A stretch of 64,000 nt of DNA from Xenorhabdus griffiniae. Lineage in GTDB: Bacteria > Pseudomonadota > Gammaproteobacteria > Enterobacterales > Enterobacteriaceae. Below the pieces are notes generated by a model. It was not told the origin of the DNA and did no database searches. It worked only from the letters and a program-made list of their open reading frames with translations. The DNA lies in NCBI RefSeq assembly GCF_037265215.1, contig NZ_CP147737.1, positions 4,000,001 to 4,064,000 of the forward strand. The letters run 5' to 3'. Both the position numbers and the translations under genes were made by a program. Below, one piece after another: positions 1 to 64,000 of the stretch (its first letter is position 1; each line of letters opens with the position of its first letter).

Positions 1-327
1 AGCAATGAGGCAACCTCAACGGCTAAAACTTGCGAGTCAACGGATGGTCAGTGTCTCTTTAATCAAAATTGGGCAGAAGCAGCGATGAACTGTAGAAAAC
101 CAATAGAGAAGTTAGCTAAATTCGATCACGAGTGGACAGATGGCGTTTTAACACCAATATTTACACATTTCGAACTTGATGCAACAAACAACCAAATGAC
201 CTTTATTGGCGATAAGGTTAAGTTCACCAATGGTTTTAATGCGAAAATCCCAATGATTTATAACTGCACAGTGAACTTAAAAACTCAAGAAATCCTAAAT
301 GTAAGTGTTGAGCAAGGAAAACTATAA
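1..327 (+). CDS. Conserved hypothetical protein, C-terminal part (runs off left edge)
   Basis: The frame is open from the first base to a TAA at 325-327, so the true start lies outside the window; the ATG at 85 is internal and the upstream codons read like protein (two Cys, then QNWAEAAMNC). Visible are at least 108 residues with a polar C-terminal domain containing KFDHEWTDG, FTHFEL and IGDKVKFTNGF. I recognise no catalytic motif. It precedes a strong hairpin terminator and lies at the outer end of the P2-like prophage, where accessory 'moron' genes are common, so it may be prophage cargo. No function is assigned. Confidence 0.55.
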   Translation, partial: SNEATSTAKTCESTDGQCLFNQNWAEAAMNCRKPIEKLAKFDHEWTDGVLTPIFTHFELDATNNQMTFIGDKVKFTNGFNAKIPMIYNCTVNLKTQEILNVSVEQGKL

Positions 328-350
328 ATTTCAGTTTAGTTGCTCCCTTA

Positions 351-396
351 AAGCCGCGCTCTGTCTCAGTTTTACAATTAAGCGCGGCTTTGTCTT
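351..396 (+). terminator. Rho-independent terminator after the left-edge gene
   Basis: A perfect 10-bp stem (AAGCCGCGCT at 351-360 with AGCGCGGCTT at 381-390) closes a 20-base loop and is followed by a short T-rich tail. It lies 24 bases after the stop of the left-edge gene. Confidence 0.8.
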
Positions 397-809
397 GTGA
401 TCCAACAACCTCACGTAAAATAGAATTTTCCCTTTAATATCATTACATTGATATTTTCCCCGCGATCCGTTTTAGATCCAAAAACTGAAATTGCCTGAAA
501 ATCTTTTCACACCTTTCAGTTTGGGATTTTTTCCACGCCGCCAGTACTGGCGCGCTCTGGCGATTCGGTTTGCAGGATTTTCAAACTGAAAAAACTTTTT
601 GATCCAAAACGTGCAGGCGGGTGCGGTGTAGTCCGTTTTACGTGGGGTTTACGTTTATTTCGTGGGGATTGCGCAGCGTGGGCGCTACGTAGGAACGCGA
701 TCCAAATTAATCGCAGAGAGTCAGTAGGTTTATGAGTGAGTGGCGCTGTGTGCGTTATACAAAGGATAATAATTTGATGAGTAGAGAAGATTAATTGTGC
801 GCCAGCAAT
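397..809. other. Gene-poor stretch with GATCCAA repeats and an inverted repeat
   Basis: I find no convincing gene here; the 101-codon minus-strand frame is low in structure and looks spurious. GATCCAA occurs near 399, 474, 601 and 700. TTTCAGTTTG (514-523) and CAAACTGAAA (582-591) form a 10-bp inverted repeat around 58 bases. A role as phage arm or regulatory DNA is only a guess. Confidence 0.3.
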
Positions 810-812
810 GTT

Positions 813-845
813 AAAGGCCACCGGGCGGTTAACCCGATGGCCTTA
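813..845 (-). terminator. Terminator of the DinQ-like toxin transcript
   Basis: Stem AAGGCCAC-CGGG (814-825) pairs with CCCG-A-TGGCCTT (832-844) around a 6-base loop. It sits 17 bases beyond the toxin stop codon on the minus strand. A transcript from the promoter near 1180-1207 ending here would be about 360 nt, similar to dinQ mRNA in E. coli. Confidence 0.65.
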
Positions 846-861
846 TCTACGTTTCCGCGAC

Positions 862-945
862 CTATTTCAAAAAGGTACGGATCAATTCTAAAAGCGCAAC
901 TAGCGCTTTTAGAACGATGATAGTGGTGTTAATAACCTCTTTCAT
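862..945 (-). CDS. DinQ-like type I toxin, small hydrophobic membrane peptide (27 aa)
   Basis: The 27-residue product begins MKEVINTTIIVLKAL and continues VALLELIRTFLK. Its pattern of a charged N-terminus, one hydrophobic helix, an ALLELIR motif and a short end, and its exact length, match E. coli DinQ as I remember it. DinQ-type peptides insert in the inner membrane and depolarise it. Translation starts at ATG 943-945, about 230 nt into a long leader that carries one arm of a 33-bp inverted repeat, a layout typical of antisense-controlled type I toxins. It is too short for usual gene calling. No clear LexA box is visible at the promoter, unlike SOS-controlled dinQ. The alternative is a TisB-like peptide of another family. 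Confidence 0.7.
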   Translation of the reverse strand: MKEVINTTIIVLKALVALLELIRTFLK

Positions 946-1023
946 CCGTTCGCTCCTATGAGCAGGAGCACGACTAAACCAGCCATTGCCTTTACATTGC
1001 CTGTCTGGTTGGTCATCGTAATT

Positions 1024-1056
1024 GTTAGTTTAGATGTGTCGCACTCTGGCCGAGGC
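1024..1056. repeat. Left arm of 33-bp inverted repeat (toxin leader)
   Basis: The first 19 bases (from GTTAGTTTAG at 1024) recur exactly, inverted, at 1332-1350. The whole 33-bp arms agree at 29 positions. In the toxin mRNA (minus strand) this segment is exposed in the leader about 80 nt before the start codon. Confidence 0.85.
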
Positions 1057-1179
1057 ACTGAAACCAACACCACTTGTATTTCAGCCAGGGCTTTTATCCA
1101 TCCCGTAAAATTTACGAAATGTTGAATTCCTTTTCTAAATAAAATACGGCCACAGTGCTTATCCAGCTAACAAGCATAG

Positions 1180-1207
1180 ATTATAGGTTTATTTCAGGAT
1201 GATTCAA
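1180..1207 (-). promoter_or_regulatory. Promoter candidate for the toxin mRNA
   Basis: On the minus strand a perfect TATAAT (1185-1180) follows TTGAAT (1207-1202) with a 16-base spacer. Transcription would start near 1173 and run into the leader carrying the repeat arm. Confidence 0.55.
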
Positions 1208-1231
1208 TCAATTCAAGTGATAAGCAGATAA

Positions 1232-1350
1232 AAACAAAAAAACCAACTGGTGAGGTTGGTTTCTTTGTTTTTACCCTTGGTGCGGGGTAATTGTTTGTAT
1301 GCTATACGAGATTGGTAGCCTCGGCTCTAGCGCGACACATCTAAACTAAC
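1232..1350 (-). ncRNA. Candidate antisense antitoxin RNA (AgrB-like role)
   Basis: A transcript starting near 1350 would open with the repeat arm 1350-1318, which is complementary to the toxin leader at 1056-1024 over 33 nt with 4 mismatches. It would end at the hairpin 1240-1247/1255-1262 (AAACCAAC/GTTGGTTT), followed on the minus strand by TTTTGTTTT. The predicted RNA is about 119 nt. It is encoded in tandem upstream of the toxin, not on the opposite strand of it, so pairing is through the repeat. This follows the dinQ/agrB logic; the RNA itself is inferred. Confidence 0.55.
1318..1350. repeat. Right arm of 33-bp inverted repeat (antitoxin candidate)
   Basis: This is the inverted copy of 1024-1056, ending with ATCTAAACTAAC. 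It begins exactly where a promoter at 1357-1385 would start transcription on the minus strand. Confidence 0.85.
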
Positions 1351-1356
1351 ATCTTC

Positions 1357-1385
1357 AGTCTAATACCTGTAGCATAAAATATCAA
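1357..1385 (-). promoter_or_regulatory. Promoter candidate for the antitoxin RNA
   Basis: TTGATA (1385-1380) is followed after 17 bases by TAGACT (1362-1357), 4 of 6 matches to the -10 consensus. The predicted start, about 1350, coincides with the first base of the repeat arm. Confidence 0.5.
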
Positions 1386-1427
1386 CCTATGGTACAGCGC
1401 AGAGAATCTCACACAAATAAACGATAT

Positions 1428-3065
1428 TCAGCCAATCACCGGCGAATACTTCTGTTTCAGCCCGTCCGATCTATAGGCCGTGTTCCTTATCGCACTGGCG
1501 TTCTCTGGTGTGCCGGTATTGTGATGGGTATGGGCGGCGGTCAGTTCGGCCAACTCCTTGACCACATCCAGTGTCTCTAACATCAACGTCATCACGTTAA
1601 GTTGTTGGCTGCCCACCCAAACCACCGGCGCCACGATCTCTTGTTTGACTCCGGCAATGCTTTGCTTAAGCATCCCGATTTTCTCAACCAGCTTTTGGCC
1701 AACCTCAATATTCGCGTCTTTCTCCACACTGGCAACCAGATTTGATGACGTTGCTATACAGTAATCCCCGTCCGCAATGTGCTGGACAGCGCCCGCCAGT
1801 AGTGTTGATGTGCCTAAAACTATCGTTTTATCGGTAGCCTGTAGGGTGGTTTCCCGTGCGACCACGGTACGGGTTTCTGTATCGGCCTTAACTTCGCGGT
1901 GCATAGACGATTCATTAATGGTCTGGTCGGTCTGCCTGATCCAACTGCCTTCCTGTGTGACCCGTTGTGACACTTCCGCCCGCTGCTGCTGCAATTGTTC
2001 ACCCGGCTTAATATCGGGCAGCGTGTTGCCCTGGCTTAAGGTCTGGCGGATAAAGGGCTTGTCAGGTCGGCCGCCCTCGAAAGCAATCTCAACCACGGTG
2101 CCAACGGGCGGATACTGGAACATGCCCGATTCAGCGCCTGCCATCGGTAACGGTAACGGGACAGCACGGTAAACCGGCGCGGCGGCGTCTTTGCCGTCCG
2201 ATTCCAGCAATTGCACATCAACCGCATAGCGTGGCCGGAAGGGATCGGCCATATCGCCGCTGGCCGTGTTTTCGGTGTGAGCTTCAATGCGGGCAAATTT
2301 AGGCAGGTGCGTGCCCGCCGATAATTCGGGGTAAGCGGCATCAACCTGGCGCTGGGCGGGGGTTTTATCCGCGGGCTTCCCGTTGGGCAACCACGTGAGG
2401 GTCATATTTTCGTTGTTCAGGTTGACCTTGCAAAGCCGCTGCTGATTGACCATAAAACCGGGGCGCAAGGATTGGATCATCGGTATGGTCATGGCATTAC
2501 CTGCCGACTGGCTCTGGCTAAATTCATTGGGGATCTCGACGCCCTTGCCCTGAAACATCGCATGCGCCCAACTGCCCAGATAGACCGAACCATCCGGCAA
2601 TTGGTGCCAGACATAATCGTCAATGGCAAAGATCTGCCCCAGATTTGCCAATAGCTGGTAGCCTGTGCCGTGATGGGTATAGTGCGGGATGGGTTTATCG
2701 GTATAGGGCGCATCCGGTAGGGTGAACGTCAGGCCGCTGTGCTCTTGCAACCAGTCTACTATCTGGCGCAAGGTCGGGTGCTGAAACGAGCACGGCCACG
2801 CTTTATCAAACACACCGACCAGCTCACGCACAAACAAGCGTTGATAACCGTTCTGGGCGGGCTGTGAACGTTCCACATAGCCCGTAAACCAGCGCAGTAC
2901 CAAATCGGTATAGCCCACATCAAGGCGCACCAGTTTTCCGGTGTAATCGGTCGTGGTTTCCGCCGTGATAAACCCGCGGCCACAGGATGAAAGTTCCAGC
3001 ATAATATTGACGTCAACCAAATGGATCTCATCACCGGACAGGTAAAGTCGGTTAATCGGTTTCAT
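1428..3065 (-). CDS. Phage tail hub/spike protein (late control/VgrG-like), 545 aa
   Basis: This is the last gene of the minus-strand tail operon. The N-terminal half (about residues 1-240) resembles the tail-hub fold of P2 gpD and VgrG. An OB-fold region follows around residues 280-355 with a GMFQYPPVGTVVEIAFEGG stretch typical of gp5/VgrG cores. The C-terminal third is rich in T, V and Q and looks like a beta-helical spike. It would close the tail tip and puncture the envelope. The ATG at 3065 overlaps the stop of the preceding gene (ATGA), so the two are coupled. Family identity is by pattern only; the hub role is well supported by length and position. Confidence 0.75.
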   Translation of the reverse strand: MKPINRLYLSGDEIHLVDVNIMLELSSCGRGFITAETTTDYTGKLVRLDVGYTDLVLRWFTGYVERSQPAQNGYQRLFVRELVGVFDKAWPCSFQHPTLRQIVDWLQEHSGLTFTLPDAPYTDKPIPHYTHHGTGYQLLANLGQIFAIDDYVWHQLPDGSVYLGSWAHAMFQGKGVEIPNEFSQSQSAGNAMTIPMIQSLRPGFMVNQQRLCKVNLNNENMTLTWLPNGKPADKTPAQRQVDAAYPELSAGTHLPKFARIEAHTENTASGDMADPFRPRYAVDVQLLESDGKDAAAPVYRAVPLPLPMAGAESGMFQYPPVGTVVEIAFEGGRPDKPFIRQTLSQGNTLPDIKPGEQLQQQRAEVSQRVTQEGSWIRQTDQTINESSMHREVKADTETRTVVARETTLQATDKTIVLGTSTLLAGAVQHIADGDYCIATSSNLVASVEKDANIEVGQKLVEKIGMLKQSIAGVKQEIVAPVVWVGSQQLNVMTLMLETLDVVKELAELTAAHTHHNTGTPENASAIRNTAYRSDGLKQKYSPVIG

Positions 3066-3604
3066 GATGATGCAGGCCCTATTAAATCGTCATTTATCGG
3101 CTTCAAAATCTCGCGTTCAAACCAGTTTAATTTTTCCGGTTCTTCCTTGGCGGCTCCGCTTCCCTGTCTGGTCTGCTTTTTAGCCTGAATATTGCCAGTT
3201 GCACGGGCATCGCGTTTTTCCGCGACCGATAAGTGCTCCCGTAAAGTAAAGGTCACCTGCCAGGCCTGCTTACCGTCTACCTTGCTGGCATCAATCGTGC
3301 TGGTAAATGTGCCGATACGAAAGTTAATGGCCTGTGCGGTGAGATTTGCGACCCGGTAGCGTTTCAGGTTGCCGTCCTCTTTGGCTTCCGCCAGTGCAAA
3401 CAGGCGCGACAGGGTTTTCTGTTCGGTAAAGGGAATAATGCCCGTGATACGCAGCTCTTTCGGCTTAATGCCCTGTTCGGCCACCGCCGTACTGGAAGAC
3501 TGCCCGCTTTGGTCGGTATCCTGAAACATCATGGAGGGGGTGACAGTGAGACTTTTTAAGGGGATCGCCTCGCCATCAAGGGCGAGGGTGATAATCTGGC
3601 TCAT
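3062..3604 (-). CDS. Phage baseplate/tail protein of unknown family, 180 aa
   Basis: A soluble 180-residue protein without signal or membrane segment. The first 120 residues look like a compact beta-rich domain (IITLALDGEAIPLKSL; WQVTFTLREHLSVAEKR); the tail is charged and Q/K rich. It lies between a coiled, Ala/Gln-rich protein and the hub, with overlaps at both ends. This position in HP1-like tails usually holds a baseplate or tail-tip adaptor. I cannot name the family. Confidence 0.6.
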   Translation of the reverse strand: MSQIITLALDGEAIPLKSLTVTPSMMFQDTDQSGQSSSTAVAEQGIKPKELRITGIIPFTEQKTLSRLFALAEAKEDGNLKRYRVANLTAQAINFRIGTFTSTIDASKVDGKQAWQVTFTLREHLSVAEKRDARATGNIQAKKQTRQGSGAAKEEPEKLNWFEREILKPINDDLIGPASS

Positions 3605-4283
3605 GGTGTAGCATCCTTTCTAATGGGTGAAGATCCTCTCCGGCAAATAACGTTGCCAGGGTATAAACAGCATCGGGTTCGGGAATGTTCTGTCGCAGTT
3701 TCTCCGCGATGTGTGTGGCGTTCCCTTTCCCTGAGAACGCCCAGACCGTGGCAGATTTTCCCGCCAACCCACTCATGGCATCGGTGACTTGCTGCAACGC
3801 AGCTTGTCGGGCAGTGGTAAACGCGGTTAATTGTGATTTTAACCCCGCAATACTGCTGCCTGCACTGGCCTGCGCTTTGGCCTGTCCGATCAATTGCGCA
3901 TTGACGGCCAAACGGCTGGTTGCGGTTGACAGCGGCTGCGGCAATGGCAACCCGCCGCCCTGCTTGCCCGGCAATTGCATCTTGGTGATGGCAAGGCTTT
4001 CTGCGGTTTTCGCCATACGCCTGACCTGTGCCAGCACCGGAAGCGGCAATACCGATGCAAACTGCGTCAGGTGTTGCATAAATTCATCGTGGGTTTTGGC
4101 GCAGATCATCAGCACCAGGCTATGGATATTGCCCGCGCCCGTGAGTTTATTCGACAGCGTATCAATGGCGTTCGCCGGGCTTAAATAACTGCCGCTGTCG
4201 GTTTGTTGCCCGATGCCGTAGACAAAGGGGTGAACGGGAACAATAGCAGCGGATATCCCCGATAAGTTCGGGGATAGTTGCAT
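3576..4283 (-). CDS. Hypothetical phage tail-tip protein, Ala/Gln-rich, about 235 aa
   Basis: The frame opens at 4325, but the first 14 codons overlap the assembly-protein gene and read poorly; the internal ATG at 4283 (MQLSPNLSG) is the better start. Residues 90-190 are rich in A, Q, K and L and probably helical. No catalytic motif is visible. Its 3' end overlaps the next gene by 29 bases. The conserved place between the fibre assembly gene and the hub genes suggests a structural tail role; the function is unknown. Confidence 0.55.
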   Translation of the reverse strand: MQLSPNLSGISAAIVPVHPFVYGIGQQTDSGSYLSPANAIDTLSNKLTGAGNIHSLVLMICAKTHDEFMQHLTQFASVLPLPVLAQVRRMAKTAESLAITKMQLPGKQGGGLPLPQPLSTATSRLAVNAQLIGQAKAQASAGSSIAGLKSQLTAFTTARQAALQQVTDAMSGLAGKSATVWAFSGKGNATHIAEKLRQNIPEPDAVYTLATLFAGEDLHPLERMLHHEPDYHPRP

Positions 4284-4303
4284 CCTCTTACGCTGCCAGC
4301 GCA

Positions 4304-4921
4304 TTATTCGGGTTGCTCCGGCCAATCGATATCGGGAATAACAAATAAATCAATATCCGTTAATTTAACACTGTAGATTTCCCATTCCTGCAATAAAGTC
4401 ATATCCTGCTTTGTCGCCATTCCCAATCGTTTTCTACGCTCCAATTGCCTGATACGATCTTCTGCATGATGCAACAAAGCTTGTCGATGTTCTTCTGCTT
4501 GCCGGGTCTGGTATTGATTCCGGGCAATAGTATCCGTGTTCCACTGCTTCCCATCCCAGACATCAAAGTCGGTGACGGGTTTCAGTAATGTGATTTCAGG
4601 GGGTAACTCTCCAAGCTGCTGTATCTGCCGCGGTTCCCTGCTCTGTGTATGATACCCCGTCTTTCCTCTGTGGTCCGCAACTTGCACCCACGACTGACCG
4701 TCTAGACTACGGCAAATAGCAATATCATCAGACTCAGGCAATTCAGGCTCGTCCAGATATGCCCCTGCTGCCACACTGACCCCAATGAATGTGCGTTCCA
4801 TGTCAACACCCAGATATTCGCCGGTATCTTTGTGTGCCCGATATACCTTCACCCAGCCATTGACTGTGGCAAACCCTGCATCATCAAAGGTAGCCGGAAT
4901 TATTTCAGTTATGTATTTCAT
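4304..4921 (-). CDS. Tail fibre assembly protein, 205 aa
   Basis: The length, the SWVQVADHRGKTGY segment, the 'WDGKQWNTD' motif and the helical C-terminal half (ILE/EDRIRQLERRKRLG, then WEIYSVKLTDID) are typical of the phage tail fibre assembly chaperone (Tfa, Caudo_TAP) family. Such proteins fold and trimerise the distal fibre. Its ATG shares one base with the stop of the upstream fibre segment (TAATG), so it is translationally coupled. The fibre gene it would serve is frameshifted, which may leave it without a full-length client. Confidence 0.85.
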   Translation of the reverse strand: MKYITEIIPATFDDAGFATVNGWVKVYRAHKDTGEYLGVDMERTFIGVSVAAGAYLDEPELPESDDIAICRSLDGQSWVQVADHRGKTGYHTQSREPRQIQQLGELPPEITLLKPVTDFDVWDGKQWNTDTIARNQYQTRQAEEHRQALLHHAEDRIRQLERRKRLGMATKQDMTLLQEWEIYSVKLTDIDLFVIPDIDWPEQPE

Positions 4922-5604
4922 TATGCTGCCCTCACGATGTATAAAAATGCCATGTTACGCGGACGGGTTTCTGTCGCCGTCCTGACCACGCGAGCCGCAT
5001 CAAATAGCCAATCACCATTTCCTGCCACCGTGTTACCCGTGTGCCCCGCTACGGTTTCATTATGAAACACCGCTTTAAATACCCCACTCGCACGCGCCAT
5101 TTCTATGCCTTTCCCCATCCCGATTGACCCAGTAATATTTTGTAAGGCATCTTCCTGCCATGACAAAATCTGACGGCCTTTATCGATGCCGCGGCTGGCA
5201 TCCCATCCTCGGATAAACTCGCCCCGTAAATCAGGCAGAGTACCGGACGGGTAAATCAGGGCTAACCGCGGGTAGCGCTGGGTGTTGAATGTATTCCCAT
5301 CACATATCACGTATCCCTCCGGAGGCGTGTCCAGCGGCCAGGGGATCGGTGAACCCACCGGAATATTGTCGCGACTCACATCGGGATAAACGATTTGCCA
5401 GTCTTCCCAGTTCCCCCCCCAATCCCATGACTGGCGGATGGCAATTTGCCCCCGATTAGTGGTATAGCGCTGAAAAATTGCTTCGCCGACACACTGTACC
5501 TCCAAAATACCAAACCCATAAAAAGGCGTATCGAGCGAAATCTTCGGCAAATCGGCCACAGACGATGGATTAGGAATATTCACCTGATAAAAACCTGATG
5601 ACAT
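4921..5604 (-). CDS. Tail fibre, distal part with tail-collar domain (out of frame with proximal part)
   Basis: This frame holds the C-terminal fibre half: a receptor-proximal segment, then a tail-collar domain around residues 85-130 (IPVGSPIPWPLDTPPEGY, LPDLRGEFIRGWD) and an end typical of collar fibres (ETRPRNMAFLYIVRAA). The coding sequence continues upstream in the same frame to about 5679 (TATDVGAISATGQG...), joining the proximal part at a C5 run. The ATG at 5604 is thus probably internal to an ancestral gene of about 652 codons. It could be translated on its own only if that ATG has a usable ribosome site. Confidence 0.75.
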   Translation of the reverse strand: MSSGFYQVNIPNPSSVADLPKISLDTPFYGFGILEVQCVGEAIFQRYTTNRGQIAIRQSWDWGGNWEDWQIVYPDVSRDNIPVGSPIPWPLDTPPEGYVICDGNTFNTQRYPRLALIYPSGTLPDLRGEFIRGWDASRGIDKGRQILSWQEDALQNITGSIGMGKGIEMARASGVFKAVFHNETVAGHTGNTVAGNGDWLFDAARVVRTATETRPRNMAFLYIVRAA

Positions 5605-6878
5605 ATAGTGTTGTAATTTAGTGTTGCCTCTAATAATACCCTGCCCAGTCGCACTAATGGCTCCGACATCCGTCGCGGTGGGGGATGTTTTTTACTGTAA
5701 ACTGCCGCCCAGTCCCCATTGTCAAAGCGCTCATACAAATCGTCACCGACTAACCATCCAGCAGCATTAACATTACCGTTAATTTCGCCCCCTGTTTGCG
5801 GGTACGCCCCAATATTTCTTGCAAATAAAGCCTTATCGAAAATATCTGAACCATTCTTTGATTTTTCGAGTCGATTATTCACGTTGTTATTAACAGCATT
5901 GATTGCTGCATTTAATACTGAATTCGTTGCATAATCGCCTTTCCCCTGTTTTTCATTCAAGCCACTAAATAGGGCTACTTTCGTTGCATAACCTTGTTTA
6001 ACGCTGTCAAGCTCGCTATTCAGCACGACAATATTTCGCGCATTCAATGACCCCGTAGGCCGTAAATCAATGACATTCCCATCACTATCAATCTGCGCCA
6101 CCGCAAACACATAATGCGGATAGCCCGCTGCATCGATATCGTTTTTCAGCTCATTAGCTACCGTAATCTTCACGACCGTTTGCCACTGACTCACCAGATT
6201 GCCCTGATAGCTAAAATCCGCATACACACGGGTATTACGTTGGCTGTTTAACGTCTGGTCAAACTCCAGCATTCCACGCAGCCCGCCAACATAGGCCAGC
6301 CCTTTTTTCACGGTGTACTGTTCGCCCTGACGCACCACAGCAAAGCCATCACCAAAGAACGCCGCTTCGCCGTAGCTGTCGGTATTGATCAAACGCTGCA
6401 TTTCGTCAATGCCCGTCAAACGCGCGGTAAAATCAATCTGCCAGGTTTCCGCCGTGGTGGTGATAGCGGTCTCTTTAGCCGCACCGTCAAATTCCAACAA
6501 AAAAGAGCGAGTCAGCACATTGCCCTGCAAGCCATTGGCGGTCTTGATTTTCTTCTGCGTCGGCGCATGGGTGATCATCCCCATCACACCGGAAGCCTTA
6601 TTTATCAAGCCAATCCAGTTAAAATCAAAATTGCCCGCTTCCGTGCCCAGCGTGACGCTGTAAGCGACGGCATTCTCACTGGCAAGCCCCGTTTTATTGA
6701 CCGCCTGACGGTGTACGATATGGCTTTGGGCAGGCAATTTCTCATTACGGCTGATGGGTTGAGTGGGATCTAAATCCGGCACATAAGCAAAGACAAACTC
6801 GTCCAGTACCACGGGATTTCCTGCGGCGACTTGCTGTGCTTTCCAGTTTTCAAAGTCCAGGGTAATCACTGAGGACAT
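5580..6878 (-). CDS. Tail fibre, proximal part (frameshifted), about 432 aa
   Basis: The N-terminal 150 residues match the phage tail-collar fibre N-terminal domain (MSSVITLDFENWKAQ...), which attaches the fibre to the baseplate. ATG 6878 is preceded by AAGGA and fits the family start; the longer frame to 6965 is not needed. After KKHPP (codon 400) the frame runs into a 30-residue Arg-rich tail unlike fibre sequence, whereas the -1 frame continues smoothly into the collar domain. The break lies at CCCCC (5684-5680); one more C would restore a 652-codon fibre. Confidence 0.8.
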   Translation of the reverse strand: MSSVITLDFENWKAQQVAAGNPVVLDEFVFAYVPDLDPTQPISRNEKLPAQSHIVHRQAVNKTGLASENAVAYSVTLGTEAGNFDFNWIGLINKASGVMGMITHAPTQKKIKTANGLQGNVLTRSFLLEFDGAAKETAITTTAETWQIDFTARLTGIDEMQRLINTDSYGEAAFFGDGFAVVRQGEQYTVKKGLAYVGGLRGMLEFDQTLNSQRNTRVYADFSYQGNLVSQWQTVVKITVANELKNDIDAAGYPHYVFAVAQIDSDGNVIDLRPTGSLNARNIVVLNSELDSVKQGYATKVALFSGLNEKQGKGDYATNSVLNAAINAVNNNVNNRLEKSKNGSDIFDKALFARNIGAYPQTGGEINGNVNAAGWLVGDDLYERFDNGDWAAVYSKKHPPPRRMSEPLVRLGRVLLEATLNYNTICHQVFIR

Positions 6879-6891
6879 CTTTTTTATTTCC

Positions 6892-7548
6892 TTATAATGA
6901 GGCACCGTAGGTGACGTTCGGTGCATGGCTTTCCTTGAGGCGGGCACTGTCACAGACGGCAACACCTGCGATATGCCCTACTTTTATTAATAATGGCGGG
7001 GTCGGGATGGCCGCGGCATAAGTGCAATAGTCTGCACCCACGCTCCCCACTCGCATCAACAACTGATTTTTCGCTATCACTTCAAAACGGTAGCGACGAC
7101 AAGTGCGCCCGTACTGGCGGATAATATTCATCAGCAAATCGGGGTTAGCCGCTATCTGACCGTCACTGAGACGCAAAATAATCACATCCCAGTCAATGCC
7201 CGGCTGGCGTTCCAGCAACTCCACATAACCCACGCCGAGGCGTTCAAAAATGGCAATAAATCCGGCAATGCTGCCGGCATCTTTGGCATTGATAAAGGCG
7301 TACTTCACCCGCTTACGGAACAGCGGCAGCGGTTCACCGTTAAAACGCCGGATATCCCGCTGATACGCCAGCATCGACAACAGCGCTTCTGAGCAGGTTT
7401 CCGCGTCCAGTTGGGCAAGCGGCCATGTCAGCCAGCCATAAACCTGTGTCCAGAATGCCCGCGCCGCGCCCAATAATTTGGCGGGTTCGCCCTTATCCAT
7501 CCAGGAGGGCAGAGCCAGCCGTTTGAGGCGTTCCTTAAACGCCGCCAT
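6892..7548 (-). CDS. Phage tail protein I-like baseplate protein, 218 aa
   Basis: Residues 10-60 (LALPSWMDKGEPAKLLGAARAFW, WPLAQLDAETC) and the RDIRRFNGEPLPLFRKRVKYAF motif are typical of P2 gpI/DUF2612-type tail proteins that follow the gpJ baseplate wedge. It would bridge the baseplate to the fibres. Its start overlaps the upstream gpJ-like gene by 14 bases, as in P2-like operons, and the fibre gene follows 14 bases downstream. Confidence 0.8.
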   Translation of the reverse strand: MAAFKERLKRLALPSWMDKGEPAKLLGAARAFWTQVYGWLTWPLAQLDAETCSEALLSMLAYQRDIRRFNGEPLPLFRKRVKYAFINAKDAGSIAGFIAIFERLGVGYVELLERQPGIDWDVIILRLSDGQIAANPDLLMNIIRQYGRTCRRYRFEVIAKNQLLMRVGSVGADYCTYAAAIPTPPLLIKVGHIAGVAVCDSARLKESHAPNVTYGASL

Positions 7549-8725
7549 TTTTCACCTCCACAGACAACGATTGCAGCCGGGGCACACTCAGATCACTGAG
7601 AATGTCACCCAATGAAAAGGCCAGGGATTCAATCTCAGTGAATTCACGGTGTAGCTCACGCCCCAGATTTGAAAAAGAAAAGCGTGAGTACGGCCACGTT
7701 TTTTTAACCTGATAGTCCGTATTTTCCCGAAAGGCGCAGCGGATCAGGTTGCTGACATCCGTTTTGAGTGTCGCTATCTGTTCCTGGCTGTAGTTCGCCC
7801 TGTTCGCCACAAACAGCGTCACGGTTAGCGCGTGATAGGTTTCCGGCATGGGCAGGCACTGCATATCATCGCCATGCCCGTGATGCCCCTGATTGGTGAT
7901 ATAATCGTTAACCGCCTCAATAAACGGCTGGCTAATTACCCCTGAATCCAGCAACAGATACGCATTGGCGGTGCCTGCCCCACGGGGCGCATCATGCAGA
8001 AAGAAGATGCGATCAATACTCAATCCCGCAACGGCGGCAATCATACCGCGGTAAACCGCATCGGTATGATAGTTCCCCACCAGGTTATATTGGTTGCGGC
8101 AACGGTCACGTAAATCATCATCGGATTCCGCATCCGCGCCGGGGGTTAACAGCCAGCCTTCTTCATTCTGCACCCGCGCAATCCCGGAAACGGCCACAGG
8201 CAAAATGCGAAAATAACCGGGTGCCAGATTGAATGCGCCGCCTGCCACTTCGGCCGTTACAGGCAACAAAGCACTGCTGACCCCTTCGGCCATCACGACA
8301 CTTTCTGTGGTGCTGACCCGATAGATCTCGCCATTAATGCGCTCAGTCTGGATCACCGTTCCGGCGGGCACGGTCACCGCCGAAGCACCCGCCGATTTGT
8401 AAAAACGGATCACGCCCAGGGCTGCCGATGCGGGCTTGCGTTTTAGGTTAACGCCCCACGCGAACATATCCAGCCATGTGCCCGACGCGGTGGCCAGATA
8501 CATGTTTTTCAGTGTGACCTGAATCAATGCCTCTTTGAGCCACAACACAGGGCGCGTCACTATCGTGTTAATCAGCCGCCAGAACGGGGACATGCGCGAG
8601 GTGTTGGTCACCAAACCCGTGTCATCTACAACCCGGGCAAACGCGGCGGTGATTTCGGTTTCCGTGGTCGGCATCCCGCTGTCACGCAAGATCTTCTCAT
8701 AATCTATCGTCGGTTTAGTGTCCAT
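7535..8725 (-). CDS. Baseplate assembly protein J-like (gp47 family), about 396 aa
   Basis: The sequence has the baseplate J/gp47 signature: LYLATASGTWLDMFAWGVNLKRKPASAALG near residue 75, then GTVIQTERINGEIYRV and a central ESDDDLRDRCRNQYNLVGNYHTDAVYRG block. It forms the baseplate wedge of contractile tails. I place the start at ATG 8725 (MDTKPTID), just inside the upstream stop; an ATG at 8734 is possible. It overlaps its neighbours on both sides, consistent with one tail operon. Confidence 0.88.
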   Translation of the reverse strand: MDTKPTIDYEKILRDSGMPTTETEITAAFARVVDDTGLVTNTSRMSPFWRLINTIVTRPVLWLKEALIQVTLKNMYLATASGTWLDMFAWGVNLKRKPASAALGVIRFYKSAGASAVTVPAGTVIQTERINGEIYRVSTTESVVMAEGVSSALLPVTAEVAGGAFNLAPGYFRILPVAVSGIARVQNEEGWLLTPGADAESDDDLRDRCRNQYNLVGNYHTDAVYRGMIAAVAGLSIDRIFFLHDAPRGAGTANAYLLLDSGVISQPFIEAVNDYITNQGHHGHGDDMQCLPMPETYHALTVTLFVANRANYSQEQIATLKTDVSNLIRCAFRENTDYQVKKTWPYSRFSFSNLGRELHREFTEIESLAFSLGDILSDLSVPRLQSLSVEVKNGGV

Positions 8726-9050
8726 GCCCCACACTCACACTCAGGCGGCCAAAATCATAGGTTTCCGCCGTGATCCACAATTTAGTCGGCGACTCTTCGT
8801 TAATGATGACCGTGCCCGGCATAATCCGCTCGTCGTCTTCGACCAAAATTTCTATCTGGGTACGGATATCCGCCCGCAGGGTTGGGCTGCGCTCTGCCAC
8901 CAATTCCGTGGCCAGGCCACTTTCCAGAATGGCATGCACACAATCCTGACCGACTGATACGCGGTTATGGCAAAATTGCGGCTCGTTGCCTGAATTGAGC
9001 GTGAAATTACCGCCCGTGATCAACAGATCAATGTATTTCGGCTCATCCAT
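8715..9050 (-). CDS. DUF2590-like phage protein (gpW/gp25-like baseplate role), 111 aa
   Basis: MDEPKYIDLLITGGNFTLNSG and the central ILVEDDERIMPGTVIINEE read like the DUF2590 family found in HP1/K139-type tails, where it takes the position of the gp25-like baseplate wedge protein. The ATG at 9050 lies inside the end of the tape-measure gene; the longer frame to 9104 is an artefact of that overlap. No catalytic features. Confidence 0.7.
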   Translation of the reverse strand: MDEPKYIDLLITGGNFTLNSGNEPQFCHNRVSVGQDCVHAILESGLATELVAERSPTLRADIRTQIEILVEDDERIMPGTVIINEESPTKLWITAETYDFGRLSVSVGHGH

Positions 9051-11148
9051 AAGCCACCTGTTCCCACTCCGTAAGTTGTGCCGGTGTGACGTTACCCTTA
9101 ACATTCAGCGTCACATTTTCAATCCGGCGACTGTTATCCGTGATGGTCTGTGAATTCGTTGTTACCGCTTTCATCAGACCTTGCTTGCCAATGCCTTGCT
9201 TTTTCCCGCCCGTTAATACACCCTCGGTTTCGGGCGGCCGAATGGCTTTCACTGGCTGAGGCATTGCTTGAGGCTGTCCCTGCAAAATCCCATTGGGTGG
9301 GGCTATCAGTTTCTGGGTATTTTCCCCGATGCCCTGCACTGGAGCCGCCGCTTTTCCTGTCGGTTCAGTGACCGTCTTCTCAATGGCCTGGGTTTCAATA
9401 TTGATGCCCGGAATGTAGTTCAACTTGTCGATAATCCAATTATAGGCTTCGCCAAATGATCCTTTTAGCCAGTCCCATAAGCCACTAAAGAGATTGCTGA
9501 CACTGTCCACCATGCCGGAAAAGGTATCGGCCAATGAAAAATTGCTGAACCAGTTGCACAGGTTATCCCATGCTTCGCCAATCCAGGCAAAAACCTGACC
9601 AAAGATCTCCCCGACCCATTGCACATAAGCTGCGACCACCTTAAACGCTGTTGTGTTCATGATGGCCGCCTTGATGGTATCCCAATGCTTAATCAACAGG
9701 TAAATGCCGACAGCCAGCAACGCGATAGCGGCAATAATCAGTAAGATCGGCCACGTCATAAAACTGAAAGAGATCCCCGCCGAAAAAGCCGCAATCCTGA
9801 CAGCCAACAATACGCCCCGCAAAACCCGTAATGTAGTATTCCATGCAATAATAGCGGCGTTATAGAGCCACACCGACGCCGTGCCCAGTTTCATCACCAG
9901 TGTACAGGCCGCCCAAATTCCCTTAAGGCCAACCCAAATAAACTTAGACACGCCCATTACAATATTGGCCGCTGCCCCCGCCGCGGCAAAACTCAGTATG
10001 CCGACCGAAATATACCCGATCCAGCGGGCGATATTGGGAAACAGTTTCAGCCAGCGCACCAGTAATTGACTGGTATTCGCCATCCGGTTTACCAGTGACG
10101 CAACCGCAGGCAGCAGCGTTGAACCCACCGCAATGCGGATATTTTGCCAGATGACTTGCAGTCGTTCCCACGGGTTCGCCATCCGTTCGGCCATCTCCTG
10201 CGTGCGCTTCATACCATCATTCGCGCCCAGTGCCGTCATGTTCTTGCGCAGCACATCAACATTGCCGTAAAGCTGTTTGACCACCACGGCAGAATCCCCG
10301 AACGCGGCTTCAATTTCGGCTTGTGCTTTCAGGTTGCCTTCAATGCTTTTGCCGTATTTGGCCTGTAGTTTTTCCAGCATTTCCGGCATCGACAGCAATT
10401 TCCCGGAGGCGTTGGTAAAACTTAACCCCAGTTTCTTGCCGCTGGCTTCTGCATTGGTGATAAACGACTCATACGCGCCGCTGGCTTCACTGCCCAAGGA
10501 ACGCTGTAATTCCCCCAATACGGCCAACTGTTCATCAATGCCGACCCCAAACTGAGTCCCGGCCGCGCGTGCCCCTTCCATCTGATCCGCAATGTCGGTC
10601 ATGGACATGCCGAACGTTTTTGACATCACCACCGCCTTGCCGGCCAGTTCCTCAGCAAACTGGAGGTGCCCCACCGCGTTGGCCTGGCTGGCGAACTGCG
10701 CAAACATTTTCCCCATATAACTGGCGGTGTCGCTGGCACTGGATTTCAGGGCGGCGGCGGTCGTGTTGGCAATCTGGGTCATCTGGGGCAGATCACTTTG
10801 GGACAACACGCCGATCGCTTTGCTGATTTCCGATGTTGACTGCACAAACTCAATGGACGATTTGCCATACTGGGAACTAAACGTCATGGCATCTTTAGCG
10901 ACTTTCTCCATCACGCTGCTGTCAATGCCCTGCAAAGACGCTGATTTCAACGCCTCGTCCATTTCAATGGCCGGATCAAGAAATCCCTTGACAGACCAGA
11001 ACGAGGCGGCCAATCCCGCCCCGCCCACGGCCAATTTTCCAAAGGCATCCTGCGACGACTGGGCAAACCCGGACACCGCCGCCTGGGCTTTTGCCAGCGG
11101 TTGTGTGATCTTATCAATCAGGCTTAAGGTAAAATCTAACCCACTCAT
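9043..11148 (-). CDS. Tail tape measure protein, 701 aa
   Basis: The N-terminal 330 residues match the TP901-type tape-measure core: long helices, SVMEKVAKDAMTFSSQYGKSS, and repeated A/Q/S-rich segments. Several strongly hydrophobic segments follow between about residues 365 and 495. The C-terminal part includes WDNLCNWFSNFSLADTFSGM and a polar end. It sets tail length and helps channel DNA through the inner membrane. At 701 residues it is shorter than P2 gpT (about 815). Its ATG overlaps the stop of the -1 frame chaperone extension (ATGA), so translation of the two is coupled. Confidence 0.9.
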   Translation of the reverse strand: MSGLDFTLSLIDKITQPLAKAQAAVSGFAQSSQDAFGKLAVGGAGLAASFWSVKGFLDPAIEMDEALKSASLQGIDSSVMEKVAKDAMTFSSQYGKSSIEFVQSTSEISKAIGVLSQSDLPQMTQIANTTAAALKSSASDTASYMGKMFAQFASQANAVGHLQFAEELAGKAVVMSKTFGMSMTDIADQMEGARAAGTQFGVGIDEQLAVLGELQRSLGSEASGAYESFITNAEASGKKLGLSFTNASGKLLSMPEMLEKLQAKYGKSIEGNLKAQAEIEAAFGDSAVVVKQLYGNVDVLRKNMTALGANDGMKRTQEMAERMANPWERLQVIWQNIRIAVGSTLLPAVASLVNRMANTSQLLVRWLKLFPNIARWIGYISVGILSFAAAGAAANIVMGVSKFIWVGLKGIWAACTLVMKLGTASVWLYNAAIIAWNTTLRVLRGVLLAVRIAAFSAGISFSFMTWPILLIIAAIALLAVGIYLLIKHWDTIKAAIMNTTAFKVVAAYVQWVGEIFGQVFAWIGEAWDNLCNWFSNFSLADTFSGMVDSVSNLFSGLWDWLKGSFGEAYNWIIDKLNYIPGINIETQAIEKTVTEPTGKAAAPVQGIGENTQKLIAPPNGILQGQPQAMPQPVKAIRPPETEGVLTGGKKQGIGKQGLMKAVTTNSQTITDNSRRIENVTLNVKGNVTPAQLTEWEQVAYG

Positions 11149-11341
11149 GGTTCACCCTTGAACGCCAATGCAATGCCATTTGCCGTCGCAATACGCATAT
11201 TTTCCCAATAACGATTATCCAGCCAAATAGCCCGGGCTAAATTGTCCGTATTATCTTTTTCATTCGGTAAATAATGACGGCGTAATATTAAAGCCTGCTC
11301 AAATAAACTCTGGTCAATGGCCTTAACCCGTGTATTTAGTT
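11145..11341 (-). CDS. Tail chaperone extension made by -1 frameshift (P2 E'/lambda GT type)
   Basis: After the slippery site the -1 frame runs 64 codons from CTA (11339) to TGA (11147-11145). It has no start codon of its own near its beginning, and reads LNTRVKAIDQSLFEQALILRRHYL, then DNLARAIWLDNRYWENMRIATANG, like the DUF6890 proteins that sit here in HP1-like phages. Fused to the upstream 87 codons it gives a product of about 152 residues. In contractile and siphophage tails the longer form recruits the tape measure. It ends by overlapping the tape-measure ATG. Confidence 0.8.
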
Positions 11342-11602
11342 TTTTATTTCGATGTCCAGTTTAGGCGCATATGCCGAATTGACGCGCTCGACAATCTGCA
11401 TGGCCGCACCGGGGATTTGCAGGAACTCATCCAGCACGGCTTTAGACGCAGGCTGCACAATGCGGCGCAAATAAGTGACAATGGGCACAATCTTATTCTC
11501 CAGTGTCATATCATTAATCATGCTGTTATAGGCGATAATATTCGGTTCAAATTGAATTTCCGTTTCACCAATCATTAACGTGATCATTTTATTTTCTTTC
11601 AT
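11336..11602 (-). CDS. Putative tail assembly chaperone (P2 E/lambda G analogue), 88 aa
   Basis: A small protein (ITLMIGETEIQFEPNIIAYNSMIND...) directly upstream of the tape-measure gene, the place of the tail assembly chaperone in nearly all long-tailed phages. The last codons are ATA AAA AAC TAA, with the heptamer A AAA AAC in the coding phase. The start may be ATG 11602 or the internal ATG 11587 (MITLMIGE). It overlaps the end of the Rz1-like gene by 14 bases. Confidence 0.82.
   Translation of the reverse strand: MKENKMITLMIGETEIQFEPNIIAYNSMINDMTLENKIVPIVTYLRRIVQPASKAVLDEFLQIPGAAMQIVERVNSAYAPKLDIEIKN
11339..11345 (-). promoter_or_regulatory. Programmed -1 frameshift slippery heptamer A AAA AAC
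   Basis: Reading the minus strand, codons ATA AAA AAC TAA place A AAA AAC (11345-11339) in X XXY YYZ phase, immediately before the zero-frame stop. Slipping back one base gives AAA AAA CTA AAT, which is open for 64 codons. The count from 11339 to 11145 is 195 bases, an exact number of codons. Confidence 0.85.
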
Positions 11603-11888
11603 AAGTTAATTCCTTTCGTTTATTGATTTCATCCACTAATTGATTATGCCGGGCGGCGCAATGGCCATAGAGTTGGATATAATCAATTAAAATATTGGCT
11701 AAATTATTTCCGGTCATTCCCGCCAATCGGGGTAACCGTTCCTGGCAGGGGGTCAGTAAGTTTTCCTGATAAGGTTCGTTCAATACGGTCGGCTGTCTCG
11801 TTGTACATCCTGACAAACTCAGGGCTAACGCACACAGCAGTAAAAACAGGCTTAACCACCTCAGTACGTATTTCTCTGGGGGCAGCAT
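11589..11888 (-). CDS. Outer-membrane spanin (Rz1-like lipoprotein), 99 aa
   Basis: The N-terminus has a basic start, a hydrophobic run (WLSLFLLLCALALS) and the lipobox LSGC, giving a lipoprotein of about 70 mature residues. Its first two thirds (11888-11704) lie in another frame inside the inner-spanin gene, and it extends 115 bases past it. With the inner spanin it would fuse the two membranes in the final step of lysis. The hallmark is the overlapping frame pair directly downstream of holin and endolysin. Confidence 0.8.
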   Translation of the reverse strand: MLPPEKYVLRWLSLFLLLCALALSLSGCTTRQPTVLNEPYQENLLTPCQERLPRLAGMTGNNLANILIDYIQLYGHCAARHNQLVDEINKRKELTYERK

Positions 11889-12096
11889 GGGCGATTTCCT
11901 CCAGTTTGCCTTCCAATTGCCGGGCGGCGGCGCTGGAAATGGCCTGCAATTCCTGCCGGAGGGTCTGTCCGGTTTTCGCCGCTGCCCGCGTGATGTTCAG
12001 TTCCATGCTGTCACGGTAATAATGGTTAACGCGCCAGCCCGCAACGAACGCCAATGCCACGATGAGGAAATAGAGCGTCCGCACCTTAAGCATCAT
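11704..12096 (-). CDS. Inner-membrane spanin (Rz-like), 130 aa
   Basis: A single N-terminal membrane segment (LYFLIVALAFVAGW) is followed by a helical periplasmic domain (RAAAKTGQTLRQELQAISSAAARQ...), the architecture of Rz-type i-spanins. The gene overlaps the endolysin stop by 4 bases and contains the start of the outer spanin. Order holin, endolysin, Rz, Rz1 is complete. Confidence 0.78.
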   Translation of the reverse strand: MMLKVRTLYFLIVALAFVAGWRVNHYYRDSMELNITRAAAKTGQTLRQELQAISSAAARQLEGKLEEIAHAAPREIRTEVVKPVFTAVCVSPEFVRMYNETADRIERTLSGKLTDPLPGTVTPIGGNDRK

Positions 12097-12431
12097 TTCA
12101 CCCCGTTATGTGCCAGCGAGAAATGATTGCCATCGGGACGGGAAAAGCGCCCGCCCCATGTCCCGCCCAGGGATTCCCAATATTCCCCCAATGGCAAGTA
12201 CGCCTCGCTACGGGTCTGGTATTTGCCCTGGATAAACAGGTTAAGATCAACCGCTAAACGTTGGGTATGCAGGCTATTAGCAATACCTGTCCCTTTTTGC
12301 GCATTCAGCTTCGCCTGCTCCGGTGTCCGGTAAGCCTCCCCGAACGTCACGCGGTAACCGCGTTCGTCCGCCCATAAGATCAATTGAGCCATCAGGACGG
12401 CAAATAACTGCTGTTTTTCACTCAGTGTCAT
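12093..12431 (-). CDS. Endolysin, M15-family L-Ala-D-Glu peptidase, 112 aa
   Basis: The product has the M15/VanY-like zinc-peptidase pattern: SLHTQRLAVDLNLF near residue 53 supplies the S-x-H-(x)6-D metal site, and the C-terminal DGNHFSLAHN supplies the second metal His. It begins MTLSEKQQLFAVLMAQLILWADERGY, as in phage endolysins of this type, and has no signal peptide, so it would need the adjacent holin to reach peptidoglycan. It cuts peptide stems of murein. Four-base overlaps join it to holin and spanin genes. Confidence 0.85.
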   Translation of the reverse strand: MTLSEKQQLFAVLMAQLILWADERGYRVTFGEAYRTPEQAKLNAQKGTGIANSLHTQRLAVDLNLFIQGKYQTRSEAYLPLGEYWESLGGTWGGRFSRPDGNHFSLAHNGVK

Positions 12432-12721
12432 TTCTTTAGCTTCCCTGTCAGCAATGCGCTGCCGCGCTTACGTAACCAGACCTCAATGAGCTGATAGCCG
12501 GCAATGCCCAATGCGCTGCCAATGCCGGTCACCGCTATCGGGCTGATACCCGGCCACCAAATCAACAAGGCGCCTGCCATCACCGACACCGCAGAACCCA
12601 GGATCACGCGACCGATAAATAGCCGTAACGTAATGGGTTCGTGGCCTGTCAGCATCTTGCCTAACGCAATCAGTGCCCCCAATAGCACCAGCGTCACAAA
12701 GGTTTTCTCATGTTCTTCCAT
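12428..12721 (-). CDS. Phage holin (LydA-like), 97 aa
   Basis: Three hydrophobic segments are visible at about residues 8-24, 34-55 and 60-80, with a basic C-terminus (RKRGSALLTGKLKK), as in LydA/class I holins. It lies directly upstream of the M15 endolysin with a 4-base overlap. It would time lysis by making inner-membrane holes. Confidence 0.78.
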   Translation of the reverse strand: MEEHEKTFVTLVLLGALIALGKMLTGHEPITLRLFIGRVILGSAVSVMAGALLIWWPGISPIAVTGIGSALGIAGYQLIEVWLRKRGSALLTGKLKK

Positions 12722-12733
12722 GAACTGCCATCC

Positions 12734-13189
12734 CTAGCCAATCAGGCTTTGAGTCAATTCCGCTTCCAGATAGGGAATGCCATTGATACGCACAAAGTCG
12801 GGTGACGTCACCACAAACTTGACTTTGTGGGTCATGACGCTGCCCCCTTTCGGATCAACGTCCAAAATATCGCTGACAATCAGTTTGCAGCCGTAGGCTT
12901 CAACCTTGATCTCTTCATTGCCTGCCTTAGCATACCACATCAGGTCAACGGGCTGAATCCCGCGCCATGATCCCGCCGAACGGGCTTTGGCGGTGACAAT
13001 CGCCAGATATTTGGTGCTGAGTTCAATTTCCCCCTCCGCCGCGACATCCCCGGCAATATAGCCATCCGGTACGCCCTGGGTCTGGGCGGCGGCGGTGTTG
13101 TCGGTAATGGACAGGTTGACCTTTTCAGCATGAACCAGATCCCCGTCCATATTAAAATCTATCGACTGGCCTGATATCCGTTTGCTCAT
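12734..13189 (-). CDS. DUF2597-like phage tail tube protein, 151 aa
   Basis: MSKRISGQSIDFNMDGDLVHAEKVNLSITDN and the VTSPDFVRINGIPYLEAE end match the DUF2597 family that follows the DUF2586 sheath in HP1-like phages. A tube role is inferred from this position. Its start overlaps the sheath stop by 4 bases. Confidence 0.75.
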   Translation of the reverse strand: MSKRISGQSIDFNMDGDLVHAEKVNLSITDNTAAAQTQGVPDGYIAGDVAAEGEIELSTKYLAIVTAKARSAGSWRGIQPVDLMWYAKAGNEEIKVEAYGCKLIVSDILDVDPKGGSVMTHKVKFVVTSPDFVRINGIPYLEAELTQSLIG

Positions 13190-14307
13190 GCGCTTTTCTC
13201 CAGACTGCTATCCAGCAACAGACTCACTGAAATACCTTTCGGACATTCATAGGTGCGGATAGTGATATAAATTTCCACCGTGTTTTTATTGCGCCAGGTG
13301 ATAGCGACATCCCCCTCTTTCGGTGACTTCACTTCGCCGGGGAACGTCACCCCGTTAATGTCGGTACTACGTGACATTTCACGTAACGTGCGGGCAAAGT
13401 AAGCCTGGTGTGTTGCCACACTGCCCGGCGTACTGTTTAGACTCCGGTCGGCAATTTTGGCAATCGCCTGCAACCGCACCCGGCGCGCCACTTTATCGAC
13501 GACGCGCAGATTTTCGATGCTCTGGTAGTCCCCGCCTTCCACGTCCAGGGTGCGGCCATCTGACCAGTACAACCCGTCATAATCGGGATACCACATTGGC
13601 ACGCTGAAACGCAGTTTTTCCAGTGCCTGCAAGGTCGCCAGATCAATCGGCTGGCCTGTGCCATCCAACGGAAAATCGGTTGACCCTAAATCCATCAGGG
13701 CACCTGTCTGTACCCGTGCGGGACTGTCGGCCACAGTGACGGCACGGTGACACAAACGCCCGGCCAGTACGCCCGCCTCATTCCCCCACAGGCACGGCAC
13801 CAGTTGCACTGAGGGCACAGCCTCACCCTTTTGCAGTTCGGCCAGACGGGTGACATAATCCGCCCACGGCTCTTTGGATTGTGGGCTATCCACGGCCAGG
13901 ATCGCCCACTGCCAGCGGCCAAACTTGGCGATGGTGTTGGCACGCAGGGTTTGCGCGGCCTTGATCATGGCTTTATTGGCACCGACCGTCAGGACATAGC
14001 CCTCAACGCTGGCGACCGTCTGCGCCGCGGTCACGGCCTCGATAAAGGCCAGTTCATCCGCCGATTCCGGCAGAATATGGACATAGCCCGACCAGTTTTG
14101 CCCCGCGTTTGCCATCGCTGCCAGAACATGGCGTTTGAGCGCGGTGTTTGCCGTGCCCAGCACGGCATCAAAGTCTGTCTGGGTATTGACAGAGAGCGTC
14201 TTGCCGACGTGGGTTTTTCCCGCCCCGACAAAGAGCAATACCCGTTCAATCTCCTGGGTTTCGCCTTGCAGTTGGTTAACCTGGTTAACCTGAACATGTG
14301 GCCACAT
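13186..14307 (-). CDS. Phage tail sheath protein (DUF2586-like), 373 aa
   Basis: The length and features (LLFVGAGKTHVGKTLSVNTQTDFDAVLG near residue 25; PMWYPDYDGLYWSDGRTL around residue 235; C-terminal beta segment VEIYITIRTYECPKG) are those of DUF2586 sheath proteins of HP1/Mu-like contractile tails. The GAGKTHVGK string looks like a P-loop but lies in the usual sheath N-terminal domain and is not a nucleotide site. It shares 4 bases with the tube gene. Confidence 0.82.
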   Translation of the reverse strand: MWPHVQVNQVNQLQGETQEIERVLLFVGAGKTHVGKTLSVNTQTDFDAVLGTANTALKRHVLAAMANAGQNWSGYVHILPESADELAFIEAVTAAQTVASVEGYVLTVGANKAMIKAAQTLRANTIAKFGRWQWAILAVDSPQSKEPWADYVTRLAELQKGEAVPSVQLVPCLWGNEAGVLAGRLCHRAVTVADSPARVQTGALMDLGSTDFPLDGTGQPIDLATLQALEKLRFSVPMWYPDYDGLYWSDGRTLDVEGGDYQSIENLRVVDKVARRVRLQAIAKIADRSLNSTPGSVATHQAYFARTLREMSRSTDINGVTFPGEVKSPKEGDVAITWRNKNTVEIYITIRTYECPKGISVSLLLDSSLEKSA

Positions 14308-14336
14308 AATTTAATTTCATTCCTTAATTAAGGCGT

Positions 14337-15011
14337 TTATCCTGCGCCGTACCCAATCCCTTGTAACTGGCGTTCCAGCGCCTTGCTGAATTCTTCATCA
14401 TTCATACCCAAGAACGCGCGGGCAGGGATCGTAATTTCCCATTGGCTTTTGATGGTTTCGCCACTTAATATGCGGATCATGGTTCCGGCCTGAATAAATT
14501 TCATATTGGCAGTAATCTCCTTGATTGGGGGTTTACGCCAGCGTTTCCCTTTTTTGACTTTATAGCCTAAGTCACGCAACTTCTTTGCTTGCCCGATGGT
14601 CGCCATCCGTTCACGGTCAACGTTCTTTTTCACCTGCTGTCGGCTAACCTGAACATTCATCCCGTATTGCTGTGCATAACCCACAACACCCGCAGGCACT
14701 GACTGGCTGCCATTCCGGTAATGCCCGCCTTGCAGATAAACCCGCACCGCGTCAATTTCCGGCATTTCCCTGATATGCAACAGCTTCGGCATATTCCTGA
14801 GCATCTTCTGTCGCCTTGGGCTTTTTCTGGCAGGCCAGCTTTCGCCTTCGGGTGATCGCTGGTTGCGTACATTGCGCTTGGCGGCATCAATCAGCCCATA
14901 TTTGGCAATGCGCCATAACAAGCGCTGGCGCTTTTTTTCCGGCAGATCAAGGCTGCGCAACTCATCTTGCAATTTCTTAAGCTGGTTGCGGTTTAACTGA
15001 CCGTGGATCAT
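14337..15011 (-). CDS. Virion morphogenesis/tail completion protein (gpS-like), 224 aa
   Basis: LDLPEKKRQRLLWRIAKYGLIDAAKRNVRNQRSPEG near residue 20 is the signature of the P2 gpS virion morphogenesis family. A basic central region and IPARAFLGMNDEE near the end support this. These proteins terminate the tail for joining to the head. It overlaps the gpR-like gene by 4 bases. Confidence 0.85.
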   Translation of the reverse strand: MIHGQLNRNQLKKLQDELRSLDLPEKKRQRLLWRIAKYGLIDAAKRNVRNQRSPEGESWPARKSPRRQKMLRNMPKLLHIREMPEIDAVRVYLQGGHYRNGSQSVPAGVVGYAQQYGMNVQVSRQQVKKNVDRERMATIGQAKKLRDLGYKVKKGKRWRKPPIKEITANMKFIQAGTMIRILSGETIKSQWEITIPARAFLGMNDEEFSKALERQLQGIGYGAG

Positions 15012-15508
15012 ATCGGGCGTTTCCCAATCTGGGCACCCGTCTCATCCACACTGTGCACCGCGCCTTGTTCAGCGAACCAGACTTCGGACTCGGCCAGTGA
15101 CCAGCGCTTGCCATCAAACGGGATCATGCCTTTTGGATCTTCCCGTATCACCACGGGTTCAGCCAGCGACAGCGACACCACGACAACCGCCGTATTGCCG
15201 TCCACTTCAACGGTCAATGTCGGTTGTTCCTGCTCGACATTGACATCATTAAAACTGTCTCCCTGCGCGGTTAACCATACGTCAATCAACAAGGGAATAT
15301 TGCGCGGATCACACTCCCTGTAGGGGAAGCGTCCCCAGGCAATCACTGCCTCATATTGCTGGACAAACATCTGGTATTGCCCCAGCCCTAAATCCCGTTG
15401 CGCCGGAATAAAGCGGATTTCATCCATTTCACTGGTAAATTCCGTCTCACAAAGGCGGGCAGGCAGGTTTTCCCGTAAAAAAGCCGTCAATTGCTGCAAT
15501 TTGCTCAT
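15008..15508 (-). CDS. Tail completion protein (gpR-like), 166 aa
   Basis: The N-terminal helix (LQQLTAFLRENLPARL) and the central YEAVIAWGRFPYRECDPRNIPLLIDVWL block are typical of P2 gpR. The end carries FDGKRWSLAESEVWFAE. It lies between the head completion and gpS-like genes with 4-base overlaps on both sides. Confidence 0.8.
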   Translation of the reverse strand: MSKLQQLTAFLRENLPARLCETEFTSEMDEIRFIPAQRDLGLGQYQMFVQQYEAVIAWGRFPYRECDPRNIPLLIDVWLTAQGDSFNDVNVEQEQPTLTVEVDGNTAVVVVSLSLAEPVVIREDPKGMIPFDGKRWSLAESEVWFAEQGAVHSVDETGAQIGKRPI

Positions 15509-15957
15509 ATTGAACGCACCGTGACACGTTTATGCCCTTTCATATTGCGCAGTACCACGGCAGCTTCTGCCAGCAGGCGGGTGCGCACTTCCGGGCTTTC
15601 CTGTCCCGGATTGGGGGCACGGCTAACCAGTGACGTATATTCGCCCAATAGATCGGCTTTAGCCCGGGCATACACCGCTTTTTTATACTGGCTGACCAGG
15701 GCGTTACTCCCGTTGATGGTAATGCCTGCTACATCTGCTGCCCGCTGATAACCTTTGGCCTGCAAACGTGATCTCAGGCGCTGTAAATCCAGATTGATCT
15801 CGGCCACGGTCGCCAGCAATGCATTGGCTAACATATCGTTATCTAAGTCCGCAGGCAGCCTGCGATTGACCTGAAATTCCCGCAAATTCAAATCCGGCCA
15901 AAAGCCATCATTGGTCAATGGGGCGTCCCGGTAATCCACGGTATTGCCATTAAACAT
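15505..15957 (-). CDS. Head completion/stabilisation protein (gpL-like), 150 aa
   Basis: The start is ATG 15957 (MFNGNTVDYRDAP), preceded by GGGAGG; the longer frame to 16029 lacks a good site. The WPDLNLREFQVNRRLPADLDNDMLANALLATVAEIN block is the gpL signature. gpL seals the filled head before tail joining. Confidence 0.85.
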   Translation of the reverse strand: MFNGNTVDYRDAPLTNDGFWPDLNLREFQVNRRLPADLDNDMLANALLATVAEINLDLQRLRSRLQAKGYQRAADVAGITINGSNALVSQYKKAVYARAKADLLGEYTSLVSRAPNPGQESPEVRTRLLAEAAVVLRNMKGHKRVTVRSI

Positions 15958-16059
15958 CGTGTTCCTCCCTGAAAAAAAGCGGGCTGTCCGGTTTCCACGG
16001 CCATCAGCAATCAATTGCCCTGCCTCCACCGCGCCCGCTCCGGCTTGCGGTAGTCGTTG

Positions 16060-16764
16060 TTATTCGGTTGTCAGTGCCCGTATACGGGCGGCGATCCGTT
16101 GCCGATAGGTTTTCACACCTGATGCAGGGTTGCATTGATGCGCTTTTGCCAGCCAGCTATCGGCTTGCGCCAGCACGTCCAGACTCTCCACGTTGCTGGC
16201 TTTAATGTCGGTGTTATCGCCTTTCAGTCGCGTTAACGCAGCAAATTTGTAGTACTTGGCCTTAATTTTCTCGTGAACTTGCCATTTTTCAGTCACATTG
16301 TGAAATGTCCGTGAAAAATAGGGTTCAACAGAATGACCCGCTTCCGCTTCCCGTTGTGCCCAAAGCAATATGGTATCGGCCACGAACGCAGGGAAGCTGC
16401 TGCGAAAATTGTCGGGGGTGAGCTGTCCCTGCTCAATGGCGATATCCGCCCAATCCAATCCCTGACTGAATTCCCCAATATCAAATAACCAGATCACGCA
16501 GTAGGCGAAAATCGGGTTGCGGTACACCTCGCCCTCATCCAGGTAACGTTGTGCTGTCGGTAAATAATGCGGCAACAGTTCCCGCTTTTTCATCTCAACC
16601 CGTTCTGCGGTCAGTGTTAACTGGCGCAACCGCTTGACATCCTGCTCAATGGCACGGGCTTGCAGGTGCATACTCGCGCCATCGGCAATGGCAACGGCTT
16701 GCTGCCGTGCCAGTTTCTGGCGCAGTTCCACTTCCGCCCGATGGCGTTGAGCAGGTGACAACAT
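16060..16764 (-). CDS. Terminase small (endonuclease) subunit, gpM-like, 234 aa
   Basis: LSPAQRHRAEVELRQKLARQQAVAIADG at the N-terminus, the FAYCVIWLFDIGEFSQGLDWADIAIEQG centre and a C-terminal SWLAKAHQCNPASGVKTYRQRIAARIR motif match P2 gpM. With gpP it cuts at cos and starts packaging. It overlaps the capsid gene by one base. Confidence 0.9.
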   Translation of the reverse strand: MLSPAQRHRAEVELRQKLARQQAVAIADGASMHLQARAIEQDVKRLRQLTLTAERVEMKKRELLPHYLPTAQRYLDEGEVYRNPIFAYCVIWLFDIGEFSQGLDWADIAIEQGQLTPDNFRSSFPAFVADTILLWAQREAEAGHSVEPYFSRTFHNVTEKWQVHEKIKAKYYKFAALTRLKGDNTDIKASNVESLDVLAQADSWLAKAHQCNPASGVKTYRQRIAARIRALTTE

Positions 16765-17801
16765 TAGTCTGTACTCGGTTTTTCAGCAGGTTCCGCCACC
16801 TTGCCAATCTTCACAGCCCCTTCGTCATAAGCGGCATACAACTCTGGCGTTTCCAGTGCATAACCTTCGTTGCGCAGGTATTTGTTTTCGAACTGCTTAC
16901 GATCGTCCGCAAATTCCGCTTTACGCTGACGGGTATTGCGCTGGGTCAGAATTTGCAGGTTCGGCAACATGGTGACCACCATACGCTTACCCGGCATAAA
17001 CGGCGGCACCATCGCCGGACGCCCTGCGATAGAATTGCCCAACATCTGCGCGGCAATTTTTTCAGTCGGTCTATCCGCTGACTGATAAAGCCGGTACTGT
17101 TCGGCGGCGACCAAATCTGCACCTACCAACACGACCAGACGTGGGTCATGGATAAATTGCTGTGGAATGCAGGTGTTAATCAGGTCAGACGCCATCGAAT
17201 CCAGTGATTTATGATCGCCGTGTTCATCCAGTGTGATAGGCGTGGTAAGCACCTGCTTGCCGCCATCCCACGCTTTAGCAATTTCATGCCAGCCTATGTT
17301 GACATCCTCGCCGTTCGGGTTCGCGTCAGGGTCGGTTGTGTCCGCCGCACTCTTACCGTTAAAACCGATACGCAGCATATCCAGCGCAAACGATTCATTG
17401 ATAAATGCCTGCATACGCTGGAAAAACTCGTTTTCATTGCCGGAGTTTGCCCAAATGGACAACAAGTCCCATTTCAACGCCGCACCGGAATCAGTTTCTC
17501 TCAGTTTATATTCGTTACCATCCACACCTGTATCACGTATAAAGCGGCCAGATTTCTTACGTCCGGTAAACAGTCCCGGATTACCCACCGACACCACCTG
17601 ACCGGAAAGCTGATCCACATCCGCACAGGTAATCATGTTAAGGAAATCGACCGACTCCAGCAGCGCGGTACGTAGAGCGGTTTCTTTTGGGTCAGTCAGC
17701 GAGAAATAACGTGAGGTGTCTTCAATTTCAACCCCATAGGATTCGGCCAATCCCGCCGTATATTTTTGCAAAAATGCCCGTGCCCGTTGATTTAGTTGCA
17801 T
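16764..17801 (-). CDS. Major capsid protein, P2 gpN-like, 345 aa
   Basis: The sequence begins MQLNQRARAFLQKYTAGLAESYGV and contains GLFTGRKKSGRF and WHEIAKAWDGGKQVLTTPI, all typical of P2 gpN. Length agrees with the family (about 350). The scaffold/protease gene precedes it, as in P2. Confidence 0.93.
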   Translation of the reverse strand: MQLNQRARAFLQKYTAGLAESYGVEIEDTSRYFSLTDPKETALRTALLESVDFLNMITCADVDQLSGQVVSVGNPGLFTGRKKSGRFIRDTGVDGNEYKLRETDSGAALKWDLLSIWANSGNENEFFQRMQAFINESFALDMLRIGFNGKSAADTTDPDANPNGEDVNIGWHEIAKAWDGGKQVLTTPITLDEHGDHKSLDSMASDLINTCIPQQFIHDPRLVVLVGADLVAAEQYRLYQSADRPTEKIAAQMLGNSIAGRPAMVPPFMPGKRMVVTMLPNLQILTQRNTRQRKAEFADDRKQFENKYLRNEGYALETPELYAAYDEGAVKIGKVAEPAEKPSTD

Positions 17802-17818
17802 AGCTCTTCCCTTCGCGG

Positions 17819-18649
17819 TTATAGGAAATTAAAACGGGCGTTTTTATTGCCTTTCGGATTGCGTGACGGCACACGGGTTGCCAGCGTGTCCAGCTTGCCG
17901 AAGTTTTTCACAATCTTCTGCAAGTTATCGCGCAGGCAGGCAAAATCTTCGGTATCCACCACTTCTTTAACGGTTTCGACATCTTCCTGTACTTCTTCCA
18001 CGGTCTGCTCAGTGGATTCCAGCTTGCTTTCGACGGCGGTCATTCGCTTATCCATCTCGGCCAACGCCTCAGCGATAGCCTGCAACGCATCGTCACCCGT
18101 AGTTTCGGCTGGGGTTTCTTCCGGCTCTTCCATGTTAAAAAAGCTTCTCCATCCTTTTTTGGCCTTTGCCATCTTGCTTTCCTTAATCTGTTTAACTTCG
18201 TCAATTACCAGCGGTTTATACGTGCCTGACCGATGAAATTTTTTCTTTTTACTGAACTGTAAGCGTGTTGTACCTACACTCGCTGGCGAGTCCGTGACTG
18301 CCAGTCCTTCCAGATAGGTTTTGCCTGTGCCGCGAAAATTACCGTTCGGAGTAAACTCAACGGAGGTGAATAACAGTTGCCCGTCCCGGTTGGCATCCAA
18401 CAAGCGGTGATTGGGTCGCAGTTGCGCATAGAGACGCAAAGCTCCGTCCTCCCCTCGTTCGGCCTTGACCGCGAGCACTTCCCCCATAGCTCCAAACCAG
18501 CGGTCGTGTTCCGGCCAGATTCGGGCGGTATACAGTTGAGGGTCGTAGAGTTCGGCGGCATCCAGAATCCATTGCGGTTCCATCACCCGGCCATCAACGG
18601 TGTCGCCTTCCATGGCAATACATATCCAGTTAGTCATTAACTGAGACAT
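17819..18649 (-). CDS. Capsid scaffolding protein/protease, gpO-like, 276 aa
   Basis: The N-terminal protease half shows TNWICIAMEGDTVDGRVMEPQWI, WPEHDRWFGAMGEVLAVKAE and the Ser-containing LLFTSVEFTPNGNFRGTG, followed by GLAVTDSPASVGT, as in gpO. The C-terminal half is a helical scaffold ending in RNPKGNKNARFNFL. gpO assembles the shell and then cleaves itself, gpN and gpQ. It is divergent from the terminase gene. Confidence 0.9.
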   Translation of the reverse strand: MSQLMTNWICIAMEGDTVDGRVMEPQWILDAAELYDPQLYTARIWPEHDRWFGAMGEVLAVKAERGEDGALRLYAQLRPNHRLLDANRDGQLLFTSVEFTPNGNFRGTGKTYLEGLAVTDSPASVGTTRLQFSKKKKFHRSGTYKPLVIDEVKQIKESKMAKAKKGWRSFFNMEEPEETPAETTGDDALQAIAEALAEMDKRMTAVESKLESTEQTVEEVQEDVETVKEVVDTEDFACLRDNLQKIVKNFGKLDTLATRVPSRNPKGNKNARFNFL

Positions 18650-18742
18650 ATCGCATTCCTTATCATTGCTTCACACACAGTATTGCGAATTAAATCAGCG
18701 ACGGCGAGCGGTGCAATGCGGATGAATTCGGATATCACGCAT

Positions 18743-18769
18743 AACCGAATGTAACCGAAGTAAACCGAA
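18743..18769. repeat. Three AACCGAA direct repeats at exact 10-bp spacing
   Basis: AACCGAA starts at 18743, 18753 and 18763, one per helical turn, between the divergent scaffold and terminase genes. Such face-of-helix spacing suggests a protein-binding array for late transcription control. The bound protein is not known; Ogr is a candidate by context. Confidence 0.6.
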
Positions 18770-18827
18770 CGAAAGCGGCCTGTTCGCCCGGCATAATGAG
18801 GGCATCATAAAACAAGGATGTTTAACA

Positions 18828-20612
18828 ATGGCCAAATACTCAGATGAACTGATCAAAGTAGCGAAGTCGCTTTATCTGCGCCGCTATACGCCAGTTGAAA
18901 TTGCCCGTGAATTAAATCTACCCAATCGGCGGATCATTTATTACTGGGCGGAAAAATGGCACTGGGCGGATATGCTCAGTCATGAAAGTGTGATTGAGGC
19001 AGTAAATCGCCGGATTGCTCTGCTCAGTGAACGCAATGATAAGAATGCCGTCGAGCTGGACGAACTCGACCGCCTGATAGCCCACCATGTCAAACTGATG
19101 GCGCAGGAAAATAAACATAAAGAGAAGCTGGCTGAGATTAAGGCGCAGGCAGGCTCTGGCAGTGAAAGCGAATATGCCCCATCCGGGGACGGTGATCCGA
19201 AGAAAAAGAAACGCCAGCGTAAAAATGATATTTCCATGCTGACGGAAGAAGATTTCCAGCAGTTTGCTGATGAACAGCTTTTCGGTTATCAGCAGCACTT
19301 ACGCAGCAATCTCACCAAACAAATCAGGAACATTCTCAAGAGCCGCCAGATTGGGGCAACATGGTATTTTGCCTTTGAAGCCTTCGAAGATGCCGTTTTA
19401 ACGGGAAAACCTCAGATCTTTCTGTCAGCGTCCAAACCGCAAGCGGAAGTCTTCCGTTCTTATATCGTTAATATTGCCGAACAATTCTTCAGGGTAACAC
19501 TGACGGGTAACCCAATTCGCCTGAGTAACGGAGCAGAGCTGCGCTTCTTGTCCACCAATAAGAACACCGCGCAGTCTTATAGCGGTCACTTGTACTGTGA
19601 TGAATATTTTTGGGTGCCTGACTTTAAACGCCTCAATGAAGTGGCGTCGGCTATGGCAACCCATAACCATTGGCGTACCACCTATTTTTCTACACCGAGT
19701 GCCAAAACTCATCCAGCCTATCCGTTCTGGACGGGTGACGAATGGCGCGGCAATGATGCCAAACGCAAAAATGTGGCCTTCCCTGCTTTTGATGAATATC
19801 GCGATGGCGGGCGAGATTGTCCTGATGGGCAATGGCGTTATGTCATTACGCTGGAAGATGCCATCAAGGGCGGCTTTAACCTTGCCAGCATTGATCGCCT
19901 GCGCAACCGCTATAACCAGGACACCTTTAACATGCTCTATATGTGCGTGTTTGTGGATAGCGGTGCCTCTGTATTCAAATATCACCAACTGGAAAAATGC
20001 GGCGTTGATATCAACCTCTGGGAAGATCATGACCCCAACGCCTCGCGCCCGTTTGGTGAGCGTGAAGTCTGGGGCGGCTTCGACCCTGCCCGTTCCGGTG
20101 ATACCTCTACCTTTGTGATTGTTGCCCCGCCGTTGATGGCAGGCGAAGCCTTTCGGGTGTTAGCCACATTCTACTGGCAGGGCATGAACTGGAAGCACCA
20201 GGCGAAACTGATTGAAGACCTGTTCAAACGCTACCGCTTTACCCATATCGGCATTGATACCACGGGCATTGGGCACGGGGTCTATGAAATGGTGCAGGAC
20301 TTCGCGCCCCGCCAGACACAAGCCATTCACTACAGCCAGCAAAGCAAAAACCAACTGGTCATGAAGATGATCGATGTGGTCAGCGAAGAACGGCTCGAAT
20401 GGGACGGGGAACAAAAAGAAATCCTGGCCTCATTCCTGGCTATCCGCCATACCACCACGGGCAAAGGCGGCGCCATGACCTTTGTTGCCGACCGTTCGCA
20501 GGAAACCGGACACGCCGACGTATTTTGGGCTATTGCCCATGCCCTGATGAATGAACCCCTCAATTACGAGAAGAAACGCACCTCCAAATACCAATTTTCA
20601 AAGGCAGCATGA
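18828..20612 (+). CDS. Terminase large (ATPase) subunit, gpP-like, 594 aa
   Basis: An N-terminal helix-turn-helix (YSDELIKVAKSLYLRRYTPVEIARELNLP) is followed by the ATPase motor (ILKSRQIGATWYFAFEAFEDA; HLYCDEYFWVPDF as Walker B) and an RNase-H-like nuclease region (GGFDPARSGDTSTFVIV; IGIDTTGIGHGVYEM). These are P2 gpP hallmarks. ATG 18828 has AAGGA upstream. It forms a coupled pair with the portal gene. Confidence 0.93.
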   Translation: MAKYSDELIKVAKSLYLRRYTPVEIARELNLPNRRIIYYWAEKWHWADMLSHESVIEAVNRRIALLSERNDKNAVELDELDRLIAHHVKLMAQENKHKEKLAEIKAQAGSGSESEYAPSGDGDPKKKKRQRKNDISMLTEEDFQQFADEQLFGYQQHLRSNLTKQIRNILKSRQIGATWYFAFEAFEDAVLTGKPQIFLSASKPQAEVFRSYIVNIAEQFFRVTLTGNPIRLSNGAELRFLSTNKNTAQSYSGHLYCDEYFWVPDFKRLNEVASAMATHNHWRTTYFSTPSAKTHPAYPFWTGDEWRGNDAKRKNVAFPAFDEYRDGGRDCPDGQWRYVITLEDAIKGGFNLASIDRLRNRYNQDTFNMLYMCVFVDSGASVFKYHQLEKCGVDINLWEDHDPNASRPFGEREVWGGFDPARSGDTSTFVIVAPPLMAGEAFRVLATFYWQGMNWKHQAKLIEDLFKRYRFTHIGIDTTGIGHGVYEMVQDFAPRQTQAIHYSQQSKNQLVMKMIDVVSEERLEWDGEQKEILASFLAIRHTTTGKGGAMTFVADRSQETGHADVFWAIAHALMNEPLNYEKKRTSKYQFSKAA

Positions 20613-21640
20613 TGAGCAAGAAAACGTTAAGGAAAACCGCCAAGGCAGCAAATACCCCCCGTCAACGGAAAATGAGCCTGATCACGCTGGGTAAGCCTGA
20701 GCCAATACTCACGACCATGACGGATTACCAGAAAATCTGGTATGACAACGATTATGATCATTACACCCTGCCCATTGACCGTCTGGCACTGGCGCAGCTC
20801 ACCAACATGAACGGGCAACACGGCGGTATTATCTACTCCCGCCACAATATGATTGCGTCGGATTACCTCGGTGGCGGACTGAGCCACGAACAATTCAGGG
20901 CAGCTATTATCAATTTCCTGATTTTCGGGGATGTGGCCATCCTGAAAATGCGCAACTTCTGGGGTGATATCGTCAGATTGGGGGTGCTGCCCTCCCTTTA
21001 CCTGCGCCGCCGTAAGGACGGGGATTTTGTGGTCTTGCAGGAAGGTGAGCCACTGGTTTACTCACCGGAAGAAGTGATCTTCATTAAGCAATATGATCCA
21101 CAACAGCAGGTTTATGGTTTGCCGGATTATATCGGCGGTATCCATGCGGCCTTGCTCAACTCAGAAGCGACCATCTTTCGCCGCCGCTATTACCACAATG
21201 GTGCCCACACGGGCGGCATCATTTACACCAATGATCCCAATATCTCTGATGAAACCGAAGAAGAAATTATCCGGAAACTGCAACAAAGCAAGGGGATCGG
21301 TAATTTTGACACCCTGTTCGTGAATATTCCCAATGGCGATCCAGACGGCATCAAGTTTATTCCGGTCGGGGACATTTCCGCCAATGATGAATTTGCCAAT
21401 GTCAAAAGTATCAGCTCACAAGACGTGCTGACCGCCCACCGATTCCCGGCCGGCCTGGCAGGCATTATCCCGACCAATGCCGCCGGATTGGGTGATCCGG
21501 AAAAGGCGCGGGCGGCCTACCGCCTGGATGAAGTTATCCCTGTTCAAAATATGTTCATGAATGCGATGAATAACCCGGATGTGCCAGAAATATTACATAT
21601 CCGTTTTAAACAAGATAACGCAGTTTCGGGTGAAGAATGA
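20609..21640 (+). CDS. Portal protein, P2 gpQ-like, 343 aa
   Basis: The family signature is clear: the Y-N-P-P-rather-like N-terminal block (IWYDNDYDHYTLPIDRLALAQL), the central YGLPDYIGGIHAALLNSEATIFRRRYY and the C-terminal AHRFPAGLAGIIPTNAAGLGDPEKAR. It forms the dodecameric packaging and tail-joining vertex. The start overlaps the terminase stop by 4 bases. A fragment of a paralogue's 3' end lies near 49.4 kb. Confidence 0.92.
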   Translation: MMSKKTLRKTAKAANTPRQRKMSLITLGKPEPILTTMTDYQKIWYDNDYDHYTLPIDRLALAQLTNMNGQHGGIIYSRHNMIASDYLGGGLSHEQFRAAIINFLIFGDVAILKMRNFWGDIVRLGVLPSLYLRRRKDGDFVVLQEGEPLVYSPEEVIFIKQYDPQQQVYGLPDYIGGIHAALLNSEATIFRRRYYHNGAHTGGIIYTNDPNISDETEEEIIRKLQQSKGIGNFDTLFVNIPNGDPDGIKFIPVGDISANDEFANVKSISSQDVLTAHRFPAGLAGIIPTNAAGLGDPEKARAAYRLDEVIPVQNMFMNAMNNPDVPEILHIRFKQDNAVSGEE

Positions 21641-21690
21641 GCAAGAAAATGGTAAAATCGAGGCAAATCGACACATTAGGGAAAAGAAAC

Positions 21691-21957
21691 ATGCGGGTAT
21701 TAAAAATCATCTGCCCTGAGTGCGGAGCTAAGTCGGTCATCCGCAAAACCAACCGGATGCACCACCAGATCGCTGATATTTATTGTTCATGCTCTGATGT
21801 GGAATGTGGGCACACTTTTGTGATGAATCTGACGTTCTCACACACCCTTAGCCCCAGCGCTAAAACGGGCGATACCCTGTTGCAGACCGTGATTAATAAC
21901 CTCAATCCGCAACAGCGCCAGATGGCATTAGACTTGCTGCAAGCCAATGCAGCATGA
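21691..21957 (+). CDS. ogr: Ogr/Delta-like late transcription activator, 88 aa
   Basis: The Ogr/Delta zinc-finger pattern is complete: CPEC near residue 8 and CSCSDVEC near residue 31 supply the Zn ligands, with HTFVMNLTFSHTLSPS following. Ogr binds upstream of P2-type late promoters and contacts RNA polymerase alpha. ATG 21691 (MRVLKIICPEC) fits the family; the frame to 21637 adds residues not usual in it. A hairpin terminator follows. Confidence 0.9.
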   Translation: MRVLKIICPECGAKSVIRKTNRMHHQIADIYCSCSDVECGHTFVMNLTFSHTLSPSAKTGDTLLQTVINNLNPQQRQMALDLLQANAA

Positions 21958-21970
21958 CTTAAGTTTTAAG

Positions 21971-21993
21971 AAGCCACTCTCAGTGGCTTTTCT
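21971..21993. terminator. Terminator between ogr and the convergent small gene
   Basis: AAGCCACT (21971-21978) and AGTGGCTT (21982-21989) form an 8-bp stem with a 3-base loop and a TTTTCT tail on the + strand. It probably serves both convergent genes. Confidence 0.8.
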
Positions 21994-21995
21994 AT

Positions 21996-22151
21996 TTAGG
22001 TTTCCAGCTCACTTTTTACTTGCTTAATCAACTCGCCAAGCCAAAACAAGGCAGTCTGCCTGTCATTATCATTTAAATATTCCGATCCTCCCATTTTGCA
22101 AATTAATTCAATACGATCTAAAAGAATGGAGGTGTTTAAAGAATCTAACAT
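21996..22151 (-). CDS. Small hypothetical phage protein, about 51 aa
   Basis: MLDSLNTSILLDRIELICKMGGSEYLNDNDRQ... is a soluble, acidic helical peptide. The frame extends to 22241, but the N-terminal extension is Cys/Ile-rich and less plausible than the ATG at 22151. A close paralogue at 50790-50954 keeps the reading frame, which supports coding. It lies next to ogr in both copies. Function unknown. Confidence 0.55.
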   Translation of the reverse strand: MLDSLNTSILLDRIELICKMGGSEYLNDNDRQTALFWLGELIKQVKSELET

Positions 22152-22241
22152 TTTATCCCTACGATTTGAAATACAACACTCACAACACTGTATATATAAA
22201 CAGATGTAAATTAATATAATTGCTCCCTGAATTAATTGCAT

Positions 22242-22432
22242 TAGGCAATATTTAATTGTGTGACTTACCCGATATTTCTAGAATTTTTCCCTAAAAACAC
22301 CACATAAATCGCTTTTTTATTGGAAGAATGACTTTTAAATCAATGTGTAAATTTAGGCCATCACTTGAGCAATAAACCTCTTTTGGTGACGCCAGCTTCC
22401 TGCTGGCGTTGACGTTGGGTGGTTTTGTGTGA
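22242..22432. other. Gene-free region with hairpin; candidate cos region
   Basis: No gene is seen. CGCCAGC and GCTGGCG (about 22390-22408) form a strong hairpin. By P2 gene order, cos should lie between the portal side and the replication gene, which is this interval. No P2 cos core is recognisable, so the assignment rests on order alone. Confidence 0.3.
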
Positions 22433-22693
22433 TTACCAGCGAGGGTGAGGTAAACGGCACAAATAAAGCTCTTCAAATACCTGTTGTGGCAATCTCCCAG
22501 CAATTCGTTCTTTATCCATGCGATTTTCAACATCATCAAACAACGTCACCTGCCTGCATTTATGCAAAAAGCGGTTACGATGATGTTGATTGGCTTTCCA
22601 GCGTTCCTGCCAACCAAGTAAATCTAAAACAAATTTACGGTGAATGTGGTTAACGATTTCGATATCTAAATCAATTCCTAAATCAATTCTCAT
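22433..22693 (-). CDS. Hypothetical phage protein downstream of replication gene, 86 aa
   Basis: A basic, His/Arg-rich 86-residue product (WQERWKANQHHRNRFLHKC...) without signal or membrane segments. Its ATG overlaps the stop of the replication gene (ATGA), which argues for translation. No family recognised. Confidence 0.5.
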   Translation of the reverse strand: MRIDLGIDLDIEIVNHIHRKFVLDLLGWQERWKANQHHRNRFLHKCRQVTLFDDVENRMDKERIAGRLPQQVFEELYLCRLPHPRW

Positions 22694-24867
22694 TGCTTCC
22701 TCATTTTCCCAAGTCTATTAATCCGCGCCCGCAATCCATCACGGCGCGTCTCTTTTTGCCGTTCCGACTCCACAGGAATAAAACTGCCATTCGTCCATAA
22801 CTTAAATGGCTGTTCATTGATGCTGATCTTTCCACCGATAATTAATGACTGCGCCATAAATCGGCTAAAATCCATCCCGATGGAATCGGCATAATCGATA
22901 ATTTTTTCAATCAGTTTCTCACTACTGCCTCTGGCTGTATCAGACAACCCCGTACAGTTATTGACAGAACTCGAACTCCTAGGCGGTGCGGACGCACCGC
23001 TAAAACCTGCCTCCGCTGACGCTTCGGCTAACTTCGGCACAATCTTCCAGCTCTTGAGCCGGGTCAAAATTGGGGTATCCATGCCCACCAAGGGCGAAAA
23101 AACGCCCTTGATGCGGATCACCTCCTCACCGTGGGTGTTAGTTTCCGGCTGTGTCTCATACCACAGGCGCGCGACCAAATCGTCACGGCGAACGAATGGG
23201 CCACCCTGCGCATTGATATAATTCGCCCAGTCACCGTTATCCGCCGCATCATGTACAGCGGCAAATTCAACACTCAGCCCCATAGCTACATCATGGTCTG
23301 CCATGCGGCGCAATTCGCGGTAAACCGTCACAGGTGCACCACCTACAAATTGGAATTGACGGATACGCCAACGCGCCGCCCAGGCACTGGCCGCCACAGC
23401 CGCTTCTTTCATAGGGCGATTGCTTTCATCATCCAGCTCGTCGTCCATCGCGTAGCCATCAATGTTCTTAGAAATGTATTTCGCCACATAGCCCGTTGCT
23501 GACCCTTTTTCCGGATCAATCTTCTCGGCATGAAACCGCGCTTTCAGGGCTTTTTCAGTGCGCAGTTCGTGGTGGTCTTCCTTCAAAGCATACTCACGGA
23601 TGATATCGCGCACTTGATCCGCCTGGTCTGGCTGCATAAAAAACAGCATGTGCCAATGGGGTGTACCATCGTGATGAGGTTCAGCCACGCGGATACCAAA
23701 GATACGTAAATTGTTACGATGAAGTTTGGCTCTGATTTTTGCCCAAAGGCCGCTTAAATATTGTTGCGTATCTGCCGGACTGCATCCTTTCCACTTACGA
23801 TTACGGTGTCCGTGGCGGGTCGTGGCGTGATATTTAGAGGGGGCGGTTAGGGTGTAAAACTCAGCCATGTAGCCCAGTTCATTACAGATATTTTCAAAGC
23901 CACGGATGCGCACCATCATTTCGGTACGACGGATCGCAGGATTGGCCACGCTGCCATAATATTTATCAATCAGGCTGATGCGGTTGCCCTCTTCGTCTTC
24001 CAGTTCCATCGACTTGATAAAGTCTTTGGTGCGGCGCTTTTGCTCTTTCCATTCGGAAATTGCCATCTTGCTGGCGTAGATACTTTTCTGTTTGCTAACA
24101 TGATTGATTGAGATCTGTAAATGCTCACGCCACTCCGCCGCCAGACGGCGCAGGCGACCTAACCACCATTTATCGGAGATCATGCGAGAAATAGCCGCCA
24201 TCGCCTGCGTTTCATCAAAGAAGCTGCCTGTTAACTTATCCCAATAAGGCACATTCTGACGGTAGGCTTTGGTGATCGCCGCCGACCGCATATACAGGAC
24301 ATATACCCGTTTTAGATCGCCTTCTTCTGGTCTAGAGTCTGCAACAGCTTGCAAGTCCCGATTGATGAAATCAGCGATATCACACGCCAGCAGTTCGAGA
24401 TCTTCCCGTGACATATCAGGAATACGGTTAAACCGCGCCATATACAGCGCGTTATCCACGTTCATTTCCTGAATCTGGTAACGCTCAGTCACTAACGTCA
24501 CTCTGGGTAAGATACGATCAACGAATGTCTTAGATAAAAAAGCCTCGGCGCGTGGTGTCCCTTGCTCCTTTTCTAAAACACTCGCTTTGTATTGAACATC
24601 AAGGCGAACGATAGACGGCTGCTTTTTTAGTAGCTGCTGAACATATTCACGTTCTTTGATCACCTTAACAATCGCTTGGTGCTCTTCTTCTTTCTGGTAT
24701 TGCTCCGCATAGGTTGGGAACGGTCTGGTTATTGGCTGGACAGGCTTATTCCACGGCGTAGAAACGCCAGCAGCCAGAGCTGCGTTATGTGGCATCTCTG
24801 GCTGAAATTTACTGTGTTGGCGGCGCGGTTTGGATTGTGCGCCGCTGGTTGCAGGTACGGGGTTCAC
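22690..24867 (-). CDS. Replication protein A (P2 gpA-like HUH endonuclease), 725 aa
   Basis: The product carries the P2 gpA catalytic core: the metal-binding HUH motif in PHWHMLFF near residue 407, then the double tyrosine YVAKYISKN around residue 470, matching Tyr450/Tyr454 of P2 gpA. It nicks the origin and drives rolling-circle replication. The N-terminal 330 residues are helical and conserved in the family. Transcription runs toward the presumed cos side. A fragment of a paralogue's C-terminus is at 51210-51548. Confidence 0.92.
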   Translation of the reverse strand: MNPVPATSGAQSKPRRQHSKFQPEMPHNAALAAGVSTPWNKPVQPITRPFPTYAEQYQKEEEHQAIVKVIKEREYVQQLLKKQPSIVRLDVQYKASVLEKEQGTPRAEAFLSKTFVDRILPRVTLVTERYQIQEMNVDNALYMARFNRIPDMSREDLELLACDIADFINRDLQAVADSRPEEGDLKRVYVLYMRSAAITKAYRQNVPYWDKLTGSFFDETQAMAAISRMISDKWWLGRLRRLAAEWREHLQISINHVSKQKSIYASKMAISEWKEQKRRTKDFIKSMELEDEEGNRISLIDKYYGSVANPAIRRTEMMVRIRGFENICNELGYMAEFYTLTAPSKYHATTRHGHRNRKWKGCSPADTQQYLSGLWAKIRAKLHRNNLRIFGIRVAEPHHDGTPHWHMLFFMQPDQADQVRDIIREYALKEDHHELRTEKALKARFHAEKIDPEKGSATGYVAKYISKNIDGYAMDDELDDESNRPMKEAAVAASAWAARWRIRQFQFVGGAPVTVYRELRRMADHDVAMGLSVEFAAVHDAADNGDWANYINAQGGPFVRRDDLVARLWYETQPETNTHGEEVIRIKGVFSPLVGMDTPILTRLKSWKIVPKLAEASAEAGFSGASAPPRSSSSVNNCTGLSDTARGSSEKLIEKIIDYADSIGMDFSRFMAQSLIIGGKISINEQPFKLWTNGSFIPVESERQKETRRDGLRARINRLGKMRKQ

Positions 24868-25538
24868 TCACAAACCCCAGCAGACACTGAGCTACATGTC
24901 TGTACTTCTTCCTCATTAGCACCTTCATAAAAAAAATGTTCAGGTGTTAGCAATGAATATTCATAAAATGAAATATTGACTTCACTAGGATTATCTAGCT
25001 TGTCCCGAAGATAATAAACCTCATCAATTAATACCGTAATTCGCTGCTCGATATCATCAAGCCAATCATACCCCCCCTCCAGAGAAAGGACGACATAATC
25101 ACCTTTTTTGAATTCGGTAGATAAATTTTGATTGTCAAAAATATTCTCAATACCCACACTTTTGACGATAAAGCATTGATTTACCCTATCGAGTATTTCG
25201 ACGCAAGCTTCCTCACAACCATTATTTAAGACACCAATACAACGGTTTTTATTATTTCTAATGGTAAAAAAATCAGCATCATCAAGATTAACAAAATGAA
25301 TATTAGCCATATCATACATCTCTATAATGTTTCTTAAATGTTTCTTAATTAATTCAAAATCACTCTGACAATCCACACAGCGAGTACAACCCATCACCTG
25401 AGCACGGCGTGTTTCGGGAATAGCTTCGCCGCAGTCTTCACACTCAAACGCTGAAACACCGACCGGACGGTTAATATGTGCAGCAATCTGGCGTTCCAAT
25501 ATTTCCTCAGCGTACTGGGTACTGGCAAGCACGGTCAA
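24864..25538 (-). CDS. TraR/DksA-type zinc finger protein with a long unknown C-terminal domain, 224 aa
   Basis: Residues 1-65 match phage TraR/DksA-like proteins: FECEDCGEAIPETRRAQVMGCTRCVDCQ gives four Zn ligands (C-x2-C, C-x2-C). Family members end soon after (about 70 residues), but here an acidic domain of 150 residues follows (INIHFVNLDDADFFTI..., KGDYVVLSLEGGYDWLDD). The C-terminal part is more A/T-rich than its flanks. TraR-like proteins bind the RNA polymerase secondary channel. The fusion is unusual; the added domain is unrecognised. It overlaps the gpA start by 4 bases. Confidence 0.72.
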   Translation of the reverse strand: MTVLASTQYAEEILERQIAAHINRPVGVSAFECEDCGEAIPETRRAQVMGCTRCVDCQSDFELIKKHLRNIIEMYDMANIHFVNLDDADFFTIRNNKNRCIGVLNNGCEEACVEILDRVNQCFIVKSVGIENIFDNQNLSTEFKKGDYVVLSLEGGYDWLDDIEQRITVLIDEVYYLRDKLDNPSEVNISFYEYSLLTPEHFFYEGANEEEVQTCSSVSAGVCE

Positions 25539-25543
25539 TCACA

Positions 25544-25747
25544 TCAAACATAGTGCCATTCCTGCGCCTGGCGGTTGATGTTCTCGGATTCACTTTTCAG
25601 CAAGGCAGCACTCACCGAATATTCCATTTTGTTTTTCAAAACATGCGCGGACAATTTGTCCAAACGGGATGAAAACAAATCAGCATAATGCTTGCGCTCA
25701 TCCTCCCGCACCTGCTTTATTAATTGTTCAATATCTTTATGTTCCAT
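25544..25747 (-). CDS. DUF2732-like small phage protein, 67 aa
   Basis: EQLIKQVREDERKHYADLFSSRLDKLSAHVLKNK resembles the DUF2732 proteins of P2-like early regions. It is helical and charged. It lies 5 bases upstream of the TraR-like gene in the early operon. Confidence 0.65.
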   Translation of the reverse strand: MEHKDIEQLIKQVREDERKHYADLFSSRLDKLSAHVLKNKMEYSVSAALLKSESENINRQAQEWHYV

Positions 25748-25825
25748 TCTTTATTTCCTGTTTTCAGATAAAAAGAATCCCTGACGTATTGACGCCATTA
25801 AAATTAAATCAGTAATTATTGTTAT

Positions 25826-26179
25826 TTAATTAGGCAGTGATAAACCCGTGGGTAATAATGGAACGGCTGCCTTAATTTTATTGATGGCTTTAATTAACTC
25901 GCTTCGCTCTGCGATGCTAAATTGATCTAATTCCAATCCATGCCGTTCTTTCTTAATATTGGCAATAAAGAAAATGGCTGCCAGTACGCGAATATTATCG
26001 ACATAATTCGGATTGCGTTTATTTCGCATCTCATCAACAAAAGCCTTTAATTGCTCGTTACCCGTTTTTAAATGTTGCTGCCTAATTTTAGCCAGTTGAT
26101 TTAAACCATTCACGCGCACATCAAAAGCGATTTTGCTGGCTCGCTGTTCTGTTGATTCAAATTGGCATTCCGTGTTCAT
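25826..26179 (-). CDS. Phage early protein of DUF5347 type, 117 aa
   Basis: The likely start is ATG 26179 (MNTECQFESTEQRASKIAFDVRVNG); the frame to 26254 adds a hydrophobic stretch unlike the rest. The pattern RNPNYVDNIRVLAAIFFIANI is one I associate with DUF5347 proteins of Proteus/Xenorhabdus-type P2 phages. Function unknown. Confidence 0.55.
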   Translation of the reverse strand: MNTECQFESTEQRASKIAFDVRVNGLNQLAKIRQQHLKTGNEQLKAFVDEMRNKRNPNYVDNIRVLAAIFFIANIKKERHGLELDQFSIAERSELIKAINKIKAAVPLLPTGLSLPN

Positions 26180-26328
26180 AAAAACATCACCGTATAAGAA
26201 ACAGAAAAAAATAAGCAACGGAGCATAAGACAATCGGGAAAATAAATCCGTCACCTGACTTTGTATGAAACGACTTACTACTTAACCTGTACTGGTGCTG
26301 CTGTTGCTTTAATGCGTTCATGCTCACC

Positions 26329-26838
26329 TCAGACTAACGATGCTCCCATCCCTGCCATTGCATCAACTGCTGAACTCAATGCAGGGTTTGAGTGCAATCT
26401 TGATGAAATCGTGACACCTGCCAACGTTAATAACCTCACTGCGTTATTAACCGTCTTCTTAAACTCCGCGACACGGGTCTGGTTAAGATGCCCACCCGAA
26501 ACAGCTTCACTTGCCAGCTTGCCCACTTCTGCCGTAGCACCTAATAAGTAACCTGGCATGTTGGCATCACAAACTTCATTCACCGGCACAGAGGGCTGAC
26601 ACTGTAATTGCTCCAGCAGACCATCCAAAAGGGAAGCATCTTCTGTCGCATCGGTTAACTTTATTAAGTCAACACAAGCCAGCATGTGGGGCTGCTCAGG
26701 GTTCAATTTATTTCGCAGCATTTGCGGCGTCATGCCGATGCTTTCGGCAATTTGTACTAAGCTACCTCTATGCGCATTGGAGAACGCACGACACGCATTA
26801 TCAAAGTGGGGTTGTTTGGATACTTGATAATCAAACAT
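26329..26838 (-). CDS. CII-like phage regulatory protein, 169 aa
   Basis: The product matches the phage regulatory CII family (Pfam PF06892): an N-terminal DNA-binding region (FSNAHRGSLVQIAESIGMTPQMLRNKLNPEQPH) followed by a helical C-terminal half. It would activate early lytic transcription or replication genes. It is the second gene of the leftward early operon, after the Cox-like gene. Confidence 0.8.
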   Translation of the reverse strand: MFDYQVSKQPHFDNACRAFSNAHRGSLVQIAESIGMTPQMLRNKLNPEQPHMLACVDLIKLTDATEDASLLDGLLEQLQCQPSVPVNEVCDANMPGYLLGATAEVGKLASEAVSGGHLNQTRVAEFKKTVNNAVRLLTLAGVTISSRLHSNPALSSAVDAMAGMGASLV

Positions 26839-26868
26839 GTTTCACCCTTATGATTCACATAAAATGAA

Positions 26869-27132
26869 TTAATTGCCAATAACGATTTGAAAACGTGCAT
26901 GTCCGAACGCTTCACGCATTTGTTCTTCTTTCCAGCGTGCGTAATAAACACGGATTGGACCACCCGCTCTTTTATTGCCTTTGCGGATAACACGTTTTTC
27001 TATTGGTACACGAGGATTATCGCCAGTAGTCCAGCGGTAGGCGGTACGTTCAGAAATACCCTCAAGTTCTGCAAATTCTTGGAGAGAGACGATAGGAGCA
27101 GGTATTTTAATGATTGCGGTTTCAGAAGCCAT
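26869..27132 (-). CDS. Cox/Apl-like regulator-excisionase, 87 aa
   Basis: A winged helix-turn-helix pattern (VSLQEFAELEGISERTAYRWTT) with a basic C-terminal part (RVYYARWKEEQMREAF) in the position of P2 cox: first gene leftward, divergent from the repressor. Cox proteins repress the lysogenic promoter and direct excision. Confidence 0.7.
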   Translation of the reverse strand: MASETAIIKIPAPIVSLQEFAELEGISERTAYRWTTGDNPRVPIEKRVIRKGNKRAGGPIRVYYARWKEEQMREAFGHARFQIVIGN

Positions 27133-27163
27133 ATTGCATTATTCCCATTTTGACATAGTTTGC

Positions 27164-27202
27164 AATTGATGCACCTTTGTTTGCCAACTTGTGACATCAA
27201 TT
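27164..27202. promoter_or_regulatory. Operator candidate between cI and cox-like genes
   Basis: AATTGATG (27164-27171) and CATCAATT (27195-27202) are an exact 8-bp inverted repeat with centres 31 bp apart, about three helical turns, in the divergent promoter region. Confidence 0.5.
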
Positions 27203-27261
27203 ACGTTCATTTACACAAACTATATCTCCATATTGAGTAACTGTAAATAGGTTTTATCGAA

Positions 27262-27840
27262 ATGAGAATTGATTCTTTAGGATGGAGCAACATAGATGTA
27301 CTGGATCGAATCTGCATGGCGTATGGGTTTTCTCAAAAAATTCAATTAGCTAACCACTTCGATATTGCATCCAGTTCTCTGTCTAACAGATATACTCGTG
27401 GCGCTATTTCTTATGACTTTGCAGCACATTGCGCATTAGAGACAGGGGCAAGTCTTAAATGGTTATTGACAGGAGAGGGGCAGCAATTCGATGGAAAATC
27501 TTCACCAGTAGATATCAAAAGACTCGAGGCTTTCACATTAAGTGAAGAAATCCTCAAAATCGAAGGCTCTCTCGGTATCGATGGTTATTTCTTTTCGAAA
27601 CCCTTATCCAAAGGAATAGCTGTTCGTACTGATGGAAAACTCTATTTTATCGATAAAGCGTCATCGCTGTCCGACGGTATGTGGTTGGTCGATATTGAAG
27701 GGGCTATTAGCATTAGAGAATTAACTAAACTACCAGGTAAAAGATTGCATGTAACAGGTGGAAAAGTACCTTTTGAATGTAGCATTGATGATATAAAAAC
27801 ATTGGGTCGTGTTGTGGGTATATATAGTGAGATTAATTAA
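27262..27840 (+). CDS. Phage CI repressor, 192 aa
   Basis: The N-terminal domain (VLDRICMAYGFSQKIQLANHFDIASSSLSNRYTRG) is the Phage_CI_repr helix-turn-helix. GASLKWLLTGEG is the family linker. The C-terminal half is beta-rich and suited to dimerisation. No Ala-Gly cleavage site with Ser/Lys dyad is obvious, so RecA-driven self-cleavage is doubtful. Its stop overlaps the integrase ATG (TAATG), as in P2-like C-int operons. Confidence 0.85.
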   Translation: MRIDSLGWSNIDVLDRICMAYGFSQKIQLANHFDIASSSLSNRYTRGAISYDFAAHCALETGASLKWLLTGEGQQFDGKSSPVDIKRLEAFTLSEEILKIEGSLGIDGYFFSKPLSKGIAVRTDGKLYFIDKASSLSDGMWLVDIEGAISIRELTKLPGKRLHVTGGKVPFECSIDDIKTLGRVVGIYSEIN

Positions 27841-28865
27841 TGACCGTTCGTAAAAACCCAACAGGTGGATGGATTTGCGAACTTTACCCTAATGGGGCAA
27901 AAGGCAAACGTATTAGGAAGAAATTCGCGACCAAAGGCGAAGCCTTAGCTTTCGAACAGTACACGGTGCAAAACCCGTGGCAGGAAGAAAAAGAAGACAG
28001 GCGAACCTTAAAAGAACTGATTGATGCTTGGTATAGCGCTCATGGCATCACACTTAAAGATGGCCTTAAGCGTCAACTGACAATGCATCATGCTTTCGAT
28101 TGCATGGGTGAACCATTAGCCAGAGATTTTGATGCACAGATGTTTTCTCGCTACAGAGAAAAAAGACTCAAAGGGGAATATGCCCGTACAAATCGGGTTA
28201 AAGAAGTTTCACCCCGCACGCTTAACCTTGAACTGTCTTATTTTCGTGCGGTATTCAATGAACTTAATCGCCTCGGTGAATGGAAAGCAGAAAACCCTTT
28301 AAAAAATATGCGCCCTTTCCGCACTGAAGAAATAGAAATGGCATGGCTTACTCAAGAACAGATAGCACTGCTTCTTGCAGAATGTAAGCGCCATGATCAT
28401 TCTGACTTAGAAACCGTTGTTAGAATATGCCTTGCTACTGGTGCGAGATGGTCAGAAGCAGAAGGTCTGCGTAAAAGTCAGCTTGCAAAATACAAAGTGA
28501 CTTATACGAATACAAAAGGCAGAAAGAATCGAACGATACCTATCAGCAAAGAGCTTTATGATTCTCTTCCTAATGATAAAAAAGGCAAGCTCTTTACCGA
28601 TTGTTATGGCGCATTCCGTTCTGCTTTAGAAAGAACAGGAATTGAATTACCCGCAGGCCAATTAACTCACGTTCTAAGGCATACTTTTGCCAGTCACTTT
28701 ATGATGAACGGAGGAAATATACTCGTGTTACAGCGTGTACTTGGTCACACTGATATCAAAATGACGATGCGATATGCACACTTTGCACCTGACCATTTAG
28801 AGGATGCAGTTAGGTTAAATCCGCTAGCGATGAATGGCGATAGAGTGGCGGTAGAGGTGGCGTAG
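27840..28865 (+). CDS. int: P2-like tyrosine recombinase integrase, 341 aa
   Basis: The C-terminal catalytic domain shows Arg in ATGARWSEAEGL, HVLRHTFASHF (H-x2-R), VLGHTDIKMTMRYAHF with the His and the nucleophile Tyr. The N-terminal half holds the arm-binding and core-binding domains. It ends 84 bases before a 100-bp repeat carrying the tRNA-Ile2 3' end, which should be its attachment site. Confidence 0.93.
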   Translation: MTVRKNPTGGWICELYPNGAKGKRIRKKFATKGEALAFEQYTVQNPWQEEKEDRRTLKELIDAWYSAHGITLKDGLKRQLTMHHAFDCMGEPLARDFDAQMFSRYREKRLKGEYARTNRVKEVSPRTLNLELSYFRAVFNELNRLGEWKAENPLKNMRPFRTEEIEMAWLTQEQIALLLAECKRHDHSDLETVVRICLATGARWSEAEGLRKSQLAKYKVTYTNTKGRKNRTIPISKELYDSLPNDKKGKLFTDCYGAFRSALERTGIELPAGQLTHVLRHTFASHFMMNGGNILVLQRVLGHTDIKMTMRYAHFAPDHLEDAVRLNPLAMNGDRVAVEVA

Positions 28866-28949
28866 ATTGGCTTTTGAATGATCTTTGCGGTCAATGTATG
28901 TCAATGATAAATAAAATAAACTATTGATTCTTGGTAATTCTGGTAGGTA

Positions 28950-29049
28950 CTCATAATCGCTTGGTCGCTGGTTCAAGTCCAGCAGGGGCCACCAGATTTA
29001 TCAAGGGGTTGCATCAACAGTGCGACCCCTTAGTTTTTTCTAGGATACC
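28950..29049 (+). repeat. Attachment repeat: tRNA-Ile2(CAU) 3' end plus terminator, copy 1
   Basis: Bases 28950-28994 are the anticodon-loop-to-CCA part of tRNA-Ile2 (CTCATAATCGC ... GGGGCCACCA). The 5' half is absent, so this is an att scar and not a tRNA gene. The 100-bp unit recurs at 45061-45160 with two mismatches. It forms the junction between the P2-like prophage and the satellite. Confidence 0.9.
29003..29039 (+). terminator. tRNA-type terminator within attachment repeat 1
   Basis: AGGGGTTGCA (29004-29013) pairs with TGCGACCCCT (29021-29030), with one weak pair, and TTTTTT follows. Confidence 0.8.
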
Positions 29050-29056
29050 CATAGGA

Positions 29057-29140
29057 TACCTTCTGGCAGTAGCGTGAGGTATAACTGATTAACACTCCTA
29101 CGGTAATGAGCCGTTGTCGTATTTCTCTCTGTGATACTTA
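29057..29140. repeat. Satellite left-end sequence, repeated at 51552-51636
   Basis: About 80 bp starting CTGGCAGTAGCGTGAGGTAT recur near 51.55 kb at roughly 85-90% identity. No gene is visible between 28866 and 29255 other than the attachment repeat and this segment. Confidence 0.8.
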
Positions 29141-29255
29141 TCACATCACTTGAAAATACGATGTTTGCCTTTCTTCTTCCCTAATCGCCACTTGAAATGC
29201 AAAACGCCATGATTTCTAAAATGGCAAAATTTGAATCTCAAGAACTGATAAGTAA

Positions 29256-29519
29256 TTATTTCAGTGGATTATTACGAGCATGACGCTCAATTAACTGACC
29301 ATAAGAATCAAAATAGCGACTCGGCCAGATTTCTGAGGGATGTATTTCGAGATAGTTAGCAATGATCCATTCGCCTTTCGGCCACGGACGACTGAGAGTA
29401 TTTGCTAGTGTAGATGAACTGAGTCCTGCTTCACGGGAAACAGCCGCTAAGGTTGTTCCACGTTTACGTAATGCAGCAATAATATCGGCTTGATGCCAGT
29501 CTTTTTTTATATCAATCAT
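29256..29519 (-). CDS. Ner/Nlp-like DNA-binding regulator, 87 aa
   Basis: KKDWHQADIIAALRKRGTTLAAVSREAGLSSSTLANTLSRPWPKGEWIIANYLEIHPSEIWPSRY is the Ner/SfsB family pattern (MuNer fold, helix-turn-helix). The start ATG 29519 fits the family; the frame to 29537 adds six residues. Ner proteins are transcription repressors of transposable phages. Here it is the most outward gene of the satellite's left end, preceded by a structured leader. Confidence 0.82.
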   Translation of the reverse strand: MIDIKKDWHQADIIAALRKRGTTLAAVSREAGLSSSTLANTLSRPWPKGEWIIANYLEIHPSEIWPSRYFDSYGQLIERHARNNPLK

Positions 29520-29559
29520 TCCTGCTACCCCTTCCATTAATTGAACATTGATGGTGGCA

Positions 29560-29745
29560 ATTCAGACAGGGTTAGCACTACTGGGAGCTACCTTCCAGCG
29601 AGGCCGAAGCCTCCCCTGCCTGAATCGCCATTGAATGGGCGATAGCAGACACACTGGTAGAAACCTCCTACCAGTGATAGCTCTTTGCAAGGGTGCTAAT
29701 CCTTGACCATTGGATTTTGCCAATGGCGGGGCTACTTTAACTGAT
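29560..29745 (-). ncRNA. Structured leader RNA upstream of the Ner-like gene (C4/CI-RNA-like candidate)
   Basis: Three strong hairpins are seen: CACTGGTAG/CTACCAGTG (near 29650-29677), CCATTGG/CCAATGG (near 29709-29728) and a longer pairing between ATTCAGACAGG (near 29571) and CCTGCCTGAAT (near 29617). The arrangement upstream of a regulator is reminiscent of P1/P7 C4 and P4 CI immunity RNAs. A minus-strand frame across it is likely spurious. The RNA identity is inference. Confidence 0.45.
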
Positions 29746-29820
29746 TGGTTTATCGGACTCAATAAGCGAATCAGTATAAACGCTTAACTTTTTGCGTTAT
29801 ATCTTATTAAGCGCGTTAAG

Positions 29821-29913
29821 GTGCTACTACTGTTCTTCACTCAAGATAAATATCTGCTCTGTATTCAGGCCATTGGAAGCTTTTTAGGCCTGTTACTATT
29901 CGGTTGGAGATGA
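29821..29913 (+). CDS. Possible small hydrophobic peptide, 30 aa
   Basis: A GTG-initiated frame encodes a leucine/phenylalanine-rich peptide (LLLFFTQDK ... IGSFLGLLLFGWR). No good ribosome site is visible. It could be chance in a 558-base stretch (29520-30077) that otherwise holds only the structured leader. Confidence 0.2.
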   Translation: MLLLFFTQDKYLLCIQAIGSFLGLLLFGWR

Positions 29914-30077
29914 AGAGCCTATGATATTCTGAAGGATATTGGTTAGACATCCATGTCTAGATTGGTATGTGATCGGTAGTAGTGATATTTGAAAATATAC
30001 ACTGTTATAAAAAAACACCAATACGAATCAGTATGATATTTATTCAATTATGGTAAGAGAAATTCATCTCTATAAGA

Positions 30078-30758
30078 CTAATATCCGATAGCTATATATT
30101 GCACTCGGGAACCTGACCAATTTCCCAGCGAGTCGTGAACAACAATTAAAAACTCTTCTTTAGATCTAATTTCAGCAGATATACCTTGTCCCCAATCACC
30201 ACCTCTAACATAATTACCAGTTACAACAAAGCATTTGTTTTTAAATGGAATTGAGAATTTACGCACGTCTATTGTACTTGTTGAACCGATTACAACCCCC
30301 CACTGAATCATTAATCCACTAGGAAGCATTTGATACCCAGATTCATTAAGTTTCGCATCAAAACTGTTCATATCTGGTACTTGGTTTGGTCCATTCCCTA
30401 CGGCTCTATAAACTAATTCAGATAAACCAAGATTCTTTACAAACTCCGCTTTATCCGGGATATCTGCCCCGTTCTGCTTCTTCTCTAAATAGAGATTTGA
30501 GTTATTATTGAGGGCGTTTTGGTTGGCTATATTAGCTAGATCATATGCTTTTTTAACAGCTTTAGATGTTGCGACGGTTATTTCACTGTCACTATCTGTT
30601 TCATTACTTAGTGTAACAAATCCCGGTTCTGCCTGAGTTGCGTAAGGATGATTTCGGCTCTGGGCGTGTTCTTTGATCGCGTCCTTCACATATTCGCGAG
30701 TTGGTACAACTACAACGTTATCTTCTAGGATTTTTGATTCAGGCTTTTTATCTTGCAT
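30078..30758 (-). CDS. Short phage tail fibre protein in the satellite, 226 aa
   Basis: The N-terminal part includes YVKDAIKEHAQSRNHPYATQAEPGFVTLSNETDSDSE and KAYDLANIANQNA, typical of phage tail fibre repeats. FVKNLGLSELV is a fibre shaft motif and the C-terminal GLMIQWG ... YIAIGY domain resembles the receptor-binding end of fibres. There is no attachment domain like that of the prophage 1 fibre. It is the only tail gene of the element, placed after TerL. It may alter the host range of the helper tail (inference). Confidence 0.78.
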   Translation of the reverse strand: MQDKKPESKILEDNVVVVPTREYVKDAIKEHAQSRNHPYATQAEPGFVTLSNETDSDSEITVATSKAVKKAYDLANIANQNALNNNSNLYLEKKQNGADIPDKAEFVKNLGLSELVYRAVGNGPNQVPDMNSFDAKLNESGYQMLPSGLMIQWGVVIGSTSTIDVRKFSIPFKNKCFVVTGNYVRGGDWGQGISAEIRSKEEFLIVVHDSLGNWSGSRVQYIAIGY

Positions 30759-30792
30759 ATTTATTCCCTCATTTAATCAACAATACAGATTG

Positions 30793-30999
30793 CTAAATAA
30801 CATGAAGGCGGTGAGATACTTCTCCGCCAGTGAACATCAATAAAATTGGTTCATCAATATTGGAGAGTACGACTTGATTTAATTTAGTGGATGAGTTGCA
30901 TGTTTTGTTGGCAGGATGACATAAAATAATAGATGGTAAATTAATAAAATTTATCCAGTGACTGACAAAATTCAGTGAAGTAAAGGTAAGATATCTCAC
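30793..30999 (-). CDS. Doubtful small ORF between terL and the fibre gene, 68 aa
   Basis: The frame starts at GTG 30999, with GGAG directly adjoining it, which is poor spacing. The sequence (RYLTFTSLNFVSHWINFINLP...) resembles nothing I know. It fills the gap between two genes on the same strand, which is the only support. Confidence 0.25.
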   Translation of the reverse strand: MRYLTFTSLNFVSHWINFINLPSIILCHPANKTCNSSTKLNQVVLSNIDEPILLMFTGGEVSHRLHVI

Positions 31000-31019
31000 C
31001 TCCTGAGCATTTGTTTTTC

Positions 31020-32681
31020 TTAAACCCCATCAAAGATATCCAGCCTCTGCTTCTGTTTTTCACTTAAGCTAAATGCAAACTCTTCATGATCGACTTGCCA
31101 TGTGCCAAAACTCATCAGGAACGCAATAGCCGGATCTATCTTATTCGCTGATTTATTCTTGTTCGGTTTGATATTGGCGTTCGCGTCCGTTTCCATCACC
31201 ACATTGGACATCGCCCACGCCAGCACCGGATCGCCATTGTGACGAATAATTTTGCGGTTAACAAAGACTTCGGCGGATTTGGCTACGGGACTATACCGCA
31301 TATAAGTTTGCGGGAACGGCTCAACATCTAAGCCTGCCCCCTGTAATTGCGTTCGTAGGTGTGTGGCGTTCCATGTATCGAAGCCCACCAGTTTGATATC
31401 AAAGTGCTGGCTGTCTTTGAGAATGTCATCACGGATACGGTCATAATCAATACAATCGCCGGTCGTGGTACGTATCCAGCCCATTTGTGCCCATTGGCGA
31501 TACACTGCCCGATTCTTATTGGCCGGATTCTGTAACTGAGCTTCCGGCAAGTAATGGCGGGTCAGTAATAACAGTTCATTATCCACGGGGAACGTGTAAC
31601 AGATACTGGTGATATCCCCCGTTGAAGATAAATCTAACCCAGCGTAGCATTCCAAACCTTTGAGGTCGTTTTCATCATAATCTGTCTGGCAGGCTTTCCA
31701 AGCCCCTTCGCCCATCCACGGCGTTTCACCCTGACACCAGATATTAAAGCGTTTGGTTAACATCTCTGTCCATTGTGAGGGAATGCCGCGGGCTTTCTGT
31801 ATCGTGTCATGCAGTGCGGCGCTGTCTACTGAGACATCCAGATTGGGATTGGCCTTTATCCAAAGGGCTTCATCATCAATCTCGTTTTCGTCGTCCAGTT
31901 CGTAGATCAGGGCAAACAGGGATTCATTTTGTTCTTCACCCTCCAATATCTGACAGCAATAATCATAGTGCTGTTTACAGGCGGATATCACGTTACTGCC
32001 CGCTGTGGTAATGGCAAACAGGATACCTTCGGGACGGGCACCCATCCCCAGCTCAAGGGCAGAGTAAACCGCGTTATCCGGGTGCAAATGATATTCATCG
32101 ACAATGGCGAGGCTGGGGTTCGTGCCCTCAATGGTGGCGGCTTTGGCGGCCAGTGGCTTTAACAGGCTGTTGCTCTTGGTATAAGTCACTTTGTGTTGCT
32201 GAATGGATACCCGTTTCTTGAGTGGTTTTGATAACAGGCACATCTGGCGGGCATCATCAAACACAATGCGCGCCTGATCACGGCTCACAGCGGCGGTATA
32301 GATATCCTGCTGCCCGTTCTCCATCACCAGAAACCAGTTAGCCAGTATCGCGGCTACCGTGGATTTGGCATTTTTGCGCGGCACCTGAATGTAAGCACTG
32401 CGGTATTTGCGGCGACCGGTGGCCTTCACTTTGAAGCCGAACAGGTTAGCAAAGGCGAATTGCTGCCACGGCTCAAGCATGATGGGTTTACCGCGCAAGT
32501 GCCCTTTGACGTGCGGGCAGAGACGGGCAAAGCCAATAAAACGCGCTACGACTTCGGTATCGAACACATAAAGCGGGTTATTCCGGTCATTATAATAGCG
32601 TTTCACGGCCTGTTTTACGCGCTTACAGGCCGGAATTGTGCCGTTTTCGATATCAAAAGCGTACTGTTCCCATGCGTTCAT
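31020..32681 (-). CDS. terL: HK97-type terminase large subunit, 553 aa
   Basis: The ATPase half has RKYRSAYIQVPRKNAKSTVAAILANWF (Walker A-like) and PSLAIVDEYHLHP (Walker B DE). The nuclease half shows YAGLDLSSTGDITSICYTF and VGFDTWNATHLRTQLQ. It belongs to the HK97/P27-associated terminase_1 family. With TerS it would package element DNA into the element's own capsids. TerS is 11 bases upstream. Confidence 0.93.
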   Translation of the reverse strand: MNAWEQYAFDIENGTIPACKRVKQAVKRYYNDRNNPLYVFDTEVVARFIGFARLCPHVKGHLRGKPIMLEPWQQFAFANLFGFKVKATGRRKYRSAYIQVPRKNAKSTVAAILANWFLVMENGQQDIYTAAVSRDQARIVFDDARQMCLLSKPLKKRVSIQQHKVTYTKSNSLLKPLAAKAATIEGTNPSLAIVDEYHLHPDNAVYSALELGMGARPEGILFAITTAGSNVISACKQHYDYCCQILEGEEQNESLFALIYELDDENEIDDEALWIKANPNLDVSVDSAALHDTIQKARGIPSQWTEMLTKRFNIWCQGETPWMGEGAWKACQTDYDENDLKGLECYAGLDLSSTGDITSICYTFPVDNELLLLTRHYLPEAQLQNPANKNRAVYRQWAQMGWIRTTTGDCIDYDRIRDDILKDSQHFDIKLVGFDTWNATHLRTQLQGAGLDVEPFPQTYMRYSPVAKSAEVFVNRKIIRHNGDPVLAWAMSNVVMETDANANIKPNKNKSANKIDPAIAFLMSFGTWQVDHEEFAFSLSEKQKQRLDIFDGV

Positions 32682-32692
32682 CGGGGTATCAC

Positions 32693-33052
32693 TCAGGCCA
32701 TCAGCACATCTAAATCGTCGGGTTCATCGCTTTCTACCGGATTTCGGCGGCGGGATACCGGATCAAAGCCCAACAGTGAGGACATTTTTATCATGATTTT
32801 TTCGGCATCGGCCTTCGCTTTCAGTGATGGGTTACTGGTCGCTGCACCGCGTGAACCTTCCACTGCGAACCCGCGCACTTCAATGTCTTCAACGGCTTTA
32901 CGGTAAATCGCATAGTTGACGCAATAGAGTTCTAAGTTGTTCCAGTCCGCCGGGCTGAGATCTTCCCGTTCATTGAGGATTTTGGCTTTCGATTTCCATT
33001 GCTGCGCGGCGATATCATTTAAATACTCAGGGGGTTTGGGTGCTCTTGCCAT
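32693..33052 (-). CDS. terS: P27-family terminase small subunit, 119 aa
   Basis: ARAPKPPEYLNDIAAQQWKSKAKILNEREDLSPADWNNLELYCVNYAIYRKAVEDI is the P27 TerS pattern, with DPVSRRR near the end. It recognises the packaging site and hands DNA to TerL. The 174-base gap to the HNH gene holds no other gene. Confidence 0.9.
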   Translation of the reverse strand: MARAPKPPEYLNDIAAQQWKSKAKILNEREDLSPADWNNLELYCVNYAIYRKAVEDIEVRGFAVEGSRGAATSNPSLKAKADAEKIMIKMSSLLGFDPVSRRRNPVESDEPDDLDVLMA

Positions 33053-33226
33053 AATAGATTGTTTCCTATGAAGTTACTGCTATTGAAAAAAGTACCGTGC
33101 ATAAAAATTGGAGGAGGCGGGCGGTTCCTCTGAGAGGGGCATTTGTCATTTTTTACTCCCCCACCCTAATCATTTCATTTGAAACTGTTTTTCGTGCAAT
33201 GAATATCAAATCGTGATGTGACTGTT

Positions 33227-33661
33227 TCATTCTGCAACTAACCAGCCTCGATGCCTGGCCGCTTTTGCTTCCAGTTCCCGATACTCACCGTTCTTGCGCT
33301 TCTGCTTGGTGATGGGATCTGTCTGCACGGTCTTACAGTTATGGCAACCATGACACAGGGCTTGATGGTTGGATTCAGGCCAGAACAGCACATCACTGTC
33401 ACCGTCTATCGGGATAATGTGATCCACGATGGTTGCAGGTGTGTAGGTACTGGCTTTCAGGCAAATCACACATAAGGGATTCGCTTTCAAATACATCAAC
33501 CGATATTTACCCCATCGGTTGCTATAACCGCGTGCTGTTCGGGTTCCTCGCTTACTGTCCTGCTGTCGTCTGGCTTCCCGTTTGTGCTGCTCACAGCGAC
33601 CAGACGTTACCCGCTCACGACAACTCGGATAAGTACAGCGTTTTAATGGTTGCCACGGCAT
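33227..33661 (-). CDS. HNH endonuclease of the packaging module (HK97 gp74-like), 144 aa
   Basis: The HNH core is intact: NPLCVICLKASTYTPATIVDHIIPIDGDSDVLFWPESNHQALCHGCHNCKT supplies the His metal site and Cys pairs. In HK97-like phages such a protein stimulates terminase cutting. It sits between connector and TerS genes as in HK97 and cfPICIs. Confidence 0.88.
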   Translation of the reverse strand: MPWQPLKRCTYPSCRERVTSGRCEQHKREARRQQDSKRGTRTARGYSNRWGKYRLMYLKANPLCVICLKASTYTPATIVDHIIPIDGDSDVLFWPESNHQALCHGCHNCKTVQTDPITKQKRKNGEYRELEAKAARHRGWLVAE

Positions 33662-33963
33662 CAGTAGACTCCTACATCACGATAGACAGACCACAGGGAT
33701 TTAATGGTAAAAGGCACCTCTTTAAGTTCTGCTTCCGTTTCCATCGCCCGATTCTCATACAGCAAGCCGATATAGAGTAAGCAGCCCACTTTAATAGCAG
33801 GGCTGAATACCAAGCCTTCACCAAATCGTTTACCGATATGTTGCTGGCAAACTTCCAATGCAGCCCCGGCATAGCCCTTAAGCAGTTCATCTTCAAGCGT
33901 ATTGCTTTCGTCTATCCGGCAATGTTGTTTGATTTCATTCAGGGGGATTTCGATATCAGGCAT
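33661..33963 (-). CDS. Head-tail connector (gp6-like), 100 aa
   Basis: MPDIEIPLNEIKQHCRIDESNTLEDELLKGYAGAALEVCQQHIGKRF is the head-tail connector signature of HK97 gp6. It overlaps the adaptor gene by 8 bases and abuts the HNH gene. Confidence 0.85.
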   Translation of the reverse strand: MPDIEIPLNEIKQHCRIDESNTLEDELLKGYAGAALEVCQQHIGKRFGEGLVFSPAIKVGCLLYIGLLYENRAMETEAELKEVPFTIKSLWSVYRDVGVY

Positions 33964-34294
33964 ATTTCACACCTCCCTTGCAAAGCAGTTCTAACTGAGT
34001 TCGTTTCGGATCGGGAATAACCATCACAATGTCGAAAAATTGACCTTGAGTACTGTCACCCTGATAGAAGATACGATTTGCGGTGGTGATATCAGCACGG
34101 TAACGCAGCCAGATACGCACGGTGGCTTCGGTGAACACTGCACCAGAGGCGAGCAATTCCCGCCCGTTAATGTGCCTGATCTCCGCCCAGACGGTCGCGA
34201 CATCCTGCCATTCCTGCATACGTTGACCTGACGGTAATTTGATCTGGGTGAAGTTCTGCAATGTAATGCGATGTCTTAATGCTCCTGCTCTCAT
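33956..34294 (-). CDS. Head closure/head-tail adaptor, 112 aa
   Basis: ATG 34294 (MRAGALRHRITLQN) overlaps the portal stop as ATGA. MQEWQDVATVWAEIRHINGREL and the Arg-rich WLRYRADITTANRI are the SPP1 gp16/HK97 adaptor family pattern. It would join the head to a tail provided by a helper phage. Confidence 0.87.
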   Translation of the reverse strand: MRAGALRHRITLQNFTQIKLPSGQRMQEWQDVATVWAEIRHINGRELLASGAVFTEATVRIWLRYRADITTANRIFYQGDSTQGQFFDIVMVIPDPKRTQLELLCKGGVKYA

Positions 34295-35508
34295 TCCTTG
34301 CCCTCCGGTTGTTTCTTCACTTCTACCGTTTGCTTCCATGCCTGACTGAATTCATCGCCCCCTTCACGGGGGGATAAGCCTTCCCGTTCACGGGCTTCAT
34401 TCGGGCACATCACACCGGATTTAATCGCCGTCTCATAACTCTGGAAGCGTTCTTTCGGATTGGCGCGAAGCAGGTCAGCGGTATCAAATTCGACTTGGTA
34501 GCGAATGCCTCTTGTTGGTGATGTCATCAGCAAGGCCGATTTGATTTGTTGCTCAAAGTTGGCAAGCCACGGGCGCATGGTAATAATCAGAAAAGCGCGG
34601 GACGCTTCGCTAAAGTTGCTGTAGGTACTGTTTGAGTACTCTTGCAGGAAGATAGGGCTGACATTGAACATCCGGGCAATATCTTCAATCGTGAAGCGAC
34701 GAGAGGCCAGCCATTCGGCATCTTGGTTGCTCATGCCTAATTGCTGGTATTCCATCCCGCCCTCAAGAATGGGCGTTTTGCCAGCATTACGGGCACCTTT
34801 GTAACGTTCGAGGGCTTCCAGTGCCTTATTGCCCTTGAGTCCATCCAGCCAGTCAGCGGATTTAATCACGCCCGCCGCCATCATGCCCTCTTTCATAATG
34901 CTTGCGCCGTGGCGCTGTTGTGCCAGCCCTAAGCCCAATGTCTCACGGCAAATAGTGACAGGTGAGCGACCTAAAAAGCCATCTTCGGTGGCATAGCGTA
35001 AATGCAACACTTCTTCTTGCAGATAGGTTTTCACTTTGCCGCTATAAGGTTCGGTGATGGTATAGGTGAATCGGTGATCGGATAGCCGTTGTGCTACCAC
35101 CGCCGACGGCGGGTAAGGGTGTAAGGATTGCGGCTGACCATCCCGCCCCCAGACTATCACGGCATAGGCATTACCATTGAGTAAGCAATGACGCATCAGG
35201 GTGCGCTTAAACTGAAAAGGCGTCTGGCAGTCATTCGGGCATTCATTGAGCAAATAATCTACGGGGTGATCACTGAGCCATTCACGGGACTCTTTGCCGT
35301 TCTGGTGCCGAACCCGATACAGGTAACAAGGCATGGTCGCCACGGCTTCACTAATCACCGTGACGGCATTCATCACCGCGGGCAGGCCTTCGGCTGTCGA
35401 GGGTGAAACATGCTCACCCGATTTGGTGTTAGATGTGCCTGCCAGAGAAAGAAAATCATCAATGGTCATGCTGCGCGTTTCTGGGGCTTTTCGCTTAAAA
35501 GGCCACAT
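34291..35508 (-). CDS. HK97-family portal protein, 405 aa
   Basis: Typical markers are VMNAVTVISEAVATMPCYLYR, HPVDYLLNECPNDCQTPFQFKRTLMRHCLLNGNAYAVIVW, and the ARMFNVSPIFLQEYSNSTYSNFSEASRAFL block. It forms the packaging vertex of the element's own procapsid. Overlaps and short gaps tie it into the capsid operon. Confidence 0.93.
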   Translation of the reverse strand: MWPFKRKAPETRSMTIDDFLSLAGTSNTKSGEHVSPSTAEGLPAVMNAVTVISEAVATMPCYLYRVRHQNGKESREWLSDHPVDYLLNECPNDCQTPFQFKRTLMRHCLLNGNAYAVIVWGRDGQPQSLHPYPPSAVVAQRLSDHRFTYTITEPYSGKVKTYLQEEVLHLRYATEDGFLGRSPVTICRETLGLGLAQQRHGASIMKEGMMAAGVIKSADWLDGLKGNKALEALERYKGARNAGKTPILEGGMEYQQLGMSNQDAEWLASRRFTIEDIARMFNVSPIFLQEYSNSTYSNFSEASRAFLIITMRPWLANFEQQIKSALLMTSPTRGIRYQVEFDTADLLRANPKERFQSYETAIKSGVMCPNEAREREGLSPREGGDEFSQAWKQTVEVKKQPEGKE

Positions 35509-35510
35509 AG

Positions 35511-36056
35511 TTACACCTCGGACAGTTGCAGCCAGTAATGACGCAAATCAGCATTGTTGGGCTTGACTGCGTTTAATGAGCGCTTGGCAATCTCAACACT
35601 GCTTGTCGGATAGGCCGGAATGCTGGTCAGACTGATTTCCCTAAGCTCTGCTACCAGAACAGTTCTGATATAGGGTTCTTGACCGACATCCCATTGATCT
35701 TTGATTGCCCTGAATCCAAAGCTAACGCCTTCTATGTCGCCCCGATTAATCATGGTGAGCGCATCACGCCCCAATTGCGTATCAGGTAACACCAGTTCAA
35801 AGCGTAACCCGGTATCGTCTGCACTCACGGTCAGCGTTTTAGATGTTGTTCTACCCAGCAATGAAGCATGGTCGTGTTCCCACAAGAAACGAATATCTGC
35901 ATTATTAGTTAAACAGGCAGCAAAGGCGCTTTTATCGAATCGTTCAATAAATTCACCAAACAGCAATTGTGAATTATCCATCCAGCGCACGGCGTAACCG
36001 GTGATCTTTTTCTCATTAATTGAAAAGTCAGCCGTTCTTAATTCAATATCATTCAT
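35511..36056 (-). CDS. HK97-family prohead protease, 181 aa
   Basis: ITGYAVRWMDNSQLLFGEFIERFDKSAF, the catalytic His in FLWEHDHASLLGRT and the Ser in DIEGVSFGFRAIKDQW are the U35/HK97 protease hallmarks. It matures the capsid by removing the delta domain. The ATG overlaps the HNH homing gene by 4 bases. Confidence 0.92.
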   Translation of the reverse strand: MNDIELRTADFSINEKKITGYAVRWMDNSQLLFGEFIERFDKSAFAACLTNNADIRFLWEHDHASLLGRTTSKTLTVSADDTGLRFELVLPDTQLGRDALTMINRGDIEGVSFGFRAIKDQWDVGQEPYIRTVLVAELREISLTSIPAYPTSSVEIAKRSLNAVKPNNADLRHYWLQLSEV

Positions 36057-36592
36057 TGTGCTATCCCGTGATTTTTATGGAAACCATACTTCTTTTTCTC
36101 CATTTCATAAGATTGGTGAGCATCATGAGGTGTGTCATAACAACCAATATGCTTCCTGCCTTGTGGTGATTGAATCTGTGCTTTCCATCGTTTTCCGTGA
36201 CGAGTTACACCGACATAGCCAGAAGTGTTTGTATTTTTTAGTTTCAAGTTTTTAATATTTTCTTGATGGGTAACCAGTCGTAGGTTCTTCATTCGATTAT
36301 CAGTTCTGTCATGATTGATATGATCGACCTGTAAGCCAGTTTCTATAACTCCGTAATGAAGCACCCAAATTATTCGATGTTGCTTATATTTTTTGCCATC
36401 AAGGGTGACACCTAAGTAGCCGCCAGTATTTTTAGCTAAACTTACTTTCTTACCTGAGAATTTATGATTGAATATTCGCCAGCCTTTCAATGAGGAAAAA
36501 TGGCACTGAGGCCTCTCTTTCCAACTCAGCTCGCCATTTTTTTCGTCGTAGTTAAAACATTCATTGAGATAGCTTTTTGTGATTAGCTTCAT
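36053..36592 (-). CDS. HNH homing endonuclease with AP2-like DNA-binding domain, 179 aa
   Basis: HRIIWVLHYGVIETGLQVDHINHDRTDNRMKNLRLVTHQENIKN is a clear HNH domain; the C-terminal TSGYVGVTRHGKRWKAQIQSPQGRKHIGCYDTPHDAHQSYE is an AP2 domain. Such free-standing genes are mobile in phages. It is inserted between the capsid and protease genes, splitting a pair that is normally adjacent. Its low GC content differs from its neighbours. Confidence 0.88.
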   Translation of the reverse strand: MKLITKSYLNECFNYDEKNGELSWKERPQCHFSSLKGWRIFNHKFSGKKVSLAKNTGGYLGVTLDGKKYKQHRIIWVLHYGVIETGLQVDHINHDRTDNRMKNLRLVTHQENIKNLKLKNTNTSGYVGVTRHGKRWKAQIQSPQGRKHIGCYDTPHDAHQSYEMEKKKYGFHKNHGIAQ

Positions 36593-36635
36593 CTATGGAC
36601 TCCAAGACTAAAAAGGGGCGTTGTGCCCCTCTTGC

Positions 36636-37787
36636 TTATTTACTGGCTGTTTTCACTTCCAGTACTTTGATGGCGTTGGAGTCCACCAGCCCACCGCCTA
36701 AATATTTGTCGGAGTGCACCTTATAAAATCCTGGCTCGGTGATATTGTCAGGGCGGGTACGGGTGCCGGTTTCATGGTCAACAATGAAGTAACCGCGTTT
36801 GAAGTCGCCCAGACCAATGAGGCTATCGGGCATAAATTCAAGATAATGGACAGGCAAGCCCAGCAGCATATCAGGATCACCGGCTTGCAGACGTTCGCGC
36901 CAGATATAATCCCCGTTACCGTTTTTCAGCTTCTGCACTTGGGCGGCTGTTGTGGAGTTCATTACCCACACTGCATTTTTGCGGTATTTGTTCCTGAGCA
37001 GGAATTTAAGGTCAATCAGGCTATCGGCTTCCAGTTTGGTTGCTTCCAGCTTTTGCAGGGTGCCAAAAGTGCGTACCTTATCGGCTTGGGTATCACGGGG
37101 ATAAGACAGGAAGCCTTTTGCTTTTTTGCTGCCATCACCACTCACAAGATCCGTTTCTTCGGTATCCACAAAGGTGTCTGCAATTTCTGAGGTTAGCCAG
37201 CCTAAAATATCTACATCGCTAAAATCGATGATTTCTTGGGTAGTCTTAGGGTAGGCATAGATAGGAAACAGTTTGATGCTGACTTCTTCCATCTTCGGTG
37301 TCACCGTCTCACCGCGTGCCTTGCCTTCTTCCCCGTGGGCTACAACGGCGCCACCGACCGAAACAAGTTGTTTATATTCGTTGCTGCGTGTGGTCTTGAT
37401 TGTACAGATTCGGCGCATGACCGACTCATCCGCCAGTTGCTGCATGATCTGCTTGTTCAGTTCCGGGATAACGGTATAGCCGCCCTCTGAGGGTACGCCC
37501 GTAGACAAGGTGCGGGTTTCTCCGGTCAGAATATAGTGGCGCAGTTCGTCATTGCTGAGTGTTTCATTGGCAGGCTGTTTTTTTGCCCGATTGCGTTCTT
37601 CATCAGACAGCGCCTCATAACGGGCGATTTCAGCATTGAGTACATCAGATTGGCTGCGCAATTCGTCGAACTGTTTCTCTTCATCTGTGGTCAGGGAGCG
37701 CTTTTCGTCTTCGGCTCTGGTCAGCAACGAGCGCATTTGTTGGGTTAAATCGGCTTTTTGCTGGCGTAATTCGAGTAATTTTTTCAT
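36636..37787 (-). CDS. HK97-fold major capsid protein, 383 aa
   Basis: The N-terminal delta domain (MKKLLELRQQKADLTQQMRSLLTRAE...) is coiled-coil; the shell domain starts near LSTGVPSEGGYTVIPELNKQIMQQL and includes SDVDILGWLTSEIADTFVDTEETDLVSGDG. The end carries the usual DSNAIKVLEVK. It first forms a prohead with the protease, then expands. It leads the packaging operon. A broken paralogue is at 51637-52190. Confidence 0.94.
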   Translation of the reverse strand: MKKLLELRQQKADLTQQMRSLLTRAEDEKRSLTTDEEKQFDELRSQSDVLNAEIARYEALSDEERNRAKKQPANETLSNDELRHYILTGETRTLSTGVPSEGGYTVIPELNKQIMQQLADESVMRRICTIKTTRSNEYKQLVSVGGAVVAHGEEGKARGETVTPKMEEVSIKLFPIYAYPKTTQEIIDFSDVDILGWLTSEIADTFVDTEETDLVSGDGSKKAKGFLSYPRDTQADKVRTFGTLQKLEATKLEADSLIDLKFLLRNKYRKNAVWVMNSTTAAQVQKLKNGNGDYIWRERLQAGDPDMLLGLPVHYLEFMPDSLIGLGDFKRGYFIVDHETGTRTRPDNITEPGFYKVHSDKYLGGGLVDSNAIKVLEVKTASK

Positions 37788-38288
37788 GTGCTTTTGATTT
37801 ATTTATTTTTCCAATAAATAATTTTTTAACACTATGAAAAGTAATGAAAGGATTCTGACTCTGTTGAGTAAGCACACAACTACCATTTCACACCTAATTT
37901 AGAAATTAATTTTGTGTAAGATATTTTTACTTAGGCAGTAATAATGTAATTAAATTTTACCAATATTAATGAATGTTTTATTATTGGAAAGTAAATATTA
38001 GGTAATAATGCAAAGCTAGTAGTTTTTGAAAATTACAATCACCATTTGAAATTAGTCTTATTTAATATTTTTGATACAGACTGATGCTTAGAGTGAATTT
38101 ATATTTAAAATACGTCACTTACTAAAAAGTGAGATTGGGATTTACTAATCTACTATGTAATTATATTATCTATACTCTATAGAAACTTATTGTTTGGTGT
38201 CAGGTAATAAAACAGTAACTTAATAATTTTGCGTATTATCATATATCTAAAATTTTATGGCGTACTTAACTAAATTACAGGAGTTTTC
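37788..38288. other. AT-rich intergenic region between capsid operon and effector gene
   Basis: No gene is seen. This is the divergent control region of the leftward capsid operon and the rightward cargo. A dyad CTGTTGAGTAAGCACACAAC-like segment at 37861-37880 recurs as CTGTTGAAGAGGCACACAC upstream of the capsid remnant near 52266, so it may be a conserved control element. Confidence 0.4.
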
Positions 38289-38975
38289 ATGAGTAGTAGA
38301 AGTGATGTAATAGAAGGACGGTTAGTTTATACCGAAAAATTAGGGTGGGTAGATACTGGGCATTCAAAAGGTAATGATGCCAGAATGTTAATGGCTGCTA
38401 TAAATTCAGGTGATGATACTAAAGAATCATACTTTACCATTAAATACACACAATACATGGGTCTTGGATTAAAATATGGCACATCTAAAATAACAAGATG
38501 GAGGGTTAGAAGAGGATTATCTTTAAATGATAAAAAGAGAGTTGCACTTACTATTATGATGTATACCACTCATCTATTTGAAGCGCATCAAGATTCATTT
38601 CCCTTTAATTGGTATACAGATAGTGGGTACAGTGGTGAGGATTTGGTTTCAAATCTACTTGGTTTTTATCAGGCTATAAATGGAATTGATTATTTACCTC
38701 AGCTTCAATCTATAAGTAAAGAAGATGCACTAAAAAGATGGGATTATTATGGCGCTATAGGAAAGTATAAAAATAAAATGTTTAAGCCTTTATTGTTCCC
38801 TGATCCCAAAAAATACCCTAATAATGCTAGACCATATTATTCTTCTTTGCCTACATTTCTTAATACTATATCACCGATCACTGATATAGATAGGAGTCAT
38901 TTGCTAATACATATTGAAGATAGAACAGGATATAACATACATGCAGTAAGAGATGTGGGGATTGAACTTGAATAA
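38289..38975 (+). CDS. Candidate T6SS effector of unknown family, 228 aa
   Basis: A soluble protein starting MSSRSDVIEGRLVYTEKLGWVDTGHSKGND. That opening resembles DUF4056-type proteins, with a conserved His in DTGHS. DSGYSGEDLVSNLLGFYQAI near residue 115 is another likely active or structural motif. No signal peptide. It is followed by a membrane-anchored small protein and a convergent hcp gene, the layout of an effector/immunity pair with its carrier. The biochemical activity is unknown. Confidence 0.5.
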   Translation: MSSRSDVIEGRLVYTEKLGWVDTGHSKGNDARMLMAAINSGDDTKESYFTIKYTQYMGLGLKYGTSKITRWRVRRGLSLNDKKRVALTIMMYTTHLFEAHQDSFPFNWYTDSGYSGEDLVSNLLGFYQAINGIDYLPQLQSISKEDALKRWDYYGAIGKYKNKMFKPLLFPDPKKYPNNARPYYSSLPTFLNTISPITDIDRSHLLIHIEDRTGYNIHAVRDVGIELE

Positions 38976-39384
38976 GATTATTAAAATTACATTTATAGCT
39001 CTGTTTTTTTTAGGGCTGATTTTTACTATCCCTATTTTATTTGTAGATAACCATTTTTCATATACAAAAAATGACTTTATTAGGTATAATTTATTTACCT
39101 TTGATGAAGTTAAAAACATTCCTATCATTTCAAATGATTATATCATATCCTATGACTCACCAGATGGTGTAAAACCAATGGCTAATTCAATTCTATTTTC
39201 AAATGTAAATCCAAATAGTAAAGTAGAATTAATAAATTATATTGAAAAATTAGGTTATATAAAAGATATAAACGCATATTGGAATACAAATGGAAGCGAA
39301 TCTTGGAGTAAAGGGAATTTGTTTATACAGATAAAACAAAATGATACTGACCGTACCATTTTGTTTTTAGTTGAGAAGAATTAA
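38953..39384 (+). CDS. Membrane-anchored small protein, candidate immunity protein, 143 aa
   Basis: One N-terminal membrane segment (IIKITFIALFFLGLIFTIPILFV) precedes a periplasmic domain of about 110 residues. The start overlaps the candidate effector gene by 23 bases, tying the two together. A periplasm-facing anchor suits neutralisation of a toxin delivered to the periplasm. The alternative start at TTG 38962 is possible. Confidence 0.55.
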   Translation: MWGLNLNKIIKITFIALFFLGLIFTIPILFVDNHFSYTKNDFIRYNLFTFDEVKNIPIISNDYIISYDSPDGVKPMANSILFSNVNPNSKVELINYIEKLGYIKDINAYWNTNGSESWSKGNLFIQIKQNDTDRTILFLVEKN

Positions 39385-39860
39385 AATACATTCTCTTCTC
39401 TTATACTGTAGCCTGATGTGCCAGCGATGTGATGTGTCCATGTTATGCTATCATATGAAATTGTTATACTTTCATATGGTTGCATATCATTATGGCTTAG
39501 TGAATTAGGATAATGGCTGGAGATGTTTTTTATAGTGGCATTCGTTAATTTGATAGAGTAAAATTTTTCTAATCCCCCGGCTGAACTATTCCTATATATA
39601 TCAAGAAGACAGTCTAAATGCTCATTATTTGATATTGAAACTCCTAATAATGGCGATGATTTATCTATTGGCTTTGTTATTATTATAGGTTGGTGATTTA
39701 CATTCTGTTCTCTACTGATATCGTGATCTATAGAGTAAACCAATATTTTATCTTTATTTTCTTCTTGATATTTATTACCTATTGAATCATAGGTTGAACA
39801 ACCTGCTGATATCAACCCTTGCTTTTTGCCGTTTAAGGTCATGTAAATAATGTTAGCCAT
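39381..39860 (-). CDS. Hcp-family T6SS tube protein/effector carrier (TssD), 159 aa
   Basis: MANIIYMTLNGKKQGLISAGCSTYDSIGNKYQ, the KPIDKSSPLLGVSISNNEHL block and the AGTSGYSI end are typical of Hcp1-type proteins. Hcp hexamers stack into the T6SS inner tube and can carry small effectors in the lumen. No other T6SS structural genes are nearby, so this is an orphan hcp using a T6SS encoded elsewhere. It lies on a satellite element and has a close relative at 47638-48381. Confidence 0.85.
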   Translation of the reverse strand: MANIIYMTLNGKKQGLISAGCSTYDSIGNKYQEENKDKILVYSIDHDISREQNVNHQPIIITKPIDKSSPLLGVSISNNEHLDCLLDIYRNSSAGGLEKFYSIKLTNATIKNISSHYPNSLSHNDMQPYESITISYDSITWTHHIAGTSGYSIREENVF

Positions 39861-40238
39861 TTCCTTTCCTTATGTTTGTTATTTATTCAATCCGAAATAT
39901 ATAACTATTCTCTTGTTTGTCAATAGCCGCATTCATAATTTACTATAAAACAAAATGACAATGATAAAAAATATAACTTAGAAATCAAAAACACTATAAC
40001 TTAACAAGAGTTATATATTACTTTGAGTGATTTTGATAATTATTATATGAAATAATATTTTTCCAGATAGTTCTTAGTGAGTTATTTAAACTGATAATTT
40101 TAATTATGTGTTGATGTATATCAAGACATAAAAATATTTTTATGCGCTAATTACTCTCTTAAACAAGAACAATGATCACTTAAAATTAGGAAATTTAGTC
40201 TTCCTACCAGAGATAGCCCCCTATAAATCTTTTTCATC
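39861..40238. other. AT-rich non-coding stretch upstream of hcp
   Basis: No gene seen; it leads into the origin-like repeats and presumably holds the hcp promoter. Confidence 0.35.
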
Positions 40239-40450
40239 CTCTCAGTTATGCACCCTGTGCGCAATCCTCTGAAAGCCTTGCTACATCTGGATTTACGGTA
40301 ATTAATATAATATTCATTCACTGTACCCTCTGTTCACCCCCTTTTTTTACACTAATGAAGAGAATGTATAGTTGATGTATAGCTAAGAAATAACTATACA
40401 TCTATTATTTTCTTTTAAATACAGATAGATATTTAAAATGGTGCATAGAA
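40239..40450. repeat. Iteron-like repeats, candidate replication origin (P4 ori/crr-like)
   Basis: Related 9-10-bp motifs occur in both orientations: TATGCACC (40247-40254), CTGTTCACC (40330-40338, the complement of P4 type I iteron GGTGAACAG), GTATAG at 40367 and 40378, CTATACATC (40394-40402) and GGTGCATAG (40440-40448). P4 alpha binds such iterons with its C-terminal domain, which is the part kept in the adjacent gene. The equivalent region recurs at 48600-48845. Confidence 0.5.
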
Positions 40451-40472
40451 TGCAGACTTAAACCCAAAAGTT

Positions 40473-41132
40473 TTATAGAGAGGATTTAAAGCCTCGGCAC
40501 TCAGGCACTGACGGCAGCCACTCTTCGGCTTCTTCGGACAACTCAACGTTATAAGAATAACCTTTCTTGGTTCGCACTTTCCGATACTCTTTTTTATACT
40601 CCAGCATAATTTTGGGAAGAGATTCGCCGAACTTGGTCAGTGTGAGCGGGCGTTCAAAGCCGTGCGCTTCCATAAAAGAAAGATAAGCATGATATAAATA
40701 CATTCTCGGTGCCCGTGGACTGATATTCTTAGTGCCCATCTTCATCCCAGTTGCATCATTGACAGCGACCAGATAACCGCAAAAGCGATACAACGGATCG
40801 GAATTGCTTTTTACCGTTAACGCCTCGTTAGAATCGCGTTGCGCCTGTAGCAGCTTTTTAGCCTCGTTCTGGTCGGCAAATTCGTTTAATAAATGGCGGA
40901 TAATAATGGGCAGTTCCCGACTGATTTTCTCCGGTAAGTGTGGATCTTTAATAAAATGAAAGCGGTCAGTACCGCCGCAAATCGGGCAAGCGCCGTGTTT
41001 GCCTTTTGCCGGAACATCAACACCACAAGCAGGCAACAGGCTTTGCCAGTGATTGATGGCTGATGTTTTCACTGTTCGAATCACATCTAACGGGCGGCTG
41101 TTCTGATTATTATTTCCCTGACTCATGATCAC
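40473..41132 (-). CDS. Truncated P4-alpha-like protein: zinc ribbon joined to origin-binding domain, 219 aa
   Basis: Residues 30-60 are the primase zinc ribbon (CPICGGTDRFHF). Immediately after, at IKDPHLPEKISREL, the sequence continues as the C-terminal domain of P4-type alpha proteins (EFADQNEAKKLLQAQRDSNEAL ... GMKMGTKNISPRAPRMYLYHAYLSFMEAHG). The primase catalytic and helicase domains, some 500 residues, are absent in frame. The remaining protein should still bind the nearby iterons but cannot prime or unwind. It overlaps the next gene upstream by 4 bases. Confidence 0.8.
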   Translation of the reverse strand: MIMSQGNNNQNSRPLDVIRTVKTSAINHWQSLLPACGVDVPAKGKHGACPICGGTDRFHFIKDPHLPEKISRELPIIIRHLLNEFADQNEAKKLLQAQRDSNEALTVKSNSDPLYRFCGYLVAVNDATGMKMGTKNISPRAPRMYLYHAYLSFMEAHGFERPLTLTKFGESLPKIMLEYKKEYRKVRTKKGYSYNVELSEEAEEWLPSVPECRGFKSSL

Positions 41133-41539
41133 TCATCCTCGCCATTAACCGCTGCATAGAGCGAATAGTAAACTTCCTGATTAATATCACAGGCTAGCGA
41201 CAGCAAATCGTGTAACTCTTCCGAACAGTGTTGGCTTGCCTGTTCAAGAATGACCTCATATAAAGAGGTACATAAACCCGCACGAAATGAAGCCTGACCT
41301 AATGGATCGGATTTTCTGTATACAATGCAATTAACTAATTTATTCACTGGATTCTGTGGGGCATATTTCGACAGGTCGCGATAAACCTCCTGATGAATGC
41401 CGTGTGCCAATGCAATCAGGTTATTTAAATTGATTTCACAGCGTTCATCTTTGGCTTTTTGGGTAATGAATGTGAAAAGTGAAATACCCAGACCAGCACG
41501 ATATAGCGCCTGTTTCAGTGAGATAGGGTTATTACTCAT
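41129..41539 (-). CDS. Hypothetical protein with an internal duplication, 136 aa
   Basis: Two related halves are visible: QALYRAGLGISLFTFITQKA ... ALAHGIHQEVYRDL (about 10-55) and QASFRAGLCTSLYEVILEQA ... SLACDINQEVYYSL (about 80-125). Each looks like a three-helix unit. It is coupled to the alpha-like gene by a 4-base overlap. Function unknown. Confidence 0.6.
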   Translation of the reverse strand: MSNNPISLKQALYRAGLGISLFTFITQKAKDERCEINLNNLIALAHGIHQEVYRDLSKYAPQNPVNKLVNCIVYRKSDPLGQASFRAGLCTSLYEVILEQASQHCSEELHDLLSLACDINQEVYYSLYAAVNGEDE

Positions 41540-41723
41540 GGTATGCCCCCTGAACGGAGGTCAAGCACATAGGGAAGATTTTAGGCAAACAGACTTTGCC
41601 CTTTCTGGTTAGAAAGGTATATTGATACATAGCTACCTCGATACTGTTATTATCGTTGGTTGTTAGCCCTCGTTCAGTGTTGGTAGCACTGTTCGGGGGC
41701 GTTGATTTTATAGGTTTTACCAT
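41532..41723 (-). CDS. Short Ash/Icd-like satellite protein, 63 aa
   Basis: The PPNSATNTERG segment is one I associate with Ash-family proteins that precede the alpha gene in P4-like elements. The ATG lies in the CATG that also contains the + strand start of the Arc-like gene. It overlaps the next gene by 8 bases. The call is tentative. Confidence 0.4.
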   Translation of the reverse strand: MVKPIKSTPPNSATNTERGLTTNDNNSIEVAMYQYTFLTRKGKVCLPKIFPMCLTSVQGAYHE

Positions 41724-41964
41724 GTTAAGGTGGTCACCTATTAAAGATAAAACTAATTCAATAGGTGGTCACTTGTCAACAATAAAACGAGACAAAAGCC
41801 CGAAAGGTGATGGGCAATCCCCACAATTTAGAATGCGTATAACTCCAGAACTGAAAGAACAGTTTGAAGATGCAGCCCTAAAATCAGGAATGAGCCTAGC
41901 TAATTGGCTTAAAACTTTGGGACGTAATGAACTAGAACGATTAGGAATTAAACCTAAAGGCTGA
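41722..41964 (+). CDS. Arc-like ribbon-helix-helix repressor, 80 aa (or 63 aa from TTG 41773)
   Basis: QFRMRITPELKEQFEDAALKSGMSLANWLKTLGRNELERLG is an Arc/MetJ ribbon-helix-helix domain. Two starts are possible: ATG 41722, or TTG 41773 preceded by AGGTGG. The two operator-like repeats lie between these starts, which favours autoregulation and perhaps the later start. It is divergent from the alpha operon. Confidence 0.7.
   Translation: MLRWSPIKDKTNSIGGHLSTIKRDKSPKGDGQSPQFRMRITPELKEQFEDAALKSGMSLANWLKTLGRNELERLGIKPKG
41728..41774. promoter_or_regulatory. Twin operator candidates for the Arc-like repressor
   Basis: AGGTGGTCACCT (41728-41739) is a near-perfect palindrome, and AGGTGGTCACTT (41763-41774) repeats it 35 bp on. 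They sit at the divergent starts of the alpha operon and the repressor gene. Confidence 0.55.
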
Positions 41965-42060
41965 GCTGAATAAATTTTATTAATTCGGTTCATAGGTCTT
42001 TTATCCTAAAAATTAATTATTTCGAAGGTGACTTTTGCAATGTCACCTTTTATTTTTTTA

Positions 42061-42270
42061 TTAGGCTGTCTGAACACGGCGAGTTGAAACCAAATAACCA
42101 TCAAGATCTGATTTTAAATAAATAACTTTACGGCCTACCTTATGATATGGAATTTTTTCTTTTCCGGTATATGCCCAATTAGCGAGAGTTTGAGCAGTAA
42201 CACCAAGATAAGCAGCGGCTTCTGCTCTGGTGAATTTATCTAAAATTGCTGAGGTAGGATGTGTTTTCAT
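42061..42270 (-). CDS. AlpA/excisionase-like DNA-binding protein, 69 aa
   Basis: FTRAEAAAYLGVTAQTLANWAYTGKEKIPYHKVGRKVIYLKSDLDGYL is a MerR-type winged helix typical of AlpA and Xis proteins. ATG 42270 or 42279 may start it. In PICIs AlpA-like proteins switch the island on. It lies between the repressor and the integrase. Confidence 0.8.
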   Translation of the reverse strand: MKTHPTSAILDKFTRAEAAAYLGVTAQTLANWAYTGKEKIPYHKVGRKVIYLKSDLDGYLVSTRRVQTA

Positions 42271-42482
42271 TTTTATCACTATGTATTATTGATTATCAGT
42301 AGTGATAGATTACTTATAACTAACTATTAAAAATAGTAGTCCATTTTGTATAAAATCTTATACAGAAATCGCCACGATCTTGTATATTGATTGCTACTAA
42401 TTAAAAAAATAGGTAAATGTAAACTAAAACAATCTGATTGACATTTACCTAATCAAAATTCAGAATAATAATTCTGTAAAAT

Positions 42483-43380
42483 TTATCTTTTTTGGTTAAT
42501 TATTTTGGATAAATCTTTAATTGAAATCATCGGTTCTTTTCTATGTATCATTCTATGACAGTTAGAGCAAACTATTGCTAAATCAGATAGTTCATTTCTA
42601 GTTTCACCATCACTTTTATGTAATGGATTTAAATGATGGACTTCACAAAAATTCTCACCAATGTCACCATAAAACTCAAAAAAATTAAAATCACAAACTT
42701 CACATCTTAGAACGCCTTTCTCATCTAAAACGCTTTTTTCTTTTTCTTAACAAGGTCGTAGTTTCTTTCTCTTATAATATGAGATCGTAAACGTGGATTA
42801 CCTTCAATTCCAAAATAATCTAGATCAATATCTGGAATGTTATTATCTACTTTTCTACCATAAATTAAGTCGAGAACTTTTTTAACATGTTCTTCACTCT
42901 CAGGCTTATCTGCATACCAAATAAGGCTTTGCCCAATCCCTCCTTCTACTTTTCTAGGTATTAGCAGAGTGCGTTTTTCAACAGGTAATAAAAAAGCATC
43001 ATCCCATAATGCCTTTATACGAAATATATTTATATCGTTTCTTTTCTGCTTTTCAGAGGGAGTATCTAATTCCTGTGGTTCACGATATACAGTTGCATTT
43101 TTATACCAACCAACAACAACCGTTCCGCCACGTTCATGGCGGGCGAGCCAAACAACTGTGATATTATCAATTTTGTTATCAGATTTACCAGCCCTAGCCT
43201 CTCTATATTAATGTTACCCGGTGATTGAACATATCCATAGACAAAACCATTCACATTAGTGAAATTACAGACTTCAAGCCCTATGTTCTCTTCATTATAA
43301 GAGCCACCATCTCGAAGAGAATCACCATCAATTCCATCATATTGATTCATCCAACCAGTATTACAAAAAATAATCGTCAT
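42483..43380 (-). pseudogene. HNH endonuclease (McrA/restriction-like), broken by two single-base losses
   Basis: The N-terminal part (MTIIFCNTGWMNQYDGIDGD...) runs in one frame to 43194, where the CCC (+ strand) needs one more base to continue as GAGKSDNKIDNITVVWLARHERGG. A second break is the T6 run at 42734-42739; beyond it the HNH domain is complete: CEVCDFNF, CEVHHLNPLH, LAIVCSNCHRMIH. The repaired protein would have about 298 residues. Its place between alpA and int is a common site of anti-phage cargo. Either a pseudogene or two assembly errors. Confidence 0.75.
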
Positions 43381-43444
43381 ATATGCCTCTAGTATATTTG
43401 ATAGATATAGCTAAACAAATTATTTTAATATTTCTTGTATTTTT

Positions 43445-44845
43445 CTATTCGGATAATTGAAAAAGAATTCTTCTTTTATCTTCTTCATTCATTCCAGACA
43501 GCATAGAAATAATTTTTTGATCTAATGCTTTTGTATTCTCCATCAGGCCAGCATGTTCCAGTATAGCTTGCTCAATTTTTTTAGCCGGCTCTTGCAATTC
43601 GTCAGCGCCAAAATGCAGATAGCCCTGAGTTACATCAGCACTGCGAAATGTCCGATGATTCAATAGCCGTTTTAAAATATAGCTACCGACTCCATTTAAT
43701 TCAGCAATTGTACCAAATGTACGGCGGGCATCATGCCATTTGAAAGGTATAGGCTTGAGCATATCCAAATTTGGCTCAGGAACAGTAGCAGCGCTGATAC
43801 GAGAAATAATGTGGCGACATTCTTTGATAACACCTTTCCGACCGGGGAAAACAAGTTTTTGTTCTCCTTGCTTCATCGTTAAGCGACGACGAAATAAATT
43901 CCTTAAAGTGTCAGTAATAGGAAGCTCAAGCGGATCACCATTTTTGGTGGTTTCTATCCAGAAATAACGACCGCCCATGTTTACACGTTCCCAAGTAAGG
44001 TTAAAAATCTCTGCTTGGCGTAATCCAGTAAACATAGCCATTTCAACCGCATCACATACAGCCGCTGCGATATCATCTCTTTCATTTTCCGCTTTTACCC
44101 GCACAATCGTTATAGCACTGAACCAGCGCTCAAGTTCATGTGTGCGAATACGCTCTATTTTTCTGACTGTGCCATGCCATTTACATTTTGTGCTCAAAAC
44201 TGCTGTAGGCGGCTCAGGTAGCAAAACTTTTTCTTCCTCATCTCGATAATGGTCATGTGCGAAACGATAAACAGCCCTTAATGCTCTCGCCCATAAGTCA
44301 GCTTGTGCTTTGCTACCACTTCCTACACCCTTACGCAAGGTTGCTTTATTAGCTCCAAACCAAACCGTACCATCGGTGATAGCTTTGTGCCTAAGTTCGA
44401 CACGTTCCCTATTTATTGATACGAGTGATTGTTGCATCCAATCACCAGAAAAGTTTGTGAGTATGGAGCGATATTGATTAGCTGTAGAGGGCTTTAACCG
44501 ATGCCCTCGATTCGAAATATAAGTTTCTATAACATCCGATAATGTCACTGTGGTTTTTTTACTGACACGTTTAATCACATTTGGATTCTGGCCTGTAGTA
44601 GCGACTTCACCAAGAACTTCTAATGCCTTTGCTCTTGCATTATCAATTGTAAGATCAGGAAAACGCCCCAATGTGGCACGGATAAATTTTCCATTTCTCT
44701 TTCTGGAGATGCAAAAACTTTTAACACCGCTAATGCCAATACGAATACGTAACCCGTTTACCAGTGTGTCCCCATATTCAACTTGCCCACGTTTTGCGGG
44801 TGGTAAGCTCTCTAATTTAGCTTTCGTAAATTTGAAAGTTTCCAC
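43445..44845 (-). CDS. int: P4-type tyrosine integrase of the satellite, 466 aa
   Basis: An N-terminal DUF4102-like arm-binding domain (KAKLESLPPAKRGQVEYGDTLVNGLRIRIG) is followed by the core domain and catalytic residues: TGLRQAEIFNLTW (Arg), FKWHDARRTFGT (H-x2-R), LLNHRTFRSADVTQGYLHF (His and Tyr). It is transcribed away from the attachment repeat at 45061, 216 bases from it. Confidence 0.93.
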   Translation of the reverse strand: METFKFTKAKLESLPPAKRGQVEYGDTLVNGLRIRIGISGVKSFCISRKRNGKFIRATLGRFPDLTIDNARAKALEVLGEVATTGQNPNVIKRVSKKTTVTLSDVIETYISNRGHRLKPSTANQYRSILTNFSGDWMQQSLVSINRERVELRHKAITDGTVWFGANKATLRKGVGSGSKAQADLWARALRAVYRFAHDHYRDEEEKVLLPEPPTAVLSTKCKWHGTVRKIERIRTHELERWFSAITIVRVKAENERDDIAAAVCDAVEMAMFTGLRQAEIFNLTWERVNMGGRYFWIETTKNGDPLELPITDTLRNLFRRRLTMKQGEQKLVFPGRKGVIKECRHIISRISAATVPEPNLDMLKPIPFKWHDARRTFGTIAELNGVGSYILKRLLNHRTFRSADVTQGYLHFGADELQEPAKKIEQAILEHAGLMENTKALDQKIISMLSGMNEEDKRRILFQLSE

Positions 44846-45060
44846 GTCTTCCCTCTTTATATTAAAAAGTGAAATTCCACTTTTCTGTGTTTACCAAGCG
44901 ATTAGAGTATCCTGTGAATCGTTTTCAAGTTCTAGGATACCTATAGGATGCCATAGACAGGTATTTTAGGTTATTTCTGGTTATTTATACAGTTGTTTAA
45001 TTGTTCATAATTAATTGAAAATTAAGAATAAGTATAAATGAGTAGAGCGTTAATTCCCGC

Positions 45061-45160
45061 CTCATAATCGCTTGGTCGCTGGTTCAAGTCCAGCAGGGGC
45101 CACCAGATTTATCAAGGGGTTGCATCAAAAGTGCAACCCCTTAGTTTTTTCTAGGATACC
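45061..45160 (+). repeat. Attachment repeat: tRNA-Ile2(CAU) 3' end plus terminator, copy 2
   Basis: Identical to 28950-29049 except at two positions, both in the terminator stem region. The CCA end is at 45103-45105. It marks the right end of the satellite. An IS1-like element is inserted at its last base. Confidence 0.9.
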
Positions 45161-45218
45161 GTCACGTATTCAACCTGTTGATGATTGCGTATAATCGCCA
45201 TTTTTTCGGAGAAATCAC

Positions 45219-45449
45219 ATGGCGACTGTTGAAGTAAAATGTCGGTTTTGTCAGCAAACTGAATACGTCAAAAAGCATGGCAAAGGTGAGGCCGGACATC
45301 AACGCTATCGTTGTTTCTCCTGCAAACGAACCTTCCAACTGGATTACGCTTATCGCGCCTGCCAAGCGGGTATAAAAGAACACTTTATTGATCTTGCCAT
45401 GAATAATGCGGTTGTCCGTGTTTTAAAAAACTTAAACCACGAGGCGTAA
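45219..45449 (+). CDS. insA: IS1 InsA-like DNA-binding protein, 76 aa
   Basis: MATVEVKCRFCQQTEYVKKHGKGEAGHQRYRCFSCKRTFQLDYAY has the IS1 InsA zinc-finger and helix-turn-helix. InsA represses the IS promoter and, by frameshift with InsB, makes the transposase. Confidence 0.85.
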   Translation: MATVEVKCRFCQQTEYVKKHGKGEAGHQRYRCFSCKRTFQLDYAYRACQAGIKEHFIDLAMNNAVVRVLKNLNHEA

Positions 45450-45857
45450 CGACACTCCCACTGGATAATGTCAACGTTCAACTCATGTGTGAAGTTGATG
45501 AAGTGGGGTCATTTGTCGGGATAAAAAATGCCAACGTTGGTTATGGTATGCCTGGGAGCCTCGTCTAAAACGCATCATCGCTCATACGTTTGGAGCGAGA
45601 AGCAAAAAAACACTCAAGAAACGCTGGCTTCGTTCAATGTTGTTTTCTGGTGTACAGATAATTTCAAGGCTGACAATCTATTACCCAAAAGCCAGCATCT
45701 TGTCGGAAAAACCTTCACTCAACGTATTGAGCGGGAGAATTTGACATTGCGCAACCGACTTAAGCGACTCAATCGTAAGACGTTGGGTTATTCGAAGTCA
45801 CCGGAAATGCATGATAAAGTCATCGGGACTTTCATTGAACGTGAATACGATGTTTAA
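45443..45857 (+). pseudogene. insB: IS1 InsB-like transposase, two frameshifts
   Basis: Pieces MCEVDEVGSFVGIKN, WYAWEPRLKRIIAHTFGARSKKTLKK and LASFNVVFWCTDNFKADNLLP ... MHDKVIGTFIEREYDV follow each other in three different frames. Together they make an InsB-type DDE domain; no single frame is functional. Confidence 0.8.
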
Positions 45858-45888
45858 CACAAATCAACGGATTGAATACGTGACGACC

Positions 45889-45985
45889 CCAAATTCGAAG
45901 AGATGCATGACAAAGTGATAGGGACATTTATTGAGCGTGAAAACTATATTTAATAAATAATCTAACTATTCAATACATGACCTTC
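45889..45985 (+). mobile_element. 3' remnant of a second IS1-like element
   Basis: KFEEMHDKVIGTFIERENYI followed by a stop (45953) repeats the InsB end of the adjacent IS. A degenerate inverted repeat (TTCAATACATGACC, near 45968-45981) follows. Its 5' part is missing. Confidence 0.7.
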
Positions 45986-46045
45986 TGTTGAGCAAGCATA
46001 CAAATATAGAAATGGCGATGTGAATCGCCATTCTAATAATAAAAA

Positions 46046-46429
46046 TCATTCCTTCACTTTTATTGTGTAGGCCTTATTAAATTTACCTACTTTTGTAAAC
46101 ATATTACCATAAACACCACCAGATATTTTTATAGTTATTTCTCCAGCATGTATAGGCGTTCCTTGAATCTGAATACGGCTATAGTCTTTTTCTGTTGCTG
46201 GCAAAACAGGGGTTGTATAATCGCTAGGATTCCATGTTAGACCTGAGTTTGAAGGTGTTATTTTGGCTGAAAAACCCATATCTATAACACCCGGTATATT
46301 TATTATTTCATTATATGGAACTCCTACCTGAGCATCTTTTAAATAGTTTCCATCGGGATAAATGGAAACAGTTTTTCCTGTACAAGCAGAAACAAGTAAG
46401 ATAGATATAATGAAAAAAATCTTTCTCAT
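46046..46429 (-). CDS. Lipoprotein, candidate immunity protein for the adjacent effector, 127 aa
   Basis: A signal peptide (KIFFIISILLVSAC) with lipobox VSAC is followed by about 110 beta-rich residues. It starts 2 bases after the effector stop. A periplasmic lipoprotein is suited to block a hydrolase delivered to the periplasm. The family is unknown to me. Confidence 0.65.
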   Translation of the reverse strand: MRKIFFIISILLVSACTGKTVSIYPDGNYLKDAQVGVPYNEIINIPGVIDMGFSAKITPSNSGLTWNPSDYTTPVLPATEKDYSRIQIQGTPIHAGEITIKISGGVYGNMFTKVGKFNKAYTIKVKE

Positions 46430-46431
46430 TT

Positions 46432-47633
46432 TTATTTTATTGGTTTAAAAACCAACCCTCCAAATGTATGTTTTAAAAAATAATTTAAATCATTATTAGG
46501 TTTAACCCGCTCACTAATCCCTCCCCAAGTAAACATATTTAAATTAACTATTTCATTTTCACTATCTAGATTTATTGACTTTCCTTTTGAGCTAACTTCA
46601 CCTTCCCATACAATCCAATGATTTTTACCTGAAGTTTCACCAACTGATCCTTTTAGCATTCCAACCGATATTAAACTTACAACAATATATCCTTTTCTTA
46701 TATAATTGTTTAAAGTTATTATATCATTGATATTACTATGGGAAAAAACACTTATATTATCAAAAATTTTCTCATAACCTGCTTTCTCAAACCATTCGGT
46801 TAATTTCCCCCACATTGTAACTCCAGCTGTTTCAGCTTCAACTTGATTATAGCTAAAAATAGCATTTTCTGAGTCTCTTAAGCTCGCTAATGTTATCCAA
46901 TCTAAACCTGAAATTGTTGGTTCTTCATTATTATAGAAAGAACCGCTAGGGTGGCGGCAACCATCACCCGGTTTAATTTCTAATCTACCTATTTTAGTCT
47001 TGCCATATTTCCATAACTCACGGGCAGATTGCTCATAAATATCTGGCCTATCCTTCTGTAAGCAATAAAAAAATGCCGCAGGGCCACATAAACTAGCCCA
47101 TCCTTGTCTTGGATAAGTTTTTTTGCAATTCTATCCTGAATTTCCGATTCAATTTTACTTTTTTCAAATGGATCTTTTTCGTGGCCAACTGGATATTCTT
47201 TTGCAATAAACACCCTTTCAGGAATAGACAGTTTTAATTCAACAGTATTATCACCTTCGCTGACAGGTTTTGTTTCGATCGTGCTTTCAAAATAACAGGC
47301 ATTTTCACGTTTGTTATCCGAACAGGCTTTACCTGCTACAAATTCACCAAGCGTATACATTTTTTTAAACGGGGTTTGCAATGCCTGTGTTGTATTCGAA
47401 CCATGCTTACGGTAAAGCATGATTTGCATAATATACATGACTGAAAGATCATCATCTGTTTCCTGAGTAATATGTTTTTGAGTTTCATAATTACTCTGTA
47501 ATTGCGCTTTTTCAACATCCAATAATATATGATGATTTCCTTTTGCATCCTGACGAAAAATAATTAAATCGTAAAGTAAGTTTTCAACAGGTACATTCGA
47601 TTTAATTTGGGTGTAAACGGTATAAGTTGGCAT
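46432..47633 (-). CDS. Candidate T6SS effector with cysteine-hydrolase domain, about 400 aa, frameshift at A7
   Basis: The zero frame (47633-46989) gives an Hcp-adaptor-like N-terminal region (MPTYTVYTQIKSNVPVENLLYDL...). At codons 170-172 (GCA AAA AAA) the -1 frame takes over and reads TYPRQGWASLCGPAAFFYCL, a papain/C39-like Cys motif (Cys about 183), and later SGKNHWIVW with a candidate catalytic His (about 339); it ends at 46432. Without the shift the protein ends in an unrelated 44-residue tail. A separate start at 46815 would lack the Cys. The gene is 4 bases after the extended hcp and 2 bases before the lipoprotein gene. Confidence 0.65.
47118..47124 (-). promoter_or_regulatory. A AAA AAA heptamer at the effector frame change
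   Basis: Seven A's (47124-47118, minus strand) are in phase as gcA AAA AAA. Slipping back one base leads to ACT TAT CCA, the frame encoding the catalytic motif for 229 codons including stop. It could be a programmed slip site, transcript slippage, or a one-base loss from A8. Confidence 0.55.
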
Positions 47634-47637
47634 GGTA

Positions 47638-48381
47638 TTAATCCTTTAAAATATGAAATTCAAGTTTCTTTTTGTCATCAGTGAGATGCCATTGGGTATA
47701 ACCTTGTTTATCCGTCTTTCCTTCTTTTATCTGTCCATCCGGCAGGCAAACCCGATACTTGCATTCGGTTAAAAGATTGCCGTCATCATCCACACAACGA
47801 TAGCGGGCATGATGTTTAGCGGGTTTTACCGGAGTCTCTTCAACCAGCGGCTTCTTAAGTGGCTTAACATTCGAGAACCCAGACAATAGTGGCCTGCCTT
47901 CTTCACGCCTGGATAATTGCGTAATGCTATAACCCGATGTGCCCGCGGTAAGATGTCTGCATGAAATAGACTTATAATCAATCTGCACTGTTTCATACGG
48001 GATCTGGTCATTACTGTCTATCAAATGGGGATAATGACAGGAAAAATCAACAATGGTTGCCTCTGTTAGTTTGATTTCATAAAAGGCTTCTAATTGTCCT
48101 AACTGGCTGGTGCGATAGCACAAAAAAACAGCTTCTAACAATTCGTTACCATCAATTGCCATCGCTAAGAGCGGCGAGGATTTATCAATAGGCTTGGTAA
48201 AGCTAACGGGGTGATGATGTGCGTTCTGATCGCGGCTCACTGAATGACTGATACTCAATATCTGTATTTCGTTTTCCCGACCTGCCTGATAGCGGTTTCC
48301 AATGGACTCAGGCGTTGAGCACCCGGCTGAGATTAATCCCTGTTTCTTGCCTTTGAGTGACAAGTAAATAATATGCGACAT
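47638..48381 (-). CDS. Extended Hcp (Hcp with C-terminal adaptor domain), 247 aa
   Basis: Residues 1-157 are a full Hcp domain closely like the one at 39381-39860 (MSHIIYLSLKGKKQGLISAGCST; KPIDKSSPLLAMAI; AGTSGYSI). About 90 further residues form a small beta domain (YRCVDDDGNLLTECKYRVCLPDGQIKEGKTDKQGYTQWHL) typical of extended Hcps that hold an effector. ATG 48381 is chosen; the frame to 48429 adds 16 unrelated residues. Effector and lipoprotein genes follow at once, forming a complete carrier-effector-immunity unit. Confidence 0.85.
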   Translation of the reverse strand: MSHIIYLSLKGKKQGLISAGCSTPESIGNRYQAGRENEIQILSISHSVSRDQNAHHHPVSFTKPIDKSSPLLAMAIDGNELLEAVFLCYRTSQLGQLEAFYEIKLTEATIVDFSCHYPHLIDSNDQIPYETVQIDYKSISCRHLTAGTSGYSITQLSRREEGRPLLSGFSNVKPLKKPLVEETPVKPAKHHARYRCVDDDGNLLTECKYRVCLPDGQIKEGKTDKQGYTQWHLTDDKKKLEFHILKD

Positions 48382-48429
48382 CTTGTCCCCTGTGATTTGG
48401 CTTCCGAAAGTACCGAATAAATGAAGCAA

Positions 48430-48599
48430 AATACAACAGGATTATTTATCTATTCCAGCTTGAGTGAAAGCGCAGCAATGAATTTGTGATTAATCTCTGT
48501 TTTTAAAGTAAATCAGAAGATTACATCACTTAAATTTCTGGTAGCACCAAATCAGGCTGATATCGTATTTTACATCTTTTGATTTATCAGGCTCTTATT
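48430..48599. other. Non-coding stretch upstream of extended hcp
   Basis: No gene seen; it should contain the promoter of the hcp module. Confidence 0.3.
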
Positions 48600-48845
48600 T
48601 ACCTGCCAGAGATACCCCCCTATAAATCTTTTTTGCCTTCTCAACTATACACCTTCTGCACATTCCTTCGAAAACCTTGCTACATCTGGGTTTGCAGCAA
48701 TTAACACCGTATTCATCAACTGTATCCCCCGTACACCCTTTTAAATGATGTAGAGTATGTATACTTGGTGCACAGTTAAAAGATAACTATACACCTGTTA
48801 TTTTTCCTTAAATACAGTCAGATAATTAAATAGGTGCATAGTGTG
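48600..48845. repeat. Second origin-like iteron region
   Basis: The stretch is homologous to 40200-40450. Motifs include CTATACACC at 48645-48653 and 48787-48795, GTACACCC (48731-48738), GGTGCACAG (48768-48776) and GGTGCATAG (48833-48841). Confidence 0.5.
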
Positions 48846-48865
48846 TATACTTCAATGCAAAAGTT

Positions 48866-49351
48866 TTATAGTACGGACTCAAAGCTATTACGCTCAGGTA
48901 CAGACGGCAGCCATTCTTCTGCTTCTGCTGATAATTCAACACAATACGAGTAACCTTTCTTGGTGCGTACTTTTCGATATTCCTTGCAGTACTCCAGCAT
49001 GATTTTAGGCAGTGATGCGCCAAACTTGGTCAGCGTGAGCGGGCGCTCAAAACCGTGTGCTTCCATATAAGACAAATAAGCGTGATACAAATACAGCCTC
49101 GGTACACGTGGGCTGATGTTCTTATTTCCCATCTTCTTCATCCCAGCCGAGTTATTGACAGAAACCAGATAACCGCAAAAGCGGTACAACGGATCAGAAT
49201 TGCTTTTCACCGTTAACGCCTCGTTAGAGTCGCGTTGCGCCTGTAGCAGCTTTTTAGCCTTCTTCTGGTCGGCAAATTCCGTTAATAGATGGCGGATAAT
49301 GACAGGCTGTTCCCGGCTGATTTTCTCCGGTAATTGTGGGTCTTTCTCAGA
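48866..49351 (-). pseudogene. Fragment of a second P4-alpha-like protein (origin-binding domain)
   Basis: From KDPQLPEKISREQP onward the sequence parallels residues 60-219 of the truncated alpha-like protein at about 80% identity. The zinc ribbon is missing; upstream codons (to ATG 49510) come from antisense reading of portal-derived sequence and part of the IS. Interestingly, the kept portion starts at nearly the same point as in the other copy's fusion. Confidence 0.75.
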
Positions 49352-49399
49352 TTCTTTGACCGGAATATTAAACGGGAATATATCCCCGTGCAAAATATG

Positions 49400-49470
49400 T
49401 TTATAAATGCGATCAGAAATATTACATATCCGTTTTAAGCAAGATAACGTGATTTCAGGTAAAGAATGAA
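49400..49470 (+). pseudogene. 3' fragment of a P2-like portal gene
   Basis: Bases around 49405-49468 (GAAATATTACATATCCGTTTTAA ... AAAGAATGA) match the last 60 bases of the portal gene at 21580-21640. An IS982 element follows directly, then an ogr gene, as in prophage 1. Confidence 0.75.
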
Positions 49471-49478
49471 CATATTTA

Positions 49479-50456
49479 ACCTCAGCTTCGTTTAAAAATA
49501 GCGATATCATTATCCCGTAAATTCAAGCTCGGTTTTTTAGGTTGGAATGTATAAGCAATGAGACCTGCGGCGATTTCCAGCAGAAAACCGAGCGGACTAC
49601 GATGTCTTGAATGCTCTATCTGAGAAATATTTTTGAGCTGATCAATGACCGTTTCTATCAAAAATCGTCTTCTTAACATCAACCTATCCCAGAGCGATAA
49701 CGCTTTGGCTTTCATGTTGCTACGGACATTCGTAATTAACGTAACGCCTTCCGCTTCCAGCTCATCGCATAAAGCCTGTGATAAATACCCTTTATCGCCA
49801 TATAAACATCCCGTTAACCCTCTTGCCAATGCTTTGACAGGGTGACGATCATCCTGATTTCCTGCGGTTAATTTTACGGCCAAAAGTTCACCGCAATCAT
49901 TGATAACCAGATGAAGTTTAAAACCATAGAACCCGCCTGTACTGGTTTTTCCTCGTTGTGCCATTCCCTCAAATACGCGATGACGGGGGATCCGAAGATG
50001 GTGACAAATGGCAATTTTGGTGGAATCAATAAAAGCGATCCCTTGAGTTTTCGCTTTACGTGACGAAAGAAAAGCGCATAAAGGAATCAGTGCCCTTTTC
50101 TTCAGGGTGAGGATACGGGTATAGCTGACTAATCCGGGAAAATCTGCGGTAAGATATTGTTTTACACGTTTATTATAAAACGTTTTAAAATCACGATAAT
50201 GGCTCATATGAAATAAAATAAGGATCATCATGACTTCGCTGAGCGAAAGGGAAGCTTCGCGGTGCCGTTGACGTAATCCGTTTTCAATGAGCTGTTGATG
50301 CCAGAGAGGAATAAATTTTTGGCAAAAGTCATCGACGCAGCAGTAAAGTTCTTCTAAATTAGACATGCCTGAGGATCTCCACGATTTTGTTTTATTTAGC
50401 AAAAACTTTGATCGTGCCTCAGGCACTTTAGTTCCCTTCTTAAGCGAAGCTCAGGT
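49479..50456 (-). mobile_element. IS982-family insertion sequence, about 978 bp
   Basis: Inverted repeats ACCTCAGCTTCGTTTAA (49479-49495) and the complement of TTAAGCGAAGCTCAGGT (50440-50456) agree at 15 of 17 bases. The transposase fills the element. It separates the portal remnant from the second ogr gene. Confidence 0.85.
49482..50366 (-). CDS. IS982-family DDE transposase, 294 aa
   Basis: FIDSTKIAICHHLRIPRHRVFEG, GGFYGFKLHLVIND, GCLYGDKGYLSQ and FLIETVIDQLKNISQIEHSRHRS supply the DDE residues and family signature. The likely start is ATG 50366 (MSNLEELYCCVDDFCQ). It appears intact. Confidence 0.9.
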   Translation of the reverse strand: MSNLEELYCCVDDFCQKFIPLWHQQLIENGLRQRHREASLSLSEVMMILILFHMSHYRDFKTFYNKRVKQYLTADFPGLVSYTRILTLKKRALIPLCAFLSSRKAKTQGIAFIDSTKIAICHHLRIPRHRVFEGMAQRGKTSTGGFYGFKLHLVINDCGELLAVKLTAGNQDDRHPVKALARGLTGCLYGDKGYLSQALCDELEAEGVTLITNVRSNMKAKALSLWDRLMLRRRFLIETVIDQLKNISQIEHSRHRSPLGFLLEIAAGLIAYTFQPKKPSLNLRDNDIAIFKRS

Positions 50457-50494
50457 TAAAAATGGAAAAATCGCGTAAATTCGAGACATTAGGA

Positions 50495-50782
50495 ATGAGG
50501 AACATCCGCGTATTAAAAATCATCTGCCCTGAGTGCGACGCTAAGGCCATCATTCGTAAAACCAACCGGATGCATCGCGAGATTGCTGATATGTATTGTT
50601 CATGCCCTGATGTTGAGTGCGGCCATATTCTTATGATGAACCTGACGTTCTCGCACACCATCAGCCCCAGCGCGAAAACGGGGAATATTTTGCTGCGAAA
50701 TGTGATTAATAACCTCAGTTCGCAGCAACTCCAGATGGCGTTAGACTTGCTGCAAGCCAGTGCAGCACGATTTCAGTTTTAA
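50495..50782 (+). CDS. Second Ogr/Delta-like activator, 95 aa
   Basis: The Zn ligands CPEC and CSCPDVEC and the downstream HILMMNLTFSHTISPSAKTG match the Ogr at 21691. The ATG used there is changed to ATC here, but ATG 50495, four codons upstream, with AGGA, keeps it open. It is intact although the genes around it are wrecked. P4-type satellites carry such a gene as delta. Confidence 0.82.
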   Translation: MRNIRVLKIICPECDAKAIIRKTNRMHREIADMYCSCPDVECGHILMMNLTFSHTISPSAKTGNILLRNVINNLSSQQLQMALDLLQASAARFQF

Positions 50783-50789
50783 GGAACCA

Positions 50790-50954
50790 CTAAGTTATTT
50801 GAGCTTCCAGATCACTTTTAACCTGCTTAATCAACTCACCAAGCCAAAACAGGGCAATCTGCCTGTCATTATCATTTAAATATTCCGAACCTCCCATTTT
50901 GCAAATTAATTCAATACGTTCTAAAAGAACGGAGGTGTTTAAAGCGTCTAACAT
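50790..50954 (-). CDS. Small hypothetical protein, paralogue of the gene at 21996, 54 aa
   Basis: MLDALNTSVLLERIELICKMGGSEYLNDNDRQ... differs from the other copy at few residues, mostly conservative. The frame is open, which supports a real gene. Function unknown. Confidence 0.5.
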   Translation of the reverse strand: MLDALNTSVLLERIELICKMGGSEYLNDNDRQIALFWLGELIKQVKSDLEAQIT

Positions 50955-51044
50955 TTTATCCCTACTATTTGAAATACCACACTCAAAATACTGTATATAT
51001 AAACAGGCTACAATTAATATAATTGCTCTCTGAATTAATTGCAT

Positions 51045-51209
51045 TAGGCAATATCTTATTGTGTGACTTACTCGATATTTCTAGAATTTTTCACTAAAAA
51101 CATAACACAAATTGATTTTTTATTGGGAAAAAAACTTTTAAATCAATAAGTAATATCAGGTGACAGCTCAACGTGTTTAATGTGTTTTTTACCCTTTGTT
51201 AACGTACTC
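51045..51209. other. Non-coding stretch homologous to 22242-22432
   Basis: The first 100 bases match the gene-free region beside ogr in prophage 1; the hairpin of that copy is not kept. No gene seen. Confidence 0.3.
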
Positions 51210-51548
51210 AGATTGCTAATCCTCTGCTGTAACTTGTCGCGGCGTACTTCCTATTATCGTTCCGAGTCCATAGGAATAAAATGCCATTCATCCATAACTT
51301 AAAGGGCTGCCCACCAATGCTGATTCTTCCGCCCATGATTAAGGACTTCGCAATAAATCAGCTGAAATCCATACCAATGGAGTCTGCATAATCAATGATT
51401 TTCTCAATGAGTCCGTCACTACTGCCAGACCGTACCAGACCCCCTCGAACAGTTATTGGCGGTGCGGAAGCACCGCTAACACCCACCTCTGCTATCATTT
51501 CGGCCAACTTCGGCACAATCTTCCAGCTCTTGAGCCTCGTGAAAATTG
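51210..51548 (-). pseudogene. C-terminal fragment of a P2-like replication protein A
   Basis: ILTRLKSWKIVPKLAE and the IEKIIDYADSIGMDFS segment copy residues near 625-690 of the protein encoded at 22690-24867. A stop follows DFS (at 51358), and the rest is degenerate. It joins abruptly to the satellite left-end sequence. Confidence 0.8.
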
Positions 51549-51551
51549 GGG

Positions 51552-51636
51552 TACCGTCTGGCAGTAGCGTGAGGTATAACTGATTAACACCGCTACTGTA
51601 ATGAGCCGTTGTCTTATTTCTCTCTATGGTGTTTAT
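51552..51636. repeat. Second copy of the satellite left-end sequence
   Basis: CTGGCAGTAGCGTGAGGTATAACTG... repeats 29057-29140. Here it lies between a replication-gene fragment and a capsid fragment, so it marks a recombination joint. Confidence 0.8.
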
Positions 51637-52190
51637 CCAAATCGCTAAAATCGATAATTTTCTGTGTGGTTTTAGAATAGGCATAAATCGGAAACAGCTT
51701 GATGCTCACTTCTTCCACTTTCGGCGTGGCAGTCTCACTACGTGCCTGACCTTCTTCCCCGAGAGCCACCGCCGACCAAAACAAGCTGCTTATATTCGTT
51801 GCTGCACGTGGTTTTGATGGTACAAATCCAGCGCATGACGGACCCATCAGCCAGTCGCTGCATGATTTGTTTATTCAACTCAGGGATAACGGTATAGCCG
51901 CCATCAGCCGGAACGCCTGTAGACAATGAGCGTGTTTCGCTGGTCAGAATATAATTGCGTAGCTCGTTATTGCTGAGCCTATCGCAGGCAGATGTATTCT
52001 TGGCCTGACTTCGTTCCTCATCGGATAACACTTCATAACGGGCAATTCGGTACTGAGAGTGCAGTTCGTCGAACTGTTTAGCTTCATCCGTAGTTAAAGC
52101 GCGTTTTCCTTCTTCCGCTTTGGTGAGTAATAAGCGCATTTGCTGAGTTAAATCAGCTTTTGGTTGGCGTAATTCGAGTAATTTTTTCAT
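51637..52190 (-). pseudogene. HK97 major capsid fragment (N-terminal half)
   Basis: The start ATG 52190 (MKKLLELRQPKADLTQQMRLLLTKAEE) and residues to about 185 (KTTQKIIDFSDLD) match the capsid at 36636-37787. A codon-level deletion and a frameshift near 51760 break it; the C-terminal half is gone. Confidence 0.85.
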
Positions 52191-52671
52191 GGTGTTTTTC
52201 AGAGTAGTTATTATTTCAGTAAATAAACTTTTAACATCATGAAAATAATAAGGAAGAATTCTGCCTCTGTTGAAGAGGCACACACTTTGTATGCCATATC
52301 TACACAATCTGGTAATTAATTCTATATACCAATCTAACTTCAAGATGCGTGTGATTTTATTATATACGTTCAATATATGGGGAAAGGTCTCAGCTATGGA
52401 ATAGCTATAAAAACAAAATTGAAAGAAAGGAGAAGGTTATCTTTTCCTTATAATATTCCCTTGCCTGATGTTTTAAATACAATAACGCCTATAGGAAATA
52501 TAAAAACGGAGCAGGACGTAATGCTTATTGAAGAAGCTAGTTGATTAATATAGGTAAAGAATATGCTGAGATTGCGGTTGAATAACTGAACTCGTATATG
52601 TATGGTTATAAATAGTTTTCATAATCATGATACACTCATTTTTCTCACTTTGTTGCATATTGATAAATAAA
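52191..52671. other. Non-coding stretch at the right border of the mosaic
   Basis: The first 80 bases match the control region upstream of the intact capsid gene. The remainder shows no gene and no tRNA-Ile2 3' repeat. Confidence 0.4.
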
Positions 52672-52857
52672 TCAGCGTTTTTGTTGTCCTTTTAGACACC
52701 AGTCTGCCCCGATTTTAGGATTCAGATCGATATCGACTTCATATAGTATTAAGATTGCCATAAATCGGCGGGCATAATTTTTATCCCAGGCTTTATGAAT
52801 AAATTTTTTCATCTGACGTCGTTCATTTCGGGGGATTGGTGTTATGATTCGCATCAC
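52672..52857 (-). pseudogene. N-terminal remnant of an IS630-family transposase
   Basis: RIITPIPRNERRQMKKFIHKAWDKNYARRFMAI resembles the helix-turn-helix start of IS630-type transposases. The catalytic domain is missing. Confidence 0.6.
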
Positions 52858-52972
52858 TCAGTCCATTTTGGGATTTTTTTGATTTGGCGATTAATCAGAT
52901 CGCAAAAAATTGCGGCTGAGTTCCCTCCAAGTGAACTACTATTTTGAAAGCCTATTTAACACGAGAGAAATA

Positions 52973-53362
52973 ATGAAAACTTCACATAAGCTACTAATCA
53001 GTCTGGCTTGCGTCGTTGCCCTTGCAGGTTGCGCTCGTACTACACCCATATTAACGCCACAAACCACCATGATAAAGGAGAATTCACTGGCTCACGTAAG
53101 AAAAGCCATTTTTGAAGCAGGTAAGGAACACAAATGGGTAATGACCGAAATTTCTCCTGGGCTTATTGAGGGTTTCCGGAAAAAACGTAATTATGACGTG
53201 CAAATACGCATCAACTATACCGCCAAAAACTACGTCATCAATTATGTCGATAGTCATAAATTAAGAGAGAGTGATGGAAAAATTCACCGCAACTATAATC
53301 GTTGGGTCGATGACCTGGATAGAGATATTCAGTTAAACATAGCTCTGCTGGCTAATCAATAA
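52973..53362 (+). CDS. Lipoprotein at the head of the aryl-polyene cluster (ApeA position), 129 aa
   Basis: The start at ATG 52973 follows GAGAG and gives a signal peptide with lipobox LAGC (MKTSHKLLISLACVVALAGC). The mature 110 residues include HVRKAIFEAGKEHKWVMTEISPGLIEG and a beta-rich end. It is the first gene before the apeB remnant and has its own terminator. By order it should be the ApeA lipoprotein, whose role is unclear. The frame to 52910 is unlikely. Confidence 0.75.
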   Translation: MKTSHKLLISLACVVALAGCARTTPILTPQTTMIKENSLAHVRKAIFEAGKEHKWVMTEISPGLIEGFRKKRNYDVQIRINYTAKNYVINYVDSHKLRESDGKIHRNYNRWVDDLDRDIQLNIALLANQ

Positions 53363-53371
53363 ACATCCACT

Positions 53372-53416
53372 TTAAAGCCTATCCCAGTTGATGTAACCAT
53401 CTGATGTGATAGGCTT
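53372..53416 (+). terminator. Terminator after the lipoprotein gene
   Basis: AAAGCCTATC (53374-53383) pairs with GATAGGCTTT (53407-53416), followed by AATTTG. It suggests that the remaining ape genes have another promoter downstream. Confidence 0.7.
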
Positions 53417-53446
53417 TAATTTGTTAATCTGCTTTCTGAACTATAG

Positions 53447-53988
53447 ACATGTCGGATATCTGGATATATGCCTGCTGGATTAAAAGTGTTTGGAGAATGG
53501 TCAACTATCTTATCCTGCCTTAAGTCAATACCCGAACCAAACAAGTTGGTTCACATTTAACCATTTTTATTCTGATACCGCCTTTCATGCAGCATTAAAA
53601 ACGGTTTTCCCCATAAAGCCTAAAGTGATTTATGATATTGGTGGCAATACAGGAAAATGAGCATTGCGCTGTTACCAATATGACAGTAAAGTCAGCGTCA
53701 CTATTCTGGATTTACCCCAGCACATAAAATTAGCTAAAGAAAATGTACGTAATCCGGGAATGGCTGATCGTATTTTCGGCTATCCTGTTGACATGTTATT
53801 GGATAACAACTTACCCACAGAACCTTAATGCCACCTCGCTTGATTTTACTTGTATAGCAAATGGTAATAGTCGTTTTTACAGCATTAATAATTTCACCCA
53901 ATTTCTCAATAAGACTGGGTTGGTTATAGAAAACCACATTGATCAGTTGGGATTGGGCCACACATTATTGATCTGCAAAAAACAGTAA
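53447..53988 (+). pseudogene. apeB: Decayed SAM-dependent methyltransferase (apeB-like)
   Basis: Three pieces of one protein are recognisable: AGLKVFGEW (53474-53500), then after a one-base shift near 53546 SWFTFNHFYSDTAFHAAL, and the SAM motif DIGGNTGK at about 53634-53657. The next codon is TGA (53658), where the family has Trp. A stretch of roughly 50 residues is missing near 53826, after which the C-terminus (SLDFTCIANGNSRFYSINNF ... GLGHTLL) resumes in another frame. The N-terminal 100 or so residues are also absent. Methylation of the aryl head should be lost. Confidence 0.82.
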
Positions 53989-54001
53989 CAAACGGTATTT
54001 C

Positions 54002-54721
54002 ATGAAATTGACATTGGATATTACAGACTGGCAAGCCATCGCTCCTGGCCTTTCTCTTACTGAAGATTGGCTAGAATGGTCCGCAACATTACCGGCCACT
54101 ATTGATAAATCACGTCCATTACAAAAATGTGCCCAATTACCGATGATGACAGCTCGCCGCTTAAGCTCTGGCAGTCGCCTTGGCGTGGATTGTGGTTTGA
54201 GTATCCTGCGTCGCAATCAAGTCGGTGCCATTGTCTATACCAGCCGTCATGGCGAGTTAGAACGTAATTATCAAATATTGCAGAACCTGGCGCAAAAAGA
54301 GAATGTTTCTCCTACCAATTTTGCCATGTCAGTTCATAACTCCGCTGTCGGCAACTTAACCATTGTCGCGAAGGCTCCTCTGGTTTCTTCTTCCGTTTCG
54401 GCCGGTATTGACAGTTTCCAGCAAGGGATATTTGACGCGTTGACACTGCTTCATGCCGGTTATCGTAAAGTCTTGCTTGTCGATTTTGAGGGGGAGATCC
54501 CCAGCTTTTATCACAATGTCATCGATGCCAATACCCCAGCCTATCCATTTGCGGTCGCCCTGCTGCTGGAGCAAGGCTCTGGTTTGCGTTGTACAAAACA
54601 ATCTTCAGCGAAAACAGAACCAAGTCTTCCTCAAAGTCTCCAGTTTCTTCATGGCTGGTTACGAGGTGAACAGAATTTCACTGTTGCAGGGGATCATTGC
54701 CAGTGGCATTGGAGCCGATAA
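54002..54721 (+). CDS. apeC: Beta-ketoacyl synthase-like subunit/chain length factor (ApeC), 239 aa
   Basis: The length and features (ARRLSSGSRLGVDCG; SRHGELERNYQILQNLAQKENVSPTNFAMSVHNSAVGNLTI) match the short ketoacyl-synthase N-terminal family used in aryl-polyene clusters. The catalytic Cys-His-His set of a full KS is absent. In Xenorhabdus, ApeC pairs with the KS ApeO as its partner subunit. It is the first intact gene after the methyltransferase remnant. Confidence 0.85.
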   Translation: MKLTLDITDWQAIAPGLSLTEDWLEWSATLPATIDKSRPLQKCAQLPMMTARRLSSGSRLGVDCGLSILRRNQVGAIVYTSRHGELERNYQILQNLAQKENVSPTNFAMSVHNSAVGNLTIVAKAPLVSSSVSAGIDSFQQGIFDALTLLHAGYRKVLLVDFEGEIPSFYHNVIDANTPAYPFAVALLLEQGSGLRCTKQSSAKTEPSLPQSLQFLHGWLRGEQNFTVAGDHCQWHWSR

Positions 54722-54722
54722 G

Positions 54723-55517
54723 ATGATGAAGAGGATTTCCGTCAATATTACTGAACGCATTAACTGGCTCTGGCGTCTGCTCATGACCGGATTTTGTTTT
54801 ATCCTGTTTGGCGCAGGCGGATTACTGCTCTCTCTTATTTGGTTTAATTTATTGCTGGTTTTCCAACGTAATGACAATAAACGTTGCTACCTTGCACGCC
54901 ATAGTATTTCATTTAGTTTTCGTTTGTTCCTTTTTTTAACCAGAAAATTGGGGGTGCTGGATTACCATTTCAATGGATTGGATAAAACCAGGGCGGATAA
55001 AGGCTGCTTGATTGTTGCTAATCACCCTACTTTGCTGGATTACGTTATTCTGGCATCGAAATTGCCAGACGTGGATTGCATTGTAAAATCAGCATTACTG
55101 CGCAATCCCTTTGTCAGCGGCGTCATTCGTTCTGCACGTTACCCCATTAACAGCGATGCAGAAACTTTGCTCCTTGTTTGTCGCGAACGACTGGCTTCTG
55201 GTCACAATATCTTAATTTTTCCAGAAGGAACCCGCACGACACCCGGCCAGCCTATTTCACTACAACGTGGGGCCGCCAATATCGCGGTGCGATGTGAATG
55301 CGATTTACGGATAATACATATTACTTGCAGCCAGAAAATGCTGGATAAAAAAAGCAAGTGGTATCAAATCCCACCGAAAAAACCGATTTATACGATCACT
55401 ATTGGTGAACACCTCACCAATGAAAATTTTGCTGTTGATACAGAAAGCGGGCATACCATCGCTGCCCGCCAACTTAATCGCCAGCTGACTCAATTACTAA
55501 CACCATCAAACTCATAG
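54723..55517 (+). CDS. apeD: Lysophospholipid-type acyltransferase (ApeD), 264 aa
   Basis: NHPTLLDYV is the H-x4-D acyltransferase motif and FPEGTRT the PlsC block III. One membrane segment is at about residues 18-42. The start ATG 54723 follows the apeC stop by one base; upstream ATGs in the frame lie inside apeC. It probably attaches acyl groups to the polyene-lipid anchor at the inner membrane. Confidence 0.85.
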   Translation: MMKRISVNITERINWLWRLLMTGFCFILFGAGGLLLSLIWFNLLLVFQRNDNKRCYLARHSISFSFRLFLFLTRKLGVLDYHFNGLDKTRADKGCLIVANHPTLLDYVILASKLPDVDCIVKSALLRNPFVSGVIRSARYPINSDAETLLLVCRERLASGHNILIFPEGTRTTPGQPISLQRGAANIAVRCECDLRIIHITCSQKMLDKKSKWYQIPPKKPIYTITIGEHLTNENFAVDTESGHTIAARQLNRQLTQLLTPSNS

Positions 55518-55790
55518 ATGTCGGATAAGATGATGCAAAAGTTACATATTGAAATAAAACAATTAATTATAGATACCCTGAATCTGGAAGATCTTACACC
55601 TGCGGAAATTGAAACCGATGCCCCTCTGTTTGGCGACGGCTTAGGCTTAGATTCAATCGATGCTCTGGAACTGGGGCTGGCAGTAAAAAATCGTTATGGC
55701 ATCGTATTATCCTCTGAAAGCGAGGAAATGCGTCAACATTTCACTTCTGTCGCCACATTGGCCGCTTACATCCAGTCACAGCAAGCATAA
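55518..55790 (+). CDS. apeE: Acyl carrier protein (ApeE), 90 aa
   Basis: GLGLDSIDALELGL holds the Ser for phosphopantetheine. The fold and length match type II ACPs. It starts at the base after the apeD stop codon. Two ACPs are characteristic of APE clusters. Confidence 0.92.
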   Translation: MSDKMMQKLHIEIKQLIIDTLNLEDLTPAEIETDAPLFGDGLGLDSIDALELGLAVKNRYGIVLSSESEEMRQHFTSVATLAAYIQSQQA

Positions 55791-55804
55791 GAACAGGTGT
55801 CATC

Positions 55805-56047
55805 ATGGAAAAACAAGCAATTTTTCAGGAAGTCTCCCAATTATTGGTTCAGTTGTTTGAACTGTCTCCCGAAGACATTACACCCGAATCACGGCTTTAT
55901 GAGGATTTGGAACTCGATAGTATTGATGCCGTTGATATGGTTGTACATTTACAAAAGAAAACTGGGCGCAAAATCAAACCCGAAACATTCAAATCTGTAC
56001 GCACCGTACAGGACGTCGTGGATGCCGTAGAACAATTGTTGCAATAA
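55805..56047 (+). CDS. apeF: Acyl carrier protein (ApeF), 80 aa
   Basis: LELDSIDAVDMVVHLQ is the carrier motif with the Ser attachment site. It is followed by a helical end (VRTVQDVVDAVEQLL). It probably works with ApeE in chain start and elongation. Confidence 0.92.
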   Translation: MEKQAIFQEVSQLLVQLFELSPEDITPESRLYEDLELDSIDAVDMVVHLQKKTGRKIKPETFKSVRTVQDVVDAVEQLLQ

Positions 56048-56076
56048 CAATAATCAGAAAACATTTGGGTAGTTAA

Positions 56077-56640
56077 TTGAGTCCGTTGCTTTTATTGCTC
56101 CGTATTGCCAATACCGTCATGTTAATCGCCTGGCCTTTCTTGGTCTGGGCGATGGTTAACTATGGGCAATTTCATGCCATGTTGATTGTCATTATTCTGT
56201 TTTTTGTTTTGCGCTTATTAGCAAGCAAACATCAGATTCACCGGCAGCAAAAAATTGGCTGGATATTATCCATTGCAGGAATAACGTTGGGGCTAGCCAG
56301 CTTATTTCTGCGCAACCACCAACTTCTTATGTACTACCCTGTAGTCGTTAATGCCGTTTTACTGATTCTGTTTAGCAGTTCATTACGTTACGGGCCACCT
56401 ATCATTGAAAGAATGGCGCGTATCAAAGAACCTGATTTGCCGCCAAAGGGTATTATCTATACACGTAAAGTTACGTATATCTGGTGTCTGTTCTTTCTGT
56501 TCAATGGTGCAGTGTCACTGGGAACCTGCCTCTATAACGATATGCCCCTATGGGCATTGTGGAACGGCATGGTGAGTTATCTATTAATTGGATTGCTCAT
56601 TTCCATTGAATGGCTGGTACGCCAACGGGTAAAAAAATGA
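56077..56640 (+). CDS. apeG: COG4648-type membrane protein (ApeG), 187 aa
   Basis: Five or six membrane segments are visible, with RYGPPIIERMARIKEPDLPPKGIIYTRKVTYIWCLFFLFNG as a conserved block. The start is TTG 56077 (LSPLLLLLRIANTVM); no better ATG precedes it. It may anchor the assembly of enzymes at the membrane. Function not established. Confidence 0.8.
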   Translation: MSPLLLLLRIANTVMLIAWPFLVWAMVNYGQFHAMLIVIILFFVLRLLASKHQIHRQQKIGWILSIAGITLGLASLFLRNHQLLMYYPVVVNAVLLILFSSSLRYGPPIIERMARIKEPDLPPKGIIYTRKVTYIWCLFFLFNGAVSLGTCLYNDMPLWALWNGMVSYLLIGLLISIEWLVRQRVKK

Positions 56641-58031
56641 TGAAAGCACAACCCCTATCTCAATGGCTATCAGAGGATAATTGTCCCAACCGGTTAGTCA
56701 GTTGGGGCAATCACGCTATCAGACTGAATAAACTTCGCCAAGATGTGACCGCGTTATATTTACGCCTGAAAAACCTGCACCAAGAAGATCAAAAACACAC
56801 AGCTTCCCGCTTGGCTCTCTGTTTTGACGATAGTTATGACTTCTGTGTCGCACTACTGGCAACACTTCATGCTGGCAAAACCCCCGTTATTCCCGGTCAT
56901 TGCCGCGAAGCGCAATTACAGGAGCAGCTGCCTCTGTTTGATGGTGTGTTGACAGACTTACCCCTGACGTTGTCCTGTCCTTGCTGGCAGGTCACATCGT
57001 CTAACCCGGGCATTGATACTAGTGAACAAGCTCCATGTCACATCACATTGCCAGCCATTTCATCGGATGCCACTTTGGTGATGTTCACTTCTGGTTCTAC
57101 CAGTATTCCTCAACAAGTGTCCAAATCCATTGCCGTCATGGATCTTGAATCCCAGTGGCTGGCTTCGCTATGGGGAGATAAGTTGCAATCCTGCGTGATC
57201 AGAGCTTCAGTCAGCCACCAGCATTTATATGGTTTGACGTTCCGCATCTGGCTTCCCATGTCATTGGGTTTACCATTCGATCGCAAAATGGTGGAATTTC
57301 CTGAGCAACTGACCAATAGCCCACATTGTGCACTGATCAGTAGCCCTGCCTTTCTGCAACGACTAGATGAAAAACTCCCCGCTCCTGATTGCACATTTGT
57401 TGTTTCTGCGGGTGGGCCTTTGCATTTTTCCGATGCGAAACGAGCAATGCAGTGGTTCAACACGCCTCCTTATGAAATTTATGGCTGCACCGAAACAGGT
57501 ATCATAGCCTGGCGAAGCCATAAAACGGACAATGAGGTCTGGACAACATTTGCAGGCGTGTCACTCCAGGAAGATAAAGAAAAGCATGTGCGCGTCTATT
57601 CCCCTCTTCTTTCTGAGCCTTTTGGTCTGGTTTTGGACGATCAATTTGCCTTTGATGACCGAGGCAATTTTGCTTTACTAGGCCGTCGGGATCGTCTGGT
57701 AAAAATTGAAGAGAAACGTATTTCGCTGTCAGAAATCGAGCGCCGTTTGTGTGAAATTTCTGGGATCACTGACGCTGCTGTATTACCTGTTAATCGAGGT
57801 AAACGCAATAACATTGGTGCGGTCGTCGTTTTAGATCATGAAACCGACAAACGTTATCAGCAACAAGGAATTCGTAAACTGTCACAAGATTGGCGTCACC
57901 AATTAAAGCCCTGGCTGGAGCCTGTCGCATTGCCACGTTATTGGCGAGTCGTCGAAGCCATTCCCTTGAATGCTCAAAGCAAGCGCTCATGGCCTGCATT
58001 ACAGGAACTATTTAATGATGAAACCCATTGA
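56637..58031 (+). CDS. apeH: Aryl acid-AMP ligase/acyl-CoA synthetase (ApeH), 464 aa
   Basis: The ANL family motifs are MFTSGSTSIPQQVSKS (A3), YEIYGCTETGIIAWRS (A5) and LLGRRDRLVKIEEKRISLSEIE (A8). The last shows a K near 'KIEEKR'. It activates the aryl starter acid and loads it on an ACP. The start ATG 56637 overlaps the apeG stop (ATGA). Confidence 0.9.
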   Translation: MMKAQPLSQWLSEDNCPNRLVSWGNHAIRLNKLRQDVTALYLRLKNLHQEDQKHTASRLALCFDDSYDFCVALLATLHAGKTPVIPGHCREAQLQEQLPLFDGVLTDLPLTLSCPCWQVTSSNPGIDTSEQAPCHITLPAISSDATLVMFTSGSTSIPQQVSKSIAVMDLESQWLASLWGDKLQSCVIRASVSHQHLYGLTFRIWLPMSLGLPFDRKMVEFPEQLTNSPHCALISSPAFLQRLDEKLPAPDCTFVVSAGGPLHFSDAKRAMQWFNTPPYEIYGCTETGIIAWRSHKTDNEVWTTFAGVSLQEDKEKHVRVYSPLLSEPFGLVLDDQFAFDDRGNFALLGRRDRLVKIEEKRISLSEIERRLCEISGITDAAVLPVNRGKRNNIGAVVVLDHETDKRYQQQGIRKLSQDWRHQLKPWLEPVALPRYWRVVEAIPLNAQSKRSWPALQELFNDETH

Positions 58032-58377
58032 AATTCACCGCGAGCAACCTGCTCCAAATGAGGTCGTTGTACAACTGTCTTTAGATCCCGATTTGGATTG
58101 GTTTCGGGGACATTTCCCCATTCAACCACTTCTGCCGGGAATGGCTCAAATCGATTGGGTCATGCATTATGCCCAAACCCTGCTGGCACCGGACTGGTCT
58201 TTTTCTTCAATTGAAATGGTGAAATTCCAGTTTCCCCTGCAACCAGGCGATAAACTGCTATTGAAAATCAAATGGGACGAAACAAAACACCTGCTGACCT
58301 TCCATTATGACGTAACCGCCCAGAACGGAAGCGAAGGCCAAACTGCAAGCCAGGGAAAAATAAAGCTATGTCGTTGA
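58015..58377 (+). CDS. apeI: Hot-dog dehydratase, FabA/FabZ-like (ApeI), 120 aa
   Basis: DWFRGHFPIQPLLPGMAQIDWVM is the active-site helix region of ApeI/FabZ-type 3-hydroxyacyl dehydratases (His in GHFP). It removes water in each chain cycle, giving trans double bonds. The start is ATG 58015 or 58018, overlapping the apeH end. Confidence 0.88.
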   Translation: MMKPIEIHREQPAPNEVVVQLSLDPDLDWFRGHFPIQPLLPGMAQIDWVMHYAQTLLAPDWSFSSIEMVKFQFPLQPGDKLLLKIKWDETKHLLTFHYDVTAQNGSEGQTASQGKIKLCR

Positions 58378-60083
58378 GTGTGAATACGATTACGCCTTGT
58401 GTGATTATTCCTTGTTTTAACCACGGCATAACCATGCCTGCGGTATTGGAAAGATTATCCCCTTATCATCTCCACTGTTTTATCGTAGATGATGGCAGTG
58501 AAGCTGATACTCAACATCGCCTTGAACATTTAGCTCAGTCCGTTCCTAATGTGACACTTATCCGCCTTGCACATAATCAGGGCAAAGGTGGTGCCGTCAT
58601 AGCAGGCATTCGGGCAGCCGCAGATTCAGGATATAGCCATGCCTTACAAATTGATGCCGATGGACAACATTGTCTTGACGATATTCCCCTGTTTTTGGCA
58701 AAGGCACAGCGGTATCCCGAGCACTTAATTTCCGGCAACCCTATGTATGATGTTTCCATACCCAAATCCCGCCGTTATGGACGCTATATCACCCATTTCT
58801 GGGTTTGGGTCGAAACACTTTCCTTGTCCATTAAAGACAGTATGTGTGGTTTTCGTGTCTATCCACTGGCACCAACGCTACAACTGTTGGCTAACAAAGA
58901 AGTCGGCCGTCGCATGGATTTTGATATCGAAATCATGGTGCGACTTTATTGGCGAGGAACAGAAAGTGTATTTGTACCAACAAAAGTTATTTATCCTGAA
59001 AATGGCTTATCCCATTTCGATGCCTTGAAAGATAACCTCAGCATCTCATGGATGCACACCCGCCTGTTCTTCGGCATGTTACCGCGCATTCCTTCACTAT
59101 TATGGCGTAAGCGATTATCGCGCAATCACCGTCATTGGTCAGATATCCAAGAACGCAAAGGATTACTTGGCATGAAGTTCATGCTAGCGATCTATCGATG
59201 GTTCGGACGCAAGCCTTTTGAATGGTTGCTCTACCCTGTTGTTGGTTATTTTTGGGGAACGGGTGGTCCACAACGTCAGGCATCCAGCCAATACCTTGAA
59301 CGGCTAAAACAGACCTTGCAGCATAAAGGCATGGCTATTCCTCAAGGTCTTGATAGCTATCGCCACTACCTGCGTTTTGGCAAAGCTATGTTGGATAAAA
59401 TTGCAAGCTGGCGTGGTGATCTGAAATGGGGAAAAGATATTGAATTTGCGCAGGGTGCAGAACAAACGCTTTTGGATGGCGACTCAGGTGGGAAACTGCT
59501 GCTGGTTTCACATTTAGGCGATATTGAAGTCTGCCGGGCACTGGCGCAACAAGCGGGTAAACAGACGATCAATGCACTGGTTTTTACCGAACACGCTCAA
59601 CGTTTTAAACAGATTATTGCAGAAATTTCACCACAAGCAGGGATCAATTTATTACCTGTCACGGATGTAGGCGCTGATACCGCCATTATGCTGAAAGAAA
59701 AAATTGACGCTGGCGAATGGATTGCCATCGTCGGTGATCGAATTGCCGTTAATCCCTCTAGAGGCAACACTCAACGCGTTGTCTGGAGTCAATTTCTTGG
59801 TCATCCTGCCCCCTTTCCGCAAGGGCCGTTTATCCTCGCTTCCGTGTTACGCTGTCCAGTGCTGTTGATGTTTGCGCTTTGGCAAAATAACCAATTCAAA
59901 ATTTATTGTGAGCACTTTGCCAATCCTCTGGAACTGCCTCGTAAACAAAGAGAACAAGCGTTACAGCAAGCTGTAGATCGCTACGCTTCCCGACTGGAAC
60001 ATTATGCTCTGCAATCCCCGCTCGATTGGTTTAACTTTTTCGATTTTTGGCAATTACCGTCTGCCCGAACCAATAAGGAATAA
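58368..60083 (+). CDS. apeJ: Fused family 2 glycosyltransferase/LpxL-like acyltransferase (ApeJ), 571 aa
   Basis: Residues 8-240 form the GT2 domain: CVIIPCFNHGITMPAVLERL, HALQIDADGQHCLDD (DxD) and RMDFDIEIMVRLYWRG. Residues 265-560 resemble LpxL/HtrB acyltransferases, with SHLGDIEVCRAL (H-x4-E) and IVGDRIAVNPSRGNTQ. It would add sugar and acyl to the lipid anchor. The start overlaps apeI by 10 bases. Confidence 0.9.
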   Translation: MSLSVNTITPCVIIPCFNHGITMPAVLERLSPYHLHCFIVDDGSEADTQHRLEHLAQSVPNVTLIRLAHNQGKGGAVIAGIRAAADSGYSHALQIDADGQHCLDDIPLFLAKAQRYPEHLISGNPMYDVSIPKSRRYGRYITHFWVWVETLSLSIKDSMCGFRVYPLAPTLQLLANKEVGRRMDFDIEIMVRLYWRGTESVFVPTKVIYPENGLSHFDALKDNLSISWMHTRLFFGMLPRIPSLLWRKRLSRNHRHWSDIQERKGLLGMKFMLAIYRWFGRKPFEWLLYPVVGYFWGTGGPQRQASSQYLERLKQTLQHKGMAIPQGLDSYRHYLRFGKAMLDKIASWRGDLKWGKDIEFAQGAEQTLLDGDSGGKLLLVSHLGDIEVCRALAQQAGKQTINALVFTEHAQRFKQIIAEISPQAGINLLPVTDVGADTAIMLKEKIDAGEWIAIVGDRIAVNPSRGNTQRVVWSQFLGHPAPFPQGPFILASVLRCPVLLMFALWQNNQFKIYCEHFANPLELPRKQREQALQQAVDRYASRLEHYALQSPLDWFNFFDFWQLPSARTNKE

Positions 60084-60086
60084 AAA

Positions 60087-60509
60087 ATGCTGACTGATCC
60101 TCGTTTTACCGCCGAGGTTGAACTCACTGTGCCATTTCATGATGCTGATCCCATGGGCGTTGTTTGGCATGGAAATTACTTTCGCTATTTTGAAATTGCC
60201 CGTGAAGCACTGATGAACCAACTCAATTATGGTTATCAAGCAATGCGTGAGTCCGGCTATGTTTGGCCTATTGTTGACGCCAAAATCAAATACCGTGCCC
60301 CTGTGCTATTTGAACAAAAAATACGCATCAGAGCGTCCATCGAAGAGTTTGAAAACCGTCTGAAAATTGCCTATCAAGTTTTTGATGCAGCCAGCGGCGA
60401 AAAAACAACCGTCGGCTATACCATTCAGGTTGCCGTTTCTAAAGAAACACAAGAAATGAGCTTTGTCAGCCCGAATATTCTATTCGAACGTATGGGAGTC
60501 AAGCCGTGA
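60087..60509 (+). CDS. apeK: 4HBT-type thioesterase (ApeK), 140 aa
   Basis: PFHDADPMGVVWHGNYFRYFEIAREAL is the hot-dog thioesterase motif with the catalytic Asp. The length fits. It may release or edit ACP-bound chains. Confidence 0.9.
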   Translation: MLTDPRFTAEVELTVPFHDADPMGVVWHGNYFRYFEIAREALMNQLNYGYQAMRESGYVWPIVDAKIKYRAPVLFEQKIRIRASIEEFENRLKIAYQVFDAASGEKTTVGYTIQVAVSKETQEMSFVSPNILFERMGVKP

Positions 60510-61129
60510 AAAAATGGCGCTGGATACTGCTGTCTCTGACAACAATTTTCATTATTATCAATAATACGTCATATGCTGTTACCCTTGAGGAATTACAACA
60601 GCGGTTTGCACACCAACCTATTGTGCGGGCGAACTTCACACAAATAAGGCAAATTCAGGGTATTCCTCACCCCCTGTCTTCCAGTGGCCAAATGCTGGTT
60701 TCACAGCATAAAGGGCTATGGTGGCATCAACAAAAACCGTTTCCACTGACGCTGTTACTGGATGACAACCATATGGTGCAAGTCATGCCTGGGCAAACAC
60801 CCCAGGTGATCACCGCTGATTCCAATCCACAACTGTTTCAGTTCAACCACTTGATGCGGGCTCTTTTTCAAGCTGATCGGGCTGTACTGGAAGAAAATTT
60901 CAACATCGAATTTAGCGATCTTGGGCAGGAAAAATGGCGCTTAATACTGACGCCGAAAACGTCGCCTTTGGATAAACTGTTCACGGCAATTACGCTCAAC
61001 GGCCAAACTCACCTTGATGCTATTTTACTGACTGATCGCCAGAGTGATCGTACAGAGCTCTCTTTTAGCCACCACCAATTAACACCAGAGACGCTGAGTC
61101 ATGAAGAAGAGCAATACTTCAAATTCTGA
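60506..61129 (+). CDS. apeL: LolA-like periplasmic lipid carrier (ApeL), 207 aa
   Basis: A signal peptide (KWRWILLSLTTIFIIINNTSYA) is followed by the LolA-type fold region VRANFTQIRQIQGIPHPLSSSGQMLVSQHKGLWW. It would carry the polyene-lipid through the periplasm. It overlaps apeK by 4 bases and apeM by 29 bases. Confidence 0.88.
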   Translation: MKKWRWILLSLTTIFIIINNTSYAVTLEELQQRFAHQPIVRANFTQIRQIQGIPHPLSSSGQMLVSQHKGLWWHQQKPFPLTLLLDDNHMVQVMPGQTPQVITADSNPQLFQFNHLMRALFQADRAVLEENFNIEFSDLGQEKWRLILTPKTSPLDKLFTAITLNGQTHLDAILLTDRQSDRTELSFSHHQLTPETLSHEEEQYFKF

Positions 61130-63425
61130 GCCACGTCCGCTGGCACTACTCTGGCTGTTAACATGCTCTATCCTGCTGATATTTTTGGCAATCTTGTTAC
61201 CTCAATCTCGCTTGTCTACCAGCGTATTAGCGTTATTGCCTGCACAAAGTACCGGAAACATGCCACCCGCCTTGCAAGAAGAGTTTATGCAACGTCTTGA
61301 TCGCCAATTAGTGTGGATGGTCAGCCCTACAAAAAACGAGGATATCGCCCCCGCTGAATACTGGCTGGAGCAGTTGCAAAAAACACCATTTTTAACCAAT
61401 GTCAAAGGACCAATGACCGCAGAGCAACAGCAAGCATGGGGGCGTTTTTACTATGAACACCGTAATGCAATGCTCGATCCTGCTACCCGTGACAGACTGA
61501 AAGAGGGTGGCAATCAACAGGCAAACTGGATCTTGTCTCAGGTTTACTCCGCATTCTCTGGTGTCAGCGGGCAAGAACTCAATAATGATCCCCTGATGCT
61601 AGTCAGAGGATCACAACTGGCACTCCAGCAGACAACCAGCCAATTGAGACTCCAGAATGGCTGGTTAGTTGCCAAAGATAATGCTGGCAGAAGCTGGTAT
61701 TTACTTCACGGGGAGCTAAAAAGCGCTTCTTTTGATATGCAGCAAAGCCATCATGCTGTCACTGAATTGAGTCAGTTACAGCAGTCTCTGGAAGCCCGAT
61801 TTCCTGGTAGCGAAGTGATTTCACGGGGCACTCTGTTTTACAGCGATTACGCCACCCAGCAGGCAAAACACGATATTTCAACATTGGGCAGCGCCACAGT
61901 GCTCGGTGTATTGCTACTCATCTATGGTGTTTTTCGCTCCCTGAAACCTTTATTGCTGTGTGTGCTATCCATCAGTATCGGCGCCCTGGCAGGTACTGTC
62001 GTGACTTTGGGGATCTTTGGCGAACTTCATTTCATTACGCTGGTAATGAGCATCAGTATCATCGGCATTTCTGCTGATTACGCTATTTATTATCTCACAG
62101 AGCGCATGGTACATGGTCAGGAAGTGACATCATGGCAAAGTATGCGAAAAGTTTTGCCTGCTTTATTAATGGCATTGGCAACAACCGTCATTGCCTATCT
62201 CATCATGATATGTGCACCTTTTCCAGGCCTGCGCCAATTGGCTGTATTTGCTGCCGCAGGTTTAACCGCATCCTGTTTGACTGTCGTCTGTTGGTATCCG
62301 CAACTTGCGAAAAACCTGCCCGTGCGCCCGATTCCGGCGATGTTCATACTCATGCGTTGGCTAGCAATATGGAGACACAATCGGCTCTTTTATATGGGAA
62401 TTCCTACAATATTGGCGATTTTTGCCGTACTGGGAATTTCCCGTTTGCAAATCAATGATGACATTGCCCAATTACAGGCTTTGCCACAGGAGATCCATCA
62501 ACAGGAAAACCGCATTGCAGTGCTAACCGGACAGCGAAGTGATCAAAAATGGTTTGTTATTTACGGTGATAATGCAGAACAAACATTGCAACGACTGGAA
62601 TCCTTTATTCCCAAATTAGATGCAGAAAAACAGCAAGGGAATATCAGTCATTACCAACGATTCCCTCTCTCCTCTCTTGCTCAGCAACATAAGGATCTGG
62701 CTCTGCTCAAGGCGGCTACACCCAATATCGTTACTCGCCTGACAGAAGCCGGTTTAATAGTGAAACAACCCGATATTCACGCTATGACTGTCACGCCGGC
62801 TGACTGGCTCAATAGTGTCGTCAGTGAAGGTTGGCGTTTGATGTGGATAACTCTGCCAAATGGTCACAATGGCGTTTTGCTTCCCGTCAATGGCGTTAAA
62901 AACAGTGTATTGATGCGCCAATTAGCAGAAAATCAGGAAGGAGTGAGTTGGGTTGATCGCAAACTGGCTTTCGATGAGATGTTTCAGTTTTATCGAACCC
63001 TACTTGGCTGGTTGCTGACAGGTTCAGTCATACTGATCACTCTCAGTTACATAGCGCGGCTTGGCCCGCGTCGTGGTGTCATCAGCATATTGCCATCACT
63101 ACTGTCCCTTGGCTGTGGACTGGCCGTTCTCGGTTTTAGTGGTCATAGCCTTAACTTATTTTCAATATTAGCTCTGGTTCTCGTGCTTGGCATTGGCATC
63201 AACTATACCCTGTTTTTCAGCAATCCTCGTGCTACTCCGCTGACCTCTCTATTGGCGATCAGCGTAGCAATGTGTACTTCCTTACTCACACTAGGCATGT
63301 TGATGTTTAGTAGCACCCAGGCAATCAGTAGCTTTGGTATCGTGTTATGCAGCGGGATCTTAACGGCTTTCCTGCTATCACCATTGGCAATAGCGAAACG
63401 CCAAAAAAGGAAAAAACAATCATGA
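61101..63425 (+). CDS. apeM: MMPL/RND-type exporter (ApeM), 774 aa
   Basis: The protein has two repeats of a large periplasmic loop and a block of six membrane segments (first block about residues 255-430, second about 635-765), the MMPL topology. GISADYAIYYLTERM carries the conserved Asp-Tyr of the proton path; the second repeat has GIGINYTLFF. It should export the aryl-polyene lipid from the inner membrane. Confidence 0.92.
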   Translation: MKKSNTSNSEPRPLALLWLLTCSILLIFLAILLPQSRLSTSVLALLPAQSTGNMPPALQEEFMQRLDRQLVWMVSPTKNEDIAPAEYWLEQLQKTPFLTNVKGPMTAEQQQAWGRFYYEHRNAMLDPATRDRLKEGGNQQANWILSQVYSAFSGVSGQELNNDPLMLVRGSQLALQQTTSQLRLQNGWLVAKDNAGRSWYLLHGELKSASFDMQQSHHAVTELSQLQQSLEARFPGSEVISRGTLFYSDYATQQAKHDISTLGSATVLGVLLLIYGVFRSLKPLLLCVLSISIGALAGTVVTLGIFGELHFITLVMSISIIGISADYAIYYLTERMVHGQEVTSWQSMRKVLPALLMALATTVIAYLIMICAPFPGLRQLAVFAAAGLTASCLTVVCWYPQLAKNLPVRPIPAMFILMRWLAIWRHNRLFYMGIPTILAIFAVLGISRLQINDDIAQLQALPQEIHQQENRIAVLTGQRSDQKWFVIYGDNAEQTLQRLESFIPKLDAEKQQGNISHYQRFPLSSLAQQHKDLALLKAATPNIVTRLTEAGLIVKQPDIHAMTVTPADWLNSVVSEGWRLMWITLPNGHNGVLLPVNGVKNSVLMRQLAENQEGVSWVDRKLAFDEMFQFYRTLLGWLLTGSVILITLSYIARLGPRRGVISILPSLLSLGCGLAVLGFSGHSLNLFSILALVLVLGIGINYTLFFSNPRATPLTSLLAISVAMCTSLLTLGMLMFSSTQAISSFGIVLCSGILTAFLLSPLAIAKRQKRKKQS

Positions 63426-63985
63426 TACGGTTATTCATCCTGTCTCTGGCCTGCCTGCTGACAGCTTGTACAAACGCTCCGCAAAACGGTACACCCAGTG
63501 CTTGGCTGAAACCCGATGTACGTGTTTTATTGCCCAAACCGGCCATAACGCCAGCCATTAGTGAACAGCAACTGTTAACAGCCACAGTAAAAGGCAAACA
63601 GCAATCATTGATTGTGCTGCTTACTGCCAATGAACAGCATCTGTCACTGGCTGGGTTGTCTTCGCTGGGTATCCGGTTGTTCAAATTAGATTACGATAAA
63701 AATGGCATTCATACTGAACAATCCATTATCTTGCCGGAACTTCCCCCTGCCAGCCAAGTCCTGGCCGATATTATGCTCAGTTACTGGCCGACTTCCGCCT
63801 GGCAGAGCCGTCTACCCGATGGCTGGCGGCTCAAAGACAGCGGTAATTTCCGCCAACTGAATGATAAAAAAGGAAAATTAATCACAGAAATTCATTATGA
63901 TACCCAAAATGGCAAACGACGCCCGATTCGCATCCAACAATTCGTTTTCGGTTACGACATCGCCATTCAGCATCTGGAAGAGTAA
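63422..63985 (+). CDS. apeN: DUF3261 lipoprotein (ApeN), 187 aa
   Basis: The start ATG 63422 overlaps the apeM stop and gives a signal peptide with lipobox LTAC (MIRLFILSLACLLTAC). The mature part is typical of DUF3261 proteins of APE clusters (GWRLKDSGNFRQLNDKKGKLITEIHYD). It probably assists lipid delivery to the outer membrane. Confidence 0.87.
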   Translation: MIRLFILSLACLLTACTNAPQNGTPSAWLKPDVRVLLPKPAITPAISEQQLLTATVKGKQQSLIVLLTANEQHLSLAGLSSLGIRLFKLDYDKNGIHTEQSIILPELPPASQVLADIMLSYWPTSAWQSRLPDGWRLKDSGNFRQLNDKKGKLITEIHYDTQNGKRRPIRIQQFVFGYDIAIQHLEE

Positions 63986-63988
63986 AAC

Positions 63989-64000
63989 ATGATTTATATT
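63989..64000 (+). CDS. First codons of the next gene, presumably the ketosynthase apeO (cut by edge)
   Basis: ATG ATT TAT ATT begins 4 bases after the apeN stop. APE ketosynthases commonly open with M-I-Y-I, and by order apeO follows apeN. Only four codons are seen. Confidence 0.45.

What the first reader, a model, noticed from the sequence alone, without database searches (positions are those of the whole stretch)
28950..45160. Capsid-forming phage-inducible island (cfPICI-like) at tRNA-Ile2 beside a P2-like prophage
Between two 100-bp att repeats lies a 16-kb element with its own integrase, AlpA-like protein, alpha-like protein, HK97-type capsid, protease, portal, adaptor, connector, HNH, TerS and TerL, in the order known from cfPICIs, but no tail genes except a short fibre. 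Such islands make their own heads and take tails from a helper. The neighbouring prophage has a contractile P2-like tail, so either it or another siphophage must supply tails.
Basis: partly seen in the sequence, partly recalled or inferred. Interest (0 to 1): 0.8.

Follow-up and report, generated by a model that had tools for sequence, protein, structure and literature searches.

The report
Weapon-carrying head-making phage satellite
In the insect-associated bacterium Xenorhabdus, this 16-kb stretch looks like a phage parasite that carries genes for its own DNA shell but none for a tail, together with parts of a weapon that bacteria use against each other; this copy has probably lost the ability to copy itself.

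Summary
The observation largely holds. Window 28950-45105 is a capsid-forming PICI (cfPICI) in a Xenorhabdus genome: integrase, AlpA-like gene, HK97-type head and packaging genes, no tail operon. Its TerL is 71-79% identical to four listed records, then at most 36% among the rest listed. TerL relatives of 90% or more occur in 25 of 30 Xenorhabdus genomes, some as fragments.
Corrections. (1) The att core is 45-46 bp of tRNA; the second 100-bp repeat also holds the left end of a second, IS1-interrupted cfPICI. (2) The primase-replicase lacks 587 codons in frame, so this copy is probably replication-defective. (3) The P2-like neighbour is an unlikely helper: the head-tail connector is 70% identical to that of a lambda-like siphophage prophage in this genome, against 22-33% for TerL, portal, capsid and adaptor. 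(4) The "fibre" belongs to a Xenorhabdus cassette family with a conserved leader, often far from tail genes.
Apparently new: a slot between primase and capsid holds T6SS Hcp with effector/immunity-like genes in 17 of 33 Xenorhabdus loci and 0 of 49 others. A slot after TerL holds defence genes or the fibre. My paper searches (listings only) showed no T6SS cargo on a satellite.

The parts
28950..28994 (+). att core (tRNA 3' end), attL of the island; the element-side flank continues to 29049
   Evidence: 100-bp repeat; 46 bp shared with the full tRNA at G000:3950349-3950424; near-identical flank in L040/L056/L059
29256..29537 (-). Ner/Nlp-like HTH_35 regulator
   Evidence: PF13693 E 9.5e-38, phrog_769; found downstream of TerL in 28 of 40 loci
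29550..29635 (-). C4 antisense RNA directly upstream of the HTH_35 gene
   Evidence: RF01695, 70.4 bits, gathering 45; also in L031, L040, L054, L059 and the Erwinia element L199, not in 8 other loci tested
30078..30758 (-). short fibre-like protein of the 'QDKKPE' family (shaft repeat plus gp53-like tip, no P2-type N-terminal domain)
   Evidence: PF03406, PF21882; family and contexts
30759..30872 (-). conserved leader of the short-fibre cassette
   Evidence: 31 hits in 28 of 29 loci scanned, 30 before short fibres; the genome's 3 sites all precede short fibres; 75 sites in 24 of 30 genomes, 0 control hits
31020..32681 (-). terminase large subunit
   Evidence: phrog_9 E 3e-173, PF03354/PF20441
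32693..33052 (-). terminase small subunit
   Evidence: PF05119, phrog_83
33227..33661 (-). HNH endonuclease of the packaging module
   Evidence: PF01844, phrog_144
33661..33963 (-). head-tail adaptor Ad1
   Evidence: PF05135, phrog_40
33956..34339 (-). head closure / connector Hc1, apparently exchanged with siphophages
   Evidence: PF05521, phrog_25; 70% to L085 and 75% to L134 prophage Hc1; tree
34291..35508 (-). portal
   Evidence: PF04860 E 1e-94
35511..36056 (-). prohead protease
   Evidence: PF04586
36053..36592 (-). HNH_3 homing-type endonuclease between capsid and protease
   Evidence: PF13392, phrog_99; no match in the 40 relatives at E 1e-4
36636..37787 (-). HK97-type major capsid protein
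   Evidence: PF05065 E 9e-61
38289..38975 (+). DUF4056-like candidate T6SS effector (cargo)
   Evidence: Pfam hit below cut-off (E 0.17); homologues P0040 and P0051 carry PF13265 and the name DUF4056; AF2 model pLDDT 90.7, no PDB match
38953..39384 (+). small membrane-like protein (by eye), candidate immunity partner
   Evidence: no family hit; occurs with the DUF4056-like gene in the island and 5 of 40 relatives, never apart
39381..39860 (-). T6SS tube protein Hcp/TssD (cargo)
   Evidence: PF05638 E 7e-25, TIGR03344 198 bits
40473..41132 (-). primase-replicase with in-frame loss of 587 codons (219 aa; intact relatives 785-814 aa)
   Evidence: PF08273 plus PF03288; breakpoint against L031, L054, L067, L069
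41129..41539 (-). conserved small protein upstream of the primase
   Evidence: phrog_35285
41656..41964 (+). Arc-like repressor
   Evidence: phrog_228 E 5e-6
42061..42279 (-). AlpA-like HTH/excisionase
   Evidence: PF12728, phrog_66
43445..44845 (-). tyrosine integrase
   Evidence: PF00589, PF13356; orthologues 85-87% at the same tRNA in L040, L056, L059
45061..45105 (+). att core, attR of the island; 45106-45160 is the left end of a second cfPICI
46046..49510 (-). remnant of the second cfPICI: immunity-like gene, interrupted effector, Hcp (47638-48429), primase C-terminus (48866-49510)
   Evidence: PF05638, PF03288; primase piece 85% to the island's

Best explanation
A cfPICI of a Xenorhabdus-wide lineage, integrated at a tRNA(CAU) gene in tandem behind two prophages. 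Inferred working: a siphophage helper induces it; intact members replicate with their own primase-replicase, build a head and package with their own terminase, and join it through Ad1/Hc1 to a stolen lambda-type tail. Shown by sequence: the gene set, the insertion site, and a connector (Hc1) that resembles those of local siphophages while the rest of the head follows the satellite lineage. Between primase and capsid it carries Hcp with a candidate effector/immunity pair, probably used through the host's own T6SS; after TerL it carries a lectin-like short-fibre cassette. This copy lacks most of its primase-replicase and is probably stranded unless another satellite or phage replicates it.
For: Gene set and order, as in the E. 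coli element L185. TerL 71-79% to vB_KppS-Ant (16.5 kb, 'induced prophage'), Pmp8 (15.3 kb), Pmp7 (10.7 kb) and Klebsiella record PQ569648 (106.5 kb); 5 of 3022 records lie at 60-80%, the rest below 60%, and the other 11 listed at 34-36%. tRNA site with orthologous integrases. Hc1 70% to prophage L085 against TerL 33, portal 30, Ad1 32, protease 37, capsid 22%; 75% to L134 of the genome tagged same species. Against cfPICIs of other genera the order reverses: Hc1 27-59%, portal 63-88%. The Hc1 tree needs 5 label changes where 2 would do. Primase loss. Hcp in 17 of 33 loci and 0 of 49 non-Xenorhabdus loci, 15 of which show a primase hit upstream of the capsid. Two T6SS sheath loci and 16 Hcp genes in the genome.
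Against: No excision, induction, packaging or secretion data. The Hc1 tree has low-support forks and long branches. Hc1 was not detected in 8 of 22 prophage loci, and seven related satellites with Ad1 lack Hc1, so the connector is not universal; its similarity could be plain recombination. A resident prophage need not be the helper: a review passage says none of 17 prophages of the E. coli host strain detectably mobilised its cfPICI, which foreign phages HK106 and HK446 did (PMC11389934, passage). A second locus, L062, has an independent in-frame primase fusion, which weakens the reading that the loss is mere damage.
Confidence: 0.75

Rival explanations
1. The P2-like neighbour (window about 1-28950) is the helper and supplies a contractile tail.
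For: It is adjacent, uses the same tRNA site and has a tail module.
Against: Its capsid, terminase and tail proteins are of other families; the island's Hc1/Ad1 belong to HK97/lambda-type neck families and Hc1 matches a siphophage at 70%. Its fibre shares only a 21-aa repeat with the island's.
Confidence: 0.06
2. The short fibre is the island's own tail tip: it is fitted to the stolen tail and changes what the particle binds.
For: Seven of 40 satellite loci carry it 260-333 bp after TerL on the same strand, with three tip families on one N-terminus (PF21882, PF25670, PF07484). Similar genes sit next to tail genes in some prophages.
Against: It lacks the N-terminal part of P2-type fibres. The same leader precedes orphan copies and, twice, PA-IL-like lectin genes. 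In the 7 loci where tail-type genes (my reading) lie beside it, it points against them.
Confidence: 0.25
3. It is a defective HK97-like prophage that simply lost its tail genes.
For: All head genes are phage-like; the primase is damaged.
Against: The same tailless head order recurs in loci of many Enterobacterales and Pasteurellaceae, with TerL far from that of listed phages.
Confidence: 0.05
4. The shortened primase is functional as it stands, for instance as a regulator, so the loss is adaptive.
For: The loss is exactly in frame and both ends stay 86-96% identical to relatives. L062 has a separate in-frame fusion of the same two ends, 153 aa, with a different junction.
Against: 19 of 26 relatives with a C-terminal hit keep a 785-814-aa ORF; of the other seven, six are cut at a contig end or broken without a clean fusion. 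L062 also lacks portal and adaptor hits, so it is decayed.
Confidence: 0.2

Closest known systems
cfPICIs such as the E. coli/Klebsiella elements (recalled: Alqurainy et al. 2023; the E. coli QL57EC locus L185 and phage record vB_KppS-Ant L184 were read here)
   Same: int, AlpA-like gene, primase, capsid, protease, portal, Hc1, Ad1, HNH, TerS, TerL; no tail operon; about 16 kb
   Different: many Xenorhabdus members carry Hcp/effector cargo and some a short-fibre cassette, and those tested mostly have C4 RNA plus an HTH_35 gene after TerL; this copy has a gutted primase
P4-like satellites and P1/P4 C4 antisense RNA immunity (recalled)
   Same: a D5-type primase, AlpA-like gene and a C4 antisense RNA
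   Different: own HK97 heads and terminase; C4 lies after TerL, in front of the HTH_35 gene
Orphan T6SS Hcp-effector-immunity modules (DUF4056 candidate effector in Salmonella SPI-6, PMC11669294, passage)
   Same: Hcp or a T6SS locus with a candidate effector in a two-gene unit
   Different: here on a probable satellite, in a fixed slot between primase and capsid

Membership tests
cfPICI | own integrase and site-specific insertion | tested here: met
   integrase 43445-44845; same tRNA in L040, L056, L059
cfPICI | AlpA-like regulator near the integrase | tested here: met
   42061-42279, PF12728/phrog_66
cfPICI | own primase-replicase | tested here: inconclusive
   present but lacking 587 codons; 785-814 aa in 19 of 26 relatives
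cfPICI | own head and packaging genes in the known order | tested here: met
   same order in L185
cfPICI | no tail operon | tested here: met
   only a fibre-like ORF among the 20 ORFs tested
cfPICI | packaging proteins form a group apart from phages | tested here: met
   TerL 71-79% to four listed records, then at most 36% among those listed; no TerL tree was built
cfPICI | induced by a helper and packaged in own heads with the helper's tails | not testable with these tools
   needs induction; a candidate siphophage is in the genome
P4-like satellite | no own capsid, remodels P2 heads (recalled) | tested here: not met
   own HK97 capsid and terminase
T6SS Hcp-effector-immunity module | Hcp beside a candidate effector and small partner | tested here: met
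   by gene content; the effector assignment rests on remote DUF4056 similarity
T6SS Hcp-effector-immunity module | secretion and toxicity of the effector, neutralised by its partner | not testable with these tools
   none

The most novel reading that the evidence does not exclude
Xenorhabdus cfPICIs are a delivery system for interbacterial weapons and surface lectins: one conserved head chassis with three exchange points, namely a connector swapped to match local siphophage tails, a T6SS Hcp-effector-immunity slot, and a defence-or-lectin slot. They spread weapon plus immunity between competing strains, so that a cell gains T6SS ammunition by infection.
Probability: 0.4. Interest if true: 0.8.

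Novelty: new variant of a known kind. Interest (0 to 1): 0.58.

Why it matters
Phage satellites are known for anti-phage cargo (recalled); two paper searches showed no report of T6SS cargo on one (2 and 6 papers listed, none opened). If the slot works, satellites move antibacterial weapons between bacteria. The connector pattern gives a sequence handle on a practical problem, which phage supplies the tail, and predicts helper pairs that can be tested by deletion.

Tried and rejected
P2-like prophage as helper: its head and tail genes are of other families. Fibre as a piece of the neighbour's fibre: a 21-aa repeat is the best match. The 100-bp repeat as the att pair of one element: rejected after reading relatives. 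PDB fold search with the DUF4056-like model: no match at E 0.001 or better; I make nothing of the weaker ones. RNA structure for the fibre leader: no compensatory change in any of 29 predicted pairs, so I claim only a conserved leader. Promoter/terminator scan around it: nothing found. The effector-like proteins L041, L044 and L047 had no Pfam hit above cut-off. PADLOC on 10 chosen proteins of the TerL slot: 5 of 10 hit. No TerL or portal tree was built.

Papers: limited to an open library. The central cfPICI papers did not come up as records, and what I say of them is recalled. PMC11389934, PMC13345910, PMC11566119, PMC12419801 and PMC11669294 were seen as passages only; all other papers as listings.

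Counts are not independent: L034/L035 overlap on one contig and L037/L038 are near copies. Dropped: 8 of 41 rows for the Hcp count (no capsid, or under 3.5 kb upstream), 1 of 41 for the fibre count; both counts include the island. The 0 of 49 count includes loci too short, or of another gene order, to show the slot; 44 of the 49 have a capsid hit.

Full report
WHERE IT LIES. The window is G000:C1:4000001-4064000 of a one-contig 4.77-Mb genome. The tRNA gene (anticodon CAU) lies 50 kb left of the window at 3950349-3950424. Copies of its end follow at 3999530, 4028950 and 4045061, bounding a 49-kb prophage, the P2-like prophage of the window's left part, and the island. Three relatives whose integrases are 85-87% identical sit at the same tRNA, which is intact at their HTH_35 end (L040, L056, L059).

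THE REPEAT. The 100-bp repeat is real, but beyond the 45-46-bp core it continues into element sequence; the relatives show that this flank belongs to the left end of such elements. The second copy is thus followed by 55 bp of another cfPICI's left end, then IS1, then that element's immunity-like gene, an interrupted effector, Hcp and a primase end (46046-49510). Further on are an Ogr/Delta gene and, by my reading of the translations without a Pfam hit, pieces of a P2 gpA and a cfPICI capsid.

WHAT IT IS. Ten core genes hit their families, in the order of an annotated E. coli element (L185). TerL is 79% to vB_KppS-Ant, a 16.5-kb record labelled induced prophage, 71% to two Pasteurella records of 10.7 and 15.3 kb, and 79% to a 106-kb Klebsiella record. 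Five of 3022 matching records lie at 60-80%; the other 11 of 15 listed are at 34-36%. One genome scan kept 80 of 114 loci, 49 of them outside Xenorhabdus. In 25 of 30 Xenorhabdus genomes a TerL match reaches 90% (some only as fragments), often several times; this genome has two more, at 0.49 and 1.87 Mb.

WHO SUPPLIES THE TAIL. Island proteins against two siphophage-type prophages of the same genome: TerL 32-33%, portal 29-30%, capsid 22-23%, Ad1 32-35%, protease 37-38%, but Hc1 70% to the prophage at 2.67-2.71 Mb and no Hc1 match in the other. The first has HK97-gp10, gp17-like, lambda-type tube, HK97-type tape measure and gpJ-type tip genes, so it is lambda-like. Over 22 prophage loci of the genus, the island's Hc1 has a match in 14 (46-75%) while portal stays at 29-36%. 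Satellites of other genera show the reverse: portal 63-88%, Hc1 27-59%. Among Xenorhabdus satellites Hc1 varies from 59 to 87% beside portals of 92-97%. The Hc1 tree mixes phages and satellites (5 label changes, minimum 2; several forks weak). Seven satellites with Ad1 have no Hc1 (L030, L034, L035, L039, L042, L045, L050); in four I read, portal abuts Ad1. My reading is that the connector is exchanged with local siphophages because it must fit their tails. Plain recombination is not excluded, and residence alone proves nothing: none of 17 resident prophages detectably mobilised one E. coli cfPICI (PMC11389934, passage).

THE PRIMASE. The island's 219-aa protein joins a zinc ribbon to a D5 C-terminal domain. 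Aligned to L031, L054, L067 and L069 the two halves match at 86-96%, and the relatives have about 1.76 kb more at one point; against L031 (806 aa) 587 codons are missing. Nineteen of 26 relatives keep a 785-814-aa ORF. No other locus shows this junction, but L062 has its own in-frame fusion of the same two ends, 153 aa. The lost part is where primase and helicase domains normally sit (recalled). I read it as loss of self-replication; a retained function of the fused ends is a live rival.

CARGO SLOT 1. Between primase and capsid lies T6SS Hcp (PF05638, TIGR03344) with two genes on the other strand. The 228-aa one is DUF4056-like through its homologues. DUF4056 was named a candidate T6SS effector in Salmonella (PMC11669294, passage) and placed in the lipocone superfamily (PMC12419801, passages). 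Of 33 loci with capsid and at least 3.5 kb upstream, 17 have Hcp here. Companions include a DUF6402 protein (PF19940) with a DUF6201 partner, and, by eye, Cys/His proteins with lipoprotein-like partners. Several loci without Hcp carry other pairs there, one of them a reverse-transcriptase-like gene by my reading. None of the 49 non-Xenorhabdus loci gave an Hcp hit; 15 of them show a primase hit upstream of the capsid. The genome has two T6SS sheath loci and 16 Hcp genes, at least four in cfPICIs or remnants by position (4039432, 4047953, 489380, 2887434). Paper searches for T6SS with phage satellite or PICI listed 2 and 6 papers, none opened, none on point by title.

CARGO SLOT 2 AND THE FIBRE. 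After TerL come a variable slot, a C4 antisense RNA and an HTH_35 gene. C4 passes its gathering score here, in L031, L040, L054, L059 and in Erwinia L199; it was not found in L030, L184, L187, L188, L200, L206, L209 or L224. Of ten slot proteins tested, five matched PADLOC (AbiP2-type RT, retron RT, HNH effector, two candidate families), and L054 has a retron msr RNA. Seven of 40 loci carry the short fibre. Its middle matches P2-type fibres, which have a longer N-terminal part that it lacks. Of 120 homologues listed (183 found), all that name an organism name Xenorhabdus. A leader of about 115 nt precedes it in satellites, prophages and orphan sites (31 hits in 28 of 29 loci); the pattern has 75 matches in 24 of 30 genomes and 0 when read backwards. 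Of the 30 matches held as loci, 27 lead into short fibre or tip proteins by reading, one into a PA-IL-like gene and two run off the contig; PA-IL was confirmed by Pfam on another gene with the leader (L281). So the fibre is best seen as mobile surface-lectin cargo with its own leader; a tail role is possible but not favoured.

VERDICT.

Noticed in passing
window 29550-29635 (-): C4 antisense RNA (P1/P4 immunity type) directly before an HTH_35 gene; C4 also found in four other Xenorhabdus cfPICIs and one Erwinia cfPICI; its target was not worked out.
   Followed up: partly
window 30759-30872 (-) and 24 of 30 Xenorhabdus genomes: A conserved ~115-nt leader, with no Rfam match, before short fibres, collar-tip proteins and PA-IL-like lectins; no compensatory base changes seen.
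   Followed up: partly
L030, L034, L035, L039, L042, L045, L050: cfPICIs without a detectable Hc1 connector; perhaps they borrow the helper's.
   Followed up: partly
L062 (oriented 5825-6286): A second, independent in-frame fusion of the two ends of the cfPICI primase (153 aa).
   Followed up: partly
L186 (E. coli strain 10, 2862653-2889859): A cfPICI sits inside the TerL gene of an HK97-like prophage (partial TerL genes on both sides).
   Followed up: no
window 45160-52373: Scrap yard of a second cfPICI and a P2-like phage with IS1 and a DDE transposase.
   Followed up: partly
window 54002-63985: Ketoacyl synthase, AMP-binding and lipid-type genes that look like an aryl polyene or related cluster (label recalled).
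   Followed up: no
L091 9543-10382: Orphan short fibre with the same leader beside an isocitrate-dehydrogenase-like gene (by eye), no satellite genes seen around it.
   Followed up: no
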